In this document: positions 1-64,000 of the stretch, piece after piece | Layout: every line of letters starts with the position of its first letter | Position numbering within the stretch: the first letter of the stretch is position 1 | Source: a virus | Length of the DNA stretch: 64,000 nucleotides | Direction: 5' to 3' (one strand) | IMG/VR virus record: IMGVR_UViG_3300042868_012858 | Location: 1 to 64,000 of that record | Translations under genes and position numbers: made by a program | Notes under the pieces: generated by a model | What the model was told of the DNA's origin: nothing | Database searches by the model: none | Seen by the model: only the letters and a program-made list of their open reading frames with translations

Positions 1-1457
1 CTTGCTGTTCCAGAGAAAGTTATATTATTAACAAATGGAGAGCTAGCTAAATTTATAATCGGATTATTTTCAGTTCCCCCTGTTGTAATATTTGTTCCAG
101 GTTGTACTCTTGTGACATCATTTCCTTCTGTGGCCGTTAGGAATATATCGTACAAGTTTGTGGATCCTGAATATAAAGTATTTGCTGATAAACTATTGTT
201 AACATAAACAGCTCCACTAATTGTACCGCCCGATTTATCGAATTTTGTATCTAAAGAGTTTTGTAAGTTTACAACTTGAGATATAGGATGTGTATGACCT
301 GAATTTAGCAAATTCAAACCATCACCTTGCAATATAATTCTAGCAGTAGAACCTGTAAGGCCAGCAGCCCAATACCCATCTGTTTCTTGCCAAGTTAACG
401 CTGCGGTTGTACCAGAATTTCTCAAAACTTCTATACCGCTATTTATTGGAAGTGGCGCAGTATTTCCTGTAGCATTACTATTGATAGTAATAACATTATC
501 CTCAATGCTTAGAGTTTCGGTGTTTATAGTTGTAGCAGTTCCTAGTATAGTAACATTCTTTGTTATAAGAACATTTCCGTCTACATTTATATCTCCATTA
601 AATTGCGTTCCTGAATTAACAGTAAGACCTGTTATTGTAATACTAGAAAAACTATTAATTGTTGAAGTTAAATCAGGTTGACCTTCGTTTTGTTTTATGG
701 TCAATACATTTGTGCTTGGATTATATGTAAACCCTGTAGCGTAAGTATCAGCAGTTGTTAAAGCACTAAGATTTAATGTATAGCTTCCACCATCATTTCT
801 ATTAAATGTTGCTACTTTTGTTGGGGCGTTAAATGTTGACCCAGTTGTGTAGTAATCATTTGCAGAAAAAATATTATACAAATTTGTAGAGCCTGAATAT
901 ATAGTTGCGGCGCTTAAAGTATTTGCCGACAAGTTACCACCTATTGCTGTTCCAGAAAAAGTTATATTATTAACAGATGGAGAGCTTACTAAGTTTATTA
1001 CTGGCTCGCTTTCAGTACCTCCAGTTGTAATATTAGAACCAGGTTGTATTTTTGCGCTTCCACCGCTGGTGTTGGCAATATTATATATTATAGACTCTAA
1101 AGAAGTCCCAGCTGAGTAAAACCCAGTTGTAGCTGATATGTTTGTTGCTATCGAATCACCACCTATAGAAATACCTGAATAGTTAATGTTTTCAAAAGAA
1201 GGAGAATTTACTACTGATATTTGGTAGTCATATCCTGTTTGTTGCAGTGATACATTTGAACCTTGTGATAGTGTTGTTGCAGATAGTAGAGCTGATGTTA
1301 AAAAAATGTCTCCTAAATCTGTAGACCCAGAATACAAAGTGCCTCCAGATAAATTATTGGCATAAAGTCCTTGGGTGAACACTGTATCCCCTGTAACCGT
1401 GCCACCAGAAAGGTTTAAAAATTCTCTTTTTATGGGTTGAAAATAGCTACCTGACAT
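1..1457 (-). CDS. Tail fibre-like structural protein (C-terminus outside window)
   Basis: An uninterrupted minus-strand frame runs from an ATG at 1457 off the left edge, giving 485 visible residues. It is rich in Ser, Thr, Gly and Asn and predicted to be beta-structured. A unit resembling LYSGSTNLYDIF occurs at least three times, and a longer unit containing QPGTNITTGGTE and NNITFSGTA occurs twice. A segment reading VTILGTATTINTETLSIED resembles the repeat region of T4-like phage fibre and structural proteins. I infer a fibre or other surface-exposed virion protein; the receptor-binding end would lie beyond the window. A TATTTATA-type motif lies 16 nt upstream of the start. Lies downstream of the sheath gene, in the same direction. 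Confidence 0.75.
   Translation of the reverse strand, partial: MSGSYFQPIKREFLNLSGGTVTGDTVFTQGLYANNLSGGTLYSGSTDLGDIFLTSALLSATTLSQGSNVSLQQTGYDYQISVVNSPSFENINYSGISIGGDSIATNISATTGFYSAGTSLESIIYNIANTSGGSAKIQPGSNITTGGTESEPVINLVSSPSVNNITFSGTAIGGNLSANTLSAATIYSGSTNLYNIFSANDYYTTGSTFNAPTKVATFNRNDGGSYTLNLSALTTADTYATGFTYNPSTNVLTIKQNEGQPDLTSTINSFSSITITGLTVNSGTQFNGDINVDGNVLITKNVTILGTATTINTETLSIEDNVITINSNATGNTAPLPINSGIEVLRNSGTTAALTWQETDGYWAAGLTGSTARIILQGDGLNLLNSGHTHPISQVVNLQNSLDTKFDKSGGTISGAVYVNNSLSANTLYSGSTNLYDIFLTATEGNDVTRVQPGTNITTGGTENNPIINLASSPFVNNITFSGTA
2..113 (-). repeat. Direct repeat copy A within fibre gene
   Basis: This stretch closely matches 944-1055 with scattered substitutions; both encode the NNITFSGTA / GTNITTGGTE unit of the fibre-like protein. 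Confidence 0.7.
944..1055 (-). repeat. Direct repeat copy B within fibre gene
   Basis: Matches 2-113 in the same orientation. The in-frame duplication within a coding region points to modular growth of the fibre. Confidence 0.7.
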
Positions 1458-1473
1458 TTAATTTTTTCTTTTA

Positions 1474-1482
1474 TATAAATAG
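1474..1482 (-). promoter_or_regulatory. Late-type motif CTATTTATA
   Basis: CTATTTATA on the minus strand, 16 nt upstream of the fibre gene ATG. One of about 19 similar sites placed just before start codons. Confidence 0.45.
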
Positions 1483-1544
1483 AAACTAAAAATAAGTATT
1501 GAATAAAAAGCTCAATATTTATAGCATTTATAAAATAACAGAAA

Positions 1545-1569
1545 AGGGAGTCGTATACACAACTCCCTT
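1545..1569 (-). terminator. Terminator after tail sheath gene
   Basis: Inverted repeat AAGGGAGT / ACTCCCTT with a 9-nt loop, followed on the minus strand by a short T-rich run. It separates the sheath gene from the fibre gene. A T-run also follows on the plus strand, so it may act in both directions. Confidence 0.7.
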
Positions 1570-1593
1570 CTTATTTTTTTACCTAATCAAAGA

Positions 1594-4278
1594 TTAAAAA
1601 TCTTCGAAGTTTGCTCCAGTAGGAAGAACTTGGAATGTCAAGTCTATGAATTCTGCTGTTCTTGTTGGTTTAAGCTGAATCTTACCTACTAATGTATTTC
1701 TATCAATTGTTTCATTAGTATTGTTTGTATCATCCATAACCACTTTGAACGCAGTCAAACCTCTTTGATTTTGGATTTGCAACAAGATAGGCTCTACTCT
1801 TGCCAAGAATTGATCTCTCAATGTTTGGTCGTTTTGTTCGAACACTAAAGTTTGAGATGCAGCCGCAACCAATCTTCTAACTTGTAGTAACAATCTTCTA
1901 ACATTGATTCTATCAAGAGCAGATTGTCTAACTTGAAGAGTTTTTTGACCATCAATTTTAACACCAACTTGAATTGAAGTTGCGATTGGGTTTACTCTAC
2001 CTTGATACAATGTATCTCTATCTGTTTTCTTAAGCTTAACATCAGCTCTTACAACATTTGCTGGCGCAAGACCTCTAAGTTCACCTGCAGGTGCAATCCA
2101 AGGAGCTGCAACATTATCTGTGTAAGCCATACTTCTAACTACCATGAATGTAGGAGGTTGGTATGTATATTTTCCACTTGTTGGATCTTGTAATTGAACC
2201 CATGGCCAATAAGTTGTAGCGTAGTTTGAATCGATTCCTGTAGACTCAAGGATAGAAACAACCTCATCTGCAGTACCTTTTTCAGTACCAACTGTTAATC
2301 TTGGCGCATCAATGATATATAATGTATCCGCTCTATCTTCTATAATCTCAAGAGCATAGTTGATGATTGAATCATTATTTGAAAAGTCAATACCAGGTGT
2401 TGCGAACAAGTTGATATCTACTTCTTCAGGACTAGCCATCAAATCAATACCTGCTTTGAAAGCATTTACATTATCTAAATAAGCATCTGTAAATTCTTCG
2501 TATAAATTCTCGTATTGTTTGTATTTATCCCATCCATCAAAACCTCCAGCAGGTGCAACAGTAAATTTAAGAAGCGCTTTGTCAATTAAAGTTCCAGCCG
2601 CATTTGTATATGCTGTTAAGCTATTTTTATTACCACTAACGAAAGATGTAGCATCGGCTGTATTTTCCATGTGGAAACCTTTAATTGAAGTCATTCCAGA
2701 AGCAACTCCTCCATCGTATGCAAACAAATCAAATTCTAAAGATTTAACTGAATTTCTTACAGATATTTGGCTTTGAGTTAAACTTGTGTATCCAAGCTCA
2801 GAAAGACCAAGGTAAGTTTTGAATTTAGAATCTCCAGAGAAATATTCAGTTTTGTAGTAAACGTCTGTTGAAGTGATACCGCTAATTCCTGAGTCTCTCA
2901 ATGAATAACCTTCGAATCCTGCAGGTACGGTATTTACAGGGTGATTTTCTTCCATGTCAATTGTAATAAACATTGATCTTCTTGGGTAAGACTCATCAGT
3001 TGTACCGATTATTTTCGCAATATAGTTAGGTTGATCAGGATTCAATGATACGTTTGACCATCTTTCCAATGCTGTTGAAGAAGCTGTTGCATCAGTATCA
3101 AAGTAATTTCTAACAATTAAATCAAATGTGTAGTTTACAATATCAATATTTGCAATAGATATTTTTACTTCATTTGAAGATGCGTCACCATCAGAAATTG
3201 TTTGAACTCTAAACAATCTTCTTACATTAGAACCGATTACTCTAGAAACAATCCAAGGAGTAATTGCATTCGTGTAAGAATCTTCAAAATCTTCGTAAGC
3301 AGCTTCTGTAGAATAAATAATTTCAGGGTTAATTCCTGTAATTTCTTGTCTAGCTGCAGCTTCTCTTACAAAGTGAGGATAAATTCTTTCAACATAGAAA
3401 TTAGGATTTCCGCTTGTTACTTCAGGGCTTTTTCCTAATATTTTAACGATATAATCATCACGTGTCTCATCTAGAGAAATTGTGTATCCGCTATTTGTAG
3501 CCGCAGTTAATGGTCCAGTTGAAGCCGATAGTGTGAATGGTGCTAAAGCAGAAGTTTGATTTCCAATTGTAATTTCATCTTCAGAATTATAGTAAAAACC
3601 TCCTGAAATTTGATTTCTTTTACTTCTAATTATTGCTAATGTTGACCCTGACTTAGACCCTCTTACCTCTACGTTTGTAGCAGCAAGTGTAACTGTAGAT
3701 GCATTGATTAATCCAGTGTTTCCTCCAGTTGCACTAATTCCTAATGCAGTAAATCCAGCAGAAGCAGTAAGACCAGTTAATAACTGATAAGAACTAGTAT
3801 TTCCTGTGTTTGAAAAACCAACATAAGTATCATTACCTACTGTTGTAGCTGTAATTGTACCAGCTGTACCAGCTGCTCCTGAAAGAACAACGGTGTAAGT
3901 TGTTGGCGAAGCAAGTGAATTAATACTGAAAGTAATACCAGTTGCAGTAGTAGATCCTTCGTATTCAGTAGACATGTCTGCAGCAATAATCCAAGCAGGT
4001 GAGTTTTGAAAACCAGTAGTACCCAAAATTCTTACCACATTCAATTCATTTGATTGTGACAAGAAAGAATTAGCAACATAAGGCATAGGATATTTTACAT
4101 TAGTACCCCCAAATCTTAACAGGAACTCATCTGTACTTGTAACTTTTACGCTTTCAAATGCAGGTCCTTTTAGGGTTTTACCAACCAATCCTAATCTAGT
4201 GATACCAATTCTAGATGCAAAAACTGAAAAGTCTTGTTCTTTTGTGTATACACCTGGTGAAACGAATATTGTAGCCAT
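1594..4278 (-). CDS. 18: Tail sheath protein (T4 gp18-like)
   Basis: The contractile sheath that surrounds the tail tube and drives DNA injection. The N-terminus has the classic sheath start SPGVYTKE (residues 7-14), and the C-terminal third (DRINVRRLLLQVRRL, then a terminal segment ending GANFEDF) matches the conserved sheath core that forms the inter-subunit mesh. At 894 residues it is clearly longer than T4 gp18 (659). Part of the excess is a Thr/Gly-rich beta module at about residues 112-202 that is also present in the unrelated protein at 17565-18188. Such modules usually decorate the outside of the sheath. The gene follows the neck and tail-completion genes, as in other T4-like phages, and ends at a hairpin. 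Confidence 0.95.
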   Translation of the reverse strand: MATIFVSPGVYTKEQDFSVFASRIGITRLGLVGKTLKGPAFESVKVTSTDEFLLRFGGTNVKYPMPYVANSFLSQSNELNVVRILGTTGFQNSPAWIIAADMSTEYEGSTTATGITFSINSLASPTTYTVVLSGAAGTAGTITATTVGNDTYVGFSNTGNTSSYQLLTGLTASAGFTALGISATGGNTGLINASTVTLAATNVEVRGSKSGSTLAIIRSKRNQISGGFYYNSEDEITIGNQTSALAPFTLSASTGPLTAATNSGYTISLDETRDDYIVKILGKSPEVTSGNPNFYVERIYPHFVREAAARQEITGINPEIIYSTEAAYEDFEDSYTNAITPWIVSRVIGSNVRRLFRVQTISDGDASSNEVKISIANIDIVNYTFDLIVRNYFDTDATASSTALERWSNVSLNPDQPNYIAKIIGTTDESYPRRSMFITIDMEENHPVNTVPAGFEGYSLRDSGISGITSTDVYYKTEYFSGDSKFKTYLGLSELGYTSLTQSQISVRNSVKSLEFDLFAYDGGVASGMTSIKGFHMENTADATSFVSGNKNSLTAYTNAAGTLIDKALLKFTVAPAGGFDGWDKYKQYENLYEEFTDAYLDNVNAFKAGIDLMASPEEVDINLFATPGIDFSNNDSIINYALEIIEDRADTLYIIDAPRLTVGTEKGTADEVVSILESTGIDSNYATTYWPWVQLQDPTSGKYTYQPPTFMVVRSMAYTDNVAAPWIAPAGELRGLAPANVVRADVKLKKTDRDTLYQGRVNPIATSIQVGVKIDGQKTLQVRQSALDRINVRRLLLQVRRLVAAASQTLVFEQNDQTLRDQFLARVEPILLQIQNQRGLTAFKVVMDDTNNTNETIDRNTLVGKIQLKPTRTAEFIDLTFQVLPTGANFEDF

Positions 4279-4289
4279 ATTTCTATTTA

Positions 4290-4574
4290 TTATTTATTTT
4301 TTGTTTTTACTTTTTTTGTTTCTTCTGCCGAATAACTTTCAGCTTCTTTTTTTGCTTTTTCTAATGCACTATTAAAAACTATTTTTTCACTTTTACTTTC
4401 CTCAACCAATTCAAACCATCCTCTTTTAAAATCTTGTTTATTTACAATCTGATTAAAATCAGTCAAATCAGTCAAATTAACCACTGAACCTGCAGGAATT
4501 ATTTCAGATTTGGCAACACCCGCAAGCTTGTAAGCTATTGTGTTTGTACCATTTCTTCTATTCCTTACTTTCAT
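4290..4574 (-). CDS. Small hypothetical virion-cluster protein
   Basis: A 94-residue protein between the sheath and gp15-like genes. The first half is beta-rich with Asn/Thr; the last 40 residues are charged (Lys/Glu) and probably helical. I do not recognise a family. Its start resembles the start of the small proteins at 17565 and 20034 (a short NxxN-rich strand, then an IP-containing strand), but the similarity is weak. A TATTTATA-type motif lies 17 nt upstream, which supports the start and late expression. Only 11 nt separate it from the sheath gene. Confidence 0.7.
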   Translation of the reverse strand: MKVRNRRNGTNTIAYKLAGVAKSEIIPAGSVVNLTDLTDFNQIVNKQDFKRGWFELVEESKSEKIVFNSALEKAKKEAESYSAEETKKVKTKNK

Positions 4575-4591
4575 CTATTTCAAGTTTTATT

Positions 4592-4600
4592 TATAAATAT
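4592..4600 (-). promoter_or_regulatory. Late-type motif ATATTTATA
   Basis: ATATTTATA on the minus strand 17 nt before the ATG at 4574, in the short gap after the gp15-like gene. Confidence 0.45.
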
Positions 4601-4611
4601 TAAAAAAAATA

Positions 4612-5331
4612 TCATTTCCTACTTTTCTGTTCAGAAATTTTAATTGAAACCTTATTAATTGTATTAACTCTCTCAAATGTTGATGGATCTAAAAGTTTTC
4701 CATGAACAGTTATTGGAATTGTTACTTGATATAACTTTTCAGAGGCTAATTCTTCTTGTAAAGTTTGTGATGGATCTGATATTTTTGAAGCTATATGGTG
4801 ACCATTTATGTTTAAATACCCCTGCCCATTTGAATATCCGTCTCTTAAAACTTTTTCATAATAAGCATTTACATCTACCATGTAATACGCAGCTAAAATC
4901 ATATCATATTCTACATCAACCCAAGTTGGTTGTGGGATTTTATATAGATAATAACCTTTAAGAGTTCCATCAAATGTTGGAACTTTAACAAATTTAAATT
5001 GTTTTTTTACTGGAATTGTTCTTTTTAAGGGTGAAGTTCCAGGTTTTACAGTCTTTCTTGCAATTGCAATAAATGGTCTAGATAGCTCTTCTCCGTACTC
5101 AAATCTAAAATCTTTCCAATTCATTTTTCTTTCAGCCCACAATTCTTGAGCTAAAAATATTACAGGAACGGTTTTTTGATTACCTGTTTCATCTTCAACA
5201 GTTAAATTAAGGTTTTTTATATAATCTACTATCGCTAGATCAATATCTTCTAAAAAAATTCCCTGGGGAAGATAATTGTGATTTTCAAAATCTTTATCCA
5301 AATTTTTCCCTACGTTATCTAGGATTGACAT
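4612..5331 (-). CDS. Tail completion / sheath stabiliser (gp15-like)
   Basis: 239 residues. In T4, gp15 caps the tail, holds the last sheath ring and joins tail to neck. Shared layout with gp15: an early strand VPVIFLAQELWAERK followed by a Trp, a middle strand RPFIAIARK, then a PQP motif followed by VEYDMILAAYYMVDVNAYYEKVL, which resembles the gp15 pattern of a Pro-containing strand, a YEL-type strand and a helix before PxF. The position between neck genes and sheath fits T4-like order. Alternative: another neck or tail terminator (gp3-like). Family assignment is by pattern and synteny only. Confidence 0.55.
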   Translation of the reverse strand: MSILDNVGKNLDKDFENHNYLPQGIFLEDIDLAIVDYIKNLNLTVEDETGNQKTVPVIFLAQELWAERKMNWKDFRFEYGEELSRPFIAIARKTVKPGTSPLKRTIPVKKQFKFVKVPTFDGTLKGYYLYKIPQPTWVDVEYDMILAAYYMVDVNAYYEKVLRDGYSNGQGYLNINGHHIASKISDPSQTLQEELASEKLYQVTIPITVHGKLLDPSTFERVNTINKVSIKISEQKSRK

Positions 5332-5350
5332 ACTTTCACAAGTTATTTTA

Positions 5351-5359
5351 AATAAATAG
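5351..5359 (-). promoter_or_regulatory. Late-type motif CTATTTATT
   Basis: CTATTTATT on the minus strand, 19 nt before the ATG at 5331. Confidence 0.4.
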
Positions 5360-5392
5360 TCTTAAAAAACTTGTAATAAAGAATTCTTTGTT

Positions 5393-5660
5393 TTATATTT
5401 GCCAAGGATTTTTTACTTCATATCCCGTTTTTCTTAGGGGCGTTGATTTCGGATATGAAGGTTTTGCACTGGAAAGATGGTAGTTTCATCAGGTGAAAAA
5501 TTTAAAAACAACTCTCTCTTATCTCTTTGTTGTTTATTCAACAAATCTGTAGTAGCAGACAGGATTTTAAAAGTCTTGGGGGGTAAGGGGGGCGTTCAAG
5601 TTTTTGAATTTTTTCCCTAAAAATCTGGTAGTAAAATACCCACTTCTAGTAAAGTATATT
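5393..5660 (-). pseudogene. Frameshifted small virion-cluster gene
   Basis: The 361-nt gap between the gp14-like and gp15-like genes has protein-like sequence in three successive minus-strand frames. Segment 1 ends NLNAPLTPQDF; segment 2 runs from KILSATTDLL to SPDETTIFPVQ; segment 3 reads KPSYPKSTPLRKTGYEVK and ends NPWQI-stop at 5393. Removing one T from the TTTT run (plus-strand 5569-5572) and adding one A to the AAAA run (plus-strand 5462-5465) joins all three into one product. I see no convincing ATG, so the 5' limit is uncertain. Either a decayed gene or two sequencing indels. The G-runs near 5578-5592 are explained as Ala/Pro/Leu/Thr codons. Family not recognised. Confidence 0.5.
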
Positions 5661-5692
5661 ACTATTAGTAAGGTGTTTTTTTTAAAGAAGTA

Positions 5693-6262
5693 TCATCTTC
5701 CCTGGAAAATATCCTCATCAATCTCAACAGCTTTTATAGTGACGAAAAATCTTCTGTCACCAGCCCAAGAGAATTCATTTGAAATTTGAGAATAACCATC
5801 ATCAACAATCTTATAAAATTGTCCTTTGTAACCAATAAAGTGACCCATTTTAATACCAGAAACAATAACGTTTGTACCTTCTTGTCTTGTTATCAATCCT
5901 AATTCGTCTAATTGGTCTATATAGATATGCGCAGTTAAATTTCCTAGTCCTTTCTTCTCGATACCACCAGCCACTTGATATGTAGGGTCCTGAGTCTCAA
6001 CGTTTATTCTTCCAAATATTTGAATTTCAGGAAGCCAAACTTTTCTTTTTGACTCGCCATATAATTTATGTGTCTTTGTTTTTTGAAGGTCTATTCTATA
6101 TAATAAAAAGCTTTCTTGAAGAACACTTTCAGTAATTTCTCTACCAGCAGCAGAAAAGAAATTTCTTTCTTTTTCGCCAAAAAAAAGTTTGATTCCTTTT
6201 GGAATCGCTTCATGAGAATTAAAATTCTCAGGATTTTTACCTATTTCTGTTAAATCTGACAT
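5693..6262 (-). CDS. Neck protein (gp14-like)
   Basis: 189 residues. Contains a segment LYRIDLQKTKTHKLYGESK near residues 53-71 followed by short beta strands, which matches the layout of T4-like neck proteins where a strand-helix region is followed by a conserved (Y/F)GE. A later FIGYKGQFYKIVDDGY segment resembles the strand pair where gp14 relatives have an FEI/FY pattern. Together with the upstream gp13-like gene (6-nt gap) this suggests a gp13-gp14 pair that seals the head after packaging. Assignment is from synteny and pattern. Confidence 0.5.
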   Translation of the reverse strand: MSDLTEIGKNPENFNSHEAIPKGIKLFFGEKERNFFSAAGREITESVLQESFLLYRIDLQKTKTHKLYGESKRKVWLPEIQIFGRINVETQDPTYQVAGGIEKKGLGNLTAHIYIDQLDELGLITRQEGTNVIVSGIKMGHFIGYKGQFYKIVDDGYSQISNEFSWAGDRRFFVTIKAVEIDEDIFQGR

Positions 6263-6268
6263 CTAAAA

Positions 6269-7462
6269 TTAAAATATTGATATCCCCATAGGTCCAAAAC
6301 CTAAAGTTTTATTAATTGATTCTTGCATCATAGCTCTCTTCTCTAAAATCTTTTCATAAGATAACTCAGCCAATTGAGCAGTAAGCTCTTCTATTAGCTT
6401 TGATTGATCATCTCTACCTGTATTAATCAAATCGTCCTTATTTAGCGTTAATTCAGCTCCAGGTATAGGTAATTGACCATTAAACTTTCCTCTAATACCT
6501 AAACCTAGTATTTCTTTACATAAAGCAAGAGCATATCTCTTAACCCATCTTTGAGCCACAGAGTTAAGTTGATCCCAAGTTATAAAGTTTAATTGGACAT
6601 CAGCAGGCGAAGAAACCAATCCGTTACCCTGATGGCCTGACATACTACCTGAGTATCCACTAAATCCTGGATTTGCAGTATTTCCACTATATAATGGGTT
6701 TCCATAATAATTTTCTTTATCATAGTAGTAGTAAAAAACAGTACCAGGAGTTCCAAAACCACCACCAATACCTAAATTTGCTCCAGATGTTGGATTTGTA
6801 GGATAAGGAATAGGCAATAATCTTAGTGTTTTTGTACCATTTGCACCTGGTTTAAGTATGTATGAATATTCAGAACCTCTTACTCTGTTTCTTAATTCAG
6901 CCGCTTGCGCAGTTAAAAGTGTGTCAAAAACTGGCATTACGTGATATAAAGTATATCCCGCAAAAGAAGCGCCGAATTCTGTAAATGCAATATTTGTATT
7001 TGCAAACGGATCTAAACCAAATAAGTTTACAAAACTAGGAGTAAACCAAAGAACTTCATTCACTTCTCTTCCTGATGGAATTGTATAGTCTTGAGTTCCA
7101 GCTGTAAGAACAATTGAGCCCATTTTAGATTCTCTTACACTATCAGCACCCAAACCTACTTGTTCTCCGTAAGAAGTTGCAAATGATTTTTCGAAATATA
7201 AACTATTTGAAACATATTTTAGGGTAAAATCATATTCAGAAGGCAAACCTAACATCTCGCCTAACCTATTGTTTATCACCCAGTTATTTATAAATGTAGA
7301 ATATTCTTCTATAGCCATACAAATAGCTTCCTCGACTTGTTCGTCGTCGAGCTCGACACCCATAACAGGCTCACCAAGAAAACGTCTTATTCTTCTAATA
7401 AGCTTAGCTCTGTCTGCCTCAGGCATTCCATCTAAGCAGCCATCTGCACAAAATACTCCCAT
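6269..7462 (-). CDS. Neck protein (gp13-like)
   Basis: 397 residues. The N-terminus has RRIRRFLGEPVMGVELDDEQ followed by a helix rich in acidic and aromatic residues; the C-terminal part has QRWVKRYALALCKEILG then RGKFNG and a Pro-Gly strand. This helix-strand order is typical of T4-like neck protein gp13, which binds the portal and gp14. The middle (about residues 150-280) is Gly/Tyr/Asn-rich and probably an exposed insertion, making the protein longer than T4 gp13 (309). A shorter relative lies at 25701-26354 in the glycan cluster. The next gene downstream is the gp14-like gene. Confidence 0.65.
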   Translation of the reverse strand: MGVFCADGCLDGMPEADRAKLIRRIRRFLGEPVMGVELDDEQVEEAICMAIEEYSTFINNWVINNRLGEMLGLPSEYDFTLKYVSNSLYFEKSFATSYGEQVGLGADSVRESKMGSIVLTAGTQDYTIPSGREVNEVLWFTPSFVNLFGLDPFANTNIAFTEFGASFAGYTLYHVMPVFDTLLTAQAAELRNRVRGSEYSYILKPGANGTKTLRLLPIPYPTNPTSGANLGIGGGFGTPGTVFYYYYDKENYYGNPLYSGNTANPGFSGYSGSMSGHQGNGLVSSPADVQLNFITWDQLNSVAQRWVKRYALALCKEILGLGIRGKFNGQLPIPGAELTLNKDDLINTGRDDQSKLIEELTAQLAELSYEKILEKRAMMQESINKTLGFGPMGISIF

Positions 7463-7474
7463 AAAAAATAATTA

Positions 7475-7753
7475 TTAACCAAATAAAGGACCTCTACTAT
7501 CTAATTTTGATCTAAAGCCCATATAAGTACCAGAATTAACTATAACTTGCTGAACCATACAATCTAAAGTTTGCCCTGAAGTCATACTTACTGTTGCTTT
7601 TCCTCCACCTCTAGCTGTTATTGTGATTGAACCGTTTGTTAGACAATAAATTTGATGAACTGTCGTAGCAGTAAGACCATCACCTAATGTATCAACATTA
7701 TATGTTCCAGATGTAAGATTTACTATACCATAATTTGCATTAAAAGTTGCCAT
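7475..7753 (-). CDS. Small beta-rich virion-cluster protein
   Basis: 92 residues, almost all short beta strands with many Thr, Gly and Ser (GSITITARGGGKATVSMTSG). No signal peptide or membrane segment. The size, composition and position next to the neck genes suggest a small capsid or neck decoration protein, but I do not recognise the family. The 20-nt gap upstream holds a TATTTATA-type motif 10 nt before the ATG. Confidence 0.7.
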   Translation of the reverse strand: MATFNANYGIVNLTSGTYNVDTLGDGLTATTVHQIYCLTNGSITITARGGGKATVSMTSGQTLDCMVQQVIVNSGTYMGFRSKLDSRGPLFG

Positions 7754-7763
7754 ATTTTTTTAT

Positions 7764-7772
7764 TATAAATAG
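7764..7772 (-). promoter_or_regulatory. Late-type motif CTATTTATA
   Basis: CTATTTATA on the minus strand, 10 nt before the ATG at 7753; it fills most of the 20-nt gap. Confidence 0.45.
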
Positions 7773-7773
7773 T

Positions 7774-8433
7774 TTAAAATATTGATTTGATTGACTCTAT
7801 TTCTTTCAAATTATCTAGTGAGCCTATCTTGCTCAGTATCAATAATAATTGTTGTTTATCATCTTCATCTGGATATGAATCATCTATATATAACTGAGCC
7901 TCTGACTTTTCCTTAAAAAGATTTGGCAATTCTTTCTTCAAATCATCAAAATAAGGATCCATACAAGAATTTAATTTATCATAAATCTTTTTTATTTTTT
8001 CAACCATCTCAAATATTTCATTATCTAGTTGAATTTTATTATTATCCTTGTAATTATTGAAAGAAAATAGCGTATTATGATTTAAGTTATAGTATAAATC
8101 TTTTTCCATAGCTTCTATAGATTCAAAAGGACCAAATTGCAAGTCAAAATCTTTACCTTTTCCACTAGTAAAATCATTTGTATGTGTTTTCCAATAAACA
8201 AAAAACTTATAATACCAATTACCACTCAATGTTTTTGCTATAAAAACATTGAAAATATAATCATTATCTTTTCTATTACTAGTTCCGCTTTTTATTGATT
8301 TTGAGTACTTCCAAATAACATTATTATTTGCATCATTTTTTTTGTTTACAAAATCAAACCCATCAATTTGAAATAATTGATCCGTCCCTGTAATATTTTC
8401 TATATTTTCTCTTATTAACTTTCTAAGATTCAT
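7774..8433 (-). CDS. Hypothetical protein, possibly head-associated
   Basis: 219 residues with no family I recognise. The N-terminus (MNLRKLIRENIENITG) is a short basic amphipathic helix containing an I-x-E triplet, a weak echo of the N-terminal helices seen in four other proteins near the head genes. The middle is aromatic and beta-rich (NWYYKFFVYWKTH); the C-terminal half is helical and acidic. The motif CTATTTATA and an AAGGAG-like stretch precede the start. It lies between capsid and neck genes, so a virion role is likely but unproven. Confidence 0.65.
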   Translation of the reverse strand: MNLRKLIRENIENITGTDQLFQIDGFDFVNKKNDANNNVIWKYSKSIKSGTSNRKDNDYIFNVFIAKTLSGNWYYKFFVYWKTHTNDFTSGKGKDFDLQFGPFESIEAMEKDLYYNLNHNTLFSFNNYKDNNKIQLDNEIFEMVEKIKKIYDKLNSCMDPYFDDLKKELPNLFKEKSEAQLYIDDSYPDEDDKQQLLLILSKIGSLDNLKEIESIKSIF

Positions 8434-8449
8434 AACAACACATTCTCCT

Positions 8450-8458
8450 TATAAATAG
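8450..8458 (-). promoter_or_regulatory. Late-type motif CTATTTATA
   Basis: CTATTTATA on the minus strand 16 nt before the ATG at 8433, just downstream of the capsid gene terminator. AAGGAG follows it on the minus strand, one of few Shine-Dalgarno-like sites here. Confidence 0.5.
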
Positions 8459-8490
8459 AGAGGAAAAAGTCATTTTTCTAAAATATATAA

Positions 8491-8520
8491 TAAAAAAAAG
8501 AGGCCACATCCCGTGACCTC
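8491..8520 (-). terminator. Terminator after major capsid gene
   Basis: Minus-strand hairpin GAGGTCAC - GGGAT - GTGGCCTC (stem 8500-8520, one mismatch) followed by a run of eight T. Confidence 0.85.
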
Positions 8521-8550
8521 CTTCTTTTTTATCGTTTCTCAACTTACTTA

Positions 8551-10212
8551 TTAGTAAGTGTTGATGTTGTCGATGTAGATAACTCCGTAGAATCTGTTGT
8601 TAACCATTTTCTTAGCGTAACGAGTCATGATACCTTTTCTAGGTGTGAAATCGTTAGGATCGTAAATAGTTTGAGTCAACTGAAGAGGAATGTATGGTGC
8701 GTAGATATAACCAGCTTCCAAGAAAGTATTACCTTTGTGACCCAACAATACAATTGGAGCAGGTAGATAAGGATCTTTGTAAACTACATATCTTGAACCA
8801 AGATTACCAATTTTCTCAACACCCAAGTTGTATTTTTCAGACTCTGGTTGAGCTGAACCATCAACGTGGAAGTACTCAAGATCATCAAAGATAGCACCAG
8901 CCTCAGCAGAACATACGATCCAGTTAGCACCACCTCTAAGAGTTGATTTGTGGATTTGAGCTGAAAGTTCGTTTACTCTTGTGATAAGAGTTTGGTTCCA
9001 GTCTTTTTGAGTTCCGAAGAAGTTAGCGTTGTTAGAAAGACCTTTGTAATCCCATCTTGCTCTGAATGGAGCCTCATTGATAAGGTCGATGATGATTTCT
9101 CTATCAATCTCTGCAGCGATGTGCTCAGAAAGAAGAGCTGTCAACTCAGCCTCAGCGTCAATTGAGTGGTATGCTTCAAGATCTTGAGCTAATTCTGGAG
9201 TCCAGTGTGCTCTCAATTTTCTTGTTTCAGTGTTAACTGTAACAGAAGAGAATCTAATAGTGATCTCACCCATTTCAGACTTAGCCTCAAGGTTTGTGTA
9301 TACTTCGTATGCAGGAGAGAATAAAACTGGGCACAATGCACCAAATTTTCCAGCTCCGTCATTCACCATTGCAGTGTTGAAGTCTGTTCCGTAAACACCA
9401 GCTGGTCTCAAATCAAGAACAACTCTAGCGTTTCCGTTTGCAAACAAGTCACTTGCGTAAGTTTGAATTTGAGAGTAGAAAGGAATTCTTCCACCAGCAG
9501 CAACAATAAGAGTGTTTCCGTTTGCACCTGAATAGTAAAGGTTAGTTGCAGCAGAGAATCTTAAAGATGCAGAAGATTGAGAAGTTGAAATATCCCATCC
9601 ATTTCCTAAAGCAAATGATCCAGCGTAGATACCATTTGAGAAAGAGTTTGCTGACAACGTAGTAACATAAGTACCAGCTACAGTGTAACCTGTTCCGAAA
9701 GAAAGGTCAAAACCTCTGTTGTTGTAGAATCTCTCATATGCAGATGTATCTGCGAAATCAGGACCAGCTTGTCCGTTAGCAGTATTAGCAGGAGCTACTT
9801 TGCTATAAGAACCAGCACCTGAGTTATCAGGGAAGTTAGGGTAAACTGGATTGTTTAATGTTGTATCAGTTCCGTTGAAAGATACTCTAGCATCCATGTA
9901 GAAAAGTAAACCAGAAGGTAAAGCAAGAGGTTGTACAGATACAATCTCGTTAGCTAACAATCTAGAGAACACTCTTCTTACGATAGGGAAAGCAACTGTA
10001 TCGAATCTACCAGCAGATGAATCAAGAGTTACCTCGTTCAACATTGCTTGTGCTTGATTCTCCATCAATTGCGCAGTGTTTGCTTTTTTCATACCACGAA
10101 GACCCTCAAGAAGACCTGAATCATCCCAGTTTCTTACGATGGCTTGTCTTTGTTCAGCAAGGTTTCTAAATACTGTTAGACCTACCTTACCGCTGTTTAA
10201 AAGTTCGCTCAT
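8551..10212 (-). CDS. 23: Major capsid protein (T4 gp23-like)
   Basis: 553 residues, close to the size of T4 gp23 (521). Signature motifs: NWDDSGLLEGL (residues 28-38), ENQAQAML (51-58), FPIVRRVF (75-82) and ANEIVSVQP (87-95); the C-terminal region has the conserved LGSRYVVYKDPYLP and PRKGIMTRYAKK. These are near-diagnostic for the HK97-fold gp23 family. By analogy with T4, the N-terminal arm (first ~60 residues) is probably removed by the gp21 protease during maturation. Gene order protease-scaffold-capsid is kept. It is followed by a strong terminator. No clear TATTTATA motif was found upstream, so it may be read from upstream promoters. Confidence 0.97.
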   Translation of the reverse strand: MSELLNSGKVGLTVFRNLAEQRQAIVRNWDDSGLLEGLRGMKKANTAQLMENQAQAMLNEVTLDSSAGRFDTVAFPIVRRVFSRLLANEIVSVQPLALPSGLLFYMDARVSFNGTDTTLNNPVYPNFPDNSGAGSYSKVAPANTANGQAGPDFADTSAYERFYNNRGFDLSFGTGYTVAGTYVTTLSANSFSNGIYAGSFALGNGWDISTSQSSASLRFSAATNLYYSGANGNTLIVAAGGRIPFYSQIQTYASDLFANGNARVVLDLRPAGVYGTDFNTAMVNDGAGKFGALCPVLFSPAYEVYTNLEAKSEMGEITIRFSSVTVNTETRKLRAHWTPELAQDLEAYHSIDAEAELTALLSEHIAAEIDREIIIDLINEAPFRARWDYKGLSNNANFFGTQKDWNQTLITRVNELSAQIHKSTLRGGANWIVCSAEAGAIFDDLEYFHVDGSAQPESEKYNLGVEKIGNLGSRYVVYKDPYLPAPIVLLGHKGNTFLEAGYIYAPYIPLQLTQTIYDPNDFTPRKGIMTRYAKKMVNNRFYGVIYIDNINTY

Positions 10213-10294
10213 TTTTTTTTGTTTTTAAGGTTTTTTTAAATTGTTTTAATAATTATTCACAAATTTTCTGTTTTCCAGGTTTTTGCGAATTTTT

Positions 10295-11758
10295 TTAGTC
10301 TTCGAGACGCTTTGTCATCCCTGCAAGCTGTTTCATTCTTCTTGCCTCTTCGCTTTCATACAGAGGTTTTGATTCTGTACTTACTTTAGCTGTATGAGTA
10401 GTAGAAGCTTTAATTTTATTAGAAGCATCACCTACTTTAATATTATTTTCTTTAATAATACTTTTGTAAATTTTTTCTGCTTCCTCTATCGTATCAGCAC
10501 CATCAAATTGTTCGCAAACAGTAAGTTTTTGATCAAATGATAATCCACCATTCATTAACAACTTGTTTACAAGCGCTAGCTTTCCGTTGAAAGTTTGCAT
10601 TTCGTCAAATTGTTCTCTTAGTTGAATAAAAGCATCCTCAAACTCTTTTCTTTCAAGTTTTAGAGACTTCAATTCAGTTTGTAAACCTTTGTTTTCCTGT
10701 GTGAGCTCGCCTATTTTAGACTCATATTGAGCTTTTATTTTTTTACTTTCGTTTAATTCATGTCTGTGTTCAACACCTTGTCTTGGTTGTTTACCTAGTG
10801 TATTAGAATGTCTAAGATTGTGTCCAACACCTTGCACTTCTTCCATTCCCCAACCTTCTTGAGGCATTTCATCTTCGTCAACTATTTCAATAGTCTCTGT
10901 ATTATCTTCATCCAAATTTATTATTATTTCCTTTGGAGGGTTTGGCAATTGATTTGGGTCATTTTCATTACCCATTGTGTAGTCTACATCTTCACCACCT
11001 TCCAATTCGTCAATAATTTCTAAAAGATCATTACCTTCTTCAAATTCTTCAATTTCAAATGTCATATCTTCTTGAACTGTTGCTGCAGGAGCAGCAGGCG
11101 CTTCAGCTGCAGGAGCAACTTCAGCTTCATCATCAACAACTTCAAATTCTTGCTCTCCAGCTTGTTGGTCTGCAGAAACACCTTGTTGTTGCATTAATAC
11201 ATTTATTAATGTATCCATTTTAGAAACTAATTCTTCAATATCTTGCTCTAATTTATCTCCACCTTCTTCAGCTACAGGTTCTTCAGCTACAGGTTCTTCA
11301 GCTACAGGAGCTTCTGGCATAGGAGCTTCTGGCATAGGAGCAGCAGTTGGTTCAGCAGCAGGCGCTGCAGGAGCAGGAGCAGCCGCAGGAGCAGCTTCAG
11401 CCTCATTAGTCATTCTATTCATTTCTAACATATTTTCATTTTTTTGTTCTTCATCGGATACTTCAATTTCTTCTTCATCATCAGAAACTTCTATAAATTC
11501 ATCTTCTGGATCAACATCTGTTTCTTCATCATGTTCTGAAGAAGTACTAGTAGTAAAAACTTCTTCTCCGTCTTTTTCAACTTCAACATTTCCGTCTTCA
11601 TCAACAGAAATATTAATTTCTTCGTTAATAACTTCTAAGATTTTTTTATCAACTTCTTCTTGAAGTTTAGATTCTATCTGTTGCTGAGCAAATCTTCTGA
11701 TTTCTTCAAAATCAGCTTTGGCTTGTTCTAGCGATGACTTTCTAACATTATTGCTCAT
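10295..11758 (-). CDS. Prohead core scaffold protein (gp22-like)
   Basis: 487 residues, very acidic, with long Glu/Asp-rich, Ala/Pro-rich and coiled-coil segments. It sits between the gp21 protease and gp23 genes, exactly where T4-like phages encode the gp22 core scaffold that templates the capsid and is then digested. The centre holds 5-residue repeats (EEPVA three times, EAPMP twice). The C-terminal 130 residues form a coiled coil. The last 25 residues contain ESEEARRMKQLA, similar to ESEIERMRRLA at the end of the protein at 23366. Larger than T4 gp22 (269). A TATTTATT-type motif lies 18 nt upstream. Confidence 0.75.
   Translation of the reverse strand: MSNNVRKSSLEQAKADFEEIRRFAQQQIESKLQEEVDKKILEVINEEINISVDEDGNVEVEKDGEEVFTTSTSSEHDEETDVDPEDEFIEVSDDEEEIEVSDEEQKNENMLEMNRMTNEAEAAPAAAPAPAAPAAEPTAAPMPEAPMPEAPVAEEPVAEEPVAEEGGDKLEQDIEELVSKMDTLINVLMQQQGVSADQQAGEQEFEVVDDEAEVAPAAEAPAAPAATVQEDMTFEIEEFEEGNDLLEIIDELEGGEDVDYTMGNENDPNQLPNPPKEIIINLDEDNTETIEIVDEDEMPQEGWGMEEVQGVGHNLRHSNTLGKQPRQGVEHRHELNESKKIKAQYESKIGELTQENKGLQTELKSLKLERKEFEDAFIQLREQFDEMQTFNGKLALVNKLLMNGGLSFDQKLTVCEQFDGADTIEEAEKIYKSIIKENNIKVGDASNKIKASTTHTAKVSTESKPLYESEEARRMKQLAGMTKRLED
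11264..11338 (-). repeat. 15-bp tandem repeats inside scaffold gene
   Basis: TTCTTCAGCTACAGG occurs three times in a row (11264-11308), followed by AGCTTCTGGCATAGG twice (11309-11338). They encode the EEPVA and EAPMP units, so copy number can change without breaking the frame. Confidence 0.9.
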
Positions 11759-11776
11759 ATCGTATGAAAAGATTTA

Positions 11777-11787
11777 TTAATAAATAT
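11777..11787 (-). promoter_or_regulatory. Late-type motif ATATTTATTAA
   Basis: ATATTTATTAA on the minus strand, 18 nt before the scaffold ATG at 11758. Confidence 0.45.
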
Positions 11788-11812
11788 TTGAAAATTTCTA
11801 AAAACCGAATTA

Positions 11813-12481
11813 TTAAATATTTTTCCAAAAATCTGAATTAGCAAGCTTGTGCAATTTTGTATAATAATCGTACTGCTCTTTAAGATTTTCGTTGTCTAAT
11901 TTTAATACTTTACCACTTTCTTCTTTTAAAGGAATCATTCCTTTTCTCGCCATATCCCTACCTTCTTTAAAAAGATAAGCTCCAGGAGTTGACGGAGAAG
12001 AAACAAAATCGAATGCAATCAATTCAAAATCTTCTTGCACTAAATCTTTTCCGCTTACATTTTTTACAGAACCTACTCCTCTAGAAGAAATTCCTAGCAT
12101 AAATCCTGCTTTTAATAAACCTTTTAAAGTGCTACCAGCTTTTGTTTCTTCAGCAATCAAGACTTTACCATACAAGTCTTTTCCTTGCCACCACATATCT
12201 GTAACTCTATGAGATACATTTGCAAGAGAAACAACTGCAGAATCAGGGTGATCTAATTCACCACCAGCAGTTCCACTTTCTACAAGCTCCATATATTTAT
12301 CAACCTCTCTTTTAAGAATATCATATGGATAAACTCTACCATTTCTATTTAATGTGTCAGCCTTCTGAAGAATACCTGTCATAACCAAAGGTTTATTCTT
12401 CTCTTCAGATTCTTTTATTAATTCAGGACTAGCCTTAAACTCATAAAATTCTGTAATGATGCATTTACCGCTATTAATCAT
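11813..12481 (-). CDS. 21: Prohead maturation protease (T4 gp21-like)
   Basis: 222 residues (T4 gp21: 212). Serine protease of the herpesvirus-assemblin-like fold that digests the scaffold and trims capsid proteins after (L/I)-x-E. Conserved: TLNRNGRVYP (residues 43-52), GELDHPDS with the catalytic His78, and GISSRGVGS with Ser132/Ser133, at nearly the same spacing as His85 and Ser140 of T4 gp21. The FELIAFDFVSSPSTPGA segment is also typical. It lies directly upstream of the scaffold and capsid genes. A TATTTATT-type motif lies 20 nt upstream of the start. Confidence 0.93.
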   Translation of the reverse strand: MINSGKCIITEFYEFKASPELIKESEEKNKPLVMTGILQKADTLNRNGRVYPYDILKREVDKYMELVESGTAGGELDHPDSAVVSLANVSHRVTDMWWQGKDLYGKVLIAEETKAGSTLKGLLKAGFMLGISSRGVGSVKNVSGKDLVQEDFELIAFDFVSSPSTPGAYLFKEGRDMARKGMIPLKEESGKVLKLDNENLKEQYDYYTKLHKLANSDFWKNI

Positions 12482-12501
12482 TTCTTAAAAAATTAGATTT
12501 A

Positions 12502-12512
12502 TTAATAAATAT
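12502..12512 (-). promoter_or_regulatory. Late-type motif ATATTTATTAA
   Basis: ATATTTATTAA on the minus strand, 20 nt before the protease ATG at 12481. The same 11-mer occurs before the scaffold gene. Confidence 0.45.
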
Positions 12513-12540
12513 TTAGTTTTTTTATTTTTTCTCACTAAAT

Positions 12541-12567
12541 AAAAAAACCCCCAAAAAATTGGAGGTT
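12541..12567 (-). terminator. Terminator after gene 12590-13183
   Basis: Minus-strand hairpin AAACCTCC - AATTTTTT - GGGGGTTT followed by more T. It isolates the protease-scaffold-capsid unit from the genes before it. Confidence 0.75.
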
Positions 12568-12589
12568 TTATATAAAATATTTAAATTAA

Positions 12590-13183
12590 TTATCCTGGTA
12601 AAATAAAAAATGTTCCAGCGTCATATGATTCTACATAATAACCCATAGATTTAATGAAATCATTAAAAGGTTTATATACTTCTAATTCATAATTTTCATA
12701 ATCATCTGTGTATGGGTCAAACAATTTCATTCTATCGTTTGAATAACTTCCTTCACCAGTCCAAATTGTATCTTCACTATAATCAGAACCGAAATCTTCA
12801 CCTGGTTTAAACCAAGCTTTAGGGTATTTTTCTTTGAGCATAGTCATCAAAGTATCTCTGTCAACTTCAACACTTTCGTTTATCTTTTTTTTCTTAGGTT
12901 TATCAGGAACTTTTAAACCTTTTCTTTTAGCTGTATTAATAGCAATGGCCACCTTTTGGTCTTGAGGCATTTTTTCGTCAGCCATTTTACTTAGCTTTGC
13001 GGAAATAACTTCTTTAGCTTTTTCAGAATACTCACTTTTCTTCTTTTTACCCTCTTCTAGAATTTTTAAATCTTTATTTATTTTTTCCTTTTCTTCTTTT
13101 AAAGTTTGTAACTTATAAAGATTTGTTACTTGCTCTTGGATATAAGAAACAAGATTTTGTTTTGTTAATTTATTAGAAGCCAT
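12590..13183 (-). CDS. Putative head-targeted protein, paralogue A
   Basis: 197 residues. The first 44 residues are nearly the same as in the neighbour at 13215 (ASNK-TKQ-LV-YIQEQV-NLYKLQ, then INKDLKIL-E), whereas the rest differs. The following Lys-rich part has the pattern MPQDQKVAIAINTAKRKGLK, and the C-terminus is acidic and aromatic, possibly a small globular domain. The N-terminal helix ends at I-L-E, a fit to the gp21 cleavage pattern (L/I-x-E), so it may be a capsid-targeting leader removed on maturation, as in T4 internal proteins. That is inference. No known family recognised. Confidence 0.7.
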   Translation of the reverse strand: MASNKLTKQNLVSYIQEQVTNLYKLQTLKEEKEKINKDLKILEEGKKKKSEYSEKAKEVISAKLSKMADEKMPQDQKVAIAINTAKRKGLKVPDKPKKKKINESVEVDRDTLMTMLKEKYPKAWFKPGEDFGSDYSEDTIWTGEGSYSNDRMKLFDPYTDDYENYELEVYKPFNDFIKSMGYYVESYDAGTFFILPG

Positions 13184-13214
13184 ATTTTTTTAGTTGTTAG
13201 TTTTTGTGAATTAA

Positions 13215-13619
13215 TTAATGACCATAATCAAAAGCAAAATATAATTTTTCGCCATTCGACAAATCAACTTTTTGTGAAACAATTCCACAACACATATGAC
13301 TTACTTCATCATTAATTTTATCTTCACTTTTTGTTATAATAAAATTACCATTGTATTCATACATCTCATTATCCAAAAATTCATCAATTGGCAAACTTCT
13401 TTCTAGTTCATCTAATTCATTATCGGAAATATTTTCAGAAGAATCTCTTACCATCCATCTTAATCTGTGATTACCTGAATCACTTACTTCTTTTAAGATT
13501 TTTAAATCTTTATTTATTTCTTTTCTTTGTTCTTTTAGAACTTGTAATTTATAAAGATTTTCGACTTGCTCTTGTATGTAATTAACAAGACTCTGCTTTG
13601 TCATTTTATTGGAAGCCAT
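13215..13619 (-). CDS. Putative head-targeted protein, paralogue B
   Basis: 134 residues from the ATG at 13619. A longer frame reaches 13652, but the added 11 residues would cover the TATTTATA motif at 13631-13639 and would separate the MASNK start from its exact counterpart in the paralogue at 12590. The first 44 residues match that paralogue; the remaining 90 are unrelated, with a Cys-Cys pair (HMCCGIV) near the end. The shared leader ends in L-K-E. I infer a leader joined to different cargo. Function unknown. Confidence 0.7.
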   Translation of the reverse strand: MASNKMTKQSLVNYIQEQVENLYKLQVLKEQRKEINKDLKILKEVSDSGNHRLRWMVRDSSENISDNELDELERSLPIDEFLDNEMYEYNGNFIITKSEDKINDEVSHMCCGIVSQKVDLSNGEKLYFAFDYGH

Positions 13620-13630
13620 ACTTTTTTTCT

Positions 13631-13639
13631 TATAAATAG
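13631..13639 (-). promoter_or_regulatory. Late-type motif CTATTTATA
   Basis: CTATTTATA on the minus strand, 11 nt before the chosen ATG at 13619. It helps decide that start. Confidence 0.5.
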
Positions 13640-13648
13640 AAGAAAAAA

Positions 13649-14158
13649 TCAATTAGACTTGCTATATACAATAAAGTTTTTGGAATTTGAGAAAATATCA
13701 GATTTGCTTATAATATCACTAAGTCTAATACATTCATCAAATAATTCTGTATTCTTTTTATAGCTCAATGGTAATTTTTCTTCTGAATTTATATTTAAAG
13801 TATGAAGATATAACTCTATAGAAACATAATTTCTTTTTCCGTTGTAATTTAAATTTTCAGGAATGTTTTTTATGAATATATTTTCATTTTCTAATGGAAA
13901 ATACTTATTTGATTTTAACTCTTTAGATAAATTATTTGAATATATCTTATGAAGATCTCTTTCAAGAATTTCTTTTAAATCCTTCTGATCCTTGTTTTCA
14001 TTTTCTTTAGTAGGTTCTAACCAAAAACTAGCAAATATATAAATTGTTTCTGGAGCTTCCCTGTTTTCGACAGTTCCAATTTTTATGTTTATATTTTTGC
14101 TAGATAACTTATCTGTATCTACTTTTATTTCCCTTGCGGTTCTTTTACTTTCAATCAT
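13649..14158 (-). CDS. Hypothetical protein
   Basis: 169 residues, Lys/Asn/Glu-rich, mixed alpha-beta, without membrane segments or motifs I recognise. Contains a long beta-type pair (ETIYIFASFWLEP and NYVSIELYLHTL) flanking a charged helix. It is the first of the group 14158 to 12590 read in one direction, and no TATTTATA motif is clear upstream. Confidence 0.65.
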   Translation of the reverse strand: MIESKRTAREIKVDTDKLSSKNINIKIGTVENREAPETIYIFASFWLEPTKENENKDQKDLKEILERDLHKIYSNNLSKELKSNKYFPLENENIFIKNIPENLNYNGKRNYVSIELYLHTLNINSEEKLPLSYKKNTELFDECIRLSDIISKSDIFSNSKNFIVYSKSN

Positions 14159-14215
14159 GTAATTTAAAAATTATGATGAAAAAATATAATAAAAAAATAG
14201 TTTTATTCCAAAAAA

Positions 14216-14243
14216 AAAGTCCTCACTTAAAAGAGAGGACTTT
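14216..14243 (-). terminator. Terminator after gene 14262-15089
   Basis: Minus-strand hairpin with stem AAAGTCCTC / GAGGACTTT (10-nt loop) and a following T-run of at least eight. Confidence 0.85.
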
Positions 14244-14261
14244 AATTATTGTGTTTTAGTT

Positions 14262-15089
14262 TTATTCGTTGATATAAGATTGCAATTCTAAATTAGATAA
14301 AATATACTCGTCAATATTCACAAAATTAACATTTTGCATATTCATCAATTTATTTTTAAAATTTTCCAACAATTCTTTTGAATCAGAATCTAAATCAGAT
14401 TTTGTTTCTAAAATTTGAGAAATCATTTTAAGGTTTTGTTGTTTAACCTCATTCAAATAAGAAATTTTTGTTTTTTCATCAGAAACTAATACGGAGAAAA
14501 CTTTCTTTTCTTCTTCATTTAAATGCTCATATCTATCATTAAAATTATTTACAGCAACTTTTGTAATAAATTTCCAAGACTCATTTAGTTTAGGATTATC
14601 TTCTTTTTCTTTTGAGTATTCAGATTCATTAACTGTTCTAGTAAGATATTTTACAACATAATCATATGCCTCAACTTCTCTTTCTATTTCTTTTCCTAAA
14701 TTTGAGTGAACTGCGTTTGAATTAAACTCAATCAAAGTGTTTATACTTTCAGCTAATTTATTGTCTACTCTAGACTCTATATGCATATCATCTAAAAGTT
14801 CTTTTCTAACTCTTTTATTTTCTGATGTAATGTTATTCCATTTTTCGTTTTTAAACAATTGCATATTTTGAGCAATAAATCTTTCCGCCAATCTTTCTTT
14901 GGTAAAAGGTTTAGCATTCTCAATGTTTTTAAAAACAAATTGTTGTTTTGTTAGAACAGGACTTTGTTTGATTTCTTTTAGGAATTTTTCAAGAGTAATG
15001 CTTTTTTGTTCTCTTACTAGTTCTGCTGCTGATAATCTAGTAACCGTATCTCTTATTGCTCCGAAGTTGAAAGATATATTTTGTGCCAT
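14262..15089 (-). CDS. Hypothetical alpha-helical protein
   Basis: 275 residues, almost entirely helical and charged, without recognised motifs. The first 12 residues (QNISFNFGAIRD) are the only non-helical part. It has its own upstream TATTTATA-type motif and downstream terminator, so it is a single-gene late unit. The composition fits a head core or internal protein, but nothing specific supports that. Confidence 0.65.
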   Translation of the reverse strand: MAQNISFNFGAIRDTVTRLSAAELVREQKSITLEKFLKEIKQSPVLTKQQFVFKNIENAKPFTKERLAERFIAQNMQLFKNEKWNNITSENKRVRKELLDDMHIESRVDNKLAESINTLIEFNSNAVHSNLGKEIEREVEAYDYVVKYLTRTVNESEYSKEKEDNPKLNESWKFITKVAVNNFNDRYEHLNEEEKKVFSVLVSDEKTKISYLNEVKQQNLKMISQILETKSDLDSDSKELLENFKNKLMNMQNVNFVNIDEYILSNLELQSYINE

Positions 15090-15101
15090 CTTTTTTTTAT
15101 C

Positions 15102-15110
15102 TATAAATAA
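15102..15110 (-). promoter_or_regulatory. Late-type motif TTATTTATA
   Basis: TTATTTATA on the minus strand, 12 nt before the ATG at 15089, in the divergent gap shared with the gene at 15179. Confidence 0.4.
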
Positions 15111-15145
15111 TTTAAAAAAATGTAATTATGTTTATTTTTTTATAA

Positions 15146-15153
15146 TATATTTG
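15146..15153 (+). promoter_or_regulatory. Host-type -7 box TATATTTG
   Basis: TATATTTG matches the Bacteroidota -7 consensus TAnnTTTG and lies 25 nt before the ATG at 15179. I see no clear TTG at the -33 position, so the match is partial. Confidence 0.4.
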
Positions 15154-15178
15154 CAAAGGTAAAAATAATCCAAATTAT

Positions 15179-17494
15179 ATGATTAAATATTTAAAAATTA
15201 AAGACAACTTGTATTTAGCACAACAAGTTGTTAGACCTGAACAACAAAAAGAACAAGTTGTTGATTTATCTACACAACATATCTTTGTTATAGACTGCTC
15301 TGGATCTATGTCAGGTGAACTTTCTACTATTAGAAAGGATTTGTTTAACAAAATTTCTACAATTTTAAAACCATCTGATTCTGTAACTATTATTTGGTTC
15401 TCTGGAAGAAATCAATATGGAGTTATTTTAGAAGACTACACTGTGCACAGCAATATCGCACTAGAGAAGGTTAGAGAGACTATTAATAAGTATTTAACTC
15501 CTCAAGGGCTAACAGCATTCAAACAGCCTTTAGAAGAAGTAAAAGCCGTTATTGAAAGAGTTAGAAGCAATAATTCTAATATGCTTCACTCTATGTTTTT
15601 CTTAACTGATGGTTATGATAATCAATTTTCTACAAAAGAAATTTTGAAAGCTACCACTGAGTTAACTGATTATCTAAATAGTGCAACTATTGTAGAATAT
15701 GGTTGGTATTGTAATAGAGAGTTGCTTTCTCAAATGGCTCAAGAAATTGGTGGAGTTCACACTTTTAGTCAAAACTTCCAAGATTATGAACCATATTTGA
15801 CGAAACAATTTACTTCTGACAATAGAGGAAAAAGAACTTACATCGAATTGGCTAATGCTCCAAAGTTTGACATGGTTTTCAATGTTGTTGATGGTGATGT
15901 TGTTATGTATAAAACAAATGAAAACAACGAAATCCTAATCAATGTAAATGGGGACACAAACATTTTCTACTTTACAGATTCTTCTGTTGTTGAAACAGGA
16001 AATTACAACGTTCACAACTTGGAATATATAAAAGAATATTTTAACAATAGAATTGAGTCTGAAATGATTCAAGGAATGTATGCTTCATTATTTGCTTTCA
16101 GTAGAAAATCTGACTATGGAATGGTATCTGAAATCCTAAAAGCTTTAGGTGATGCTTATTTCATTACAGAAAAAGCAAATACTTTTGGGACTCAAAAAAT
16201 TAATGAGTTGGAAGCAAAATTCTTGGATGCTGTTAATGATTCTTCTAAAAGATATATTGATGGGTACAATCCAAATCTAGAACCTGCAGAAGATGCTTAT
16301 TGTGTTTTAGATATGATGCAAGACTTGATGACTCAAGATGGAAATTATTGGTATCCACAGCACGAGGCCTTCAACTACAAAAGAATTGGAAGCAAGACTA
16401 TTGCTAAGATGACTGATTTATCTGAAGAAGATAGACAAAAAATTGATGATTTATTGGATAGCAAAAAACTAGACGAAGCTCAACAACTTCTTGAAGAGAT
16501 TAAGAAAAATCAGCCAACTCAATTAAAGTTTCATTACTTTGGAACATTACAGGCGTTCCCTTTTTATGATCTTGTTTGGAACGAAACTAGAGCCAATCTA
16601 TCTGTTCAAGTTAATTATAAAGGTCATGTTGAATTGCCTGAAAACCAATTCGGTCTTCCAGTTCAATTCCCTACAAACCAATTCAGAAACTACACTTTAA
16701 TTAAAGATGGTATTGTCTATAATTATACATTACCAGTTTCTTTGGGTAGAGAAACATTTGACAAACTTCAGGCGAATGGTTTATTAGATGGTGAGTTTTA
16801 TGAAGAAAATAAAATTTATGTTTTAGATTTTTCTAAACTTCCTGTTATAAACAGAAAAATGGTTAGTACATTATCAGCAAAAGAATTGTTCACAAACGAA
16901 TGGGAATTATTGAAATTAAAATCTTCAAACGCTGTTTATAATTACTATAAAAAGCTTAAGTTCCAAAATACAAGCAAAGGTTTTGTAGAACAATTTGGAA
17001 AAGAGGCTACTGAGTGGTTAGCTACATTTGGATTAAAAGATTACGGATTTAATCCGCCAAAAACTGTTGAAAAGCAGGGTGAGCAAATTGATGTTAACGT
17101 TCTTGAAGTGAAAATTGATAAAATGAGCACAACACCTGGAAAGAAAGAGATAGAATCTGCGGAGAGAAAAATTAACGCAAGTGAATCTCTTACTCCTAAA
17201 GAAGCTCTTGTTGAAAATGCTATTAAAGAAGTTAATCAATTTACAGGATTAATTAAAGAAGTGACCAATCAAGACAAAATGTTAGAAGATTGGTTATATC
17301 AAAAATCTAAATTTTTCAGAACAGAAAAAAATAGATTAATGTCTGAAATTTCTAAAGCAAAATTTTTAACAATTGTTGGAAAAAGTTGGTTTACAGAATT
17401 TGCCGATAGAAGTCAAAACGAAATGACTTTGAATTTAGATTCTCAAGATGTAAAATTCAAGGTTGAGGATAAAATAGAGACTATTACAATTTAA
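15179..17494 (+). CDS. von Willebrand factor A domain protein
   Basis: 771 residues. A vWA domain occupies roughly residues 30-220, with a complete metal-ion-dependent adhesion site: DxSxS at Asp39/Ser41/Ser43, a Thr in the GLTAFKQPL loop and Asp in FFLTDGYDN. The central and C-terminal parts are mixed, with coiled-coil segments near residues 440-460 and 680-730. vWA domains bind protein partners through the metal site; in phages the role is usually unknown. No signal peptide, so cytoplasmic or virion. It is alone on its strand, reads away from the head genes, and has a host-type -7 box rather than a TATTTATA motif, suggesting expression before the late genes. Confidence 0.8.
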   Translation: MIKYLKIKDNLYLAQQVVRPEQQKEQVVDLSTQHIFVIDCSGSMSGELSTIRKDLFNKISTILKPSDSVTIIWFSGRNQYGVILEDYTVHSNIALEKVRETINKYLTPQGLTAFKQPLEEVKAVIERVRSNNSNMLHSMFFLTDGYDNQFSTKEILKATTELTDYLNSATIVEYGWYCNRELLSQMAQEIGGVHTFSQNFQDYEPYLTKQFTSDNRGKRTYIELANAPKFDMVFNVVDGDVVMYKTNENNEILINVNGDTNIFYFTDSSVVETGNYNVHNLEYIKEYFNNRIESEMIQGMYASLFAFSRKSDYGMVSEILKALGDAYFITEKANTFGTQKINELEAKFLDAVNDSSKRYIDGYNPNLEPAEDAYCVLDMMQDLMTQDGNYWYPQHEAFNYKRIGSKTIAKMTDLSEEDRQKIDDLLDSKKLDEAQQLLEEIKKNQPTQLKFHYFGTLQAFPFYDLVWNETRANLSVQVNYKGHVELPENQFGLPVQFPTNQFRNYTLIKDGIVYNYTLPVSLGRETFDKLQANGLLDGEFYEENKIYVLDFSKLPVINRKMVSTLSAKELFTNEWELLKLKSSNAVYNYYKKLKFQNTSKGFVEQFGKEATEWLATFGLKDYGFNPPKTVEKQGEQIDVNVLEVKIDKMSTTPGKKEIESAERKINASESLTPKEALVENAIKEVNQFTGLIKEVTNQDKMLEDWLYQKSKFFRTEKNRLMSEISKAKFLTIVGKSWFTEFADRSQNEMTLNLDSQDVKFKVEDKIETITI

Positions 17495-17517
17495 CAAACA
17501 ACAAATAGTGGCAAAAA

Positions 17518-17544
17518 AAAAGGAGGCTAAATTAGCCTCCTTTT
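17518..17544. terminator. Bidirectional terminator between convergent genes
   Basis: Near-perfect palindrome with arms AAAAGGAGGCTAA and TTAGCCTCCTTTT, flanked by A-run and T-run. It lies between the stop codons of the vWA gene (+) and the gene at 17565 (-), so it can stop both. Confidence 0.85.
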
Positions 17545-17564
17545 GTATTTTATAGTTATATTAT

Positions 17565-18188
17565 TTACACTAATCTTTGAAGATAGGTATAGTAATTAAC
17601 TAAAGGAGGGTTCGTAGTTGCTGACAATGTAAATGAAGACGCACTAAGAGCTGTAGAGTTACCGCCTGTTGTTGTAATTCCAAGAGCAGTGTATCCAGCG
17701 TTAGCTGTAAGACCTGTAACAAATTGAGCAGATGTAGTAGGAGCTTTAAATGCAACGAAAACATTGTTTCCAACTGTTGTAGCAGTAATCAATCCCTGAG
17801 TACCATTTGTGTTAGCTGTTAGTGTAAATGTGTAGTTAGTAGGAGTAGAAACATTACCTTTGCTAAATGTAGCACCCGAAACAGTTGTAGTTCCTGTATA
17901 GCCTAAATCAACTTGAGAAATAGTAGACTGCTTCACATTGTTACCTACAAATATAAAAGGCAAATTGCTATAAGAAGCGCCATTATTGTGATAATAAGTT
18001 CCTCTTTCATAATCATAAATCGTAACTCCTTGTCTTGCAAGTTCCGCACGATTTGTAATTTGTTCAGAAACTCTTAAGCCTTTCATAGCAACAATTTTAT
18101 TGCTAGGAATCGCCTTTACAAAAGCCTGAGACCCATCTCTGTATTGAATTTTAAAAGGGTTGTTTGAGAAGTTTACAAGAATTACCAT
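17565..18188 (-). CDS. Virion-type protein sharing a beta module with the tail sheath
   Basis: 207 residues. Residues 1-95 form a small domain (IPSNKIVAMKGLRVSEQI, QGVTIYDYERGTYY). Residues 101-193 are a Thr/Gly-rich beta module that aligns with sheath residues 112-202: both contain LITATTVGN or TITATTVGN, V-F/FV-F, a TGLTA-AG-TALGI-TTGGN core and a final L-AS--TL-AT. The shared module implies the protein is on the virion surface, probably on tail or head. Own upstream ATATTTATTAA motif and downstream terminator make it a single-gene late unit. Exact role unknown. Confidence 0.7.
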   Translation of the reverse strand: MVILVNFSNNPFKIQYRDGSQAFVKAIPSNKIVAMKGLRVSEQITNRAELARQGVTIYDYERGTYYHNNGASYSNLPFIFVGNNVKQSTISQVDLGYTGTTTVSGATFSKGNVSTPTNYTFTLTANTNGTQGLITATTVGNNVFVAFKAPTTSAQFVTGLTANAGYTALGITTTGGNSTALSASSFTLSATTNPPLVNYYTYLQRLV

Positions 18189-18224
18189 TTTTTTATGTGT
18201 TTAATTGTTTAATGTTTATTTTTA

Positions 18225-18235
18225 TTAATAAATAT
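18225..18235 (-). promoter_or_regulatory. Late-type motif ATATTTATTAA
   Basis: ATATTTATTAA on the minus strand, 36 nt before the ATG at 18188; a divergent motif for the plus strand lies 43 nt away. Confidence 0.4.
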
Positions 18236-18277
18236 AAATCCTTTTTTTGAAACTAATCTTTTTAAAAAAAAAATTTT

Positions 18278-18287
18278 TATTTATAAG
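18278..18287 (+). promoter_or_regulatory. Late-type motif TATTTATAAG
   Basis: TATTTATAAG on the plus strand 13 nt before the ATG at 18301. This supports a real start there rather than only at 18363. Confidence 0.45.
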
Positions 18288-18300
18288 AAAAACAAATAAA

Positions 18301-18369
18301 ATGAGAGAGTTTATCACAACACCAAAAAGAATGCATAGACTTCCTAGAAGATGTAAAAGCGGATGCTGA
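18301..18369 (+). CDS. Basic 22-residue microprotein
   Basis: ATG at 18301 opens a 22-codon frame ending TGA at 18369, with the product ending RRCKSGC. It has seven Arg/Lys and two Cys (CKSGC). The motif TATTTATAAG lies 13 nt upstream, and its stop overlaps the start of the DUF1360-like gene (ATGCTGA), a typical coupling arrangement. It may be a real peptide or a leader that controls the next gene. No homologue recognised. Confidence 0.45.
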   Translation: MREFITTPKRMHRLPRRCKSGC

Positions 18370-18641
18370 CGTTTCTAGAGTTTATTCTTTCTACGATTGG
18401 TTTTACAATAATTGTAACCCAATCTAAGTTATTTGAACCAATAAGAAAAGGTGCAGGTAAAATACATAACAAATTAGAATATCTTCTAAATTGTCCAATG
18501 TGTTTTGGAATGTGGTCTGGAATTTTGGTTTATATACTACAAACCCATAAAGTAGATTTTTTACTTTATGGGTTTATTGGAAGTTTTGTCTCCTATTTAG
18601 CTTATTTGCTAATTCATCCACTAATGGATAAATATGATTAA
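18363..18641 (+). CDS. DUF1360-like small membrane protein
   Basis: 92 residues with two to three hydrophobic segments (about residues 1-19, 48-62, 66-85). Between the first and second lies LLNCPMCFGMWSG, a CPxCxGxW motif characteristic of DUF1360 proteins, found in bacteria and some phages with unknown function. Predicted inner membrane location with the Cys pair near the membrane face. Start overlaps the stop of the microORF at 18301. The last 4 nt overlap the stop of the convergent gene at 18638. Confidence 0.75.
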   Translation: MLTFLEFILSTIGFTIIVTQSKLFEPIRKGAGKIHNKLEYLLNCPMCFGMWSGILVYILQTHKVDFLLYGFIGSFVSYLAYLLIHPLMDKYD

Positions 18642-19330
18642 GCAGTCAATTCTGCTTTTTTAGCCGTTTTTTCTTTAATTAGGGCTTTGTAAATTTCAGC
18701 ACGTTGAGCTGTTACATTTTTTAAATCATACTTATCTTTAACAAAGTTATGTAGATTATCAGCCAACATTTGTCTATATTCAGGATCTTGAATAACTTTT
18801 TTCATAGCTTTATACCAACCATCTTTGTTGTCCTTAATTAGGATTCCTGTTTCTCCGTCCTTTAATAATTCTTTATAAATTCCAAAATCTTGAGCAATCA
18901 AAGCTTTCTTTTTCATACCAGCTTCGATAATTTTTAATTCTGATTTAACTTCGTTGAAGTAATTTACTCTATTTATTACTTGACCTTTTTCTGTTCTATA
19001 TCTATCTATTCCGTCAATAGGAGCTAAACAAACATCACAATAATCATAATGCTTTCCGTATTGAGTTAAAGGTAGAGTCCATCTCCTAACATAGTTTTTT
19101 GTGTATTGATTAGGATAGTCTTCTCTTTTAATTTTACTCAACCATTTGAAATATTCTGGATCTTTACTTGTTTCTTTGTAGTTTGCTGTAAATATCTCTT
19201 CAAACTTCATCCAAATAGTTTCATGAGGCTGAATGTGTCTTGTGTTTTTCGAACCATCTGGTCTGATTTCTGTAATTGTACCTCTAGTATCAAATCCACA
19301 CATTACAAATTGAAACTTATCTTCAAGCTC
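18638..19330 (-). CDS. Glycosyltransferase, C-terminal part (split by frameshift)
   Basis: The C-terminal Rossmann half of a GT-B glycosyltransferase. The frame is open from about 19330 (ELEDKFQFVMCGFD); the first ATG, at 19303, begins MCGFD and is within a conserved strand, so it is not a natural start. It contains DVCLAPIDGI, then a segment SELKIIEAGMKKKALIAQDFG, where GT4-type proteins have the nucleotide-sugar binding Glu, and finally ETGILIKDNKDGW. With the fragment at 19323-19901 it would form one protein of about 420 residues. Probably a broken gene or a sequencing indel. Confidence 0.7.
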   Translation of the reverse strand, partial: ELEDKFQFVMCGFDTRGTITEIRPDGSKNTRHIQPHETIWMKFEEIFTANYKETSKDPEYFKWLSKIKREDYPNQYTKNYVRRWTLPLTQYGKHYDYCDVCLAPIDGIDRYRTEKGQVINRVNYFNEVKSELKIIEAGMKKKALIAQDFGIYKELLKDGETGILIKDNKDGWYKAMKKVIQDPEYRQMLADNLHNFVKDKYDLKNVTAQRAEIYKALIKEKTAKKAELTA

Positions 19331-19901
19331 TTTGTTTGAGTAAAGATTTTAAGTCATGAAAATGAGAAGACCCCCCAATCCAAGAAATTCTACATTTATC
19401 AGTCTCATTAGGCATTACCTCTGATTTCCACATTTTATCATCCATATTTAATGCATTTGGAATTACCAAAACATTAGGATTCAATTTCTCAACGTGTTTA
19501 GCAAAAATATTTGTTGTTGTTGTTACGTAATCTGCTTTCTTAACGACTTCTTTTATTTTTTCTGTCAAACCTTCTTTTCGAACGATTTCAAACAAAGGGT
19601 GTGTTGTTGGTGGCTCCCAAAAATCATCAATGTCCATAATAAGAGTAACTCCTGCAGCTCTTAGTGTCGCAAATACTTCATCCATTTTTTCATGAGGACC
19701 AAAATGACGATGAAAATGAATAATATCAAATTGTTTTAAGTACTCAATATTATCTACATTTGGTTGAAGATTTATTTCCACATCAAACTCGTCTCCATGA
19801 TACTTAGAAAGTGCTTGCGCTGGCCAAATATTTCTAAAATGGCCTACACCTTGATTGTCTGACGGAGCCATAAGAATCTTTATTCTATTTTTTTCACTCA
19901 T
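19323..19901 (-). CDS. Glycosyltransferase, N-terminal part (split by frameshift)
   Basis: The N-terminal half of a GT-B glycosyltransferase: MAPSDNQGVGHFRNIWPAQA glycine-rich acceptor loop, FDIIHFHRHFG strand, LIMDIDDFWEPP, KADYVTTTTN and NVLVIPNALN, ending with ISWIGGSSHFHDLKSLLKQ. It then runs into a stop after RA because one extra A in an AAA run (plus-strand 19331-19333) shifts the frame. Skipping one base continues smoothly into ELEDKFQFVMCGFD of the downstream fragment. No TATTTATA motif upstream. Confidence 0.75.
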   Translation of the reverse strand: MSEKNRIKILMAPSDNQGVGHFRNIWPAQALSKYHGDEFDVEINLQPNVDNIEYLKQFDIIHFHRHFGPHEKMDEVFATLRAAGVTLIMDIDDFWEPPTTHPLFEIVRKEGLTEKIKEVVKKADYVTTTTNIFAKHVEKLNPNVLVIPNALNMDDKMWKSEVMPNETDKCRISWIGGSSHFHDLKSLLKQRA

Positions 19902-19960
19902 TATTTGAAATTTTTAAAAAATATATTTCTATAAAAAAATAAAGTAAAGTGAAAACAAAA

Positions 19961-19986
19961 AAACCTGTCAAAATATTGACAGGTTT
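19961..19986 (-). terminator. Terminator after gene 20034-20306
   Basis: Minus-strand hairpin with 11-bp stem AAACCTGTCAA / TTGACAGGTTT and 4-nt loop, followed by a T-run. Confidence 0.85.
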
Positions 19987-20033
19987 ACAAATTTCCCGTG
20001 TTGTGCTAACAGGTAGGTCCTGGTACTTTTTGA

Positions 20034-20306
20034 TTATCCTTTATATTCCTCTGCTCTTTTTCTAGCTTCATCCAATTCAGAAAGATTATACGCCTGACAT
20101 AATTCCAATCCTAAATCATTTTTATAATCTTGCTCTATTGCAATGAATTTTCTTTTTGTTTGTGCATCTACAGAAGAAGTCATTCTAGAGTCTGTAATAC
20201 AAAATTGATTTGGTTCTAATATCACACCTATTGTAGTAACATTATTTTTAGCTACAGCAACTTTAATATTTTGTGCTGGATTTGAAGTATTAGTTATTTT
20301 CCACAT
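20034..20306 (-). CDS. Small hypothetical protein
   Basis: 90 residues. A beta-type N-terminal half (WKITNTSN, IKVAVAKNNVTTIGVIL) and a helical C-terminal tail rich in Glu and Arg (LSELDEARKRAEEYKG). Its overall plan resembles the small proteins at 4290-4574 and the N-terminus of 17565-18188, which suggests a shared small virion fold, but identity is too low to claim. It lies 44 nt downstream of the gene at 20351 in the same direction and ends at a strong terminator. Confidence 0.65.
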   Translation of the reverse strand: MWKITNTSNPAQNIKVAVAKNNVTTIGVILEPNQFCITDSRMTSSVDAQTKRKFIAIEQDYKNDLGLELCQAYNLSELDEARKRAEEYKG

Positions 20307-20350
20307 ATTTTTTTTTATTTAAATGTATTAGAATCTCAAAATAATATCAA

Positions 20351-21493
20351 TTAGTTTTTAAAAACATAACCTTTGTTTTTTGATATTCTATTTTTTGGCA
20401 AGAAATAAGACGTGCCATCAAAATGCCATTCTTCTACTTCTTGATTTTCGTTTTTCAAAAATTCTCTATCCCCAGATCCTATATGCTCTTTTAGCGATTC
20501 AGGAAGTTCAGCTTTCATAAAAGAACCATTATCATCAACTAGTTTAGCCATATTCAAATCAAAATAATCAGCAACATCATTTATTTCATCTATATCTCCT
20601 CCTGATTTAAACATTCCACGGGCGGCATAACCTGGTACAGATTCCTCCATTGGCTTTACTGCTTGTGATTTATCATATCCATAAGATTCTTGTGGTAAAT
20701 CAGTCGTAATTCCTTTTTTTATCAAGTCCATTACTATATTTTTCACAACTCCTTCTAAATCTACTGCTGTAGAAATCTGATTCATAACATTTGATTGAGC
20801 CTCAACTGACTTCATTGCGTTATCTGCAGCGTATGGATTTTCTCTATATGTTGCTTGAACTGCAAAGTCAGGATCAAATCTTTTTTCGTCAAATCTAGTT
20901 GTTCCGTTTGCGTAGTTAAAATCTAAACATCCAATTTTTTCTAGTTTAACAATGTATACATCTGCCTTTCTTTTCCCTTCATCAATCCATAAATCATTCA
21001 TAGATTTTTTAACATCAGGATTTTCAAAAGTTCTAAGAGGTTTATGAGATAGGTTTTCTCCTCCTTCGCTTAGTTCATTCATATCAAAAACTATAACCTT
21101 AGCGGGTTCAATTTTATCCATAAAAGAAGGAAGCGCAGGTTCATATGAAGGTATGTTTCCAGATGTACTTTGATCTATTTGATTTGGGCTATTTGTAGTA
21201 CCTGTACCAAAATCATCCAAACCATTGCCAGGATTAAAATATCTAGCTGTAGGTACAGCATCTTCTTCTGGCTTCGGCATAGAAACAGCACTCGTAGCCA
21301 TTGCAGGAGCTTCTGTATTTTCAGGTATTACATCAGGTATTGCATTAACTGCATCATCTCTCTTGTGTTTACTTAAAATATTTCTAGCAATCTCTTCAAT
21401 GTTTGCACCATCCAAAACTTCATGTAGATTTTCGTTTTTTATCTGATTTGCAATCATTACTTTTAATTCATCGATATTTATTTTCTCGGCCAT
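20351..21493 (-). CDS. Hypothetical protein, probably late/virion
   Basis: 380 residues, no family recognised. Residues 1-45 are helical; about 60-120 are low-complexity (Pro, Ala, Ser, Thr, Asn) and likely disordered, including FNPGNGLDDFGTG; the rest is mixed with VIVFDMNELSEGG and a C-terminal EEWHFDGTSYFLPKNR strand region. No membrane segment. A TATTTATA motif 12 nt upstream points to late expression. Disordered linker plus two domains fits a structural or head-core protein, but this is a guess. Confidence 0.65.
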   Translation of the reverse strand: MAEKINIDELKVMIANQIKNENLHEVLDGANIEEIARNILSKHKRDDAVNAIPDVIPENTEAPAMATSAVSMPKPEEDAVPTARYFNPGNGLDDFGTGTTNSPNQIDQSTSGNIPSYEPALPSFMDKIEPAKVIVFDMNELSEGGENLSHKPLRTFENPDVKKSMNDLWIDEGKRKADVYIVKLEKIGCLDFNYANGTTRFDEKRFDPDFAVQATYRENPYAADNAMKSVEAQSNVMNQISTAVDLEGVVKNIVMDLIKKGITTDLPQESYGYDKSQAVKPMEESVPGYAARGMFKSGGDIDEINDVADYFDLNMAKLVDDNGSFMKAELPESLKEHIGSGDREFLKNENQEVEEWHFDGTSYFLPKNRISKNKGYVFKN

Positions 21494-21505
21494 ATTAATT
21501 TTCTT

Positions 21506-21514
21506 TATAAATAT
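21506..21514 (-). promoter_or_regulatory. Late-type motif ATATTTATA
   Basis: ATATTTATA on the minus strand, 12 nt before the ATG at 21493, in the gap shared with the divergent PhoH-like gene. Confidence 0.45.
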
Positions 21515-21582
21515 CTAGTTTTTTTGTTAATTAAATTATTTACATTATTTAGAATAAAGCTTATTATTTAAAAAAAGTATTT

Positions 21583-22359
21583 ATGGCTATAAAGAAAAGA
21601 GAAGGGAAAAGAACTCCTAGATATGCTCAAGAAGACATGGACTCTATAGGTTCTATGCAAAGAATCGCTAAAGAATTTATGCGAATGAAACGTCTGAAAT
21701 TTAGTTTAACAGACAAACAAAAAGAGTTAGTAGAAATACTCCAGTCAAATAAGATAATTACAGTTACAGGCCCTCCAGGGACATCAAAAACATTTATCGC
21801 TTGTTACGCAGCAATGCAGATGTTTTTATCTGAAGAAAGACAAAAGATAATCCTTTCGAAGCCAACAGAGGTTTTATCAGGAACAAAAGATTTAGGCGCT
21901 CTACCAGGCTCACTTGAGGAAAAGCTAAAAGAGTATGTTGAATCATTTACAGATGCATTTGACGAGTTTTTAGAAACAAAAGATTTTAGACATCTTTGGG
22001 CTGAAAAGATGATAGAGTTTAAGCCAGCTCAATTCTTAAGAGGAAGAACTCTAAAAGATTCTTTCATTATTATTGATGAGTTCCAAAACTTCGATATCAA
22101 AGCACTAAAAAGTATTGTAACAAGACTTGGTAGAAATAGTACAATAGTTTTTATGGGAGATACAAAGCAAAATGATATCGGAAAAAGATATGTAGCAGTT
22201 GACTTCTTTAATGAAGTTATAAAAGATATTCCAGGGTGTGCGTCTTTTGAATTTAAAAGAGAAGATATTGTAAGGGAAAAAATACTTATTGATATTATTG
22301 ATAGGTTTGAAGAATTGGAAGCCGCAGGTAAAATGCCTGACACAATGAAAAATACTTAA
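21583..22359 (+). CDS. phoH: PhoH-like ATPase
   Basis: 258 residues. P-loop ATPase with Walker A GPPGTSKT (residues 63-70), Walker B IIIDE (162-166) followed by FQN, and a later VFMGDTKQND segment that matches the PhoH family sensor region. PhoH-like proteins are widespread in large phages; proposed roles in RNA metabolism or phosphate-starvation response remain uncertain. Length matches the stand-alone ATPase domain without KH or PIN domains. It reads away from the gene at 20351, and the promoter in the 89-nt gap is not clear to me. Confidence 0.9.
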   Translation: MAIKKREGKRTPRYAQEDMDSIGSMQRIAKEFMRMKRLKFSLTDKQKELVEILQSNKIITVTGPPGTSKTFIACYAAMQMFLSEERQKIILSKPTEVLSGTKDLGALPGSLEEKLKEYVESFTDAFDEFLETKDFRHLWAEKMIEFKPAQFLRGRTLKDSFIIIDEFQNFDIKALKSIVTRLGRNSTIVFMGDTKQNDIGKRYVAVDFFNEVIKDIPGCASFEFKREDIVREKILIDIIDRFEELEAAGKMPDTMKNT

Positions 22360-22368
22360 AATTTTATA

Positions 22369-22376
22369 CTATTTAT
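22369..22376 (+). promoter_or_regulatory. Late-type motif CTATTTAT
   Basis: CTATTTAT on the plus strand, 17 nt before the ATG at 22394, in the 34-nt gap after the PhoH-like gene. Confidence 0.4.
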
Positions 22377-22393
22377 CTATAAAATAAAAAGTT

Positions 22394-22594
22394 ATGAACA
22401 ATCCTAATGAATTAAAACCAGAAGGTAAGAAGTTTGTTAACGAGCTTATGAACCCAGATCAAGCGCTTAAAGAAGTTTTTAAACAAAACAATCTGAAGAG
22501 ACCGAAAGCTGGAATGGTAGAAAAAGCTAATTCGCAACTACTTACAAATGACGGAAGAATCGTTTTAAATGAAGATAGCGAACAGAAGTCATAA
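22394..22594 (+). CDS. Small hypothetical protein
   Basis: 66 residues, charged and probably mostly disordered or helical (KFVNELMNPDQALKEVFKQ). The motif CTATTTAT lies 17 nt upstream and a bidirectional terminator immediately follows, so it appears to be its own small unit behind the PhoH-like gene. No family recognised. Confidence 0.6.
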   Translation: MNNPNELKPEGKKFVNELMNPDQALKEVFKQNNLKRPKAGMVEKANSQLLTNDGRIVLNEDSEQKS

Positions 22595-22596
22595 AA

Positions 22597-22620
22597 AAAG
22601 CCCTCAATTTAGAGGGCTTT
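22597..22620. terminator. Bidirectional terminator
   Basis: Stem AAAGCCCTC / GAGGGCTTT with A-run before and T-run after, between convergent genes ending at 22594 and 22642. Confidence 0.85.
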
Positions 22621-22641
22621 TTTTATTTAATCTTATTTATT

Positions 22642-23277
22642 TTATGAAGGGTTTTTAACTATCTCAGTAACATTATTGAACTTCATAGATTTAAGCTCAT
22701 CAAATCTTTCTCCAATTTTTCTATAAACAGTTACTTGACCAGATCCACCAACTTTCATATCTGAAATTTTTAGAAAATCTCCAGGTTCTAAACCTGTTAT
22801 GTTTGATTCTAAAACATTGTATGTGTTATTTTCACTTACCTTTTCTGCTTTAAAATGTTTAGCTGAACCTGCAATTTTAACTTTTGTACCTTTTGTAAAA
22901 TCTTCGTTTTTAAACTCGTCTAATTTTTTATTATCAAAAACACCTCTGCCTTTTGTTCCAACTTCATTAGCATCGCCCTTAATTTCGTCTCCAATCTTAT
23001 TTAGTATTTCTACTTTTTTCTCATAAAATTTAATCAACTTATCAAGAACTTCTGCCTGCTCATCTTTAATCTTCTTTAGTTCAGAAAACTCTTCGTCTGC
23101 CACAGCCTTTTCTTCATCTTTCTTTAGTTTGTCAAATTTTTTCTCATATAAATCAATAAGACCTTCATCTATGTCTTCAATAGTAGATTCAAGCTTTTCT
23201 AAAGTTTCAGATTCGTTCATCAATCTCAATCCTTCTTTTTGTATATATTCTTTTAAAATATTGATGTTTACTTTCAT
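22642..23277 (-). CDS. Hypothetical coiled-coil protein
   Basis: 211 residues. Residues 1-100 are a long charged helix or coiled coil; residues 125-205 form a beta-type domain (KGTKVKIAGSAKHFKAEKV, EPGDFLKISDMKVGGSGQVTVY) resembling a small SH3-like or OB-like fold by pattern only. The N-terminus (NILKEYIQKEGLRLMNESE) is a short helix ending in Glu, weakly like the leaders of the neighbouring genes. Head core or internal protein is possible. No motif that names a family. Confidence 0.65.
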   Translation of the reverse strand: MKVNINILKEYIQKEGLRLMNESETLEKLESTIEDIDEGLIDLYEKKFDKLKKDEEKAVADEEFSELKKIKDEQAEVLDKLIKFYEKKVEILNKIGDEIKGDANEVGTKGRGVFDNKKLDEFKNEDFTKGTKVKIAGSAKHFKAEKVSENNTYNVLESNITGLEPGDFLKISDMKVGGSGQVTVYRKIGERFDELKSMKFNNVTEIVKNPS

Positions 23278-23310
23278 GTTATTTTAATTTAGAACTTGTT
23301 ATTAACATAA

Positions 23311-23333
23311 ACACCCGCATAAATAGCGGGTGT
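23311..23333 (-). terminator. Hairpin after gene 23366-24106
   Basis: Stem ACACCCGC / GCGGGTGT with a 7-nt loop. The following T-run is short, so it may be a weak terminator or an RNA-stabilising hairpin. Note that the loop reads close to CTATTTATG. Confidence 0.6.
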
Positions 23334-23365
23334 CTAATATTTTATTTTATTTTCAAGAGTAGATA

Positions 23366-24106
23366 TTAGTCGTTGTTACCCAATCTCGCCAATCTTCTCA
23401 TTCTTTCAATTTCGCTTTCTAAAGCATTTTGTCTTCTTGAGTCCATTCCTTCAGAAAGAACATTAAGGTATTTTTTGTTTCTTCTAGAAGTCGATTCGTT
23501 TATAGACTCTTTTGGCATATCGTGAGTTGTTGTAGAACTTCCTTCTTCATCTGCTTGAACAGTTTCTCTGTATTCATTTACAGCATCTTCATCTTCTTCA
23601 GTAGGCTCCTCATCTTCTTCATTAGGCTCTTCTTCAACCTCAACCTCTTCAAATTCTTCATCGTCTCCTTGAGTTTCTTCTTCAGAAGCCTCAGAGTCTT
23701 CGTGATCTACACGACCTAATGCAGCCATAATTTTTGCTTCGATAGCAGCTCCAAGTTCAGCAAATTCATCAGCAAGATTAATTTCTTCATCTCCTTCTTC
23801 GTCGTCACCAACTTCGATTTCATCATCTTCTAAAAGATGAGAACCTTTGTGTTCAAACTCAGGAGTCCATTTAGTATCACCATCCTCTTCACCAGTCCAA
23901 GCATGAGATCTAACTTTCATTTCGCCCCCAGCTTCAACTTCTTCTAAGTTTTCGTCTTTCATAAGAGAAGTGTCTTCGTCTTCCATCAAAGCCAACTCTT
24001 CGTTGATTTGTTGAATTCTGTTTTGAATATTTTTCTTCTCCATCACTCTTTGGAATTCTTCCTTAATGATTTGATTTACTTCTGTCCAAGTTGTTTTGAT
24101 AGCCAT
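23366..24106 (-). CDS. Acidic head-core-like protein
   Basis: 246 residues, extremely acidic between residues 90 and 180 (runs of Glu and Asp). The N-terminal 42 residues share with 24126, 12590 and 13215 the pattern I-EE, a KK or KL pair, then IN--L--L-E, here ending LME, a gp21-type cleavage triplet. The C-terminus ESEIERMRRLARLG resembles the end of the scaffold protein at 10295. Both ends therefore tie it to the prohead core: a second scaffold-like or packaged acidic protein. This is inference; the family is not recognised. Confidence 0.65.
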   Translation of the reverse strand: MAIKTTWTEVNQIIKEEFQRVMEKKNIQNRIQQINEELALMEDEDTSLMKDENLEEVEAGGEMKVRSHAWTGEEDGDTKWTPEFEHKGSHLLEDDEIEVGDDEEGDEEINLADEFAELGAAIEAKIMAALGRVDHEDSEASEEETQGDDEEFEEVEVEEEPNEEDEEPTEEDEDAVNEYRETVQADEEGSSTTTHDMPKESINESTSRRNKKYLNVLSEGMDSRRQNALESEIERMRRLARLGNND

Positions 24107-24125
24107 AGCTCTTTATTTTAAGTTT

Positions 24126-24482
24126 TTATTTTTTATTTTTTAATTCTTCGTTCTCTTTTTTAAGAGCTTCGATTTCTTCTTTTAATTTAGTCATTTCATC
24201 AACTGTATCTTCTTGAATCATTGACTCCTCAGCTTGCATTTCTCTTTCTAGTTCTGCAATATGAGATATGTTTTGGAAATCATTAACAAATCCAGTTTTT
24301 GTTTTGCTTGAATTGTCTGAAGGACTTTGAAAACCAAATGTTCCAACCCAGCTAACTTCGTTTAGTTGAGCCAATCTATTATTAATGCTTTTAGCATTTT
24401 CATAAAGTTGTTTTTTTTCCTTTCTTTTTAAAGCCTCCTCAACAATAGCAGCTCTGATGTCCGATGGGGTTATTTTTTTCAT
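24126..24482 (-). CDS. Small putative head-targeted coiled-coil protein
   Basis: 118 residues. N-terminal 42 residues carry the shared leader pattern (AAIVEEALKRKEKKQLYENA, then INNRLAQLNE). A short Ser/Gly/Phe region follows, then a C-terminal leucine-rich coiled coil (EEIEALKKENEELKNKK). The leader ends L-N-E, a potential gp21 cleavage site. An ATATTTATTAT-type motif lies about 10 nt upstream, and the gene precedes the acidic protein at 23366 by 19 nt, so they are probably co-transcribed. Confidence 0.65.
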   Translation of the reverse strand: MKKITPSDIRAAIVEEALKRKEKKQLYENAKSINNRLAQLNEVSWVGTFGFQSPSDNSSKTKTGFVNDFQNISHIAELEREMQAEESMIQEDTVDEMTKLKEEIEALKKENEELKNKK

Positions 24483-24492
24483 ATAACTTTTT

Positions 24493-24504
24493 TATAATAA
24501 ATAT
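24493..24504 (-). promoter_or_regulatory. Late-type motif ATATTTATTATA
   Basis: ATATTTATTATA on the minus strand about 10 nt before the ATG at 24482. Confidence 0.4.
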
Positions 24505-24512
24505 TCCAAAAA

Positions 24513-24544
24513 TTTGATTTTCGAAAGTATATTATATAAATTTC
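24513..24544 (+). promoter_or_regulatory. Host-type promoter before thioredoxin and glycan run
   Basis: TTTG (24513-24516), 20 nt, then TAAATTTC (24537-24544), one base from the Bacteroidota consensus TTTG-N19-21-TAnnTTTG. It lies 38 nt before the thioredoxin ATG and could drive the whole 17-kb run. An inverted repeat overlaps it. Confidence 0.45.
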
Positions 24545-24551
24545 TTTCGAA
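24520..24551. promoter_or_regulatory. Inverted repeat, possible operator
   Basis: Perfect 8-bp arms TTCGAAAG and CTTTCGAA separated by 16 nt flank the putative -7 box. Each arm holds the palindrome TTCGAA. The layout fits a repressor site; the protein that would bind is unknown. Confidence 0.4.
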
Positions 24552-24582
24552 CTCATTAATAAATAAGTAAAAAAAAAAGAAT

Positions 24583-24900
24583 ATGGAAAATTTCATAGTT
24601 GGGAATAAAGAAAATTTTAAAGAATTAATTTCCTCAGACAAAATAACAATAGTAGATTTTTGGGCAGAGTGGTGTGGGCCATGCAGAACACAACTTCCTA
24701 TATTAGAAAATTATGCTCAAAAAAATGAAGACATTCAGGTTGTAAAAGTAAATGTAGATCAAAACTCTGAATTAGCGTCTGAGTATGGCATTAGAAGCAT
24801 TCCTACAATTTTATATTTCAAAAAAGGCACAATTCAAAATAAAACCGTCGGTGTTCAACAGGAAGATCAATTAAATGAAATAAAAAAACAAATTTTATGA
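24583..24900 (+). CDS. trxA: Thioredoxin
   Basis: 105 residues, normal thioredoxin length. Active site WCGPC at residues 30-34 and cis-proline in RSIPT (Pro74), with the usual beta-alpha-beta order (IVDFWAEWC, VVKVNVD, TILYFKKG). It reduces disulfides; several phages encode one for nucleotide reduction or polymerase processivity, but here it is the first gene of the glycan run, its last 4 nt (ATGA) overlapping the next start. Whether it serves glycan enzymes or is just co-transcribed is unknown. Confidence 0.95.
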   Translation: MENFIVGNKENFKELISSDKITIVDFWAEWCGPCRTQLPILENYAQKNEDIQVVKVNVDQNSELASEYGIRSIPTILYFKKGTIQNKTVGVQQEDQLNEIKKQIL

Positions 24901-25700
24901 TTAATGCAATAATCTTTTCAAAAGATAGAGCATCACAATTAAGGTTGCTTCTTTATAGTATTCAAAAAAACGCACCACATGCATTTAATTTGAATGTAAT
25001 ATATACTTCTTCTAATGAAGAATTTAAAAAAGGATATGAAAAAGTAAAAGGCGAATTTTCTAGCTTGTGTAATTTTGTAGAGCAAACAGATAATTTCAAA
25101 GAAGATGTTTTGACTCTCTTAAATTCTGAGAGTGAATTTAGCTGTTTCTTTACAGACGATGATATTATTTACCAACCATTTGATGTAGAAAGCGTAAAGA
25201 ATTCTATAAGAGCAGATGATGATGTTTTTTGCTTCTCTTTAAGATTGGGAACTAATGTTACTTTCTGCTATACTATGAACACGGAAAACGTTCTTAAAAA
25301 CTATGAGGATTTAGATGAGTTAATAAAATGGAATTGGTCTTTGCACTACCTAGACTTTGGATATCCATTATCAGTTGATGGGCATATATTTAGAACGAAA
25401 GATATTTTAAAGCTTACCAAAAAAGTATCATTTACCAATCCTAATCTTTTCGAGGGCAATCTTCAAATTTTTGATACGTTTCCTAAAGAAAAAATGGTTT
25501 CTTTTAAAAGTAATGTACTAGTCAATACTCCAAATAATATCGTAAATTCAACACACCCAAATAGACATTCTGCTGATTTCGGAATTGGAGTAAAGCAATT
25601 AAATGATGAATATTTGTCTGGAAAAATTATAGACTTGGAGTCTATGGACTTTTCTAATATTGTAGGGTGTCATCAAGAGATAGAATTTAAATACAAATAA
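24897..25700 (+). CDS. Putative glycosyltransferase (GT-A-like)
   Basis: 267 residues. Begins with a GT-A-like strand INAIIFSKDRASQLRLLLYSI, and has FSCFFTDDDIIY near residues 80-91, where a metal-binding DxD would lie. Later GYPLSVDGHIFRTKDI resembles acceptor-side loops of related enzymes. I assign it to the glycosyltransferase superfamily by fold pattern, without a CAZy family. Start overlaps the thioredoxin stop by 4 nt (ATGA), indicating translational coupling; the next gene starts 1 nt after its stop. Confidence 0.7.
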   Translation: MINAIIFSKDRASQLRLLLYSIQKNAPHAFNLNVIYTSSNEEFKKGYEKVKGEFSSLCNFVEQTDNFKEDVLTLLNSESEFSCFFTDDDIIYQPFDVESVKNSIRADDDVFCFSLRLGTNVTFCYTMNTENVLKNYEDLDELIKWNWSLHYLDFGYPLSVDGHIFRTKDILKLTKKVSFTNPNLFEGNLQIFDTFPKEKMVSFKSNVLVNTPNNIVNSTHPNRHSADFGIGVKQLNDEYLSGKIIDLESMDFSNIVGCHQEIEFKYK

Positions 25701-26354
25701 ATGTCAAAGCATTATATTATAGAAAGGGCTAAATCTAGATTGGGAAGCCCTACGATGAATTTAGAATTGGATGATAAAATTGTAGATGCGTTATTTGACG
25801 AAGCATCATCAACATTTTTATATTACTACCAACTTTCTAAAGCAAAGGAAAATAGTGTTTTTCAAAATATAACTGACAATAGTCTTAGTAAAATAGAAAC
25901 CTCTTGGGTTTGTAGATATTTTACTGCATTACTAAAAGAGGCCCTTGGAAATGTAAGAGGCAAGTTTGGTGGTGAAATTAATGTTCCTGGCGGACCATTT
26001 AAATTAGAGTATTCGCATTTACTTAGAGAAAGTGAATCGGAAAAGATATCTCTTATTAAAGACATATATCCTCATCACGAATATAGCGCTTCTCCATTTG
26101 CGCTACTTGGTGTTTATGTAAATATTGGAAATTTAGATACAAAAGATGCAGAGGCAATAATGGATAAAGTGTCTCACTCTTTTTCAGAAACACTTCCAAA
26201 GTATATCAAAACAGTCATTATGCCTTCTAGGGTAGAAAGTAAAATAGAAGTAGTTTATTCAAATAATTCAAATAAAGAAATAGATTTTGAGTTATTAGAA
26301 CAACTTAAAGACTTAGACAAAGAATTAGAAAAATACATTAAAGATGAAGAATAA
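25701..26354 (+). CDS. Second gp13-like neck protein inside the glycan run
   Basis: 217 residues. The first 115 follow the gp13-like protein at 6269-7462: RLGSP--NLELDD near the start, a helix with conserved aromatics, then SWVCRYFTALLKEALG, RGKFGG and a PGG strand, but without the Gly-rich middle insertion. The C-terminal 100 residues (LLGVYVNIGNLDTKDAEAI) are not found in the first copy. I infer a virion attachment protein related to the neck, possibly anchoring an accessory structure. It starts right after one glycosyltransferase stop and overlaps the next by 11 nt, so it is expressed with the glycan genes. Confidence 0.6.
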   Translation: MSKHYIIERAKSRLGSPTMNLELDDKIVDALFDEASSTFLYYYQLSKAKENSVFQNITDNSLSKIETSWVCRYFTALLKEALGNVRGKFGGEINVPGGPFKLEYSHLLRESESEKISLIKDIYPHHEYSASPFALLGVYVNIGNLDTKDAEAIMDKVSHSFSETLPKYIKTVIMPSRVESKIEVVYSNNSNKEIDFELLEQLKDLDKELEKYIKDEE

Positions 26355-27087
26355 CATAAAAGTAATTACCCCTTTTTATAATCCAGGGGAATTTTTAGAA
26401 ACTTGCGTTAATACGCTTATGTCTCAAAAATATGACAACTTTAAAGTATTATTTGTTGACGATTGTTCAACAGATGGTTCATTTGAAAAACTGCCTCACG
26501 ATAATGAAAAGGCAGTTATTATTAAAAATGAAACTAGAAAAACTGCTTTAGAAAACATACACGATGCTATTATGAATCATTGTGATCCTGATGATATTGT
26601 TGTTTTGATTGATGGTGATGATTGGTTGCCAAATAAAAATGTGCTTTCTTATATAAATGACTTTTATAATCAGAATGATTGTTGGATTATGTATGGTCAA
26701 GCCAATTGGACAGATGGCCGTAGAGGTTTTGCGTCTGCATATTCTGCAGAAGAATTTAAAAACATCAGAAAGTCACCGTTTAGAGTATCTCATTTACGAA
26801 CTTTTAAGGCAGGTCTTTATCAAAAAATAAAAGAACAAGATTCTGAGTTTTCCTGTATGAAAGATTCTGATGGAGATTTTTATAAAATGACATATGATGT
26901 CGCTATTATGTTCCCTATTCTAGAAATGGCTGGCGTAGAAAAAGTTGCATTTAATGATACAATTCTGTATATTTACAACAGAAATAATCCAATTAGCGAT
27001 GATAAAGTAAATCAGCAGCTTCAGTGGAATATTCATACAGAAATATCAAACAAAAAATCTTTTAACAAAATAGAAGATTATAAATAA
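26344..27087 (+). CDS. Glycosyltransferase family 2
   Basis: 247 residues. Clear GT2 N-terminus: IKVITPFYNPGEFLETCVNTL, then FKVLFVDDCSTDGS, and the metal-binding region VVLIDGDDWL at about residues 88-97. The DGDDW motif is characteristic of this group. It would transfer a sugar from a nucleotide donor to an unknown acceptor in the cytoplasm; no membrane anchor. Overlaps the gp13-like gene by 11 nt and directly abuts the paralogous GT2 at 27088. Confidence 0.9.
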   Translation: MKNNIKVITPFYNPGEFLETCVNTLMSQKYDNFKVLFVDDCSTDGSFEKLPHDNEKAVIIKNETRKTALENIHDAIMNHCDPDDIVVLIDGDDWLPNKNVLSYINDFYNQNDCWIMYGQANWTDGRRGFASAYSAEEFKNIRKSPFRVSHLRTFKAGLYQKIKEQDSEFSCMKDSDGDFYKMTYDVAIMFPILEMAGVEKVAFNDTILYIYNRNNPISDDKVNQQLQWNIHTEISNKKSFNKIEDYK

Positions 27088-27828
27088 ATGGAGAATTTTT
27101 TTACCATAGCCATAGACACTTGCAATCATAAAGATTGGATTGAAAGGTGTCTAAATACTTGTCTTACTCAAAAATATGACAATTATGAAGTTGTATTGGT
27201 TGATGCATTGTCTGATGATAATACTTTTGAAATTGCCGAGCGATATGCAAAAGAATTTCCTAGATTAAAAATTTACCAAAACGAAGTAAGAATACCTCAG
27301 ATAGCTAATTTTTTGTGGCTTACAGAATTATCTAGACCAAACTCAATAGTTGTATCGGTGGATGGTGATGACTGGCTTAAGCACGGAAAAGTACTTAGTA
27401 AGTTAAATGATGTTTATAACTCTGGAGATGTATGGATGACTTATGGTACATATGAAGAATTTCCATATAGAGACGTTTCTTCAATATATCAGCCATATCC
27501 ACAGGAAGTAGTAGAAAATAACTCGTTCAGGGAATATAGATGGTTGGCATCTCATTTAAGAACCTATAGACGAGAGTTATTTCTTAAAATTAATTTAGAA
27601 GATTTTAAGAGAGAAGATGGTGAGTGGTTGGATACAGCTGGAGATCAAGCTATGATGCTTCCTATGTTAGAAATGGCTTCAGAAAGAAGTAGACATATTT
27701 CAGAAGCATTACTTGTGTATAATGTAGCTAATGTTACAAGAGATGGTGCTTTAAATGAATCAAGACAAGTCGAACTTGCTAACTATGTGAGGTCGAAAAA
27801 TAAATACACTAGATTAGAAAGTTTATAA
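27088..27828 (+). CDS. Glycosyltransferase family 2 (paralogue)
   Basis: 246 residues, paralogous to the preceding gene: FTIAIDTCNHKDWIERCLNT, YEVVLVDALSDDNT and VVSVDGDDWL at residues 90-99, plus a shared ASHLRTYRRELF segment also seen as VSHLRTFKAGLY upstream. Tandem duplication with divergence suggests two successive linkages of similar type. No membrane segment. Starts 1 nt after the previous stop; its own stop overlaps the next start (TAATG). Confidence 0.9.
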   Translation: MENFFTIAIDTCNHKDWIERCLNTCLTQKYDNYEVVLVDALSDDNTFEIAERYAKEFPRLKIYQNEVRIPQIANFLWLTELSRPNSIVVSVDGDDWLKHGKVLSKLNDVYNSGDVWMTYGTYEEFPYRDVSSIYQPYPQEVVENNSFREYRWLASHLRTYRRELFLKINLEDFKREDGEWLDTAGDQAMMLPMLEMASERSRHISEALLVYNVANVTRDGALNESRQVELANYVRSKNKYTRLESL

Positions 27829-28529
27829 TGGTTATAGGAAATGGAATGTTGGCAAAGGCTTTTGGTTCATATATAAAAAACGAAAACGTTATTATATATG
27901 CATCTGGTGTGTCCAATTCCGCTGAAAATTCCGATGAAAACTTCCAAAGAGAAATAAATTTACTAAAAAGTTGTATTCAAGAAAATACAAATAGTTTAAT
28001 AATATACTTTAGTACGTGTAGTGTGAACGATGATAGTTTAAAAGATACTAAATATGTTCAACATAAAAAATTCATAGAAGATTATATTCAAAAAAACGCA
28101 CAAAAGTTTATTATTTTCAGGCTACCGATAGTAATTGGACATACAAAAAATAATTTCACGCTATTCAATTTTTTAAAAGAAAAATTATCTTCAAACCAAG
28201 ATGTGTTCATTCAAAAAAATGCATATAGATATTTAGTTGATATAGAAGATATTTCAAATGTTTTATCTAGAGTTATAGATTCTGGAGAATTTTCAAATTC
28301 TATAATTGATGTTAATTTTAGCAAGAAAATCAGTGTATTGGAAATATCTAATATTATCAAAAAAGAACTACAATCAAATTCAAAAATTAGCATAGTAGAT
28401 GGTGGCGGTTCTTATTATGTAAATGATTCACAATTAAATGGTTTTATTTCCAATAAAAAAATAAATTTTCCTGAAACATATAACGAAGAAGTATTAAAAA
28501 AATATTTAAAAAAAACAATCGAAGTATGA
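27828..28529 (+). CDS. NAD-dependent epimerase/reductase-like protein
   Basis: 233 residues. A short-chain dehydrogenase fold: nucleotide-binding start VIGNGMLAKAF, strand IIYFSTCSV, then YVQHKK that supplies the YxxxK pair, and IIFRLPIVIG followed by YLVDIEDISNVL. These match extended SDR enzymes acting on nucleotide sugars, but the protein is short (usual 290-330), lacking much of the substrate domain. May act on a nucleotide-linked keto sugar; substrate not predictable. Coupled to both neighbours by overlapping start and stop codons. Confidence 0.75.
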   Translation: MVIGNGMLAKAFGSYIKNENVIIYASGVSNSAENSDENFQREINLLKSCIQENTNSLIIYFSTCSVNDDSLKDTKYVQHKKFIEDYIQKNAQKFIIFRLPIVIGHTKNNFTLFNFLKEKLSSNQDVFIQKNAYRYLVDIEDISNVLSRVIDSGEFSNSIIDVNFSKKISVLEISNIIKKELQSNSKISIVDGGGSYYVNDSQLNGFISNKKINFPETYNEEVLKKYLKKTIEV

Positions 28530-29413
28530 TTAATCAATTGAAGTTTAAGATAAATGAAAACAAAATAGACTATGAGTCTATAAAATCAAACGCAATAATC
28601 AACTTGCTAAATGATGAAGAGTTTGATGTCAATATTATAATTGGTTGCAGAGGAAGAAAGAATTTTACTATGCCACTAATAGAGAGTTTTGAAAATGCGA
28701 TAAAAAATACTCCAAATAAAAAAATCACTATTACGTTTGTGGATCATAATACATTTCCAGAGCATATGAAGCTTGTGAAAGGAAGAGCTAGTTATATGTG
28801 GACAGAAGGTAATGTGTCCGACCAATATAGTAGAAGTTTTGCTTATAATTTTGGTGTTAAATATGGAAATAATGCTAAGTTCTATTTACTGCATGACTTG
28901 GACATTTTAGTCAAGGAAAACTTTTTTAACGAGCTTTTTGAAAACCTAGGAGAACAAAAGTGTATACAGCCATACGGAGGTAGAAGAGTTCTATATATGT
29001 CTGAAAGCTTAACTAAAAGAGTTATAGAAAAAGAAATAGATTATAACAATTTCAATCAAGATTCTCCAGAAGTTAGCTTACCTATGTTTAATGGTCAACC
29101 TGCGCTTGGGTCAAAAGGCGGATCAATCTTTATAGAGAGAGAATTGTTTGAAGAGGTTGGTGGTTTTGATCCTGAGTTATTTTGGGGGTATGCTGCAGAA
29201 GACCAATTTTTTTGGGAGAAAGTTAACGCTGTTTCAAAAGTCGGGTTTGCAGATAGTCCTTTAGTAGATATGTTTCACATGTGGCATCCACCTTCTTATG
29301 TTACAAATCCATTGCTTCATATTATGGAAAATGATTGGATTATGTTTAAGAATTTAAACACAGAAGAAAAGATGGAAATAATTAATCTAAAAAAGAAATT
29401 ATATGCAGAATAA
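28526..29413 (+). CDS. Glycosyltransferase, GT7-like (galactosyltransferase type)
   Basis: 295 residues. FDVNIIIGCRGR opens the GT-A domain; FYLLHDLDILV carries a DxD-type motif near residue 127; the C-terminal part has GGSIFIERELFEEVGGF followed by WGYAAEDQFFW, which matches the GT7 C-terminal domain signature (GG-s/t-F-GG/NGF-WGWG-ED). GT7 enzymes transfer Gal or GalNAc. Start overlaps the previous stop by 4 nt, end overlaps the next gene by 11 nt. Confidence 0.8.
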   Translation: MINQLKFKINENKIDYESIKSNAIINLLNDEEFDVNIIIGCRGRKNFTMPLIESFENAIKNTPNKKITITFVDHNTFPEHMKLVKGRASYMWTEGNVSDQYSRSFAYNFGVKYGNNAKFYLLHDLDILVKENFFNELFENLGEQKCIQPYGGRRVLYMSESLTKRVIEKEIDYNNFNQDSPEVSLPMFNGQPALGSKGGSIFIERELFEEVGGFDPELFWGYAAEDQFFWEKVNAVSKVGFADSPLVDMFHMWHPPSYVTNPLLHIMENDWIMFKNLNTEEKMEIINLKKKLYAE

Positions 29414-30296
29414 GGCTTTTATATTCACAGAATCTTATGGGTGTGGTCTAATATTAAAAAAATGTTTAGAATCTTTTTTTAGGCATCATCCCGATACTAT
29501 AGTTCACGTATTTGGTACTCACAAAGACTTTAAAGAGTTGGGTAAATTCAAAAATGTAGAATATATTGAACTGAGTGAAGATTTGGAGCTTAAAGAATGT
29601 TTTAAGCATGGTCACCTAGGAACTGCTCACATAGGAGCTAGGGTCATAAAAGAATTTTCAAAAGGATTTGATTACATCATTCATTTTGATAGCGATGTAA
29701 TATTTCAAAAAGAATCTCTTTCTTTGTTGTACGATAAAATTGATGAAGGATACGATTTAATAGGACCTGTTAGATGTTATAAAAATAATATGAATGGTAG
29801 AACAGATTTGTCTGAATTATCAGATGTTTCTCAAACATATTTTTATGCGTTTAACAAAACAAAAATAAGCGACTATAGTTTTGTTGATTTAAGAAATATG
29901 ATTGTTGGTTTTCACAATCCTTTGAATCATCCAATATTAGATTACTTTGATCCTGTTTCTTTTGATATTTTAAAAAATGGAGGTAAGTCTTATTTTCTAA
30001 ATGTAGATTTGGTTGGAGGTTTAACTCTTGAGGGAAACAGAAAAAATAAATATGAAGAATTGAATAGCGACATGGATTTCGGAGAAAACCTAATGCATTT
30101 TGCTGGAGTCGGATCTGGAATGAAATTTCATTTTCAAGGGGCAGAGCAAACAAATCAATCATATGTAGATTGGGCTCTTAAAAGATTTGCTTTGTATTAC
30201 AAATTATTTTATGGAATTTCTATAGATAATGTTGAGGTTGATGATAAAAAGTTTGAATTACTAAAAAAAGAAATCGATGAAACAGCTAATTGTTAG
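29403..30296 (+). CDS. Putative glycosyltransferase (GT-A, DSD motif)
   Basis: 297 residues. An N-terminal strand AFIFTESYGCGLILKKCLESF, and FDYIIHFDSDVIF at about residues 90-102 with a DxD metal-binding motif, followed by a YDLIGPVRCY strand. The C-terminal half holds YFLNVDLVGGLTLEG and HFAGVGSGMKFHFQG. I recognise the superfamily but not the family; donor and acceptor unknown. It overlaps both neighbours (11 and 20 nt), typical of this run. Confidence 0.75.
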   Translation: MQNKAFIFTESYGCGLILKKCLESFFRHHPDTIVHVFGTHKDFKELGKFKNVEYIELSEDLELKECFKHGHLGTAHIGARVIKEFSKGFDYIIHFDSDVIFQKESLSLLYDKIDEGYDLIGPVRCYKNNMNGRTDLSELSDVSQTYFYAFNKTKISDYSFVDLRNMIVGFHNPLNHPILDYFDPVSFDILKNGGKSYFLNVDLVGGLTLEGNRKNKYEELNSDMDFGENLMHFAGVGSGMKFHFQGAEQTNQSYVDWALKRFALYYKLFYGISIDNVEVDDKKFELLKKEIDETANC

Positions 30297-31077
30297 CAAT
30301 ATAGATCCGTCTTGGCCTAATATAGAAGTAGAATACGCTAAACCTATAGAATTGTTTATTGATAGTCTTAATGGATATAATCCAGCTAAAAATTCTTTTA
30401 AGATTTTATGGGTAAAAGAAATGGAGGCTATTAGTAATTTTAGGAGCACAGCTATAGATAATAAAGATAAGTTTGATGCTATTCTGACTTATGATGAGGA
30501 AATATTAAAACAATGTGAAAATGCACACCTGATGTTATTTGGAACATCCTGGGTGCACAACTATAATTTTTCTGATAAAAAATTTCAAGTATCTCATCTT
30601 ACTGGTCATAAAAACTATGCAGTCGGACATAAACTTAGACAAAAAATTCATTATAAACAAAATAGTATAAAAACGCCAAAGGATTTTTATATTAGTAAAT
30701 ATGGAGGTGTGGAAAATTTTGCTAATAACAAAATCTTGGGTGAACAAAAAGAGCCTTTGTTTGATTCTCAGTTCCATATTTGTATAGAAAATTCTCAGCA
30801 GTCCAATTGCTTTACTGAAAAAATTATGGATTGTTTTGTAACTAAGACAATTCCTATTTACTTTGGTGCGCCAAATATCGACAAATACTTTGACATAAAT
30901 GGCGTTCTTGTGGTGAATAATTTTGAAGACATTTTAAGCGTATGTAATTCATTGACCGAAGAAGATTATATTAGTAGGATATTTTCTGTAGAAAAAAACT
31001 TTGAATTAGCTCAAAAATATATTACTATTGTTGATAGACTTAAGAGCGTAATAATTAATATAATTGAAAAAAAATAA
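30277..31077 (+). CDS. Fucosyltransferase-like glycosyltransferase (GT10)
   Basis: 266 residues. The C-terminal half has the GT10 signature: FHICIENSQQSNCFTEKI then PIYFGAPNIDKYFD (about residues 165-205), equivalent to the FENS...TEK...P-v-yGaP motif of alpha-1,3/1,4-fucosyltransferases, in which the Glu and Lys contact GDP-fucose. The N-terminal acceptor half is variable, as usual. The cluster also encodes Gmd and a GDP-fucose synthase-type enzyme, so the donor could be made in place. Shorter than most GT10 proteins (300-400). Cytoplasmic by sequence. Confidence 0.85.
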   Translation: MKQLIVSNIDPSWPNIEVEYAKPIELFIDSLNGYNPAKNSFKILWVKEMEAISNFRSTAIDNKDKFDAILTYDEEILKQCENAHLMLFGTSWVHNYNFSDKKFQVSHLTGHKNYAVGHKLRQKIHYKQNSIKTPKDFYISKYGGVENFANNKILGEQKEPLFDSQFHICIENSQQSNCFTEKIMDCFVTKTIPIYFGAPNIDKYFDINGVLVVNNFEDILSVCNSLTEEDYISRIFSVEKNFELAQKYITIVDRLKSVIINIIEKK

Positions 31078-31083
31078 AATAGT

Positions 31084-31800
31084 ATGGACAAAAATAAGCC
31101 TTTAATAACTATTATTATACCTTGTTATGAGATGAGAGGTGAGGGTGTGTCGTTTTTAAACTTTTCTCTTGAAAAAATCTACTCACAAAGCTATAAAAAT
31201 ATAGAAGTGTTGATTTCAGACCAATCAAATAATTCAGATATTTTTGAAGCCGTTAAAGCTTGGGATAAAAAATTAAACATCAAATATTTTTTGAATACAG
31301 GATCAGAGAAGAGTTCATCATCAAACTTAAATTTTGCCCTGAAAAAAATATCCGAAGAAACAAAGTATGTCAAATATTTATTTCAAGATGATTTCTTGTT
31401 AAACGAAGAATCAATTCAATTGACAATAGATTCTTTAGAATTAAATCCAGATAAACATTGGCTTGTAAGCTCTTGCTACCATAGTAATAATGGTCAAGAC
31501 TTATATTATCCTTTTGAACCGTATTTTTATGAAGACATATTTTTGGGAGAACCTAATTCTATTAGCGCACCATCTGTATTAACGGTAAGAAGAGAGGCTG
31601 CAATAGATTTTGATAAAAATTTGATATGGCTAATGGATGTTGACTATTATAGACGACTTTATGATGAGTTTGGAGAGCCAATTATATTAGATAAACACAC
31701 TGTAGTAAACAGAACTTGGGGAGGTCAAGTTGGAAACAATGTAAGTGCAGAAACACAAGAAATAGAAAAAAATATTGTAACAGAAAAATTTAAAAAATAA
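31084..31800 (+). CDS. Glycosyltransferase family 2
   Basis: 238 residues. ITIIIPCYEMRGEGVSFLNF start, IEVLISDQSNNSDIFE, and VKYLFQDDFLLNEES, where QDD takes the place of the usual DxD. LIWLMDVDYYRRLYDEFGEP near the end resembles the GT2 acceptor-site segment containing the catalytic acidic residue. This variant GT2 is typical of polysaccharide and O-antigen loci. Acceptor unknown. It begins 6 nt after the GT10 gene. Confidence 0.85.
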   Translation: MDKNKPLITIIIPCYEMRGEGVSFLNFSLEKIYSQSYKNIEVLISDQSNNSDIFEAVKAWDKKLNIKYFLNTGSEKSSSSNLNFALKKISEETKYVKYLFQDDFLLNEESIQLTIDSLELNPDKHWLVSSCYHSNNGQDLYYPFEPYFYEDIFLGEPNSISAPSVLTVRREAAIDFDKNLIWLMDVDYYRRLYDEFGEPIILDKHTVVNRTWGGQVGNNVSAETQEIEKNIVTEKFKK

Positions 31801-31802
31801 AA

Positions 31803-32372
31803 ATGGAAAAAATTGAAGACATATTCAAACAAAAATGCTTAATAAGTAATGATATAAATGAGCATTTACCTGTATTAAAAAAATATACAGAGGATTGTGA
31901 TGTAGTGGTAGAAGCTGGAGTTAGAAGTATTGTTTCTACTTGGGCTTTTTTAGCTGGCAAACCTAAAGAGTTAATATCAGTAGATATAATACACCCATCT
32001 ACCTACATTAACCACGACCCTAGTGGTTGTAACATTAATTTAGTAGAACAATTGGCGCACGAAAATGACATTAATTTTAGATTTATGTTAGGTAGTACTC
32101 TAGAAATTGAAATTCCTGAATGTGACCTTTTGTTTCTAGACACTCTCCATAATTATAGCCAGTTAAAAAAAGAGCTAGAACTGCACTCAAATAAGGCTAA
32201 AAAATACATCATACTGCATGATACAGAAAGTTTTAAAGATAAAGGAGAAACCAATAATGAAGACGGCATAGGAAGAGCTTTAGATGAATTTTTAGAAGAG
32301 GGAAATTGGGTAATTAGAGAAAGGTTGACAAACAACAATGGTTTAACTATTTTAGTTCCAAAAAATGCTTAG
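31803..32372 (+). CDS. SAM-dependent methyltransferase-like protein
   Basis: 189 residues. Rossmann-like pattern: VVVEAGVRSIVSTWAFL (motif I), ELISVDI, CDLLFLDTLHNYSQLKKEL and YIILHDTESF. The D-T-L-H and HDT signatures match the Methyltransf_24 / cephalosporin-hydroxylase-like group that methylates sugars or amino sugars. A sugar O-methyltransferase role is inferred from the surroundings. The next start lies 8 nt inside its end. Confidence 0.75.
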   Translation: MEKIEDIFKQKCLISNDINEHLPVLKKYTEDCDVVVEAGVRSIVSTWAFLAGKPKELISVDIIHPSTYINHDPSGCNINLVEQLAHENDINFRFMLGSTLEIEIPECDLLFLDTLHNYSQLKKELELHSNKAKKYIILHDTESFKDKGETNNEDGIGRALDEFLEEGNWVIRERLTNNNGLTILVPKNA

Positions 32373-32997
32373 TCTGAAAAATGTAACTTTAGTGGCAGTA
32401 ACCTCAATAAAGATTGATGAAACAATAAATGCGTTAGAAAAAAGTTGTCAATTTATTGATTTTTATGATGTAAAATTAATTACAGATAAAAATATTGTTC
32501 ACGAAAAAATAAAAACAGAAAAATGCAACCCTATCAATAACATAGATGAATATAGTAGATTTATGATATATGACTTAAAAAATCATATAGAGACAGATTT
32601 TGTATTAGTGATTCAATATGATGGATTTGTAATAAATCCAGAGTGTTGGGATGATATTTTTTTTGAATATGACTATATTGGAGCTCCGTGGCCTAAAAAT
32701 AAGTTTTTTAATGATGACAATGTAAACATAAGAGTTGGAAATGGCGGTTTTTCTTTTAGGAGTAAAAAACTTTTAAACCTCCCGTCCGAACTTAAAATTC
32801 CATTTCTCCCCTATAAAGGGTATTATAATGAAGATGGGTTTTTAACAGCTGCCCATAGAAAAACATTAATAGAGAACGGAATTAAATATGCACCAGTTGA
32901 AATTGCTGGAAAGTTCTCAAAAGAACTAGAATGTGATGATGTGCCTAATCAGAAAACCTTTGGTTTTCATAAAGAAAACTTAAACTTGTATTTATAA
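32365..32997 (+). CDS. DUF5672-type putative glycosyltransferase
   Basis: 210 residues. Conserved features of the DUF5672 family: YSRFMIYDL, DFVLVIQYDGFVINPECW, YDYIGAPWP and VGNGGFSFRSKKLL. This family occurs in glycan loci and shows a GT-A-like half-domain with an IQ-x-DG in place of DxD, but its biochemical activity is, to my knowledge, not established. The first 8 nt overlap the methyltransferase-like gene. Confidence 0.8.
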   Translation: MLSLKNVTLVAVTSIKIDETINALEKSCQFIDFYDVKLITDKNIVHEKIKTEKCNPINNIDEYSRFMIYDLKNHIETDFVLVIQYDGFVINPECWDDIFFEYDYIGAPWPKNKFFNDDNVNIRVGNGGFSFRSKKLLNLPSELKIPFLPYKGYYNEDGFLTAAHRKTLIENGIKYAPVEIAGKFSKELECDDVPNQKTFGFHKENLNLYL

Positions 32998-32998
32998 A

Positions 32999-33619
32999 AT
33001 GTCAATAACAAAACAAGAAATAAAAAACCTAATAAATAACAGCGCTCCTGTTATTTTTGAAATAGGGTGTGCAGACGGGATAGATACTTTGGAATTTATC
33101 AACACATTTAATGAGTCATCTTTTAAACTATTTTGCTTTGAACCAGATCCTAGAAACATAGAAGAGTTTAAAAAGAGAGTAAGTGATTCTAGGGTGTTTT
33201 TGCATGAAATAGCAATTGGAGACAAGGACGGCTTAACAACATTTAACCAATCCTCTACAATATATTCATCATCTTTAAAAAACCCAAATATAGAAAATAT
33301 TCAAAAAACATGGCCTATGATAAATTTTGAAAATAGTTTTGATGTAATTGTTACAACTATAGATAGTTTTATCAAAGACAACTCAATAGAAATTGTAGAT
33401 TTTATTTGGGCGGATGTGCAAGGCGCTGAGGATTTAATGATATCGGGAGGGAAAAATTCTCTCATTGATAAAGTTAGATATATGTATACAGAATATAGCA
33501 ATGTAGAATACTATGAAAATGAACCAAGTCTAAATAAAATCATTGAACTTATGGGTGATAATTGGGAAGTTGTACAAGTTTTTGCAGCAGATGTTCTTTT
33601 AAAAAACAAAAATTTATAA
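32999..33619 (+). CDS. FkbM-family methyltransferase
   Basis: 206 residues. FkbM signature: VIFEIGCADGIDTLEFI (motif I near residues 18-34), KLFCFEPDPRNIEEFKK, FLHEIAIGDKDG, VTTIDSFI and IVDFIWADVQGAEDLMISGG. The FEPDP and D-Q/V-x-GAE elements are diagnostic. FkbM proteins O-methylate sugars or polyketides using S-adenosylmethionine. With the adjacent second FkbM this suggests methyl caps on the glycan. Confidence 0.9.
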   Translation: MSITKQEIKNLINNSAPVIFEIGCADGIDTLEFINTFNESSFKLFCFEPDPRNIEEFKKRVSDSRVFLHEIAIGDKDGLTTFNQSSTIYSSSLKNPNIENIQKTWPMINFENSFDVIVTTIDSFIKDNSIEIVDFIWADVQGAEDLMISGGKNSLIDKVRYMYTEYSNVEYYENEPSLNKIIELMGDNWEVVQVFAADVLLKNKNL

Positions 33620-33623
33620 AACC

Positions 33624-34328
33624 ATGATACTATACGATAGCAGTAAATTAGACCGATTAAAATACAAATTTGAAGGGTGCGAAACAATAGATAGAAATTA
33701 TTCGCAAGCTTATCAGGATATGTTTGTATTAACAATGTTAAACGGTAAAAAGAATGGAACATATTTGGAAATAGGCGCTATGGATGCCGTGTTTATTAAT
33801 AATACATTTCTCTTAGAGAGTAGGTTTGGATGGAGAGGTCTATCTGTAGATATAGACCCGTCATCTAAAGATACGTTTGTAAACAATGGCAGAAAAAATG
33901 ATTTCATACTAGGAGATGCCCTTGAAGTAGATTATGATAAATTCTTTCAAGATAATAATTATGGTAGCCGAATAGATTTTCTCCAAGTTGATGTCGAGCC
34001 ACAATCTCAAACATTAGCTTGTTTAAAGAAGTTGCCTTTTGACAAATATAGATTCTCTGTAATAGCATTTGAAACAGACTTTTATGATAACTCAAATGGA
34101 GAAGAAGAGTCTCTTAAGAATAGGGAAGAATCAAGAGCATTCTTAAAGTCTCATGGTTATGAACTGATAGTAGGTAATATAGCTAATATTGGTCCGCTTG
34201 GAACTGATGATTTATCTCCGTTTGAAGATTGGTATGTGGATCCAACAGTAGTTGATTCTAATTTAATCAATTTATTTAAATCATCTTCTGAGTTTAATAA
34301 ATCAGCAGAGGATTTTATGTGTGATTAA
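33624..34328 (+). CDS. FkbM-type methyltransferase
   Basis: 234 residues. NYSQAYQDMFVLTML start, then GTYLEIGAMDAVFINNTFLLE (motif I), GWRGLSVDIDPSS, IDFLQVDVEPQSQTLACLKK and FSVIAFETDFY. The S-Q-x-x-QD--l...G-ylEiGA-d and D-v-E pattern is typical of a subgroup of FkbM methyltransferases. Likely a sugar O-methyltransferase. Placed 5 nt after the first FkbM gene; they are distant paralogues, not a recent duplication. Confidence 0.85.
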   Translation: MILYDSSKLDRLKYKFEGCETIDRNYSQAYQDMFVLTMLNGKKNGTYLEIGAMDAVFINNTFLLESRFGWRGLSVDIDPSSKDTFVNNGRKNDFILGDALEVDYDKFFQDNNYGSRIDFLQVDVEPQSQTLACLKKLPFDKYRFSVIAFETDFYDNSNGEEESLKNREESRAFLKSHGYELIVGNIANIGPLGTDDLSPFEDWYVDPTVVDSNLINLFKSSSEFNKSAEDFMCD

Positions 34329-34330
34329 TT

Positions 34331-35272
34331 ATGATTGTAACGGAATTGTATAATGGTCAAGGCTTAGGCAATCAATTATGGTGTTATGCTGTAACTAGGG
34401 TTATTGCTGCTGATAACGATTTTGGTTTTGGTATAATATCTCCTGAAAAATTCAAAGGCAATAATATATTAAATTTAGATTTCGGTAAGCAGGTTATTGG
34501 AGGTAAATCCCCAGAGGGAGGACCTCCAATAACTCTTCCGAATGGAATAGCTTCTTATTACAGGGAAAAGTACGAACAACACCCTTATTTTAGATGTGAT
34601 ATCTCACCATTAGACTTAAACTTAGTTAGTGTGTGCGATAATACTAAAATAGAGGGCGTCATGCAATCTGTAGGTTATATCCATCATAGAAAAGATGACA
34701 TATTAAAATGGCTGAAAATAAAAGATGAGGGTAATGTTGACAATACGCATTTAGGTGAAAATGTATGCGTTGTTCATATACGTGGAGGTGATTTTAGAGG
34801 AGTTTCAGACACTATATTACCGAAGAGCTATTTTATTAATTCTATGGAAAAAATAAAGCTAGTTAATGAAAAAATTGAATTTGTAATAGTAACAGATGAT
34901 GTTCAATATGCCAAGAGTATACTGCCTGGTGTAAAAATAATAGGATCATCAGAGTTTAGTGCAGAAGATTCTTTCAAGGCTAGTCATCATTTAGGAGGAC
35001 CGATTGAACACGACTACTCTATAATAAACAAAGCAAGGTATTTGATATTATCTAACTCTAGCTTTAGTTGGTGGGCAGCTTATACAAATGTTGATTTGCA
35101 ATTTTTAATAGCTCCTAAATATTGGGCTAAACACAATATTTCAGATGGGTTTTGGTCAACTGATGACATAATGACTCCAGGGTGGAACTATATTGACAAA
35201 GAAGGTAATCTTTTTAGTTATGAAGATTGTAGAAAAGAACTTGATGAATATAAAAAAATTAAAAATGAGTAA
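34331..35272 (+). CDS. Alpha-1,2-fucosyltransferase-like (GT11)
   Basis: 313 residues. GT11 features: an N-terminal GQGLGNQLWCYA, VVHIRGGDF near residue 147 (the H-x-R-x-G-D donor motif; the second Arg of the usual HxRRGD is Gly here), FVIVTDDVQYAKSIL, and YLILSNSSFSWWAAYT, the strongly conserved SNSTFSWWAA-type motif. Family members add L-fucose from GDP-fucose to the 2-position of Gal or related sugars. Fits with the GDP-sugar genes downstream. The end overlaps the next gene by 8 nt. Confidence 0.87.
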   Translation: MIVTELYNGQGLGNQLWCYAVTRVIAADNDFGFGIISPEKFKGNNILNLDFGKQVIGGKSPEGGPPITLPNGIASYYREKYEQHPYFRCDISPLDLNLVSVCDNTKIEGVMQSVGYIHHRKDDILKWLKIKDEGNVDNTHLGENVCVVHIRGGDFRGVSDTILPKSYFINSMEKIKLVNEKIEFVIVTDDVQYAKSILPGVKIIGSSEFSAEDSFKASHHLGGPIEHDYSIINKARYLILSNSSFSWWAAYTNVDLQFLIAPKYWAKHNISDGFWSTDDIMTPGWNYIDKEGNLFSYEDCRKELDEYKKIKNE

Positions 35273-36152
35273 ACCAAAAGTGTATGATTGTTTTATTTTT
35301 TTTAATGAACTTGATTTATTAGAAATAAGACTAAATATAATGAATCAGTTTGTAGACTATTTTGTTATAGTGGAATCAAACAAAACATTTTCTGGAAAAG
35401 ATAAATCGTTTATACTAGAAGAAAACATGCATAGATTTTCTTCTTTTAAGGATAAAATAATTTACAAAAAAATAGAAGATACTCCAGAAGATTTTGTAAA
35501 TATCAAATCTTGTTTTGATGAAAAAAATTACAAATTTGACAACCCTAAAGAACTTGAGGTTATTAAAAACATAGCATCTTATATAGAAAATACTACTTAT
35601 TGGCCGAGAAACGAAACACAGTGGGGTAGGGAAATATTTCAAAGAGAGTGTATGTTGAGGTGTTTAACTAATTGTGATGATAATGATATAGTAATGTTAT
35701 CAGATTTAGATGAAATACCCAACTTAAACATTTGTAATTTTGAAGATATTTTATTAGATTTACCTATAACTTCTAAACAGCATATGTTTTATTATTTTTT
35801 GAACTACAGATTAGATGAGATTTGGATTGGAACAAAAATATGCAGATATAGATATTTAAAAAAAGATTTTGTAAACGAAGTAAGAAGATTAAGGGAGACT
35901 GAATACTCATTACCTAATTTAGGTTGGCATTTTTCTTTCTTGGGTGGCATCGAAAAAATAAAACAAAAAATAGAAGCTTTTTCTCACCAAGAATACAACA
36001 ATGATTCTATAAAATCAAATATAGAAGAAAATGTAAAGAGCGGAAACGATATATTTGGTCGAGGAAAAAGTGTACGAAAAGTGGAGGTTGATGATTCATT
36101 TCCTCTTTTTCTAATAGAAAATAAAACAAAATATAATAAATTTTTTATATAA
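35265..36152 (+). CDS. GT17-like N-acetylglucosaminyltransferase
   Basis: About 295 residues from the ATG at 35265 (MSKPKVYDC); a longer frame from 35193 lies mostly inside the previous gene, so it is rejected. GT17 markers: VYDCFIFFNELDLLEIRL, YFVIVESNKTFSGK, a W-x-RE-x-QR segment, IVMLSDLDEIPN (the DxDE motif), and GWHFSFLGGIEKIKQKI followed by HQEYN. The reference GT17 enzyme is beta-1,4-mannosyl-glycoprotein GlcNAc-transferase (bisecting GlcNAc); bacterial and phage members are common in glycan loci, with unknown acceptors. Confidence 0.87.
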   Translation: MSKPKVYDCFIFFNELDLLEIRLNIMNQFVDYFVIVESNKTFSGKDKSFILEENMHRFSSFKDKIIYKKIEDTPEDFVNIKSCFDEKNYKFDNPKELEVIKNIASYIENTTYWPRNETQWGREIFQRECMLRCLTNCDDNDIVMLSDLDEIPNLNICNFEDILLDLPITSKQHMFYYFLNYRLDEIWIGTKICRYRYLKKDFVNEVRRLRETEYSLPNLGWHFSFLGGIEKIKQKIEAFSHQEYNNDSIKSNIEENVKSGNDIFGRGKSVRKVEVDDSFPLFLIENKTKYNKFFI

Positions 36153-36157
36153 AAATC

Positions 36158-36937
36158 ATGGAAAACAATAAAATTAAATTAGATTTTTTAAAAAGGGTAT
36201 TAACCGATACAGTTTATAATGATGAGGTGAGAAACTCTTTTTTTGATACAAAAGAATTCCCAGGTGTTGATGTTATGAATAGCATTATAAACTCTTCAGT
36301 GGAAGAGAAAAGAATGGGTGGTATGGATTGGCCAGAAAGAGCTCATACTATGGTGGGAGTTAAGAGATTGAATAATTTACACGAAACTTTAGATTATATA
36401 AGAAAAAATAATATAGACGGAGACTTTATAGAAACTGGCGTGTGGAGAGGAGGGGCTTCTATATTTATAAAGCTATATAATGATTTGTATTCATTAAATA
36501 GAAATGTGTTTGTAGCAGACTCTTTTGCTGGACTACCACCTCCTGATTCAGATAAATACCCAGTAGATGAAGGTGACATCCATCACACTATACCATATCT
36601 TAGTGTTTCATTGGATCAAGTTACAGAAAATTTCAAACTATACAACGCTCTTGATGAATCTGTAATTTTTCTGAAAGGTTGGTTTAGTGACACTCTAAAA
36701 AATAATGATAACATAAAAAATTTAGCACTACTAAGGTTTGATGGAGATATGTACGGTTCTACTATGGATGTGTTTGAAAATTTATACCACAAGGTTAATT
36801 CAAAAGGGGTGATTATTGTTGATGACTACTGCCTGCCAAACTGTGTAAAAGCAGTAACTGATTTTAGACAAAAGAATAATATAACAAATGAAATAAAAAC
36901 AGTTGATTCATGCGGGGTGTATTGGATTAAAGATTAA
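36158..36937 (+). CDS. TylF/macrocin-type O-methyltransferase
   Basis: 259 residues. GMDWPERAHTMVGVKRLNNL, then GDFIETGVWRGGASIF near residue 90, NVFVADSFAGLPPPD, LALLRFDGDMYGSTMDV and GVIIVDDYCLPNCVKAV. These are the defining features of the TylF (Pfam MT family of macrocin O-methyltransferase) group, which methylate deoxysugar hydroxyls using SAM and a metal held by the D-x-D and DD residues. It supports a methylated deoxysugar as final product. Confidence 0.92.
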   Translation: MENNKIKLDFLKRVLTDTVYNDEVRNSFFDTKEFPGVDVMNSIINSSVEEKRMGGMDWPERAHTMVGVKRLNNLHETLDYIRKNNIDGDFIETGVWRGGASIFIKLYNDLYSLNRNVFVADSFAGLPPPDSDKYPVDEGDIHHTIPYLSVSLDQVTENFKLYNALDESVIFLKGWFSDTLKNNDNIKNLALLRFDGDMYGSTMDVFENLYHKVNSKGVIIVDDYCLPNCVKAVTDFRQKNNITNEIKTVDSCGVYWIKD

Positions 36938-36950
36938 ATCTATGTAAAAT

Positions 36951-37601
36951 ATGAAAACATTAGACGAAATAGCCATAGAACATAAAACAGATAAATCTAG
37001 TATATCACATAATTATACAGAACATTACGCAAATCATTTTGAAAAAATAAGATTTAATAATCTGAAAGTTTTGGAAATAGGAATCCAAAATGGTTTCTCA
37101 TTAAAAATGTGGAAAGAATATTTTGAGAACTCTACAATAGTTGGTATAGATTTAACGGATTTAACTCATCTAAAAGAAGATAGAGTGGAAATAGAAGTTG
37201 GGAATCAATCAGATGAAGATTTTTTAAAAAGAGTTAGCGAACAATATGGACCATTTGATATAATAATTGATGATGGAAGCCATAAAAGTATAGATATTAG
37301 AAAAAGTTTTTATTGTTTATTCCCACTATTAAAAAATGGAGGGTATTATGTAGTTGAAGATTTACATACAAATTATTGGGAAAGAAATAACATCACAGAA
37401 GGTTGGTTTATTAATGAAAATTATGATACTTTCATAAATGACATTAAATTGTTTATCGACTATTCTAATTCTAATGGTAAAAGTGGTTATGCCAATAGAA
37501 AAATGGATGATACACACGCTTTTCAAGAAATGAATTATTGGGAAAAAAATATATACTCCGTGCATTCCTATAGAAGTATTTGCTTCATAAATAAGTGCTA
37601 A
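36951..37601 (+). CDS. SAM-dependent methyltransferase
   Basis: 216 residues. VLEIGIQNGFSLKMWKEYF near residue 41 (motif I), TIVGIDLTD, FDIIIDDGSHKSIDI and LLKNGGYYVVEDLHTNYW. The D-D-G-S-H and V-E-D-L-H-T pattern is typical of small methyltransferases in polysaccharide and macrolide sugar loci. The N-terminal KTLDEIAIEHKTDKS is also conserved in that group. Probably O-methylates a sugar. Fifth methyltransferase-like protein in this run. Confidence 0.85.
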   Translation: MKTLDEIAIEHKTDKSSISHNYTEHYANHFEKIRFNNLKVLEIGIQNGFSLKMWKEYFENSTIVGIDLTDLTHLKEDRVEIEVGNQSDEDFLKRVSEQYGPFDIIIDDGSHKSIDIRKSFYCLFPLLKNGGYYVVEDLHTNYWERNNITEGWFINENYDTFINDIKLFIDYSNSNGKSGYANRKMDDTHAFQEMNYWEKNIYSVHSYRSICFINKC

Positions 37602-37613
37602 TTATATTTTAGA

Positions 37614-38795
37614 ATGAATGCAACGAATAATCAAATAACCTTAGTAAAAGACACAATTAACAATAATGATATAGACAATTTGATATCATGGTTAGAGACG
37701 TACCCTAAATTGACTAAAGGTGAAAAGACGATTGAATTTGAAGAAATGTGGTCAAAGTGGATGGGGTGTAAATATTCTGTATTTGTTAATTCAGGATCAT
37801 CCGCAAATCTACTGATGTTCTATGCATTGAAAGAACTTTATAAGTTAAGGAATAATAAGATTGCGATACCAGCATTGAGTTGGGCTACAGATTTATCGCC
37901 AGCAATTCATCTAGGATTTGAACCAATATTAGTAGATTGTAATCTAGATAATTTATCTGTTGATTTAAAGCATTTAGAAGAGCTTTTTAAAGAAGAAGCT
38001 CCGTCTGCTCTAGTTTTAGTATCTGTGTTAGGGTTAGCTCCTGAAATTGATAAGATTGTAAGTTTATGTAAAAAATACGATGTTATTTTATTGGAGGATA
38101 ATTGTGAAAGCCAAGGCACATCAGTAAACGAATTGAAATTGGGTAATTTTGGATTGATGTCTTCTTTTTCAACTTATTTTGGGCACACTATGAGTACAAT
38201 AGAGGGTGGTATGGTGTGCACTAACGATAAAGCTGTTTATAATATGATTAAACAGCTTAGAAGTCATGGGTGGGATAGAGATTTGGATGTTGAAACGCAA
38301 AGAAAACTACGAAATGATTGGAATGTAGATTCATTTTCATCTCTTTATACTTTTTATGTACCAGGATTCAATTTAAGATCTACTGACTTGCAAGCTGTTA
38401 TAGGAATAGGGCAACTCAAAAAGATTGATGATATGATTTCAAAAAGAAACGAGAATTTTAAAAAATTCTCTGACTTATTAAAAGGTCATACTTGGTTTCC
38501 AAAAGAAACGGACAATAGCTTCACATCTAGCTTCTGTATTCCTATAATTGCAGTAAGTTCTGAACAAAAAAAAAGAATAGTTGACAAATTAATAAATAAT
38601 GGTGTTGAGTGTAGACCTTTGATATGCGGCTCTATGGGGACTCAGCCTTTCTATGTAAAAAAATACGGAAGAAAAGAATTGCCAAACGCTTCAATTGTTG
38701 ATTCTTGTGGTTTGTATGTTCCAAATCATCCAAATCTTACAGATGAAGAAATTGAAAGAATTTGCAATTGCATATTAACTTCATTAATAAAATAA
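37614..38795 (+). CDS. PLP-dependent sugar 3-dehydratase-like (ColD-type, DegT fold)
   Basis: 393 residues, full-length DegT/DnrJ/EryC1 fold (VNSGSSANLL near residue 60, IPALSWATDLSP, VLLEDNCES with Asp162). In ordinary family aminotransferases a lysine six residues before the EGG motif forms the PLP Schiff base; here the sequence is TYFGHTMSTIEGG and the equivalent residue is His191. Histidine here is the hallmark of ColD (GDP-4-keto-6-deoxymannose 3-dehydratase) and RfbH. The next genes make the ColD substrate, so 3-deoxygenation of GDP-4-keto-6-deoxymannose is the best guess. Alternative: an inactive or novel aminotransferase. Confidence 0.8.
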   Translation: MNATNNQITLVKDTINNNDIDNLISWLETYPKLTKGEKTIEFEEMWSKWMGCKYSVFVNSGSSANLLMFYALKELYKLRNNKIAIPALSWATDLSPAIHLGFEPILVDCNLDNLSVDLKHLEELFKEEAPSALVLVSVLGLAPEIDKIVSLCKKYDVILLEDNCESQGTSVNELKLGNFGLMSSFSTYFGHTMSTIEGGMVCTNDKAVYNMIKQLRSHGWDRDLDVETQRKLRNDWNVDSFSSLYTFYVPGFNLRSTDLQAVIGIGQLKKIDDMISKRNENFKKFSDLLKGHTWFPKETDNSFTSSFCIPIIAVSSEQKKRIVDKLINNGVECRPLICGSMGTQPFYVKKYGRKELPNASIVDSCGLYVPNHPNLTDEEIERICNCILTSLIK

Positions 38796-38798
38796 TTT

Positions 38799-39716
38799 AT
38801 GGAAAATAGAATTATTGTCACAGGCGGTAATGGACTATTAGGTAGTGCTGTTAAAAATAAAATTGAAGCTTTCACTTTTAGTAGCTCAGAATATAATCTA
38901 GAAAAAGATAGTTTTTCAAAACTACTTTCTTTACCAACAAATCAATCGGTAGATACAATTATACATTGTGCGGCAAAAGTGGGAGGTGTAGGTGCAAATA
39001 TGAACGCAAACTTTGAGTTCTTCCAAAAGAATGTAAAAATTGACCAAAATGTATTAAATTCCTGCTTAGAGCATAGAATAGAAAATCTTGTAACAATATT
39101 ATCAACTTGTGTATTTCCTGATAAAGTTGAATACCCGCTTACTGCAGATAAAATTGATTTAGGTGCGCCACACTTTTCTAATTATGGATATTCTTACGCA
39201 AAAAGACTATTGTATTACCAAACTAAGATGTATAGAAATGTGGTTGGTAAAAATTGGATTTCGGTCATACCAACAAACTTATATGGAGCTAACGACAACT
39301 TCAATTTAGAAAATTCTCATCTTATTCCAGCTTTAATAAGAAAAGCTCACGAAGCATCTATAAGCGGTGAAAATTTTGTCGTTTGGGGAGATGGTTCTCC
39401 ATTGCGTCAATTTGTTTATTCGGAAGATATGGCAAAGATTATTCTTTGGGCTGTAGAAAATTGGAAATCAGAAAGTCCTTTGATGGCTGTAAATGAAAGA
39501 GAGTATTCCATCAAAGAAGTTGCTATGATTATTGCGGATAGATTTGGAATTTCTGAAAATAAAATTATATTTGATAAAACCAAGCCTAATGGTCAATTTA
39601 GGAAGCCAGCAAAGTCGGATGTGAATTGGTTCGAATTTACACCACTTGACGAAGGTATAAATAAGACAATAGATTGGTTTGTTGAAAATTATAATAAAAA
39701 TAATATAAGACTTTAA
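38799..39716 (+). CDS. fcl: GDP-L-fucose synthase-type epimerase/reductase
   Basis: 305 residues. NAD(P)-binding TGGNGLLGS (residues 8-16), AAKVGGVGAN (58-67), STCVFPDK with Ser102 and Cys104, YSYAK with Tyr131 and Lys135, NLYGANDNF, and His174 in SHLIPALI. The serine, cysteine, tyrosine, lysine and histidine correspond to Ser107, Cys109, Tyr136, Lys140 and His179 of E. coli GDP-fucose synthase with a constant offset of five. It converts GDP-4-keto-6-deoxymannose to GDP-L-fucose. Because a ColD-like gene precedes it, a ColC role (GDP-L-colitose synthesis) is an alternative. Confidence 0.87.
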   Translation: MENRIIVTGGNGLLGSAVKNKIEAFTFSSSEYNLEKDSFSKLLSLPTNQSVDTIIHCAAKVGGVGANMNANFEFFQKNVKIDQNVLNSCLEHRIENLVTILSTCVFPDKVEYPLTADKIDLGAPHFSNYGYSYAKRLLYYQTKMYRNVVGKNWISVIPTNLYGANDNFNLENSHLIPALIRKAHEASISGENFVVWGDGSPLRQFVYSEDMAKIILWAVENWKSESPLMAVNEREYSIKEVAMIIADRFGISENKIIFDKTKPNGQFRKPAKSDVNWFEFTPLDEGINKTIDWFVENYNKNNIRL

Positions 39717-39717
39717 A

Positions 39718-40776
39718 ATGAAAAAAGCGCTGATTTTTGGAATCACAGGACAAGATGGGAGTTATCTTGCTGAGTTGTTGTTGGAGAAAGGGTATGAGGT
39801 TCATGGGGTGATAAGAAGATCTTCGTCTTTTAACACTGGTAGGCTTGAACATATATTTAGTAAGTTAGTACTTCACTATGGAGACGTTACAGACCCTTTA
39901 GCTGTGACAAATATAATCTCGCAAATCAAACCTGATGAAATTTATAATTTATCAGCTCAATCTCATGTTAAAGTTTCTTTTGAGATGCCGTATTATACAG
40001 GAATGGTTGATTCATTAGGTACAATGGCTGTATTAGAAGCTATGAGAGCTCATTGCCCAACTTCAAAATTCTATCAGGCATCCACTTCTGAGTTATATGG
40101 AGGAATGGAACATAATAGACCTGAAACTGGTTATACTGAAGAGTCTCCTTTTCACCCAAGAAGCCCTTACGGTGTTGCTAAAATCTATGGATTTTGGGCT
40201 GTAAAAAACTATCGAGAAGCATATAATCTTTATGCGTGCAACGGAATTCTGTTCAATCACGAATCACCTAGAAGGGGTGGTACTTTTGTAACAAAGAAGG
40301 TTGTGGATGCGCTTGTTGAAGTTAAGTGCAATAACGGAAAGCCTCTAAAAATAGGAAATTTAGAAGCTAAAAGAGATTGGGGTTACGCAAAAGAATATGT
40401 TGAAGGTATGTGGCTTATGCTACAACAAGATAAGCCTGAAGACTTTGTGTTGGCTACAGGAGAAGTTCATGCAGTTAGAGAACTTGTTGAAGTTACCGCA
40501 ACTCATTTGGGTTATGAAATAAAATGGGAAGGTGAAGGTGTAGAAGAAAAAGGATACGATTCAAAAACAGGTAAACTTCTTGTTGAAGTAGATTCTCAAT
40601 ATTTTAGACCATCTGAAGTTGATTATTTATTGGGTGACCCTAAAAGAGCTCAAGAAATATTGGGTTGGGAACCAAAAACAAAATTTAAAGAATTGATTAA
40701 CATTATGGTAGATCACAGATTGTGCAACTACCCTTCTCATTCTGTTGATTTAATTAAAGAAGTTAGTGAAAAATAA
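39718..40776 (+). CDS. gmd: GDP-mannose 4,6-dehydratase
   Basis: 352 residues, standard length. GITGQDGSYLAELLL at the N-terminus, VIRRSSSFNTGR, the STSELYGG substrate loop, YGVAKIYGFW (YxxxK) and LFNHESPRRGGTFVTKK, all diagnostic of Gmd. It makes GDP-4-keto-6-deoxy-D-mannose from GDP-mannose, the common precursor of GDP-fucose, GDP-rhamnose, GDP-perosamine and GDP-colitose. GDP-mannose itself must come from the host, since no mannose pathway gene is seen here. Begins 1 nt after the fcl stop and overlaps galE by 11 nt. Confidence 0.96.
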   Translation: MKKALIFGITGQDGSYLAELLLEKGYEVHGVIRRSSSFNTGRLEHIFSKLVLHYGDVTDPLAVTNIISQIKPDEIYNLSAQSHVKVSFEMPYYTGMVDSLGTMAVLEAMRAHCPTSKFYQASTSELYGGMEHNRPETGYTEESPFHPRSPYGVAKIYGFWAVKNYREAYNLYACNGILFNHESPRRGGTFVTKKVVDALVEVKCNNGKPLKIGNLEAKRDWGYAKEYVEGMWLMLQQDKPEDFVLATGEVHAVRELVEVTATHLGYEIKWEGEGVEEKGYDSKTGKLLVEVDSQYFRPSEVDYLLGDPKRAQEILGWEPKTKFKELINIMVDHRLCNYPSHSVDLIKEVSEK

Positions 40777-41755
40777 AAAGGTTTTAATTACTGGAGGTTT
40801 AGGTTATATCGGAAGTCATACAATTGTTAAACTATACGAGAATGGGTATGAGCCGATTATAATTGACAACCTTTCAAATTCAAATATATCAGTACTTGAT
40901 AGTATTGAAGAGATTGTTGGTACTAAACCTTTGTTTTATGAACTAGATATTGAAAGAGATGTTGCTCAAATATGTCAAATGTTATTAAGAGAAAAGGTAG
41001 AGTATGTCATTCATTTCGCAGGATATAAATCTGTTAAAGAATCAGTCGTAAATCCTATAAAGTATTTTTCTAATAACATAAACTCTACTACGCAACTTCT
41101 ATACGCCCTTCAGATATCTGGTGTTAAAAAATTAATTTTTTCTTCTTCTGCAACAGTTTATGGGGAGGCGGATTATTTTCCAGTTACCGAAAATACTCCT
41201 AGAAAAAAGCCAACAAACCCTTATGGTGAATCTAAATATATTTGTGAAGATATAATAGAAACAACCTGTAAGTTCACTGACTTATCCGCAGTATCATTAA
41301 GATATTTTAATCCAATAGGAGCTCATCCATCTGGTAAGATATTTGAAAACCCAAAAGGCATTCCAGAAAATTTAGTACCATATATCCAAAGAGTAATAAG
41401 TGGTGAGTATGAAAAGCTTACTATTTTTGGAAATGATTACGACACAATAGACGGAACGTGTATTAGAGATTATATCGATGTAAATGATTTAGCTCAAGCT
41501 CACATAAATGCACTTAATGTTTGTGAAAATGGCTATAAGTTTTACAATATAGGATCTGGAAGTGGTTACTCTGTATTGGAATTAATAAACGAATTCAAAA
41601 AACAATCAATAGATGTTCCTTTTATTTTTGCAAGTAGAAGAAGTGGTGATGTTCCGAAAATATATGCAGATATTACCAAGGCAAAATTAGAAATGAATTG
41701 GAGTCCATCTGTGTCAATAGAAGAAACAATTAAATCTATAATAAATCTAAAATAG
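40766..41755 (+). CDS. galE: UDP-glucose 4-epimerase
   Basis: 329 residues. GGLGYIGSHT near the start, IDNLSNS, FAGYKSVKESV, SSSATVYG (about 126-133), NPYGESK with Tyr153 and Lys157, RYFNPIGAHPSG and DYIDVNDLA. These match GalE, which interconverts UDP-glucose and UDP-galactose (or GlcNAc/GalNAc forms). It could supply the donor for the GT7-like enzyme at 28526. Last gene of the run, followed by a 62-nt gap holding a host-type promoter. Confidence 0.93.
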   Translation: MKNKKVLITGGLGYIGSHTIVKLYENGYEPIIIDNLSNSNISVLDSIEEIVGTKPLFYELDIERDVAQICQMLLREKVEYVIHFAGYKSVKESVVNPIKYFSNNINSTTQLLYALQISGVKKLIFSSSATVYGEADYFPVTENTPRKKPTNPYGESKYICEDIIETTCKFTDLSAVSLRYFNPIGAHPSGKIFENPKGIPENLVPYIQRVISGEYEKLTIFGNDYDTIDGTCIRDYIDVNDLAQAHINALNVCENGYKFYNIGSGSGYSVLELINEFKKQSIDVPFIFASRRSGDVPKIYADITKAKLEMNWSPSVSIEETIKSIINLK

Positions 41756-41763
41756 TTAATATT

Positions 41764-41793
41764 TTGGATTTTTATTTTTTTTAACTAAATTTG
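41764..41793 (+). promoter_or_regulatory. Host-type promoter TTG-N19-TAAATTTG
   Basis: TTG (41764-41766), 19 nt, TAAATTTG (41786-41793): a full match to the Bacteroidota primary-sigma consensus TTG-N19-21-TAnnTTTG, 24 nt before the ATG at 41818. The best host-type promoter in the window. Confidence 0.6.
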
Positions 41794-41817
41794 GTCTCAA
41801 GAAAACAAACAACATAA

Positions 41818-43404
41818 ATGAAGTTCAAAGATTTAACTCAAGAACAGATTGAATACGCACAAAAAGTATATTCCAATAAAAGCATAAGCTGGGATGATAG
41901 AATGAAATCTCTAATGGAATTTTTTGGCAAATCTGAAAGAACAGTAAGAAAGTGGTGCTCCGAAAAATTAAAGTTCAAAGAAAAAACTGACCAAGAGCCA
42001 GAGCAGTACGTAAAAGCAAAAGAGAGAAAGCATGATAAATCTAAAAAGAGATTTATTATAACTTGGGCACAAAACAACACTCCAGTTCATAATGGATTCC
42101 TTTCCAATATAAAATCATATGCTGATTATATTGGAGCTGATTTGCATGTTATCGCTGGAAGGTATAAAAACCCAACATCTGTTTGGACTGACCAACAAGA
42201 AAAAGAAGAGTTTTGGGATGATAGCGTTGTTCCTTATTTAGATGCAAACAGACATGATATACATAAGTTTGTATCTATATTGTCTGATATAAAAATACAA
42301 CCTACTGCTGTAAATCCTATGACGGGAATGCAAGGTGTAAGCGGAATTAACTCTTGTATATTTGGTAGCCCAAAGGTGCAATTGGAAATGATTCCTGTAT
42401 TAGAGGGCTGTGCTCCCAAGATGATGGTTACTACTGGCGCTGTTACAAAGAAAAATTACACAGATTCAAAAGCTGGAAAAAAAGGTGAATTTCATCACAC
42501 GTTTGGCTTCGTAATAGTAGAAATAAAAGATGAGCAAACATTTTTTATAAGACAGGTTACTGCTGATGATAAAAATGGTAGCTTTAGTGATTTATATTAT
42601 AGAGTTGAGAACGGAGAAGTATTTGATGTAAATTCTATTTCCGCAATCGTATTGGGTGATTTACATTATGGTCACCACGATGAAGATGTTTTAGATTCTA
42701 CAATAGATTTAATGCACGAATTAACACCCGACCACGTTGTTTTACATGACGTATTTGATGGTAATTCGATAAGTCACCACGAAATGAAAGACCCGTTCAT
42801 TCAATACGGAAAAGAGATATCTGGAAAGAATGATTTAGGTAAGGAAATTGATGAAATGCTGGAGGGTCTAAATAGATTCAAAGATTTTAAAAATGTTGTT
42901 ATCGTAAGAAGTAATCACGATGATTTTTTAGACAGATGGCTTAAGAATGAAGATTGGAAAAAACAGCCTACATTTAAAAACTCTAGGTTGTATATGAAAT
43001 TCAGTGATTTACTTTTAGAACAATATGGTGAAAACCCTTATAATGTAAAAGGTGTTATTCCATCTCTTATAAATGATAGATTTCCTAAATTTATAACATT
43101 AGGCAGAAGCGCATCTTACAAAGTAAAGGGGTGGGAGCTTGGTCAACATGGAGACATAGGTTCAAATGGAAGTAGAGGGTCTCTTTTGCAATTTAGGCAA
43201 TTAAACACAAAAGTTATAGTTGGTCACTATCATAGCCCTGGAAGAAAAGACGGGGCAATAGCAGTAGGGACATCAACTAAACTTCGTGTAGGATATAATA
43301 AAGGCGCTAGTGGATGGCTTCAATCTCACGTAATAATTCACACAGATGGAAGAGCACAACACATTAACTTTATAGATGGAGAATTTACAACTTTTAAAAA
43401 ATAA
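41818..43404 (+). CDS. Calcineurin-like phosphoesterase with N-terminal helix-turn-helix
   Basis: 528 residues. Residues 1-50 (SWDDRMKSLMEFFGKSERTVRKW) look like a helix-turn-helix. The C-terminal half is a metallophosphoesterase with all metal motifs: GDLHYGHHD near residue 280, HDVFDGNS, RSNHDDF near 365, GQHGD, and VGHYHSPG near 468. The overall plan (HTH, unknown middle, phosphoesterase) recalls the A1 proteins of T5-like phages, which are needed for host DNA degradation; that link is from memory of domain layout and not verified here. The near-perfect host promoter suggests early expression, consistent with a host-takeover role. Confidence 0.8.
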   Translation: MKFKDLTQEQIEYAQKVYSNKSISWDDRMKSLMEFFGKSERTVRKWCSEKLKFKEKTDQEPEQYVKAKERKHDKSKKRFIITWAQNNTPVHNGFLSNIKSYADYIGADLHVIAGRYKNPTSVWTDQQEKEEFWDDSVVPYLDANRHDIHKFVSILSDIKIQPTAVNPMTGMQGVSGINSCIFGSPKVQLEMIPVLEGCAPKMMVTTGAVTKKNYTDSKAGKKGEFHHTFGFVIVEIKDEQTFFIRQVTADDKNGSFSDLYYRVENGEVFDVNSISAIVLGDLHYGHHDEDVLDSTIDLMHELTPDHVVLHDVFDGNSISHHEMKDPFIQYGKEISGKNDLGKEIDEMLEGLNRFKDFKNVVIVRSNHDDFLDRWLKNEDWKKQPTFKNSRLYMKFSDLLLEQYGENPYNVKGVIPSLINDRFPKFITLGRSASYKVKGWELGQHGDIGSNGSRGSLLQFRQLNTKVIVGHYHSPGRKDGAIAVGTSTKLRVGYNKGASGWLQSHVIIHTDGRAQHINFIDGEFTTFKK

Positions 43405-43407
43405 AAT

Positions 43408-44166
43408 ATGAAAAAAATAGGAATTAACATAGATGGAATCATCAGAGATTCATTCAATAAATTTGACATTCAATATAGAAAAGTTTTTATTCATAACCCT
43501 TGTTTGGTTGCTATGAATGAAAATGATATGACTATGAGAGAGTTTACTAACGAAGAAATGGATGAAATCGATAGAAAAATAGAAGAAAAGGAATCTGAGA
43601 TGCTAGTTCTTCCTATGGACTCATCTGATTTCTTAAATCATTACAAGTTTGAGCAAAAAGAAATTCCAATGACTGCTGAGAAGTTTTTGGTTCACAATGG
43701 AGAAGTTTATGATGACGCCCCTCAAGAAAACATCATAATTAGCCCTGAAAAAGCGTTGCATAACTTTATGTATGAAGATTACGCACTACAAATCTTTGGT
43801 CAAACTGAAGAAATTGGAAATGCAATGGATATTGTAAATAGGATTCAGGGAGTTGGAATGGAAGAAGGTTCTTTTGAGGTTGTATTACTTACTACATGTA
43901 AAAGAAAAGCAATTCCTGCAACTTATTCTTTTTTAGCATTAAAAAACTGCAGAATCAAAAACTTGGTATTTGTAGATGAAGATTATCAAAAATGGGATCA
44001 TTGTGATATTCTAATTGATGTTATGCCTGAATCTATTCAAGCAAAACCAAAAGGAAAGGTTGCGATAAAAATAAATCAAGATTTCAATAAGTGGGATGAG
44101 GCTGATTATTCTTTTGATAACATTAAAGAAGTTTACAATAAAGAGTTCTTGGTTAGTTTATTGTAA
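43408..44166 (+). CDS. HAD-like protein with altered motif I
   Basis: 252 residues. The start IGINIDGIIRDSF resembles HAD motif I (hhhDxDGxx), but the first aspartate, the usual nucleophile, is Asn7. Downstream VVLLTTCKRKAIPATYSFLA resembles motif II, and HCDILIDVMPESI resembles motif IV. A long acidic insertion (residues 40-110) separates these. Phage HAD proteins of the 5'(3')-deoxyribonucleotidase type are common; loss of the nucleophile suggests altered or no phosphatase activity. Begins 3 nt after the phosphoesterase gene and ends at a terminator. Confidence 0.65.
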   Translation: MKKIGINIDGIIRDSFNKFDIQYRKVFIHNPCLVAMNENDMTMREFTNEEMDEIDRKIEEKESEMLVLPMDSSDFLNHYKFEQKEIPMTAEKFLVHNGEVYDDAPQENIIISPEKALHNFMYEDYALQIFGQTEEIGNAMDIVNRIQGVGMEEGSFEVVLLTTCKRKAIPATYSFLALKNCRIKNLVFVDEDYQKWDHCDILIDVMPESIQAKPKGKVAIKINQDFNKWDEADYSFDNIKEVYNKEFLVSLL

Positions 44167-44189
44167 ACAACGAATTGCCAATTTCTATT

Positions 44190-44217
44190 AAAGCCGATTA
44201 TTTAAATAGTCGGCTTT
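44190..44217 (+). terminator. Terminator after HAD-like gene
   Basis: Long palindromic hairpin with arms AAAGCCGA and TCGGCTTT, the inner part TATTTAAATA also self-complementary, followed by a T-run. Confidence 0.85.
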
Positions 44218-44262
44218 TTTATTTTTTTTAAAAAAACTATTTACATTTTTTTGCATACCACA

Positions 44263-44270
44263 TATATTTA
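44263..44270 (+). promoter_or_regulatory. Weak host-type -7 box TATATTTA
   Basis: TATATTTA, one base from TAnnTTTG, with TTA 19 nt upstream (44241-44243); 26 nt before the ATG at 44297. Suggestive only. Confidence 0.25.
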
Positions 44271-44281
44271 ATTCGAATTAA
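44268..44281. promoter_or_regulatory. 14-bp perfect palindrome, possible operator
   Basis: TTAATTCGAATTAA is perfectly self-complementary and overlaps the end of the putative -7 box. It shares the TTCGAA core with the inverted repeat at 24520-24551. Confidence 0.35.
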
Positions 44282-44296
44282 CTGAATAAAATATAT

Positions 44297-45520
44297 ATGG
44301 AAAAAGAAACAGCAACCGTAGCAGTTGATGACAAGCAAATGAGTCATAACGAAATTATAGATTCATCTATTGCAAAACTCCAAAACAACGATTTCAGAGT
44401 TTATTTTTATTGTCCTCCTGTTAATTTTGCAAGTGGTGGTATGGGTACATTACTCAGACTTGCAAAAAACCTTAAAGAAGATGGTTTTAATGTAAAGTTG
44501 GTTTACCAACCTAGATTAGACCAAAGAGCTTCTTATGAAGATTCTATGAGAGAGTCTCAAAAACAAAAGAAACAAGTTCAAATTCATGTTTTTGAAAAAT
44601 TTGAACCTACTTGGATGGATTTTGATTTAGACGGAATCGAAATAATTCCTTTGGGTGAAGGGGAAATTACATTCAATGATCAAAATAGAACTAAGGCTCA
44701 AGCTCAAGCGTTAGCTGTGCTTCCTGAAGATTTATTGATTATTCCTGAAGGTTTTCCTGATGTTATGCAAAAAACAATGCAAACAGCATGCAAGAGAATC
44801 GTTCTTGCTCAAAGCTGGTTCTATGTATTAAATGCAATGCAGCCAGGTCAAACTTGGCAACATTTCGGAATTCAGGATGTTGTTTCTGTTTCAGATGCTA
44901 TTACTGAATATTTGGGATCTATTATGCCAGGTTTAAAGGTTAAAAATGTTAAACAAGGAATCAATAGAGAACTTTTTAAAGTTCCAGAAAAAGTATCTAA
45001 AAAAGCACCAGTTATTGTTTATAGTGCAAATAGAGGACAAGAAAATAAACTAAAAACAATCAACCTAATCAAAACTTTCTATATGTTCTATCCTCACTTA
45101 AGATGGATAAGATTCGTAGAGCTTGCAGATATGTCAAGAGAGGAGTTTGCTGATAGAGTAGCATCTAGTGCTTTTGCTCTTTATACAGATGATATAGCAG
45201 GTTTTGGAACATTACCACTTGAAGCAATGGCTTGCGGTACACACGTTGTTGGTTGGGCTTCTTTTGGAGGAAAAGAGTATATGAACGAAAACAATGGTTT
45301 TTGGACAAACAACGGAGATATTTTCCAAACTGCTGAACTTTTAGGTATCGCCGTAGACAAATGGTTGAATGGTGAACTTGATAACCCTACTGTACAAGAG
45401 GCTTATGAAGAAACTTTATCTCACTACACTTTAGAAGGAGAAAGAAGTCAGTTTTTAAATGTTATTAACGAATACAAAAAAGAAAGAATCAATGAGCTTG
45501 AAGGAATCAAAACAAAGTAA
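44297..45520 (+). CDS. Glycosyltransferase (GT-B, GT4-like)
   Basis: 407 residues. After a ~25-residue leader, FRVYFYCPPVNFASGGMGTL forms the glycine-rich N-terminal loop; the C-terminal half has VIVYSANRGQENK and the donor-binding segment AGFGTLPLEAMACGTHVVGW, where GT4 enzymes have the E-x7-E motif (only the second Glu is clear). Related in fold to the broken gene at 18638-19901 but not close. It lies outside the main glycan run, with its own upstream palindrome, and overlaps the next gene. Donor and acceptor unknown. Confidence 0.8.
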   Translation: MEKETATVAVDDKQMSHNEIIDSSIAKLQNNDFRVYFYCPPVNFASGGMGTLLRLAKNLKEDGFNVKLVYQPRLDQRASYEDSMRESQKQKKQVQIHVFEKFEPTWMDFDLDGIEIIPLGEGEITFNDQNRTKAQAQALAVLPEDLLIIPEGFPDVMQKTMQTACKRIVLAQSWFYVLNAMQPGQTWQHFGIQDVVSVSDAITEYLGSIMPGLKVKNVKQGINRELFKVPEKVSKKAPVIVYSANRGQENKLKTINLIKTFYMFYPHLRWIRFVELADMSREEFADRVASSAFALYTDDIAGFGTLPLEAMACGTHVVGWASFGGKEYMNENNGFWTNNGDIFQTAELLGIAVDKWLNGELDNPTVQEAYEETLSHYTLEGERSQFLNVINEYKKERINELEGIKTK

Positions 45521-46427
45521 ATACCTGGTAGGTATTTATCTTGACCAACTAGAAAAAGATAGTAACTTAGCATCTTGTTTATATAGTCTAGCAAATCAAA
45601 CACTTCCAGTGGATGTAGTTTTATTTGCAAAAGGATTGAGTGCTGAAAATATTTCACACCTTAAACAATTAGCTGAAAAACCATTTGCTTCATATATAGA
45701 AAGAGATGAGCAAAGCCAAGTTGTAGATCGAAGAATAGACTCTGAAAGAGGCGTTAATTATACAATTATCGAAACTTCTGAGGTTATGAATTTGTCAAAA
45801 ATATTTAACACGATTTTTAACTTAGCTTTGGAAAATGGATACGAAGCCATTTCTATTGCTGAGCCAGAAGATGGATACTCTGTTAAGTGGTTTGAAACGG
45901 CTGATAGATACATGGTTGAAAATCCTGACATCGCTATCTTTACACCAATTATTAGAAATATCGTAAATGGTGCTTTCTCTGGAGTTATGAATGAATCTCC
46001 TTGGGTAGAAGGCATGTCTGAAGAGGCTGGTAAATTTGACCTTAATCTTTTGCAGAGATTTAATTGCGCAAACCCTCTTGGTGCTGTTTATAGAGTAGAA
46101 TCTATAGATGAGTATGCAGAGAAAAAAGATGACGAGTCTAAGCCAATGAAGGAAAGTATGAAACTTAGCCATTACTATGAGTTCTTTTTGAGAATGATTT
46201 ATGATGATGTTAAAATCGTGACAATTCCTAGAATCGGGTATGAAATTAAAATGGTAAACAAAGACTATTTTACAGATTCTAGTTGTAAAGTTCCTCAAAA
46301 CTTGGCTATAATCCCTGAGGACAAAGGTGGTATGAGTTCTGAAGAAGCTAGATTTTGGTTTGAGCTTGCCAAAAAGGAGTTTTTCTATGACGATGATAGA
46401 AACAAAGTCTATGAATTATCTGCCTAA
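45492..46427 (+). CDS. Putative GT-A-like glycosyltransferase partner
   Basis: About 311 residues from ATG 45492 (MSLKESKQSKYLVG). A longer frame starts at 45459, deeper within the previous gene. The start KYLVGIYLDQLEKDSNLASCLYSL resembles a GT2 first strand and helix, followed by IAEPEDGYSVKWFETADRYM, where PEDGY is at the place of DxD. The C-terminal part includes an SHYYEFFLRMIYDD helix. I class it as GT-A-like with low certainty about activity. Overlap with the GT4-like gene (29 nt) suggests the two act together. Confidence 0.65.
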   Translation: MSLKESKQSKYLVGIYLDQLEKDSNLASCLYSLANQTLPVDVVLFAKGLSAENISHLKQLAEKPFASYIERDEQSQVVDRRIDSERGVNYTIIETSEVMNLSKIFNTIFNLALENGYEAISIAEPEDGYSVKWFETADRYMVENPDIAIFTPIIRNIVNGAFSGVMNESPWVEGMSEEAGKFDLNLLQRFNCANPLGAVYRVESIDEYAEKKDDESKPMKESMKLSHYYEFFLRMIYDDVKIVTIPRIGYEIKMVNKDYFTDSSCKVPQNLAIIPEDKGGMSSEEARFWFELAKKEFFYDDDRNKVYELSA

Positions 46428-47445
46428 TGAAAATACAGACAATAGTTTAAATCTAGATAAAAGTTTACACAACGAGGAGCGGGACATAAACAATCCCGCT
46501 TCTAGTTATGACTCTAATGGTGCAGATTTAAATAATCCCTCGGAAAATGAAAATAGCGAGGAACAAACTGTTGTATCTTCTGGTACTGATGTTGAAATTC
46601 TAGAATTAGAAAAAAAACGTAAAACATATTGGACCGAAGATACAGAAAAAGCAGTTATTGAATTTTTAAATAATGATTGTAATTACTTTCAAGTAAAATT
46701 AGAAAAATATTTTGATGAATGTAAAAAGAAAAAATTAGAGCCAGATTACGAATACATAGAACAATTACAAGAAAAATATGAGTGGGCTTGTGGGTCTGAA
46801 ATTATGTTTAAAAAAGAATTAATATATAAAAAACATATTCATAAACCACTTAATAGACTCATTGAAAATATTATATTCAATTTCAAGCTTTTTAGACCTG
46901 GTGTTGACATTAAAACAATACAATCAGATTGCCTTTCTTTTGTGTATGGAAAATTCGCAAATTTCAATCCAGATAAAAATGCAAAATCATTTTCCTTTTT
47001 TGGAACAATAGCAAAGCATTATTTGATGGGTGAAAAAAAGGATATCGATAAAAGTCAACAAGTAAATCTTGACTATGATGATCATAAAGAAGAAGCTGAT
47101 AGAAAGGATGTTGTAGAATTAGGCGAAAAGAGTGATTTGGATACGTCTTTTAGTCTTTTTTCTTTCGTGATAAATAGCTTAGAGGGTGAGATTGAGAAAA
47201 AATTAAATAACCCCGATGAAAAGAAAGGTTTGTCTGATAATGACTTAAAGGTTGCAGACGCAATAGTTCAAATTTTTAAAAGTCATGAATTATTAGGAGC
47301 CTACAATAAAAACCATGTATATCATTTAATCAAAGAGTATACAGGTCTACAAACAAAAGACATTACATATTCACTGGCGAGGTTTAGAGTTTTCTACAGA
47401 CTGCTCAAACAAGATTTCATAAAAGATAGTCAAAATGAAGATTAA
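46387..47445 (+). CDS. Late sigma factor (T4 gp55-like)
   Basis: About 352 residues. The first 75 are Asn/Ser/Glu-rich and disordered. A sigma region 2-like segment lies around residues 165-215: NRLIENIIFNF, IKTIQSDCLSFVYGKFANF, NPDKNAKSFSFFGTIAKHYLMG, close to the helix pattern of phage late sigma factors. The C-terminal 70 residues (HVYHLIKEYTGLQTKDITY) may be a helix-turn-helix. I propose it reads the TATTTATA-type motifs. Start choice: AAAAAGGAG lies 7 nt before ATG 46387; alternatives are 46360 and 46411. It overlaps the preceding gene and ends at a terminator. Confidence 0.65.
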   Translation: MTMIETKSMNYLPNENTDNSLNLDKSLHNEERDINNPASSYDSNGADLNNPSENENSEEQTVVSSGTDVEILELEKKRKTYWTEDTEKAVIEFLNNDCNYFQVKLEKYFDECKKKKLEPDYEYIEQLQEKYEWACGSEIMFKKELIYKKHIHKPLNRLIENIIFNFKLFRPGVDIKTIQSDCLSFVYGKFANFNPDKNAKSFSFFGTIAKHYLMGEKKDIDKSQQVNLDYDDHKEEADRKDVVELGEKSDLDTSFSLFSFVINSLEGEIEKKLNNPDEKKGLSDNDLKVADAIVQIFKSHELLGAYNKNHVYHLIKEYTGLQTKDITYSLARFRVFYRLLKQDFIKDSQNED

Positions 47446-47448
47446 ATA

Positions 47449-47478
47449 AAAAAGCAGTTCTATTAAGGGCTGCTTTTT
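47449..47478 (+). terminator. Terminator after sigma factor gene
   Basis: Stem AAAAAGCAG / CTGCTTTTT with a 12-nt loop, followed by a T-rich stretch. Confidence 0.8.
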
Positions 47479-47497
47479 ATATTTTTTTTTGAATAAA

Positions 47498-47506
47498 CTA
47501 TTTATA
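47498..47506 (+). promoter_or_regulatory. Late-type motif CTATTTATA
   Basis: CTATTTATA 12 nt before ATG 47519, heading the plus-strand baseplate genes. It lies within the longer frame that starts at 47489, arguing against that start. Confidence 0.5.
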
Positions 47507-47518
47507 AATAAAAAAGTT

Positions 47519-47905
47519 ATGGCAAGAGAAATTAAAATGAATGAAGATTCTTATTTGATGCTTTTAAATAAGGTTCTTACAAATAAAGAAGAAGAGAGAG
47601 AATTAGCTTTAGATAGATACAGAAAGGCGGACGAAAAAATGGAAACTAATGACCACTTTGTGGTTATGGGTAAAAACGCAGTATCATATTTAAGATTAGC
47701 TTCAGACACAACAAATGATATGTTTAATGTTGCCAAAGAGATAAAAAGTGTAATCTATAAAGATGACTCACAAGCAGGATCAACATTAGCTATTAATGAC
47801 GAAACTATGAAAATGGTTATCGACCAAATTAAACAATCAGAAGATGCTGAATTTGGAAGTGATGATAAGAGTCAACTTTTGGATGATGATATAGAAGATT
47901 TATAA
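47519..47905 (+). CDS. Hypothetical protein at head of baseplate operon
   Basis: 128 residues from the ATG at 47519 (MAREIK), chosen because the upstream in-frame ATG at 47489 precedes the promoter-like motif. Helical, charged, ending in an acidic tail (LLDDDIEDL). No recognised family. It is followed after 2 nt by the protein at 47908, and its position at the front of the baseplate genes suggests an assembly chaperone or small baseplate part. Confidence 0.7.
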   Translation: MAREIKMNEDSYLMLLNKVLTNKEEERELALDRYRKADEKMETNDHFVVMGKNAVSYLRLASDTTNDMFNVAKEIKSVIYKDDSQAGSTLAINDETMKMVIDQIKQSEDAEFGSDDKSQLLDDDIEDL

Positions 47906-47907
47906 AA

Positions 47908-49224
47908 ATGCCAATAAATCCAAATACATACTTTGCTCCAGCTTTAACGGATTTGCAATCTGAATTGACCGCAAAAATAGGGTCAATGAAAAGTATATTG
48001 GCTTTACCAAACATAAAAAAGCCAAACATACCGAAAGACCAGCAAATTTCTACTATGGATTATCTATTAAAGGTATTTTCATCTTTAGGTATAGATCCTC
48101 AGGTTATATTTAATGCGTTTTTATCTAGTGTTCTTGATGAATTCACTCCAAAATTAGAAGAATTTGTACTTAAGGCAATAGGTGATGCTTTTGGTCAAAA
48201 GGGAATACAAATTTCTCCTTACATAAATAATCCATTAGCTAATAGCGCACAGATACAAATTTTTAAAGATGAAAACTATAAGTTTCTTAAAAATTTAATA
48301 CCTGATACATTTCTACAAACAGCTAAACAAAAAATTGTAAGGGATTTAATGATTATGATTTTTGGCCCTAAAGATGGTCCTGCAGCGGAGGCGTTAAACC
48401 CAAATGCAGCAGAAAGAGAATATTTAATAAGTAATGCTGTTTGTGGACTTGGAATGTTCGCCATTTCAAATGATCCAGAGTTAAAAAATTCTGATATAGA
48501 ATATACTAGAATAAAGAAAAGACAGGAATTAGAAAAGGGTCAAGTTGTTTATGAAATATCTTGTCAGGATGTAAAAATTACTTTACCTGAAAATCCTACT
48601 ATTCTTTTTCAGGGAGGTGGTGTAAATTCAGTAGGTCAAAATTTACCACTAACTCCATATCAAAGTATTGTACAGATAAATCAATATGTAGTTAATCAGT
48701 CTCAAAAAATAAACAACGAGAAAAACTCAAATAAAGTAGGTAAGTCATTTTCTCAAATATTAGTAGAAAGTTTGATTAATGCTATGTCTACTTTAATTCA
48801 ACCATATTTGCCTAGTGTTTTTTCAACAATAGAAGCTGCCGTAGCTGTCGAAAACAATCTACCTGCTGGTTCTGTTAGTTTTCCTACGATAGATTTTGTT
48901 TCTAGTATGTGTGAGATTAATAATCTGACCAACTCTAATGATACCGAATCACAAAAAACGCAAAAAAAGGAATTTGTTAGAAGCTTGCTAAATTCTTTAC
49001 TTAAAGATTTAATAAAACTACTTTTGGTTTTTGCAATAAAAAGATTTAAAAAGTTCGTAAAACAATACTTTGCAAAAAGAGCAGTAGAAAGACAGAAAAG
49101 AAAAGCAGAAAAAGCTAGGCTCAAGTATGAGCAAATATTATCTAAAGTAAAAGATACTCAAGATAAGGTTGAAAAATACCAAGCAGCAATTAGTATATTA
49201 ACCAATTTCTTAGGAGCAATATAA
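47908..49224 (+). CDS. Hypothetical baseplate-cluster protein
   Basis: 438 residues, mostly helical. No known motif. Notable are a central beta-type region (VVYEISCQDVKITLPENPTI), a hydrophobic helix LIKLLLVFAIKRFKKFV near residue 380, and a basic coiled coil at the end (RQKRKAEKARLKYEQ). The hydrophobic-then-basic C-terminus could touch a membrane or form a core helix. In T4-like order a hub protein (gp27, gp29 or gp51-like) might lie here, but I cannot assign one. Tight 2-nt spacing on both sides. Confidence 0.65.
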   Translation: MPINPNTYFAPALTDLQSELTAKIGSMKSILALPNIKKPNIPKDQQISTMDYLLKVFSSLGIDPQVIFNAFLSSVLDEFTPKLEEFVLKAIGDAFGQKGIQISPYINNPLANSAQIQIFKDENYKFLKNLIPDTFLQTAKQKIVRDLMIMIFGPKDGPAAEALNPNAAEREYLISNAVCGLGMFAISNDPELKNSDIEYTRIKKRQELEKGQVVYEISCQDVKITLPENPTILFQGGGVNSVGQNLPLTPYQSIVQINQYVVNQSQKINNEKNSNKVGKSFSQILVESLINAMSTLIQPYLPSVFSTIEAAVAVENNLPAGSVSFPTIDFVSSMCEINNLTNSNDTESQKTQKKEFVRSLLNSLLKDLIKLLLVFAIKRFKKFVKQYFAKRAVERQKRKAEKARLKYEQILSKVKDTQDKVEKYQAAISILTNFLGAI

Positions 49225-49225
49225 T

Positions 49226-49642
49226 ATGGAACAAATACCTGTAGATTCTAATTTAAATATCGCAGAAGAGATAGCATCGTTTTTTCTTTTCTTATTAAAT
49301 GAAGATAGAACAATAACACCAAGACTATCTCTTAAGCAGATACTTACAGCAAAGGCAAGACCTGGTTTAAGTTCTGATATTTTGGCTACATCAATAATAG
49401 CTAGATTTCCAAGAATAGGAATACCTAATGGACCATTGGTCGGTGGGGCGCCAAATGTTATGGAGGAATTTGTTAAGGTTTTGTGTGAAGAAATAATTGA
49501 CGCAATTCAAAATGAAATGAGAGTTGACATTGCTTTGGATCCAGGGGCAACTGTAACAGCCGCTGGGGGAAATGCTGGAGGACCTGTAACTGTTGTTGGA
49601 GCTACAGTTGCACCTCACTCAGGAGTGGGTGTTGCAAGTTAA
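49226..49642 (+). CDS. Small baseplate-cluster protein
   Basis: 138 residues. Helical N-terminal two thirds (IAEEIASFFLFLL, VMEEFVKVLCEEIIDAI) and a low-complexity C-terminal tail rich in Gly, Ala and Val (VTAAGGNAGGPVTVVG), likely flexible. No family recognised. Starts 2 nt after the previous gene. Confidence 0.65.
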   Translation: MEQIPVDSNLNIAEEIASFFLFLLNEDRTITPRLSLKQILTAKARPGLSSDILATSIIARFPRIGIPNGPLVGGAPNVMEEFVKVLCEEIIDAIQNEMRVDIALDPGATVTAAGGNAGGPVTVVGATVAPHSGVGVAS

Positions 49643-49653
49643 TTTTATTTATT

Positions 49654-49875
49654 ATGAAAAAGACAAAACAACAATTAATAGAAGAAGCTAATGTTCTAGC
49701 AGAAGAACATCAATTCAAAAAAGATGTTATTGAAAAGATGCTTAATAGTTTAGATGAAAAAAAAGGTTTGACACCTGAGCATTTAGAAGCTATGGGTATA
49801 ATACAAAACATTTTAAATGAAATGGATGATATAGAAAAAAATCATCAAGAAATAATAAAACAAATAAAGAACTAA
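49654..49875 (+). CDS. Small coiled-coil protein
   Basis: 73 residues, two charged amphipathic helices (KQQLIEEANVLAEEHQF and IIQNILNEMDDIEKNHQEI), no other feature. Probably an assembly chaperone or small structural helper in the baseplate operon; nothing more can be said. Starts 12 nt after the previous stop and ends 1 nt before the gp5-like gene. Confidence 0.65.
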   Translation: MKKTKQQLIEEANVLAEEHQFKKDVIEKMLNSLDEKKGLTPEHLEAMGIIQNILNEMDDIEKNHQEIIKQIKN

Positions 49876-49876
49876 A

Positions 49877-50872
49877 ATGGCTGGTATTAACGACTTAGCG
49901 GCTTCTATTCTGCAAATGAATAATCAGGCTAATTTTGCATCACTTGGAAACAATAGTGCTAGGGGTGTATATCCTGCTATTGTTGTTAGTACTGATGACC
50001 CAACAGGTCAAAATAGAATTAAAGCTAGAATTGTTACGTTAGACAATGAAGGAAATGTTTCAGGAGGTAAAGATAGAGATAAGTTAGATAAAGACTTGGT
50101 TTATTGTTATCCTTTAATTCCAGAATTTTTCCACGTAAGACCTATAGCTCAACAATTAGATAATTCTGGAAAGATAATTTCACAAGGTGAAATGGTTTGG
50201 ATTATTTTAGAAAATTCTTCAGACGATTCTGCTCCTAGATATTGGGTAGGTCCAATAATTTCATCTCAATTAAAGTTAAAATTTCAAGCATACGCTGAAG
50301 CGGTAAAAATGACTGACATAACCCCGTTCAACGTAAACATAGCAACAAATAATGATTTTAAAGTTGACAATCTTCTTCCTGGATCAGCCGATGTGGCAGT
50401 GCAAGGTAGAGATGATGCTGATTTGATTTTAAAACCTAGACAATTAATTTTATCATCAGGAAAATTTAAGCCCAATTCTATTATACCAAATGATGTATCA
50501 CCTTCAAACCTTACATTAACTCAGTTTGATAACAATAAGATAGGTCCGTTAAAGACTTTTTCTCAAGCAAACATTCAATCATCAAATGTAAATATCTATT
50601 CTCCTATAGGAAAATTTAGAGATAAAAATTTGGCTAAATTTGAGGTAAATGAAAACCTAAAATCATTTGGAAATTTAGCAGACTCTTTACATCCAGCTGT
50701 TTTAGGAGACGAATTAGTTAAATTGTTAGATTTAATCATTAGGGTTTTACTTACTCACATTCATACACCACAAAATCCTTTATTGCCAACTCCAGATTCA
50801 GACACACTATTAGATTACACCGTTCAAGGTGAATTGCAAAATATAATATCTAACGTTGTAAGAATTAATTAA
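49877..50872 (+). CDS. Baseplate hub protein (gp5-like, OB-fold)
   Basis: 331 residues. Residues 28-60 (GVYPAIVVSTDDPTGQNRIK) follow the start of the gp5/VgrG-type OB-fold, which organises the baseplate hub and spike. Later strands LKPRQLILSSGKF and NVNIYSPIGKF resemble gel/beta-helix pieces, and the C-terminal LHPAVLGDELVKLLDLII and THIHTP segments are common in T4-like hub proteins. No lysozyme domain as in T4 gp5. Its stop overlaps by 4 nt the stop of the convergent gene at 50869. Confidence 0.7.
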   Translation: MAGINDLAASILQMNNQANFASLGNNSARGVYPAIVVSTDDPTGQNRIKARIVTLDNEGNVSGGKDRDKLDKDLVYCYPLIPEFFHVRPIAQQLDNSGKIISQGEMVWIILENSSDDSAPRYWVGPIISSQLKLKFQAYAEAVKMTDITPFNVNIATNNDFKVDNLLPGSADVAVQGRDDADLILKPRQLILSSGKFKPNSIIPNDVSPSNLTLTQFDNNKIGPLKTFSQANIQSSNVNIYSPIGKFRDKNLAKFEVNENLKSFGNLADSLHPAVLGDELVKLLDLIIRVLLTHIHTPQNPLLPTPDSDTLLDYTVQGELQNIISNVVRIN

Positions 50873-52293
50873 AAACTTCTTAAAACTTTAAATTTAATTT
50901 TTTCATTCTGTATTCTTGCTGTACCCAATTCTTTTACTCTAAATTGGATTTCATATGTTTGATTATGTAATAGCCAATTTGTCTGTAAATCAAAATAGTT
51001 AGAAGGACATCTATCTATTACAGCTTGATTTATTGGAGTCCAAGGAATCACCTCAACTTGATTATTCATAACCATTTTATACTCTATAGCATAGTTTGTT
51101 TTTGGAGCATTAGTAGAGAAATTAACTCTAAGGTCACAATATATTCTTATGTTTTCTTCTGTACTAATAATTGAGCCATTATCTATTCCATATGTTGTCA
51201 GTGAATACGCATTTACTTGTGGCGCATTTCTCATATAATAATTGTCTTGAACAACAAAATATTGAGTATAATCTTGCTTATCAAACCCAGGGTTAAAAGT
51301 AACTCCCTCCCAAATATCTTTGTATTGTTGACCTCTAGTTGCAGCGCTCATCCAAACATCTACGAAATAAACTCCTTTATCTATTCTAGTTGGAGTCAAT
51401 CCAGATTGAACTATTGCATTTGCCGAGTTTCTTATTGTAACTGTTGATGAAGAGAAAAAGTTTGCAGCGTCATTACCGCTGAATGTATATAAAAATAACC
51501 TGCAAGTTCTATTGTTGTTTATATTTAACCTATCATCAATAAAAGATTGATTATAATTAACTTCTATATAAGGTTTAAATGCTGTATTTGTGTTTTCTGT
51601 ATAAAAAGAAGCAATATATCTAGTATCTGTACTTAATAGTTCGTAATATCTACTATATGCAACTCCTATACCATTATTTGTTGTCCCTCCAGTCAACCAA
51701 TCTAACACAATATTAGTTATATCCATATCAATATCTTCATCGCCTATGTCAAAATGTTGTGAAGCATATTGAGTAACTGCTGTAGAAGCTGTAGGGTTTG
51801 AAAATACGCCAGGTTCATCCCAAGTGTTAACTTGCGTTGCATAATCCCAATTTGAGTAGCCTGTAATTAGAGGATTTTCGCCTAGGGCTCTTACTGTGTA
51901 AAAAGATTTTGTTAAATCATAACCTCTTCCTTGATCCCAATTTTTATTAATCGGAAAGCATATTAGGTCAAAAGATGAAGATATTTTTTTATCCAAAACG
52001 TCATATTCATACTCTGGCTCTAAAACCTTGTTTCTAGGAATACTATTTGTCAATTTTAATTTAAAAGAAGAAACATAATCAACAATTATTTCTCCATTAT
52101 TAATTTTATTTTGTAAATCGGACAAATCAAATTTTAAGATATATCTACTATAAGAATTTCTCTTCTCTGGGGATGTATCAGTTCCGCCACCACCATACCA
52201 AAGGTCAGTGATACTATTTTGTCCACTATTGAAATTTTTATACAATCCAGAGGCGATAGTGTTACTTTTTGAGGGGTATATACGAAATATCAT
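50869..52293 (-). CDS. Surface/structural protein with DNRLRE-like domain
   Basis: 474 residues, beta-rich, many Asn, Thr and Tyr. Residues 1-170 contain YSRYILKFDLSDL, an amphipathic strand typical of DNRLRE domains, and IDMDITNIVLDWLTGGTTNNG, which matches the end of such domains (dVT..V..Wl.g...N.G). These occur in bacterial surface proteins and in some phage virion proteins. The C-terminal half is mixed beta. Translation is coupled to the upstream endonuclease-like gene by a 4-nt overlap (ATGA). On the opposite strand to all neighbouring baseplate genes. Confidence 0.65.
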   Translation of the reverse strand: MIFRIYPSKSNTIASGLYKNFNSGQNSITDLWYGGGGTDTSPEKRNSYSRYILKFDLSDLQNKINNGEIIVDYVSSFKLKLTNSIPRNKVLEPEYEYDVLDKKISSSFDLICFPINKNWDQGRGYDLTKSFYTVRALGENPLITGYSNWDYATQVNTWDEPGVFSNPTASTAVTQYASQHFDIGDEDIDMDITNIVLDWLTGGTTNNGIGVAYSRYYELLSTDTRYIASFYTENTNTAFKPYIEVNYNQSFIDDRLNINNNRTCRLFLYTFSGNDAANFFSSSTVTIRNSANAIVQSGLTPTRIDKGVYFVDVWMSAATRGQQYKDIWEGVTFNPGFDKQDYTQYFVVQDNYYMRNAPQVNAYSLTTYGIDNGSIISTEENIRIYCDLRVNFSTNAPKTNYAIEYKMVMNNQVEVIPWTPINQAVIDRCPSNYFDLQTNWLLHNQTYEIQFRVKELGTARIQNEKIKFKVLRSF

Positions 52294-53408
52294 AAATTTA
52301 TTTTATTTAATTTATTAATTACTTTTTCATTAAATTTAATTCTTAATAGTTTAATTTCATTTTTTTTACAAAATTCATTTTTAATACTATCTCTATAAAT
52401 AGTCAAATTATATCCAATCTCCCCTCCAAATTTTTTTATTGGCTTAAAATGTTGCATTCCATCATATTCAATACATAGGTTATGGTTTGGTAAATAAAAG
52501 TCAAATCTTAATTTCCTTCCAGTTTTTGGATTAATACATTTATCAAATGTTTTTTGTTTAGTAAAAAATATATTATTTTTTTTTAAAAAATTATTAATCT
52601 CTTTTTCGCCTTTTGACTCCCTACAATGCGGACATCCTTGTTTTTGATTTAAGTGCGCATCTGGAGTTTGTGTAAATTCCCCATGCTCTAAACATATAAT
52701 TTTAATTTTTGTAGAGTTATTTTTATAGTCAACCAAGGAATAATCATATTTATCACCATGTATTTCTTTTGCTCTAATTATTAGTGAATTAATTGTTGGT
52801 TTGAATTTGCCACTACATTTAGAGCACCCATTTTTTGCTGATATATGATTGTTAGGGTTTTGTTCAAAAATCCCGTGTTTTGGGCAAATAATTTTAATTT
52901 TTGTTGAGTTATTTTTATAATCAACTAAGGAATAGTCATATGCATTACCATGTATTTCTTTTGCTTTCTTTGTAAAATCACCTACGGTTAAAGTTTTTGA
53001 TTTAATTAAATACTCTCTTGCACATTTATCACATCCGTGCTTAAGTAGATGATTTGACGGCACTTGTATAAATTCCCCGTGTTTTGGGCAAATAATTTTA
53101 ATTTTTGTTGAGTTATTTTTATAATCAACTAAGGAATAGTCATATGTATTACCATGTATTTCTTTTGCTTTCTTTATAAAATCATCTGTAGTTAAAGTTT
53201 GTCTTTTTGCTTGTTCTATTGCGGCGCATTTTTTACAACCGCCACCATTTAGGTGAACGCCTGCATTTTGCTTAAAACTTCCATGTTCGTTACAGATAAT
53301 CTCAACACTTTTTCTATTTCCTTCGTACACTGTATCAAAATAATCATATTTATGTCTATGAATTAAATTAGCTTTTTTTATAAACTCTTCTGTTGTCAAT
53401 TTTTTCAT
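52290..53408 (-). CDS. Homing-endonuclease-like protein with four repeat modules
   Basis: 372 residues from the ATG at 53408 (MKKLTTEEF); a longer frame reaches 53441. Four tandem modules of about 68 residues, each with a helix (KKAKEIHG), YDYSLVDYKNNSTKIKIIC, then C-x-HG-F and a CxxC, so four probable zinc knuckles that could bind DNA. The C-terminal 100 residues (RFDFYLP, CIEYDGMQHF) are a Vsr/PD-(D/E)xK-type nuclease domain. This architecture is known from mobile endonucleases in phages and giant viruses. Its isolation on the opposite strand within the baseplate genes fits insertion. Confidence 0.8.
   Translation of the reverse strand: MKKLTTEEFIKKANLIHRHKYDYFDTVYEGNRKSVEIICNEHGSFKQNAGVHLNGGGCKKCAAIEQAKRQTLTTDDFIKKAKEIHGNTYDYSLVDYKNNSTKIKIICPKHGEFIQVPSNHLLKHGCDKCAREYLIKSKTLTVGDFTKKAKEIHGNAYDYSLVDYKNNSTKIKIICPKHGIFEQNPNNHISAKNGCSKCSGKFKPTINSLIIRAKEIHGDKYDYSLVDYKNNSTKIKIICLEHGEFTQTPDAHLNQKQGCPHCRESKGEKEINNFLKKNNIFFTKQKTFDKCINPKTGRKLRFDFYLPNHNLCIEYDGMQHFKPIKKFGGEIGYNLTIYRDSIKNEFCKKNEIKLLRIKFNEKVINKLNKINL
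52872..52980 (-). repeat. Module-repeat copy 1 in endonuclease-like gene
   Basis: About 109 bp nearly identical to 53076-53184 (offset exactly 204 bp, 68 codons). Only a few substitutions, so the duplication or conversion is recent. Confidence 0.85.
53076..53184 (-). repeat. Module-repeat copy 2 in endonuclease-like gene
   Basis: Nearly identical to 52872-52980; encodes the IHGNTYDYSLVDYKNN unit. A more diverged third copy lies near 52694-52770. Confidence 0.85.
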
Positions 53409-53411
53409 ACT

Positions 53412-53420
53412 TATAAATAT
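53412..53420 (-). promoter_or_regulatory. Late-type motif ATATTTATA
   Basis: ATATTTATA on the minus strand only 3 nt before ATG 53408. A second copy (CTATTTATA, 53481-53489) is 72 nt upstream, so which one matters is unclear. Confidence 0.3.
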
Positions 53421-53480
53421 TCGAAAAAAACATTGTTTCATTTTGTAGGATATGTTGTAAATGTGTTCATTGCTTTTTTC

Positions 53481-53489
53481 TATAAATAG
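53481..53489 (-). promoter_or_regulatory. Late-type motif CTATTTATA
   Basis: CTATTTATA on the minus strand in the divergent gap between the endonuclease-like gene and gp25. Better spaced for a promoter than the copy at 53412-53420. Confidence 0.35.
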
Positions 53490-53514
53490 ATTTTTGTTTA
53501 TTTTTTTTACTCAT

Positions 53515-53523
53515 CTATTTATA
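53515..53523 (+). promoter_or_regulatory. Late-type motif CTATTTATA
   Basis: CTATTTATA 18 nt before ATG 53542. It lies inside the longer frame from 53461, supporting the downstream start. Confidence 0.5.
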
Positions 53524-53541
53524 TTTAAAAAGAATAATTAT

Positions 53542-53931
53542 ATGGCTGTAGGAGTAAGATTCCCATTTCAAGAAACCAACGAAGGGGGTGTATTTAGATA
53601 CACAAAATCCTCTGAGGAGGCAATTAGAACAAATTTAATTTCTCTTTTGACTACTAAAAAGAAGCAAAGGGTGATGAACAACAATTTGTATTCACCTCTT
53701 TATGAGCAAATTTTTGAACAATGGGATGAGGTGGCTCAAGATTCTTTAGATGGTAAACTTAATGATGTAATAAATAGATACATCCCAGAGATAACAATTA
53801 TAGATATACAATATACTTTTGACGAAACAACTTATGTTTTAACAGTTAAAGTTATATATTCTATAGATTATTTACCAGGCACTCAAAGTTCTGTAGAAGT
53901 TGGAGTTGCTCTACAACAAAATGTTTTATAA
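53542..53931 (+). CDS. 25: Baseplate wedge protein (gp25-like)
   Basis: 129 residues from ATG 53542 (MAVGVRFPF). The frame is open back to 53461, but that part is a hydrophobic, Phe-rich stretch covering the promoter-like motif and is not conserved in the family. gp25 features: FRYTKSSEEAIRTNLISLL, a KKKQRVMNN segment (the usual GERvM-P motif), PLYEQIFE, and IIDIQYTFDETTYVLTVKV. gp25 is part of the inner wedge that links the baseplate to the sheath. It is followed by gp6, as in T4. Confidence 0.9.
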   Translation: MAVGVRFPFQETNEGGVFRYTKSSEEAIRTNLISLLTTKKKQRVMNNNLYSPLYEQIFEQWDEVAQDSLDGKLNDVINRYIPEITIIDIQYTFDETTYVLTVKVIYSIDYLPGTQSSVEVGVALQQNVL

Positions 53932-53940
53932 TACTAGAAA

Positions 53941-55797
53941 ATGGAAAATAATATTCAAGTAAACTACATAAGTAGGGACTATACTTCAATAAGACAAGAT
54001 CTTATAAATTATTTGAAGACTTTTTTCCCTGACCAATGGCAAGATTTTAATGTGGCATCGCCTGGTATGGCTATGGTTGAATTAAATGCTTACGTTGGGG
54101 ATTTGTTATCATACATTGCAGACAAGAAGTTTAATGAAATGTTTTTGGATGGTCTTACAGAAAGAGTATCTGCATATAGAATGGCTAAAACATTTGGATA
54201 TAAAATTCCAGGTGTTAGACCTGCAATATCATTAGCTGATTTATCGATAGAAGTGCCTGTTACAGCAGATGGTCCAGATGTAAATTATACACCCGTACTT
54301 AGAGAGGGAGTTCAAGTTAGAGGCGCTGGTCAAATATTTGAAACAATTAGTAGTATAGATTTTTCCAATGATTACAATGAAGAAGGTGTGGCTAATAGAA
54401 TTATAGAGCCAATACTAAATGGTAATCAGGATATTATTAAATATAGGATTACTAAAAGAGAAAAAATAAAAGCTGGTGCAACTAAAATCTTAAAAAGAGA
54501 AGTTTTAACAGCAGACGCCACGCCATTTTATCAACTAAATCTACCAGAGCCTAATGTTTTGGAAGTTTTAAATGTAATTGTATATGAAGGGCAGTTAGGA
54601 ATAACATCAACTCCGACATATCAACAATTTAACGATCCTGATCTTAGATTTTATGAAGTGGATTATCTGCCAACAAATAAAATATTTATGGTAGATGATT
54701 CTTCTATTAGAGTTGGAGGTTATTATGTGGGTAAATACGTAGAAGTTGAGAAAAGATTTGAAAAAGAATTTTTACCTAATGGTTCTTGTACTCTTACTTT
54801 TGGTGGAGGTCAAAAAGACTATGATGCCTATGATGCTTTTTTGACAAATTTATCAGGAGAAAAATGTCAAGGTACAGATTTGGATATATCTAAAATATTG
54901 AACAATACAGCATTGGGAGTTGTTGTTCCGCCTAACTCTACAATATTTGTCAAATATAGAATTGGGGGTGGTAATTTAAGTAACGTAGGATCAAACGTGT
55001 TAACTGATGTTTCTAATGTGGACGCTCAAATGGTTGGAACAAATGCAGTCACTAAACAGCAAGTTGTAGCGTCATTGAGGGTTACGAATCCTATACCAGC
55101 AATTGGGGGAAATGCACTACCTACAGTTAATGAGCTTAGAAAATATATTGCAGCAAATTACGCTGCTCAAAATAGATGTGTAACCATAGAAGATTACATA
55201 TCGAGATGTTATCAGATGCCAGGTAAATTCGGTTCACCGTTTAAGGTTTATGGTACAGTTGAGGATAATAAAGTTAAACTTTATGTACTTACAAGAGAAG
55301 CAAGCGGAAGATTAATAACAAGCTCTACTTCTGATATAAAGAGAAACTTGTTAAGATATATTACTCCTTACAGAATGGTAAATGACTTTGTTGAAATTAA
55401 TGATGCAAAAGTTGTAAACGTACAAATTGAAACTGACTTATATGTAGATAAAAGCTATAATATAAACGAGGTTAAAGCCAATGCTATTCAAGTGATTCAG
55501 AACTTTATGGATGTAGATAATTGGGAAATGAATGAGAATATCTATATTTCTCAAATTGTTGACCAATTAAGAGAAGTGCCAGGTGTAATAAATGTCGTAG
55601 ATATTAGATTCTATAATATGGAATCTGGAGGATATTCAAACACTGTTCATTTTCAAGCTACAGCAGATAGATTTTTATTATCTACAGGAGGTTTTAGAAC
55701 GCAAATAGAATATATTGATAATACTATATTAGGAACGCCTTTATCAATGTTTGAAGTGAAGTATCCAGATCGTGATATTTTAGTGAGAGTGGCTTAA
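53941..55797 (+). CDS. 6: Baseplate wedge protein (T4 gp6-like)
   Basis: 618 residues (T4 gp6: 660). Conserved N-terminus: YISRDYTSIRQDLINYLKTFFP, WQDFNVASPGMAMVELNAYVGD, LSYIADKKFNEMF, and RVSAYRMAKTFGYK. The C-terminal half (LRKYIAANYAAQNRCVTIEDY and VPGVINVVDIRFY) matches the Baseplate_J/gp6 core. Dimers of gp6 form the inner ring of the baseplate, contacting gp25 and gp7. Starts 9 nt after the gp25-like gene. Confidence 0.94.
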   Translation: MENNIQVNYISRDYTSIRQDLINYLKTFFPDQWQDFNVASPGMAMVELNAYVGDLLSYIADKKFNEMFLDGLTERVSAYRMAKTFGYKIPGVRPAISLADLSIEVPVTADGPDVNYTPVLREGVQVRGAGQIFETISSIDFSNDYNEEGVANRIIEPILNGNQDIIKYRITKREKIKAGATKILKREVLTADATPFYQLNLPEPNVLEVLNVIVYEGQLGITSTPTYQQFNDPDLRFYEVDYLPTNKIFMVDDSSIRVGGYYVGKYVEVEKRFEKEFLPNGSCTLTFGGGQKDYDAYDAFLTNLSGEKCQGTDLDISKILNNTALGVVVPPNSTIFVKYRIGGGNLSNVGSNVLTDVSNVDAQMVGTNAVTKQQVVASLRVTNPIPAIGGNALPTVNELRKYIAANYAAQNRCVTIEDYISRCYQMPGKFGSPFKVYGTVEDNKVKLYVLTREASGRLITSSTSDIKRNLLRYITPYRMVNDFVEINDAKVVNVQIETDLYVDKSYNINEVKANAIQVIQNFMDVDNWEMNENIYISQIVDQLREVPGVINVVDIRFYNMESGGYSNTVHFQATADRFLLSTGGFRTQIEYIDNTILGTPLSMFEVKYPDRDILVRVA

Positions 55798-55834
55798 AAT
55801 ATTATATAGAACATCCTTTATTTTTTTATGTATC

Positions 55835-55843
55835 ATATTTATA
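55835..55843 (+). promoter_or_regulatory. Late-type motif ATATTTATA
   Basis: ATATTTATA 14 nt before ATG 55858, in the 60-nt gap after gp6. Confidence 0.45.
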
Positions 55844-55857
55844 TTTAGTAATTAATT

Positions 55858-58800
55858 ATGATACAACAAGAAGAATTACATATCAAACAATTCACTACGG
55901 GTGTTACTTTTTATATCTTTAGTGATGCTATTTATAATGATTTACCAGAAAGTCCTGATGAATATGAAGGACCTTTTCTTAGTTATGTCCTTTTTGATAA
56001 TCAAAATGAAATTTATTCATTAAATTATTATTCAGGAAGCACCATATGGACTAGAAATGATAAAAACAATTATATCCCAATTGGTGAGACAGGTTGGAAT
56101 TATAAAACTGGATATACTATTGTTACAACAATTGCATCGAATCTTTCTCAAGAAAATATTGACAATATGACTAGTTTAATGCTAAGTAGGCTGTCCGACC
56201 CAACAAGACCAGGGACGCCTCCTTCTGCATCAGCTGCAACTAACTATGTATTTTACAGAAAAAAATTAATAGACGATTTTTATGTTGACCTAAAGATTGA
56301 GAGAAGCTACAACTCTTTAGATACATTAAAAATAAACAATAATTTACTAAATAATTTCCCTGAACAAAATTCTCCTACAGGAGTTGTTTTTGGAAGATTA
56401 ATGGCAATACAAAAGATTAAAGATGAAAATGGTCAAAATATAAGAATACCACTACAAAATGTGCCATTAGGAGTTTTTAATCCTTCAGATGATTATCCTG
56501 AAACATTTTCTACAGATGATAACGGGGACAGATTAACATTAAACATAAAAGAGTCTGCAACTCCTAGTGATTACTTTGATAATTTAAGTTATTACACTGA
56601 CTACGACAACTATCTTAGATCGGCAGAGTCTTTTTCTGCTGTCCCAGCTCAATATAAATATATTACCAAGACAAATGAAAATGGTGAATTTATATTGTAT
56701 GATATACCAGTTGGTCAACAAACAGTGATTTTTGAAGTTGATCTTTTTAAACAAGGATTAACCAAAGACGAAATTGCGTTAAATTTTTTCCCTTTTCCGC
56801 CAACTGACCAACCAAATATAGATACTTTGCCTAGTTTTGTTTACAAGCAAGTACCTATTGATGTTGTGCCTGCTTGGGGGCTTGGTCAAACTGGTTACAC
56901 ATCTTTAGATATAAACATAAATCTAGATTTAAGAAAGTGGGTAACATATATATTGCCACCAGCAACATATTCTAATCAAAGATTGGATGTAACAACATCT
57001 CAAAGTCCAACAAAATCTTTGAAAGTTGATATTAGAGATATGACTGCCCCTGATTTTGTAAAAAGACCTATAGAAATAGTACAAATTCCAAACGATTTAG
57101 ATAGAGATTTAGGAGCTCAATACATTTGGTTTAATGAGTTTTCTCAAAAAAAGACTTCTATACAATTTACTAATTTTGGATGTCACGTTTTTAAATTACC
57201 AGCAAATATTTATGACCCATCTGGTTATAGAACTGATAAAGATGGAAACCCCACAACAAAAAAAGGTGTTTGGTTAGCTTCGTATCAACTTAATGTTTAT
57301 ATAGATAAGATATTTTCCCAAAGAAGCACGGGCGCTGTAGCTTACCCTACATCAAGCGGAAATTTTACAAGAAGTCATTATCATTTAAATTATGTGAGTG
57401 GAAATCAACTACCTGAAAGTTCAGATAGTGCTCCTCCTCAAATAGGCACTTTCCCTTATGAAAAACCTTGGTCTGCCACATATCCGAATAAATATTCTAT
57501 TCCAAAAAAACCAACACAAAAACGTGTTGAGTGGGGACCAGATAGATTATTATATCCAACAAGCACGGCATCAAATCCGATATATTATGCGGATGAACCA
57601 GCTTATTCTGATGGAGATTTAGTCGGAAACCCAGTATACGGATCAATAGGAAATGTTGGAGGCTTCGGCGTACAATATTTTGGAAGCACTTGGTTTTATA
57701 ATAGAATATCAAATGTAGCCACTAAGACCTATATGTATAAATATGAAAAAGATGTTTCTTGGTCTGAAACCTATGCAAACGGGTATGAGCCATATTGGAC
57801 ATCTGCAAACCAACCTTATACAAATCAAGAATTTCCTTTTGCTCAAATTTCTCAAGTTGTTGATGGTGAAAAATATCAAAGACTAGAATGTGGATATGGT
57901 TATTTTTTAAGACCTCAAGGGTGGATTACGATAGCTAGAGCGCCATGGGCTGGGGATGTTCCTATTGATTCTGATTTGCTAGCTGGATTTGGTTCTTCTG
58001 AAAATCCAGGGCCTGTAAGTATTTCTAGCGGAGTGCAAGGCGGTTGGTATTATAAAAAACCACACCCTCTCACTATTTATAATATAGAAAATCAAAATTT
58101 TGCATTACATTTAGGAGGGGGTAGTTTAATAAAAGAGGGTACTTTGGATTTTTATAGAGTTGTTGAATCTGGCCCTGACAAAGATGGTAATTTTCAAAAC
58201 ATTGCAGCAAATGAGACTTTTTTTATACCTACATATGTGCGTTTAAATATAGAAGGCGCCTTTTTGTGTTTTAACATAGAAATTAAAAATATAGGCGAAA
58301 TACCAGCTTCAATAAAAAACCCATATAGAGGAGCAGTTCAGGTGGATAATAACGGAAATATTGAATATTTCCCATCTGGAGCAGATTTTACTTTAGAAAT
58401 AGGCGGTAAATTTAGAATGGCAGATTCACCAGCTTCTGTTTTTATGCCAGATTTAGGAACTAATACTTTTGAGACGTATTTTTATGATGGAAGGTCTAAT
58501 TTTAGACAAGTTAGTGGCGACGGAGATTCAATGTGGGTAAGAGACACGGTAAGCTTTACATCGTTATTACTTCCTGGAAATGCTAATGTATCAGATGATA
58601 ATCAAAATATTTTTACAACAGCCAAATACGAAGTAAGCGTACTTTATTATAGAAGATATAATAGCTCAATTGACATTGAGGTTTCTAACCCATCAAGCTC
58701 TATAGATGGCGCCACTCAAACAATTCCTATTGTTGGAAACAATTATATAGGTATTAATCCTTATGATGCATTAACTTCTAGTAATAGAACTTTTTCTCAA

Positions 58801-59139
58801 GATTATGCCACCTATGAAATACATAGTATAGAAAATGATAATCAATTAATAAACGCCAGCACTGTCACTCCAGGTGGATATATAAAAAAGACTAAAACTT
58901 TATTAGGAACTGCAACCAGTAGTGGCGGTAATCTTTATTATATACGCACCGAAACAAATGGAGGTTCGCATGGTATAATACATGAAGGGATTGGAAAGTA
59001 TTTCTTTTATGGAGATGATGATTATTGGGACGATGAAGACTATACATTATACAATATGACAATAGAAGGTCCAACCAATAATTTATGGGGTAATTTTAAC
59101 GATGGAAATGAAGATTATGGATATGGCAGATTTGCTTAA
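55858..59139 (+). CDS. Large baseplate structural protein (gp7 position)
   Basis: 1093 residues. The place directly after gp6 and the size match T4 gp7 (1032), the wedge protein joining gp6 to peripheral parts; sequence evidence for gp7 itself is not visible to me. At about residues 264-306 there is a carboxypeptidase-regulatory/CnaB-like domain (KTNENGEFILYDIPVG, then VIFEVDLF). The rest is beta-rich with many Tyr, Asn and Pro, and ends with acidic, aromatic repeats (GDDDYWDDEDY). Own TATTTATA motif upstream. Confidence 0.7.
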   Translation: MIQQEELHIKQFTTGVTFYIFSDAIYNDLPESPDEYEGPFLSYVLFDNQNEIYSLNYYSGSTIWTRNDKNNYIPIGETGWNYKTGYTIVTTIASNLSQENIDNMTSLMLSRLSDPTRPGTPPSASAATNYVFYRKKLIDDFYVDLKIERSYNSLDTLKINNNLLNNFPEQNSPTGVVFGRLMAIQKIKDENGQNIRIPLQNVPLGVFNPSDDYPETFSTDDNGDRLTLNIKESATPSDYFDNLSYYTDYDNYLRSAESFSAVPAQYKYITKTNENGEFILYDIPVGQQTVIFEVDLFKQGLTKDEIALNFFPFPPTDQPNIDTLPSFVYKQVPIDVVPAWGLGQTGYTSLDININLDLRKWVTYILPPATYSNQRLDVTTSQSPTKSLKVDIRDMTAPDFVKRPIEIVQIPNDLDRDLGAQYIWFNEFSQKKTSIQFTNFGCHVFKLPANIYDPSGYRTDKDGNPTTKKGVWLASYQLNVYIDKIFSQRSTGAVAYPTSSGNFTRSHYHLNYVSGNQLPESSDSAPPQIGTFPYEKPWSATYPNKYSIPKKPTQKRVEWGPDRLLYPTSTASNPIYYADEPAYSDGDLVGNPVYGSIGNVGGFGVQYFGSTWFYNRISNVATKTYMYKYEKDVSWSETYANGYEPYWTSANQPYTNQEFPFAQISQVVDGEKYQRLECGYGYFLRPQGWITIARAPWAGDVPIDSDLLAGFGSSENPGPVSISSGVQGGWYYKKPHPLTIYNIENQNFALHLGGGSLIKEGTLDFYRVVESGPDKDGNFQNIAANETFFIPTYVRLNIEGAFLCFNIEIKNIGEIPASIKNPYRGAVQVDNNGNIEYFPSGADFTLEIGGKFRMADSPASVFMPDLGTNTFETYFYDGRSNFRQVSGDGDSMWVRDTVSFTSLLLPGNANVSDDNQNIFTTAKYEVSVLYYRRYNSSIDIEVSNPSSSIDGATQTIPIVGNNYIGINPYDALTSSNRTFSQDYATYEIHSIENDNQLINASTVTPGGYIKKTKTLLGTATSSGGNLYYIRTETNGGSHGIIHEGIGKYFFYGDDDYWDDEDYTLYNMTIEGPTNNLWGNFNDGNEDYGYGRFA

Positions 59140-59153
59140 TACGAATTATAAAA

Positions 59154-61856
59154 ATGGATGAAAGATTAAAGATATTATTAGGAAGTGAAGATATTATCGC
59201 AAGAGATAATGAAGATTTATATATTAATATAAACTTAAATAGATCTTTCTTTGAATATAAGCGAGAGAAGTACGATAATGATTTTGATTTGGCTCAGCAA
59301 TTTGACAAAGAAAGAAATCTTTCTAGAAATTTTAGGATTTATGGAATTGTGGACTCCAATGTTGTAGATACTAATAATATGCTAATTAAGGCTTATTATG
59401 ATTCTGGGACTACCAAATTAGCAGCTCAAACCTCCACATCTTCAATGAATTTTAATAATAGCATAAACGTCTTCAATAAAAAAAAAGGTAAATACTATTT
59501 TTCATTAAATAATTATTCTGGAAGTTCTGTATTTATACAAATACAATCAAACAACAATAATATTGCAACTCAAACCTTTGAACAAAAATTAGTTTTTTAT
59601 GATTTTGATGGGGATTTTATTCCATATGGCACAGAAACTATTGAGATAGATAACAATTTAAACACAATTGACATAAATAATAACTTTCCTTTTTTTTATA
59701 ACAAGCATTGGGTTAAAAAAAACATATCCCTACAAGAAACAAAATATCCTATTGTAAATTTCTCTGGATCTAGCGAGACTATTTTCGAAGGTCAATTAGC
59801 TAGTATTATTGTTTATTTAGATAAACCTAGCCCTTTTGGAAGTGAAAAAGTTGATTTTGTTTTTGATTCTGGTACTGCAGATACTTTTGAGTTTTTAGTA
59901 TATTTAAATACACCATCAAACTCTTTTCCAGGCACCGTCCAATTAAGTTTTTCTCCAGGCGAACAATATAAGAGAATTTTTTTCAGCGCATCTACTGATA
60001 ATATTGTAGAGGTTCTAGAAAATTATAAATTTAGATTAGATAATTTTATTAACGTAAAACCTGGAAGCTCGCTAGTATATACAATGCAGATAGAAAATTC
60101 TGAGCCAAGAAAATATGCTATTTACGAAATTCCAAACTTATATGAAAATAGAACCCCGTATGTGGGTTTATCTGCCATAACCACATCTCCAGGTATTTCA
60201 TATTCAACACCATCAATATTAAGAAATGGTCTTTATTATGGTGGTTTACAAAATGAATTTTACCCTGTTGATGAAGTGGAAGTAGATATAGCTAACTTTT
60301 CTCAAAACACCGTGTTAGTACCGCCAAATCCAACATTTGGAAATATTGAAGATGAGTTATTAGTCCCTGGTGCAGTTAAAACATTTACAATTAGACCTAA
60401 TTATACATTAGGCTCTTTAAATCAAGTAAGTATATATTTACCGCCTTCATTAAATGATGTTATTACCACTTCTCCTGATCCTGAAACTAACATACAGCAA
60501 TCTATTGCCTATGTGTTAGGAAATATTAGTATAAATGGTTTTGTAATGGAATATACAAATGGTGTTTATCCTGTAGTAAGCACTATACCTACCGACGAAA
60601 GTGCTTCATATGAGGCGCTAAAGAGGATGTTAGGTAATGGGACTTTTGATATTTATAACATTAAAGATATATATAAGCCATTTACCATTACAACTGATGA
60701 TGCAAACTATAAAATAAACATAAAGGCAAAAAGAACTTGTACTAGATTAGATGTTAAAACAAATTTAAGAAATAATTTGGGTGTAGATTCGATTGCCACC
60801 GCTACAACAACTACTCAATATTCTTATCCAAAACAAAATCCTGTCAGATTTACTTTATTAGGAAATGAAAATAATGGAGAAATAGCAAGTTATAGATTTA
60901 GATTTAGAAAAAAAGGTTACAGAGATTTAAATATATTAAATGCAGCATCTGCTAGTGCAGAAGGTCAAATAAATTATTTAGTCACGTCAGTAAAAAACGT
61001 GCTTCATAATTGGGACACTCCAAATAATACACCTATTGCTTTTAGTGGAAGCCCGATAAAAGGAAATTTTTTGCCAAACACATATTTTTTACCTAAAAGT
61101 GAAGCTTTTTATCCTGGCTTATTATTGTTGAATAATTCAGATACGTCAAATCCAACAGCATCTAATCTAACAACATACGGATCAAATGCTTTCACCACTT
61201 CAACATCCCCTCTTTTAGTGGACTCTGGAAGATGGTTTCAATTCCCACTGAATGTTATTCAAAAAACATCTATTAACATTTCAAACGAGGATATATCACA
61301 AGTTACGCTATTAAAAATTAATACTCCTGCAGCAACTACCACTGCATCAAATTTAGACTTCTATTCTTTTAATTATAGAAATGGAACCACTGGCGCTTAT
61401 ACTACTTTTTATTGGAACGGAGCTAATAATGCAAACTTGTTAACAAATTCAGGTAACGGATTAAAGGTTAGTGGATCTACCACACCTAGGGATTCTCCTG
61501 GGTTAAAATATGAACTAGATCAAGGTGTAATATATTTAGGGCAGACAATACCAGTTGGACCTATTAATGTAGACTTTCCAGGATATAACACATATGAATT
61601 AGCAGGCACTAATTTTTATTCTCCTTATTATCCAACAACATCGACTAATAACAACATAAATTATCAAGGAAATGGAACTACTGAAATTTTGTTAACGGCA
61701 AAATCTCCAGGTACTCCTTTTGAAATAGCTGATATTGTAAATAACAATCCAAGTGCAGAAATTGTTGCAATGACTGTTGTGTATAATCAAAAAGACGGAG
61801 TTACTTCTAATCCGTATAATAACAGAATGGGAGGTTTTTCATTAACTGCTCCATAA
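59154..61856 (+). CDS. Structural protein with Calx-beta-like domain
   Basis: 900 residues, all-beta character. A Calx-beta-like domain lies at about residues 197-315: IFEGQLASIIVYLDKPS, a LSFSPGEQYKRIFFSA segment, and EVLENYKFRLDNF matching the usual E--E-F-v-L ending. The same pattern occurs in the partial gene at 63044. The middle has an FTLLGNENNGEIASYRFRFRKKGYRD section resembling phage baseplate or fibre-attachment proteins. Likely an outer baseplate or fibre-network part (T4 gp8-gp12 region by order). Starts 14 nt after the previous gene. Confidence 0.7.
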   Translation: MDERLKILLGSEDIIARDNEDLYININLNRSFFEYKREKYDNDFDLAQQFDKERNLSRNFRIYGIVDSNVVDTNNMLIKAYYDSGTTKLAAQTSTSSMNFNNSINVFNKKKGKYYFSLNNYSGSSVFIQIQSNNNNIATQTFEQKLVFYDFDGDFIPYGTETIEIDNNLNTIDINNNFPFFYNKHWVKKNISLQETKYPIVNFSGSSETIFEGQLASIIVYLDKPSPFGSEKVDFVFDSGTADTFEFLVYLNTPSNSFPGTVQLSFSPGEQYKRIFFSASTDNIVEVLENYKFRLDNFINVKPGSSLVYTMQIENSEPRKYAIYEIPNLYENRTPYVGLSAITTSPGISYSTPSILRNGLYYGGLQNEFYPVDEVEVDIANFSQNTVLVPPNPTFGNIEDELLVPGAVKTFTIRPNYTLGSLNQVSIYLPPSLNDVITTSPDPETNIQQSIAYVLGNISINGFVMEYTNGVYPVVSTIPTDESASYEALKRMLGNGTFDIYNIKDIYKPFTITTDDANYKINIKAKRTCTRLDVKTNLRNNLGVDSIATATTTTQYSYPKQNPVRFTLLGNENNGEIASYRFRFRKKGYRDLNILNAASASAEGQINYLVTSVKNVLHNWDTPNNTPIAFSGSPIKGNFLPNTYFLPKSEAFYPGLLLLNNSDTSNPTASNLTTYGSNAFTTSTSPLLVDSGRWFQFPLNVIQKTSINISNEDISQVTLLKINTPAATTTASNLDFYSFNYRNGTTGAYTTFYWNGANNANLLTNSGNGLKVSGSTTPRDSPGLKYELDQGVIYLGQTIPVGPINVDFPGYNTYELAGTNFYSPYYPTTSTNNNINYQGNGTTEILLTAKSPGTPFEIADIVNNNPSAEIVAMTVVYNQKDGVTSNPYNNRMGGFSLTAP

Positions 61857-61868
61857 ATTTAATATAGA

Positions 61869-61879
61869 ATATTTATTAT
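61869..61879 (+). promoter_or_regulatory. Late-type motif ATATTTATTAT
   Basis: ATATTTATTAT just 3 nt before ATG 61883. Matches the motif but is unusually close to the start. Confidence 0.3.
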
Positions 61880-61882
61880 TAA

Positions 61883-62401
61883 ATGATATTTGATACTGAC
61901 ATAAATAAATATGAGTTGTATGCACAAACAACCCCTCTTAGTTCTAATACGCTAGGATATGGATTCGTACATACCGATAGGAATGTATATCCAAATGTGG
62001 AATTTGATGTATTTTTACCTGTTTTCTTGCAAAAAACATATGATTATTATGAATATGTAGATGTAAAAAGAGACGATACAATTGTCGCATTAAATAGACA
62101 GGAAGTCAACCCATATTTTATAGAATTATCTTTTTTTGACCAAGTTCAAAGAGTCGGACTTCAAAGCGGATATCAACTCACAAATTCAATGGTTGCGTTT
62201 ATTAGAACTAGAAGAAGTGATTTATCGAATATGACGGACCAACAAGTTAGAGAATGGTTTGATAAATACGGGTTTTATGAATTACCTTGGAATAAAGGTC
62301 AAGCTAATGAAACTACCTTAGCAGAAATAGAAACACAAGGAATTTTACTAAACACAATAACAGGAAGAGCTCAAATATTTAACATAACAATAAATACATA
62401 A
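61883..62401 (+). CDS. Baseplate-cluster hypothetical protein
   Basis: 172 residues. Beta-type N-terminal half (FDVFLPVFLQKTYDYYEYVDV), then a helix near TDQQVREWFDKYGFYELPW. No family recognised; aromatic-rich composition like the neighbouring virion proteins. Stops 1 nt before the next start, so probably the same complex. Confidence 0.65.
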   Translation: MIFDTDINKYELYAQTTPLSSNTLGYGFVHTDRNVYPNVEFDVFLPVFLQKTYDYYEYVDVKRDDTIVALNRQEVNPYFIELSFFDQVQRVGLQSGYQLTNSMVAFIRTRRSDLSNMTDQQVREWFDKYGFYELPWNKGQANETTLAEIETQGILLNTITGRAQIFNITINT

Positions 62402-62402
62402 A

Positions 62403-63041
62403 ATGCAACGTCACATTATTTTGATTAATAAAAAATTTAGTGCGGATACGCAACCTACCACTATCACGTTGACAGGTGGCGGTCAGAGCTTTTTAGTTAA
62501 TCAAGATAGTTATTATTTAAATAATGTGGGCGGATTAAATTTAGGCATTGTAAACCCAACAAACATTAGAGCTTATTTAAATGATTCTGCAAACGAATCT
62601 ATTATAAACGACTTCTTTTCTTATTTAACAGGAAACACAAATCAGGATCAGTTTAGGGAAATTTTTTATAGTGACCAAAAATTGTCCAATGTATTTAATA
62701 GTTATTATTCACAGTCGGTTTTCTCTGGTCAACCCTCATCGACATATTATATTTCTCAAGAATTAACAGGTACGACTACTATATCAACAACTTATACGAA
62801 TTTTAATTGGAATGGATATGCTCCACCAAAAAATCCGTTCACTGGAGTAACGCAAGAAATTTATGGTGCATCTAGATTTTACGAACAATCAACTGCAACA
62901 TATTCATATACACAAGATGAAAGTTATTATATACCTGTTTTTATAAAAAGGCACTATCAAGGCACCGCTAGAGACACTTTTGATGTTTGCGACAGAACTA
63001 TTAATACAATATTAAACCCTAATTATTCAATTGAACTTTAA
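62403..63041 (+). CDS. Baseplate-cluster hypothetical protein
   Basis: 212 residues, Asn/Thr/Tyr-rich and beta-type (HIILINKKFSADTQPTTITL; GTTTISTTYTNFNWNGYAP). C-terminal FIKRHYQGTARDTFDVCDRT. No family recognised. It sits between two structural genes with 1- and 2-nt gaps, so a virion role is likely. Confidence 0.65.
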   Translation: MQRHIILINKKFSADTQPTTITLTGGGQSFLVNQDSYYLNNVGGLNLGIVNPTNIRAYLNDSANESIINDFFSYLTGNTNQDQFREIFYSDQKLSNVFNSYYSQSVFSGQPSSTYYISQELTGTTTISTTYTNFNWNGYAPPKNPFTGVTQEIYGASRFYEQSTATYSYTQDESYYIPVFIKRHYQGTARDTFDVCDRTINTILNPNYSIEL

Positions 63042-63043
63042 AT

Positions 63044-64000
63044 ATGCCAACATTTAATTTCACAGTATCATCGCAATCAATCAAGGATGTTGTAGAGAGA
63101 GATAGACCACCTGCAACCATTCACACAATAGAACAATGTTTTGTGGATTTAAACCTTGAATTAAATGAGAATTTTAATACTAATATTCCTACAAAAACAG
63201 CAAATTTTAAATATTCTACAATTAGCGTAAGTGAAGGTTATGTTGGTAAGATTTATGTAGAATTAAATTCTCCAAGCACTTTAGGCATAGAGGAATTAGA
63301 TGTATATTTTACAGGAACAAACTCAACAGGAGCAACTATTAATGATGATATTTTATTTGGATTTGACACCAATCAACCATTAAGAATTGCTTGGGATGTT
63401 GGAGAAAAGGAAAAAGAAATATCTTTTACTGCTAAAACAGATTATGTATTGGATGGAATTGAGCAATTTAATTTTAAATTAGATCATTTTATTAATTGCG
63501 TACCTGGGACTCCATCACAGACTACTGTGTCAGTAACAAATACTACAACATTGCCTTCTGTGGCAATAGAGTCGACAAACGGATCTTACGTTAAAAACGC
63601 AGAGGGAATTTATAAATTAAACTTCGGTATAAACGAAGGCGACAATAAAGATATTAAAATAGCTCTTTCCTACCCATCAATTTCAGGTCAAGAGGCTATT
63701 AGTGTTGTATTTGTGAATCAAAATACCAGTAATGCAGATTATCAAACGTCAATTCAACAACCTATAAATTTAACTTGGGGAGTCGGAGAGCAAGTAAAAA
63801 TAATAAATGTATCTGCTGTATTAGATTCTCAATTATTCGAAAGCTCAATAGAAACAGTATTAATAAGGCTTCAAAACCCAAGTAATGTAATTATACAACC
63901 AGAACCAATCACAATACCTTCTACTGGTATTGGTAGATTTCCTTTTTCCACTGTGCAAATATATAATGAAGCTCCTATATTCGAATACGCAAGGCTTTAT
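63044..64000 (+). CDS. Calx-beta-repeat structural protein (C-terminus outside window)
   Basis: The frame opens at ATG 63044 and stays open to the window end: 319 residues. Two Calx-beta-like units: about residues 58-160 (VSEGYVGKIYVELNSPS, WDVGEKEKEISFTA, LDGIEQFNFKLDHF) and about 175-290 (INEGDNKDIKIALSYPS, TWGVGEQVKIINVSA). The first unit resembles the one in the 59154 gene. In phages such domains occur in tail proteins and may mediate surface binding or Ca-dependent stability. Starts 2 nt after the previous stop. Confidence 0.7.
   Translation, partial: MPTFNFTVSSQSIKDVVERDRPPATIHTIEQCFVDLNLELNENFNTNIPTKTANFKYSTISVSEGYVGKIYVELNSPSTLGIEELDVYFTGTNSTGATINDDILFGFDTNQPLRIAWDVGEKEKEISFTAKTDYVLDGIEQFNFKLDHFINCVPGTPSQTTVSVTNTTTLPSVAIESTNGSYVKNAEGIYKLNFGINEGDNKDIKIALSYPSISGQEAISVVFVNQNTSNADYQTSIQQPINLTWGVGEQVKIINVSAVLDSQLFESSIETVLIRLQNPSNVIIQPEPITIPSTGIGRFPFSTVQIYNEAPIFEYARLY

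Follow-up and report, generated by a model that had tools for sequence, protein, structure and literature searches.

Glycan gene clusters comparable to the one described here have been published for T4-like phages, where they are usually read as serving O-antigen modification, and the initial annotation of this DNA, which took methylated and fucosylated glycans on virions to be rarely described at this scale, is not established on that point. The T4-like phage P-SSM2 carries a 15-gene glycan/LPS cluster (PMC7824862), and pelagimyophages possess a hypervariable glycan gene region (PMC7029224). In addition, we found in ACG-2014f a 13-gene run including a ColD-like protein at 37% identity. Genes of the present locus are named below by their first position. 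The cyanophage and pelagiphage clusters resemble our run in their long series of glycosyltransferase (GT), epimerase, aminotransferase and methyltransferase (MT) genes, which lie in T4-like genomes and vary among relatives. In contrast to them, the run contains neither photosynthesis genes nor a tail fibre gene, occupies a fixed site, includes a chimera of gp13 and the gp20 clip in its core, and belongs to phages that probably infect Bacteroidota. The chlorovirus PBCV-1 and mimivirus likewise make their own GDP-fucose or rare deoxysugars and encode, in clusters specific to each clade, GTs and enzymes that methylate sugars (PMC9614988), but they infect eukaryotes and their virion glycan is established, whereas the run is known from genes alone, with no homologous acceptor. 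In mycobacteriophages, glycans are carried on capsid and tail tube subunits, according to the part of PMC12619734 that cites Freeman et al. 2023; few GTs are involved there (two in Maravista), as against 22 genes here, some of them for making and methylating sugars. Jumbo phages of Bacteroidota, moraphages among them, are also large and aquatic, with predicted Bacteroidota hosts and several GTs in the core genome, but no glycan island or chimera appears in those sections of PMC12619734 that describe them.

Gene Content and Organization of the Run

The window, a stretch of 64,000 nt, belongs to a T4-like phage fragment of 73.6 kb, in which profile matches show the run to be surrounded by virion genes of T4-like type (sheath, major head protein, protease and baseplate wedge). 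The phage is a large T4-like virus, probably of Bacteroidota; a search of cellular genomes for the host origin of ColD returned four scattered MAG matches, which are uninformative on the host. The run (24583–41755) comprises 22 consecutive ORFs, all on the plus strand, and not the 20 genes counted originally; for this count, the start of ORF 35193 was moved to the ATG at 35265. Successive junction gaps are -4, 0, -11, 0, -1, -4, -11, -20, 6, 2, -8, 1, 4, 2, -8, 5, 13, 12, 3, 1 and -11 nt. Nine of the 21 junctions thus overlap and two abut, within a range of -20 to +13 nt, and the tight coupling noted earlier from thioredoxin to galE holds, the widest gap being 13 nt; a spacer of 62 nt separates the run from the next gene. 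Annotation with Pfam, PHROG, NCBIfam and Foldseek gave ten GT-like, five MT-like and five nucleotide-sugar genes, together with thioredoxin and one other gene (25701), in agreement with the earlier tally of about ten, five, and three to five. As a glycan assembly run encoded by the phage, the locus therefore stands as first described, but the 25701 ORF had been overlooked as a virion-protein chimera.

The first gene (24583–24900; PF00085, E 1.6e-27) encodes a thioredoxin, with a homologue at the equivalent position in relatives G001, G014, G016, G018 and G020. The GT-like set begins with core genes 24897, assigned by fold only, and 26344, both treated below. It continues with two GT2 enzymes (27088–27828, PF00535, E 5.7e-16; 31084–31800, PF00535, E 2.1e-6), a weakly matched galactosyltransferase-like GT-A protein with a DLD motif (28526–29413; PF02709, E 1e-3; phrog_1721, E 6e-4) and a weakly matched GT-A-like protein with a DSD motif (29403–30296; PF00535, E 2.8e-4, under the cut-off). 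Further members are fucosyltransferases of the GT10 type (30277–31077; PF00852, E 4.7e-6, over the cut-off) and the GT11 type (34331–35272; PF01531, E 1.2e-15), a GT17-type enzyme (35265–36152; PF04724, E 3e-30) and a DUF5672 protein that is probably a GT (32365–32997; PF18922, E 3.9e-23). The MT-like genes encode an FkbM-family O-methyltransferase (32999–33619; PF05050, E 9.7e-16; TIGR01444 over the cut-off), a weak FkbM-like protein (33624–34328; PF05050, E 5.8e-3), a TylF-type O-methyltransferase (36158–36937; PF05711, E 8e-83), a class I methyltransferase (36951–37601; phrog_21658 methyltransferase, E 2.7e-26; PF13578 weak) and a weak methyltransferase-like protein (31803–32372; phrog_2675, E 8e-4), to which an ORF of G014 is 46% identical.

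Two conserved GT-B proteins are encoded outside the run: a GT4-like one (44297–45520, plus strand; PF00534, E 2e-6), with 48–66% identity in most relatives, and one on the minus strand (18638–19901) whose gene is split in two by a frameshift in this record. Both pieces of the latter match phrog_7162; its homologues in relatives are intact (about 430–460 aa), and PF00534 matches an intact homologue. W52 (45459) appeared GT2-like by eye and was rejected as a GT2, no profile library supporting the assignment.

The run is preceded by a candidate host-type promoter (24513–24544, plus strand; TTTG-N20-TAAATTTC), found at a comparable distance in G001, G003 and G004, and the next unit by a perfect candidate (41763–41793, plus strand; TTTG-N19-TAAATTTG). 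TATTTAT, which precedes many structural units, is not the element found before the run, and therefore the run is not obviously co-timed with those units. The T4 late promoter TATAAATA was rejected as a marker of unit starts: it occurs at twice the chance frequency in the window, yet leaves unit starts unmarked, while TATTTAT marks them.

Sugar-Nucleotide Enzymes and Expected Products

Four of the five nucleotide-sugar genes close the run. GDP-mannose 4,6-dehydratase (GMD; 39718–40776) matches TIGR01472 with 494 bits against a cut-off of 415, and PDB GMD structures at E 2e-124; UDP-glucose 4-epimerase (GalE; 40766–41755) reaches 363 bits for TIGR01179 (cut-off 262). The product of 38799–39716 is a homologue of GDP-fucose synthase (Fcl) or ColC (PDB GDP-L-fucose synthases, E 3.6e-70; NF047922, E 6e-59, under the cut-off). 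Among PDB entries, the DegT-family protein 37614 (37614–38795) matches ColD/WbdK of E. coli best (2gms, E 2e-64), the next subgroup following at about 2e-33, and in place of the PLP lysine it has a histidine aligned with that of 2gms and conserved in G001, G004, G016 and G019. From this replacement and its nearest solved relative, the protein is likely a GDP-4-keto-6-deoxymannose 3-dehydratase of the ColD type, with predicted activity. The fifth gene (27828–28529) encodes a weak RmlD-like NAD-dependent sugar reductase (PF04321, E 3.5e-4, under the cut-off; phrog_540, E 5.6e-9).

Judged by sequence, these enzymes belong to the families named, and we infer their substrates and the order of steps. 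Since GMD, a ColD-type enzyme and a fucose-synthase homologue are encoded together, GDP-fucose and/or GDP-colitose are likely products. The fucosylation proposed in the initial annotation is well supported by the presence of GMD, Fcl, GT10 and GT11.

A Neck/Portal Chimera in the Conserved Core of a Variable Island

Comparison of gene content among related phages, which had been suggested with the first description, revealed one site with variable content and a retained 5' core. The same site is occupied, with differing content, in this phage and in 12 relative contigs of up to 372 kb; in nine measured islands between the same flanks, the number of ORFs with 75 aa or more ranges from 11 to 28 and the length from 7.0 to 24.6 kb. 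On the right, the boundary is an A1-like DNA transfer protein (41818–43404, plus strand; phrog_1745, E 7e-156), which also flanks the island in G001, G003, G004, G012, G013, G016, G017 and G019. G010 lacks the island, an absence that is uninformative because most neighbouring virion genes are unmatched there too. With its T4-like surroundings and variable content at one site, the run is thus a hypervariable T4-like glycan island.

The conserved core consists of a GT-A enzyme (24897–25700, gene label GT28), a small protein (25701–26354, W29) and a GT2 glycosyltransferase (26344–27087, gene label GT30; PF00535, E 3e-15) with homologues in relatives. GT28 has no Pfam or PHROG match but carries a DDD motif at residue 87, and the N-terminal half of its AlphaFold model, at modest confidence, matches TarP, SpsA and GnT-I in the PDB (Foldseek); the C-terminal half is weakly modelled (mean pLDDT 48), and only the GT-A N-terminus was used. 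Homologues of GT28 occur at 24 loci in viral contigs.

W29 matches phrog_211 (head-tail adaptor). Its profile matches T4 gp13 in the PDB (E 8e-7, N-terminal part) and, at E 5e-21, the phage's own gp13-like neck adaptor W_5, a full-length protein of 397 aa (6269–7462, minus strand; phrog_211, E 2e-10). Only residues 19–63 and 291–356 of W_5 are covered, so that W29 has a shortened gp13-like core and not the full-length architecture; a foreign C-terminal domain (about residues 131–217) follows. This domain aligns with portals (hhalign, E 4e-6) and corresponds approximately to residues 284–356 of T4 gp20, and a stand-alone copy matches positions 273–332 of the portal family phrog_213 (E 0.006). 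In gp20, the clip spans residues 279–358, with three strands and one helix, and is the attachment site of gp13 (PMC4493910). A clip-domain profile built without portals retrieves portals (about 600 aa) at about 50 loci; its only other matches are relatives of W29 and one 64-aa ORF in G004. Of the portal, W29 has a clip-like domain only, with no wing, stem or crown; true portals, of about 600 aa, are encoded separately. When viral contigs were scanned by pattern for 25701 directly, nothing matched, and its relatives were recovered through synteny and HMMs; Foldseek with the W29 model (pLDDT 70) gave no significant match, the homology resting on profiles and not on structure matches. By these profiles W29 is a chimera of a shortened gp13-like neck adaptor and a gp20 portal clip domain, both parts showing homology, and this chimera is what is new here, glycan islands being already known from other T4-like phages.

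The clip/neck protein stands directly after GT28 in 10 of 14 islands, while neighbouring genes change; in other phages the clip-like domain is free-standing at the equivalent place of the island. G004 and G019 have no W29 beside GT28, G004 offering at most the 64-aa ORF far from GT28, and the small clip-like ORFs of G013 lie near the 44297 homologue and not near the core GT.

Possible Acceptors of the Glycan

The run encodes its own enzymes for sugar nucleotides as well as GTs, but no export genes, as expected for glycosylation of a virion. No credible membrane segment was found within it, the one Kyte-Doolittle (KD) peak falling inside the soluble DegT enzyme. Neither the initiating phosphoglycosyltransferase (PF02397) nor the Wzx flippase (PF01943) was matched in any of six records (this one and five relatives), a search that extended beyond the window and in which positive controls were matched, and hydropathy profiles of the relatives of 372 kb and 232 kb gave no plausible multi-pass polymerase or ligase, nothing beyond the tape measure and proteins that are small or have few passes. 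The earlier observation that initiating transferase, flippase, polymerase, ligase and membrane proteins are missing is upheld within this scope. Export through host machinery is nevertheless compatible with it, and the cytoplasmic acceptor drawn from it is not established.

This leaves remodelling of the host surface as a strong rival, and a possible one, if short of probable: the enzymes would extend or modify lipid-linked, LPS or capsule precursors in the cytoplasm, which the host's initiating transferase, flippase and ligase would export, and the changed surface would block superinfection or keep progeny off debris. Among the sugars typical of O-antigens are colitose, fucose and O-methyl sugars, the host-type promoter fits early expression, and a phage would need no export genes of its own if the host provides them. 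Moreover, such clusters in cyanophages, pelagiphages and jumbo phages are usually read in this way (PMC7824862; PMC7029224). On the other hand, no membrane-associated step is encoded, and host remodelling leaves unexplained both that, in the conserved core, a GT and a neck/portal chimera stand side by side and that the island lies among virion genes. Tentatively, W29 could be a regulator of assembly or packaging, tied to the glycan genes by location only and hence silent on the acceptor and compatible with the other explanations. The gp20 clip binds both the terminase gp17 and gp13 (PMC4493910), and therefore a free clip-like domain mimicking it could titrate either. The location in the virion gene region and the clip-like ORFs of G013 agree with such a role, but it does not account for a chimera that directly follows GT28 in most islands whose genes are otherwise reshuffled.

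Phage GTs are known to decorate the modified bases of phage DNA and so guard it against restriction, as cited in part of PMC12619734, and large phages have thymidylate synthase (TS) homologues. Such hypermodification is nonetheless improbable here, since so varied a set of genes for methylation and deoxysugars better suits a long glycan on protein or lipid. A dCMP hydroxymethylase is expected to have Asp at the position of the TS Asn, but the G004 enzyme retains the TS-type Asn (FNIASY). No Tet/JBP oxygenase (PF12851) was matched in seven records, a weak argument as the positive controls were also unmatched. The most remote proposal is that the run makes a diffusible small molecule or antibiotic based on sugars: antibiotic clusters also contain members of the TylF and FkbM families, and such a product was proposed for a different cyanophage cluster (PMC7824862), but the run has no aglycone-building genes, and a set of ten GTs points to a long chain.

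Glycosylation of the virion is the reading we consider best, at a little less than an even chance, the gp13/gp20-clip chimera in the conserved core suggesting that the sugars are placed on the virus particle. The run is a soluble, phage-encoded glycan assembly island in which GMD would yield GDP-4-keto-6-deoxymannose, the Fcl-like and ColD-like enzymes would convert this to GDP-L-fucose and/or GDP-L-colitose, and GalE would supply UDP-galactose; about ten GTs would link the sugars, and up to five methyltransferases would methylate some of them. The acceptor would most likely be a virion protein made in the cytoplasm. Because the conserved core pairs GT-A enzyme 24897 with W29, we infer that W29, or the neck to which it attaches, may carry or present the glycan, and the variable enzymes would give each phage a distinct methylated, deoxysugar-rich coat near the neck. 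Against glycosylation of the virion, W29 may be an assembly factor that only happens to lie at this place, the host could supply export, two relatives lack W29 beside GT28, and the promoter is of host type. A more specific version, which we regard as rather unlikely, makes W29 a dedicated neck-docking protein, its gp13 core joined to a gp20 clip, that is glycosylated by GT28 and elongated by exchangeable GTs and MTs into a strain-specific methylated fucose/colitose collar.

Significance

Large T4-like glycan islands have commonly been assigned, on a presumed acceptor, to modification of the host O-antigen. Here, the conserved core links glycan enzymes to a chimera whose two parent proteins contact each other at the phage neck, and GT28 and W29 thus form a concrete candidate pair for complex methylated deoxysugar virion coats, as in chloroviruses. 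If this is true, a viral route to colitose-type dideoxysugars would be added.

Genome Context and the Glycan Gene Run

On sequence grounds, the source of the 73,569-base viral record (GC ~31%; window, 64,000 bases) is a T4-like myovirus, with PHROGs assignments of a tail sheath (1597–4278), a major head protein (8554–10212), a prohead protease (11816–12481) and a baseplate wedge (53941–55794). An HNH homing-endonuclease gene (52290–53441, minus strand) adjoins the baseplate genes and, beyond the window, positions 67935–70718 (minus strand) of the record encode a 927-aa protein, probably a tail fibre or adhesin, made up of numerous SHAEG-type repeats of the sort seen in the heads of trimeric autotransporter adhesins. 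In relatives, a conserved GT-B protein is ~430–460 aa long; here (18638–19901, minus strand) a frameshift and a small sequence loss divide it into two ORFs, through either real damage or an assembly error.

The run from thioredoxin to galE (24583–41755), initially annotated as 20 coupled genes, is real and tightly coupled, and comprises 22 ORFs, all on one strand. Adjacent ORFs overlap by up to 20 nt or lie up to 13 nt apart; 9 of the 21 junctions are overlaps, and a 62-nt gap follows the last ORF. Profile and fold comparison yielded 10 glycosyltransferase-like, five methyltransferase-like and five nucleotide-sugar enzymes, including weak, fold-based or inferred calls for the glycosyltransferases at 28526, 29403, 24897 and 32365 (DUF5672), the methyltransferases at 31803 and 33624, and the sugar enzyme at 27828.

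GMD scores above its NCBIfam equivalog cut-off, with solved GMDs matching at E 2e-124, and GalE exceeds its family cut-off. The nearest solved relative of the DegT-family protein at 37614 is E. coli ColD (2gms, E 2e-64), before every aminotransferase, and a His aligned with that of ColD, present also in the G001, G004, G016 and G019 homologues from related viral contigs, occupies the place of the expected PLP lysine; this proximity and replacement rule out an ordinary aminotransferase. The protein at 38799 matches GDP-fucose synthases (E 3.6e-70), the family to which ColC belongs. Because of these three assignments, GDP-fucose and/or GDP-colitose are the likely products; GDP-fucose is the donor for the GT10 and GT11 families, both found in the run. 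We infer the enzymes' activities and the order of sugar transfer.

Island Site and Content in Relatives

Relatives were found via major-head-protein and core-glycosyltransferase matches, in contigs of up to 372 kb. The same two flanks, homologues of the 14262–24482 genes on the left and an A1-like DNA transfer protein (41818) followed by homologues of 43408 onwards on the right, enclose the run in G001, G003, G004, G012, G013, G016, G017 and G019; G002, G014, G018 and G020 share the left flank, with the run truncated or the right side altered. Most islands keep in the left flank a 771-aa VWA-domain protein (15179–17494; phrog_2426).

The nine islands measured span 7.0 to 24.6 kb, with 11 to 28 ORFs each. 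Across relatives, the islands have in common the 5′ end (thioredoxin, the GT-A-fold glycosyltransferase GT28 at 24897–25700, the small ORF W29, and the GT2 enzyme GT30 at 26344–27087) and, in many cases, the 3′ end (ColD, Fcl, GMD, GalE), around a variable middle. In a Pfam survey covering 129 island proteins, 21 fell into the epimerase family, 16 into GT2, 12 into FkbM, seven into GT10, five into DegT and four into GT11; of the 70 families represented, the 25 commonest include no transporter. Relatives' islands hold a carbamoyltransferase (L137:7674–9260, minus strand; a G001 ORF identified by eye, with one Pfam member in the survey) and a probable B12-radical SAM enzyme (L148:17202–19157, in G004, by eye), which makes rarer sugar decorations likely.

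A Neck/Portal Chimera in the Island Core

W29 (25701–26354) matches a head-tail adaptor family. Its N-terminal profile aligns with residues 19–63 and 291–356 of the full-length neck protein that the phage itself encodes, a pattern resembling excision of a long insert, and a family-wide profile matches T4 gp13 structures (E 8e-7). The C-terminal domain (~85 residues) also stands alone (84–104 aa) directly 3′ of GT28 in G003, L175, L180, L181 and L182. Its profile, built without any portal sequence, matches ~600-aa portal proteins in about 50 loci, the only other matches being W29 relatives and one 64-aa G004 ORF; profile–profile comparison with two portals gave E 4e-6. Through the T4 portal alignment, the matching segment maps to roughly residues 284–356 of gp20. 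The gp20 clip domain (279–358) consists of three strands and one helix, lies outside the capsid and is the gp13 attachment site (PMC4493910), in agreement with the strand-helix-strand-strand order predicted for W29. Because true portals and a full gp13-like protein are encoded elsewhere in these genomes, W29 is, by sequence comparison, an extra, chimeric copy.

A W29/clip protein directly follows GT28 in 10 of 14 islands (the window, G001, G002, G003, G012, G014, G016, G017, G018 and L180's contig) and does not in G004, G013, G019 and G020. The G004 portal gene (L146:349–3729, 1126 aa) has an intein-like interruption where its clip domain ends; portals of 935 aa (L066) and 1017 aa (L020) may be similar. 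Another phage lineage (L186, L188, L189, L191) has two GT28-family copies, the first followed by a small conserved protein with a GIGDHSTxDFxxNLDEAL motif in place of the clip-like one, and a GT28 homologue of 33% identity occurs in the 735-kb huge phage LR756501 (L217:15001–15795).

Promoters and Host

TATTTAT occurs no more than 60 nt from the start codon at 13 of 26 transcription-unit starts in the window (1.0 expected), 22 of 40 in G001 (2.1) and 81 of 250 in G004 (12.2). It lies 20–30 nt upstream of many structural gene starts, at ~5–14 times the chance frequency across six phage contigs, and precedes record positions 1457, 5331, 8433, 11758, 12481, 15089, 21493, 24482, 55858 and 64821; it looks like a lineage-specific late promoter. 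None is found at the start of the glycan run, which has TTTG-N20-TAnnTTT(G), as do comparable positions in G001, G003 and G004. This element matches the Bacteroidota housekeeping promoter; in the larger contigs, perfect copies are enriched about tenfold or more upstream of unit starts. Flavobacterium phages are among the closest isolates in head-protein comparison, and we infer a Bacteroidota host.

Export Genes and the Glycan Acceptor

The initial annotation's claim of a pathway lacking an initiating transferase and flippase was borne out, the initiating-transferase and Wzx families being absent from six records in searches with working controls. A hydropathy scan of G004 (372 kb) and G017 (232 kb) turned up nothing beyond the tape measure and proteins that are small or have few membrane passes. 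That complete genomes also lack export and initiation genes is likely but not certain, since CheckV completeness is not given.

Glycosylation of the virion is the leading reading and a serious possibility, short of probable; with a host-type promoter the run need not be co-expressed with the late structural genes, which makes this reading somewhat weaker. The specific model of a glycan on the neck is unlikely as it stands. Remodelling of host glycans is a strong rival, somewhat less likely: host machinery could export the product, and the literature on comparable clusters prefers an altered O-antigen that counters superinfection (PMC7824862, PMC7029224). DNA modification, which lacks support, is a remote possibility. 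Among phage gene islands of this known kind, the run is unusually large; what is new is a core feature of the island that points to the virion neck.

What the first reader, a model, noticed from the sequence alone, without database searches (positions are those of the whole stretch)
37614..38795. DegT-fold enzyme with His191 in place of the PLP lysine: ColD-like 3-dehydratase in a phage
In TYFGHTMSTIEGG the histidine sits exactly six residues before the conserved Glu of EGG, where aminotransferases have Lys. His at this position is the mark of ColD and RfbH dehydratases. Gmd, two genes downstream, makes the ColD substrate. The phage may therefore produce a 3,6-dideoxy sugar such as colitose.
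Basis: partly seen in the sequence, partly recalled or inferred. Interest (0 to 1): 0.8.

Follow-up and report, generated by a model that had tools for sequence, protein, structure and literature searches.

The report
Phage-encoded ColD-like sugar 3-dehydratase module
A T4-like phage carries, among its tail and capsid genes, an enzyme that strips an oxygen off a sugar where its relatives add nitrogen, together with the other genes needed to make and attach colitose, a rare sugar known from bacterial surfaces; the same gene set recurs in dozens of phage contigs, but the product has not been shown.

Summary
The 393-aa protein at 37614-38795 has His191 exactly where sugar aminotransferases have the PLP lysine; it aligns with catalytic His188 of E. 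coli ColD. The His is invariant in all relatives examined, while bacterial PseC-type aminotransferases, and nearly all second DegT copies in the same phages, have Lys. ColD is the best match by sequence (221 bits; RfbH/E1 119) and by predicted fold (top 12 PDB hits). The RfbH Fe-S cysteine loop is absent. In the tree the phage proteins form a strongly supported sister clade to characterised bacterial ColD, not a branch inside it.

The context supports a colitose-type pathway: an Fcl-type epimerase/reductase and Gmd follow directly, with GT11 and GT10 transferases upstream. Among 26 non-redundant phage loci with enough flank, 23 have Fcl, 23 Gmd, 20 both, 18 GT11. Cyanophage isolate S-CAM7 has gmd-fcl-ColD-GT11 in a row. 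Two cautions: the phage Fcl is not a ColC orthologue (it is of the animal FX type), and the substrate is inferred; bacterial members of the clade sit in heptose/thiamine-enzyme clusters. Enzyme class about 0.93; GDP-L-colitose as product about 0.6; what is decorated (virion or host surface) is open.

The parts
37614..38795 (+). ColD-like, PMP-dependent GDP-sugar C3-dehydratase (393 aa)
   Evidence: ColD 221 bits by phmmer; top 12 Foldseek PDB hits all ColD, TM 0.87-0.90; trees
38172..38210 (+). motif TYFGHTMSTIEGG; His191 (codon 38184-38186) in place of the PLP lysine
38799..39716 (+). Fcl-type C5-epimerase/C4-reductase (305 aa), proposed GDP-L-colitose synthase role; FX (animal) type, not a ColC orthologue
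   Evidence: PDB best 6aqy 240 bits, human 4b8w 231 bits, E. coli Fcl 152; E. coli Fcl S107, C109, Y136, K140, H179 all conserved; trees
39718..40776 (+). Gmd, GDP-mannose 4,6-dehydratase (352 aa)
   Evidence: TIGR01472 494 bits over cut-off 415; STSE and YxxxK residues conserved
34331..35272 (+). family 11 glycosyltransferase (alpha-1,2-fucosyl/colitosyl-transferase family)
   Evidence: PF01531 58 bits, cut-off 23.9; 29% to the E. coli O55 GT11; GT11 is directly beside Fcl in many relatives
30277..31077 (+). family 10 glycosyltransferase (fucosyltransferase family)
   Evidence: PF00852 26.8 bits, cut-off 23.9; GT10 in 18 of 26 related loci
40766..41755 (+). GalE-type epimerase, last gene of the sugar cluster (context, not needed for the pathway)
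   Evidence: TIGR01179 363 bits, cut-off 262
24583..37601 (+). rest of the glycan cluster: thioredoxin, GT2s, FkbM, TylF and other methyltransferases, GT17, DUF5672 (context)
8551..10212 (-). T4-type major capsid protein Gp23 (shows the record is a myovirus)
   Evidence: PF07068 242 bits, phrog_138
1594..4278 (-). tail sheath protein
   Evidence: phrog_23, E 3e-65
53941..55797 (+). baseplate wedge protein on the far side of the cluster
   Evidence: phrog_219

Best explanation
The gene encodes a ColD-type nucleotide-sugar C3-dehydratase that works in a phage-borne GDP-L-colitose-type pathway. Proposed chain: Gmd turns host GDP-mannose into GDP-4-keto-6-deoxymannose. The ColD-like enzyme, recharged to PMP by glutamate, forms a ketimine with the C4 ketone; His191, which cannot hold PLP as a Schiff base, takes a proton from PMP and the C3 hydroxyl leaves; hydrolysis gives GDP-4-keto-3,6-dideoxymannose. 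The adjacent Fcl-type enzyme epimerises C5 and reduces C4 to GDP-L-colitose. The GT11 (or GT10) enzyme attaches it to a glycan of the host surface or of the virion. Shown here: family identity, active-site residues, predicted fold, and conserved linkage of the genes. Inferred: substrate, each reaction, product and target.
For: H191 = ColD H188; W90, D162, E165, S186, R222, R334 = ColD W88, D159, E162, S183, R219, R331, all conserved across ColD and phage proteins. Sequence and fold nearest to ColD (model pLDDT 93.6). Trees: phage-type clade sister to bacterial ColD (100/99 each), RfbH and Lys-type aminotransferases outside. RfbH CxC...C loop absent. Linkage: of 26 non-redundant loci, Fcl-type in 23, Gmd in 23, both in 20, Fcl directly adjacent in 19, GT11 in 18, GT10 in 18. 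Isolated cyanophages S-CAM7 and ACG-2014f: gmd-fcl-ColD-like followed by a GT11. The E. coli O55 colitose locus has the same parts: gmd, GT11, ColC, ColD. Fcl-types beside ColD form clades largely apart from ColD-less phage Fcls, as expected if they were specialised.
Against: Only 35% identity to characterised ColD, and it lies in a sister clade, not inside. Fcl is not orthologous to ColC and two Fcls of the same clade occur without ColD. Three of 26 loci have no Fcl nearby. Clade members in bacterial chromosomes sit in heptose/ThDP-enzyme clusters, and a C. jejuni C3-dehydratase 62-67% identical to ColD uses a GDP-heptose (PMC10440746), so family membership does not fix the substrate. No GDP-mannose-making gene (ManB/ManC) was recognised; the host must supply GDP-mannose. 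No activity data.
Confidence: 0.62

Rival explanations
1. The enzyme is a ColD-type C3-dehydratase but the product is another GDP-3,6-dideoxy sugar: a different starting sugar (for example a GDP-4-keto-6-deoxy-heptose) or a different finishing step.
For: C. jejuni HS:5/HS:11 C3-dehydratases act on a GDP-heptose (PMC10440746). Bacterial members of the phage-type clade lie with GmhA-, HddA- and HddC-like genes and split ThDP enzymes. Some phage loci have no Fcl near (L018, L031-L034).
Against: No heptose kinase, isomerase or guanylyltransferase was recognised in the sugar cluster; Gmd passes the GDP-mannose 4,6-dehydratase cut-off; Fcl catalytic residues complete.
Confidence: 0.22
2. The phage makes GDP-L-fucose with Gmd and Fcl, and the ColD-like protein feeds a separate branch, so fucose (via GT10/GT11) is the main or an additional product.
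For: Fcl is of the GDP-fucose synthase FX type; other phages carry Gmd+Fcl without ColD; GT10 and GT11 families are annotated as fucosyltransferases.
Against: In 20 of 26 loci there is exactly one Fcl-type gene and it usually abuts the ColD-like gene; Fcls with ColD form clades apart from most ColD-less ones, the window's with a long stem.
Confidence: 0.1
3. RfbH/E1-type CDP-sugar 3-dehydratase that needs an Fe-S cluster and an E3 reductase.
For: His in the same place; next solved family after ColD (119 bits); weak hit to NCBIfam RfbH.
Against: 200 bits against a 423-bit cut-off; the cysteine loop is missing; where the phage proteins match either family at diagnostic columns they match ColD 13 times and RfbH 4 times; Gmd, a GDP-sugar enzyme, is the linked 4,6-dehydratase.
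Confidence: 0.02
4. An ordinary sugar aminotransferase with an odd residue, or a dead enzyme.
For: Same overall fold; PseC and other aminotransferases follow closely in the fold search.
Against: Invariant His and neighbouring ColD-type residues across a diverse clade; intact frame and conserved partner genes.
Confidence: 0.04

Closest known systems
ColD, GDP-4-keto-6-deoxymannose 3-dehydratase (E. coli O55:H7; PDB 2gms, 2r0t, 3b8x, 3gr9)
   Same: Fold, His in place of Lys, PMP-site residues, no Fe-S cysteine loop, Gmd and GT11 in the same cluster
   Different: 35% identity; sister clade rather than orthologue; partner is an FX-type Fcl instead of ColC; encoded by a phage
Cyanophage S-CAM7 and ACG-2014f gmd-fcl-DegT-GT11 clusters
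   Same: Same gene set in isolated phages, His-type protein of the same larger clade; in S-CAM7 close to a tail-fibre gene
   Different: 33-37% identity; Fcl of bacterial (WcaG-like) type, so assembled separately; annotated only as aminotransferase, hypothetical, or CDP-4-keto-6-deoxy-D-glucose-3-dehydrase
RfbH/E1 CDP-4-keto-6-deoxyglucose 3-dehydratase (PDB 3bcx)
   Same: His-type C3-dehydratase of the same fold
   Different: Fe-S cysteine loop and CDP-sugar; farther in sequence and tree
C. jejuni HS:5/HS:11 GDP-4-keto-6-deoxy-heptose C3-dehydratase (PMC10440746)
   Same: ColD-type chemistry on a GDP-sugar
   Different: Heptose substrate; separate epimerase and reductase
Chlorovirus PBCV-1 GDP-fucose/GDP-rhamnose enzymes and Mimivirus viosamine pathway (cited in PMC9614988)
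   Same: A virus makes its own nucleotide sugar
   Different: Viruses of eukaryotes; as far as I know no C3-dehydratase

Membership tests
ColD (GDP-4-keto-6-deoxymannose 3-dehydratase) | His in place of the PLP lysine, at the ColD H188 position | tested here: met
ColD (GDP-4-keto-6-deoxymannose 3-dehydratase) | active-site residues W88, D159, E162, S183, R219, R331 conserved | tested here: met
   W90, D162, E165, S186, R222, R334; that these are site residues is from my knowledge of the ColD structures, the papers were not held
ColD (GDP-4-keto-6-deoxymannose 3-dehydratase) | no Fe-S cysteine motif | tested here: met
   feature from PMC8987622
ColD (GDP-4-keto-6-deoxymannose 3-dehydratase) | closest solved structure by sequence and fold | tested here: met
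ColD (GDP-4-keto-6-deoxymannose 3-dehydratase) | falls inside the clade of bacterial ColD that holds the characterised enzyme | tested here: not met
   sister clade, 100/99; so filed as ColD-type, not as ColD orthologue
ColD (GDP-4-keto-6-deoxymannose 3-dehydratase) | removes the C3 hydroxyl of GDP-4-keto-6-deoxymannose | not testable with these tools
   needs an enzyme assay
Colitose pathway | linked Gmd | tested here: met
   39718-40776; 23 of 26 loci
Colitose pathway | linked ColC orthologue | tested here: not met
   the linked gene is an FX-type Fcl; the same reaction class is possible
Colitose pathway | GT11 transferase in the cluster | tested here: met
RfbH / E1 | cysteine loop of the 2Fe-2S cluster | tested here: not met
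RfbH / E1 | NCBIfam NF011936 cut-off of 423 bits | tested here: not met
   200.5 bits
DegT sugar aminotransferases (PseC and kin) | catalytic lysine | tested here: not met

The most novel reading that the evidence does not exclude
Phages of several kinds have independently put together a colitose-making set by adding a ColD-type dehydratase to a Gmd+Fcl fucose pair, so that a GDP-fucose synthase of a non-ColC lineage has become a GDP-colitose synthase, and a phage-borne GT11/GT10 then puts colitose on the virion or on the host surface. One dehydratase gene would act as a fucose-to-colitose switch.
Probability: 0.35. Interest if true: 0.75.

Novelty: new variant of a known kind. Interest (0 to 1): 0.58.

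Why it matters
Colitose and other 3,6-dideoxyhexoses are known as O-antigen sugars of bacteria. A widespread phage set for making and attaching such a sugar would mean that phages write rare sugars themselves, on virions or on hosts, with consequences for receptor choice and superinfection. It also corrects annotation: these genes are called aminotransferases or CDP-sugar dehydrases in phage records, and one residue tells the reaction.

Tried and rejected
Rejected: ordinary aminotransferase (no Lys); RfbH (cut-off and cysteines); a virus-only clade (bacterial members at 45% and 34% identity, found, fall inside it); the phage Fcl as a ColC orthologue; the phage Fcl as strictly tied to ColD (ColD-less phages carry it too). 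The genome-contig scan with the single protein found only four relatives; three of them lie on short contigs, and one of these (L051/L141) is a phage contig colinear with the window. Residues that read guanine or the sugar were not modelled with ligand, so base and sugar specificity is untested.

Full report
OBSERVATION. The frame 37614-38795 (+) is open and codes for 393 aa; TYFGHTMSTIEGG is there, with His191 six residues before Glu197. phmmer against PDB sequences ranks E. coli ColD first (2gms 221 bits, then its H188 mutants), then RfbH/E1 (119 bits), then Lys-type sugar aminotransferases. I took ColD itself from E. coli O55:H7 CB9615 (NC_013941); in the multiple alignment H191 is in the column of ColD H188. 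All viral or MAG relatives found, and ColD, have His there (56 of 56 rows). RfbH-type and bacterial ColD sequences have His, PseC-type aminotransferases Lys. In the same phage loci a second DegT gene, where present, has Lys in 12 of 13 cases, which is a good internal control.

WHAT THE ENZYME IS. Residues kept in ColD and the phage proteins include W90, D162, E165, S186, R222 and R334 (ColD W88, D159, E162, S183, R219, R331). The cysteine loop of RfbH (CxC...C) is absent; ColD lacks the 2Fe-2S cluster that E1 and SpnQ have (PMC8987622). Of 39 columns that separate bacterial ColD from RfbH, the phage proteins match ColD at 13, RfbH at 4 and neither at 22, which fits a ColD-type sister group rather than a ColD orthologue. 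The AlphaFold2 model (mean pLDDT 93.6, pTM 0.91) finds ColD chains at ranks 1-12 in the PDB, TM 0.87-0.90, before PseC and E1. Trees put aminotransferases outside, then RfbH, then a His-type group of Pseudomonadota (L079-L083), and then two sister clades: bacterial ColD (100/99) and the phage-type clade (100/99) (an earlier quick tree agrees).

THE PHAGE. The record is an IMG/VR virus of 73,569 bases. It has a T4-type Gp23 capsid protein, tail sheath and baseplate genes on the two sides of the sugar cluster. The nearest capsid proteins include those of Flavobacterium phage immuto and Rhodothermus phage RM378, but also a Microcystis phage, so a Bacteroidota host is only a guess. The sugar cluster runs from about 24.6 to 41.8 kb: GT2s, GT10, FkbM and TylF methyltransferases, GT11, GT17, then ColD-like, Fcl, Gmd, GalE. 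A MAG contig labelled Deltaproteobacteria (L141) is a relative of this phage: seven genes next to its own ColD-like/Gmd/Fcl/GT11 set match window genes 41818-49224 at 40-63% identity, in the same order.

THE MODULE. Searches gave 49 viral and 4 genome loci. After collapsing ColD-like proteins at 90% identity there are 34 loci, 26 with at least 6 kb upstream and 2.5 kb downstream. Of these 23 carry an Fcl-type gene, 23 a Gmd, 20 both, 26 at least one; in 19 the Fcl abuts the ColD-like gene; 18 carry GT11 and 18 GT10 (GT families spot-checked by Pfam). The commonest order is GT10-GT11-Fcl-ColD-Gmd. In isolated cyanophage S-CAM7 it is gmd-fcl-ColD-like-GT11 not far from a tail-fibre gene, and ACG-2014f has gmd-fcl-ColD-like followed by a transferase that is GT11 by Pfam. 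The E. coli O55 colitose locus has the same parts: gmd, GT11, ColC, ColD. That the O55 GT11 (WbgN) transfers colitose is from my own knowledge, not tested here.

WHERE IT DIFFERS FROM THE KNOWN PATHWAY. The Fcl beside the ColD-like gene is not a ColC orthologue. In the window it is nearest to eukaryotic-type and human GDP-fucose synthases (240 and 231 bits; E. coli Fcl 152), and the tree separates the phage Fcls from the ColC clade; the cyanophage Fcls go with bacterial WcaG. The set was therefore probably put together more than once. Phages with Gmd+Fcl and no ColD-like gene found exist (L149-L153, L155, L156; records may be fragments). Most of their Fcls lie outside the clade of 14 that holds the window Fcl, which has 12 ColD-linked members, 2 without, support 100/100 and a long stem. 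This is what specialisation would look like but does not prove it. All five catalytic residues of Fcl are present (S102, C104, Y131, K135, H174), as are the Gmd motif residues.

CAUTION ON SUBSTRATE. Clade members also occur in bacterial chromosomes: three related genomes at 45% and two Bacteroidota at 34% identity. These lie beside split thiamine-diphosphate enzymes (E1-alpha/beta or transketolase halves) and GmhA-, HddA- or HddC-like genes, mostly with an Fcl, and a C. jejuni enzyme much closer to ColD uses a GDP-heptose (PMC10440746). In the window's sugar cluster no such genes were recognised and Gmd passes its cut-off, so GDP-mannose is the likelier start; it must come from the host, since no ManB/ManC was recognised.

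VERDICT. I put the enzyme class (ColD-type C3-dehydratase of a GDP-sugar) at about 0.93, the full colitose reading at 0.62, and leave open whether the sugar goes on the virion or on the host. No paper found links colitose to phages (open-licence papers only), but the cyanophage clusters are in GenBank, annotated as aminotransferase or CDP-4-keto-6-deoxy-D-glucose-3-dehydrase, so the parts are not new; the reading and its breadth are.

Noticed in passing
L178 and L157 (IMG/VR 3300024256_001036): ColD-like gene with five in-frame TGA codons; read as Trp it gives a full 386-aa protein, and four of the five fall on Trp of the window protein, including the conserved W90. On L157 open stretches of 200 aa or more rise from 7 to 15 under table 4: probably a phage that reads TGA as Trp.
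   Followed up: partly
L136-L140 (bacterial chromosomes): ColD-type dehydratase beside split thiamine-diphosphate enzyme subunits and heptose-pathway-like genes: possibly a branched 3-deoxy GDP-sugar pathway in bacteria.
   Followed up: partly
L079-L083: A further His-type clade of Pseudomonadota, 35-39% to ColD, outside both ColD and RfbH; function unassigned.
   Followed up: no
L019:9954-11267 and L086:17478-18779: Second His-type dehydratase near the ColD-like gene; the one in the 642-kb phage LR756502 is RfbH-like with the cysteine loop.
   Followed up: no
L051/L141 and L052: MAG contigs labelled Deltaproteobacteria and Lokiarchaeota carry this phage module; the first is a phage contig colinear with the window, the second was not tested further.
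   Followed up: partly
window 52290-53441 (-): HNH/homing-type endonuclease between structural genes.
   Followed up: no
L056:5935-8718 (record 67935-70718): 927-aa protein made of many short SHAEG/TTA-like repeats near the end of the record, probably a tail fibre or adhesin.
   Followed up: no
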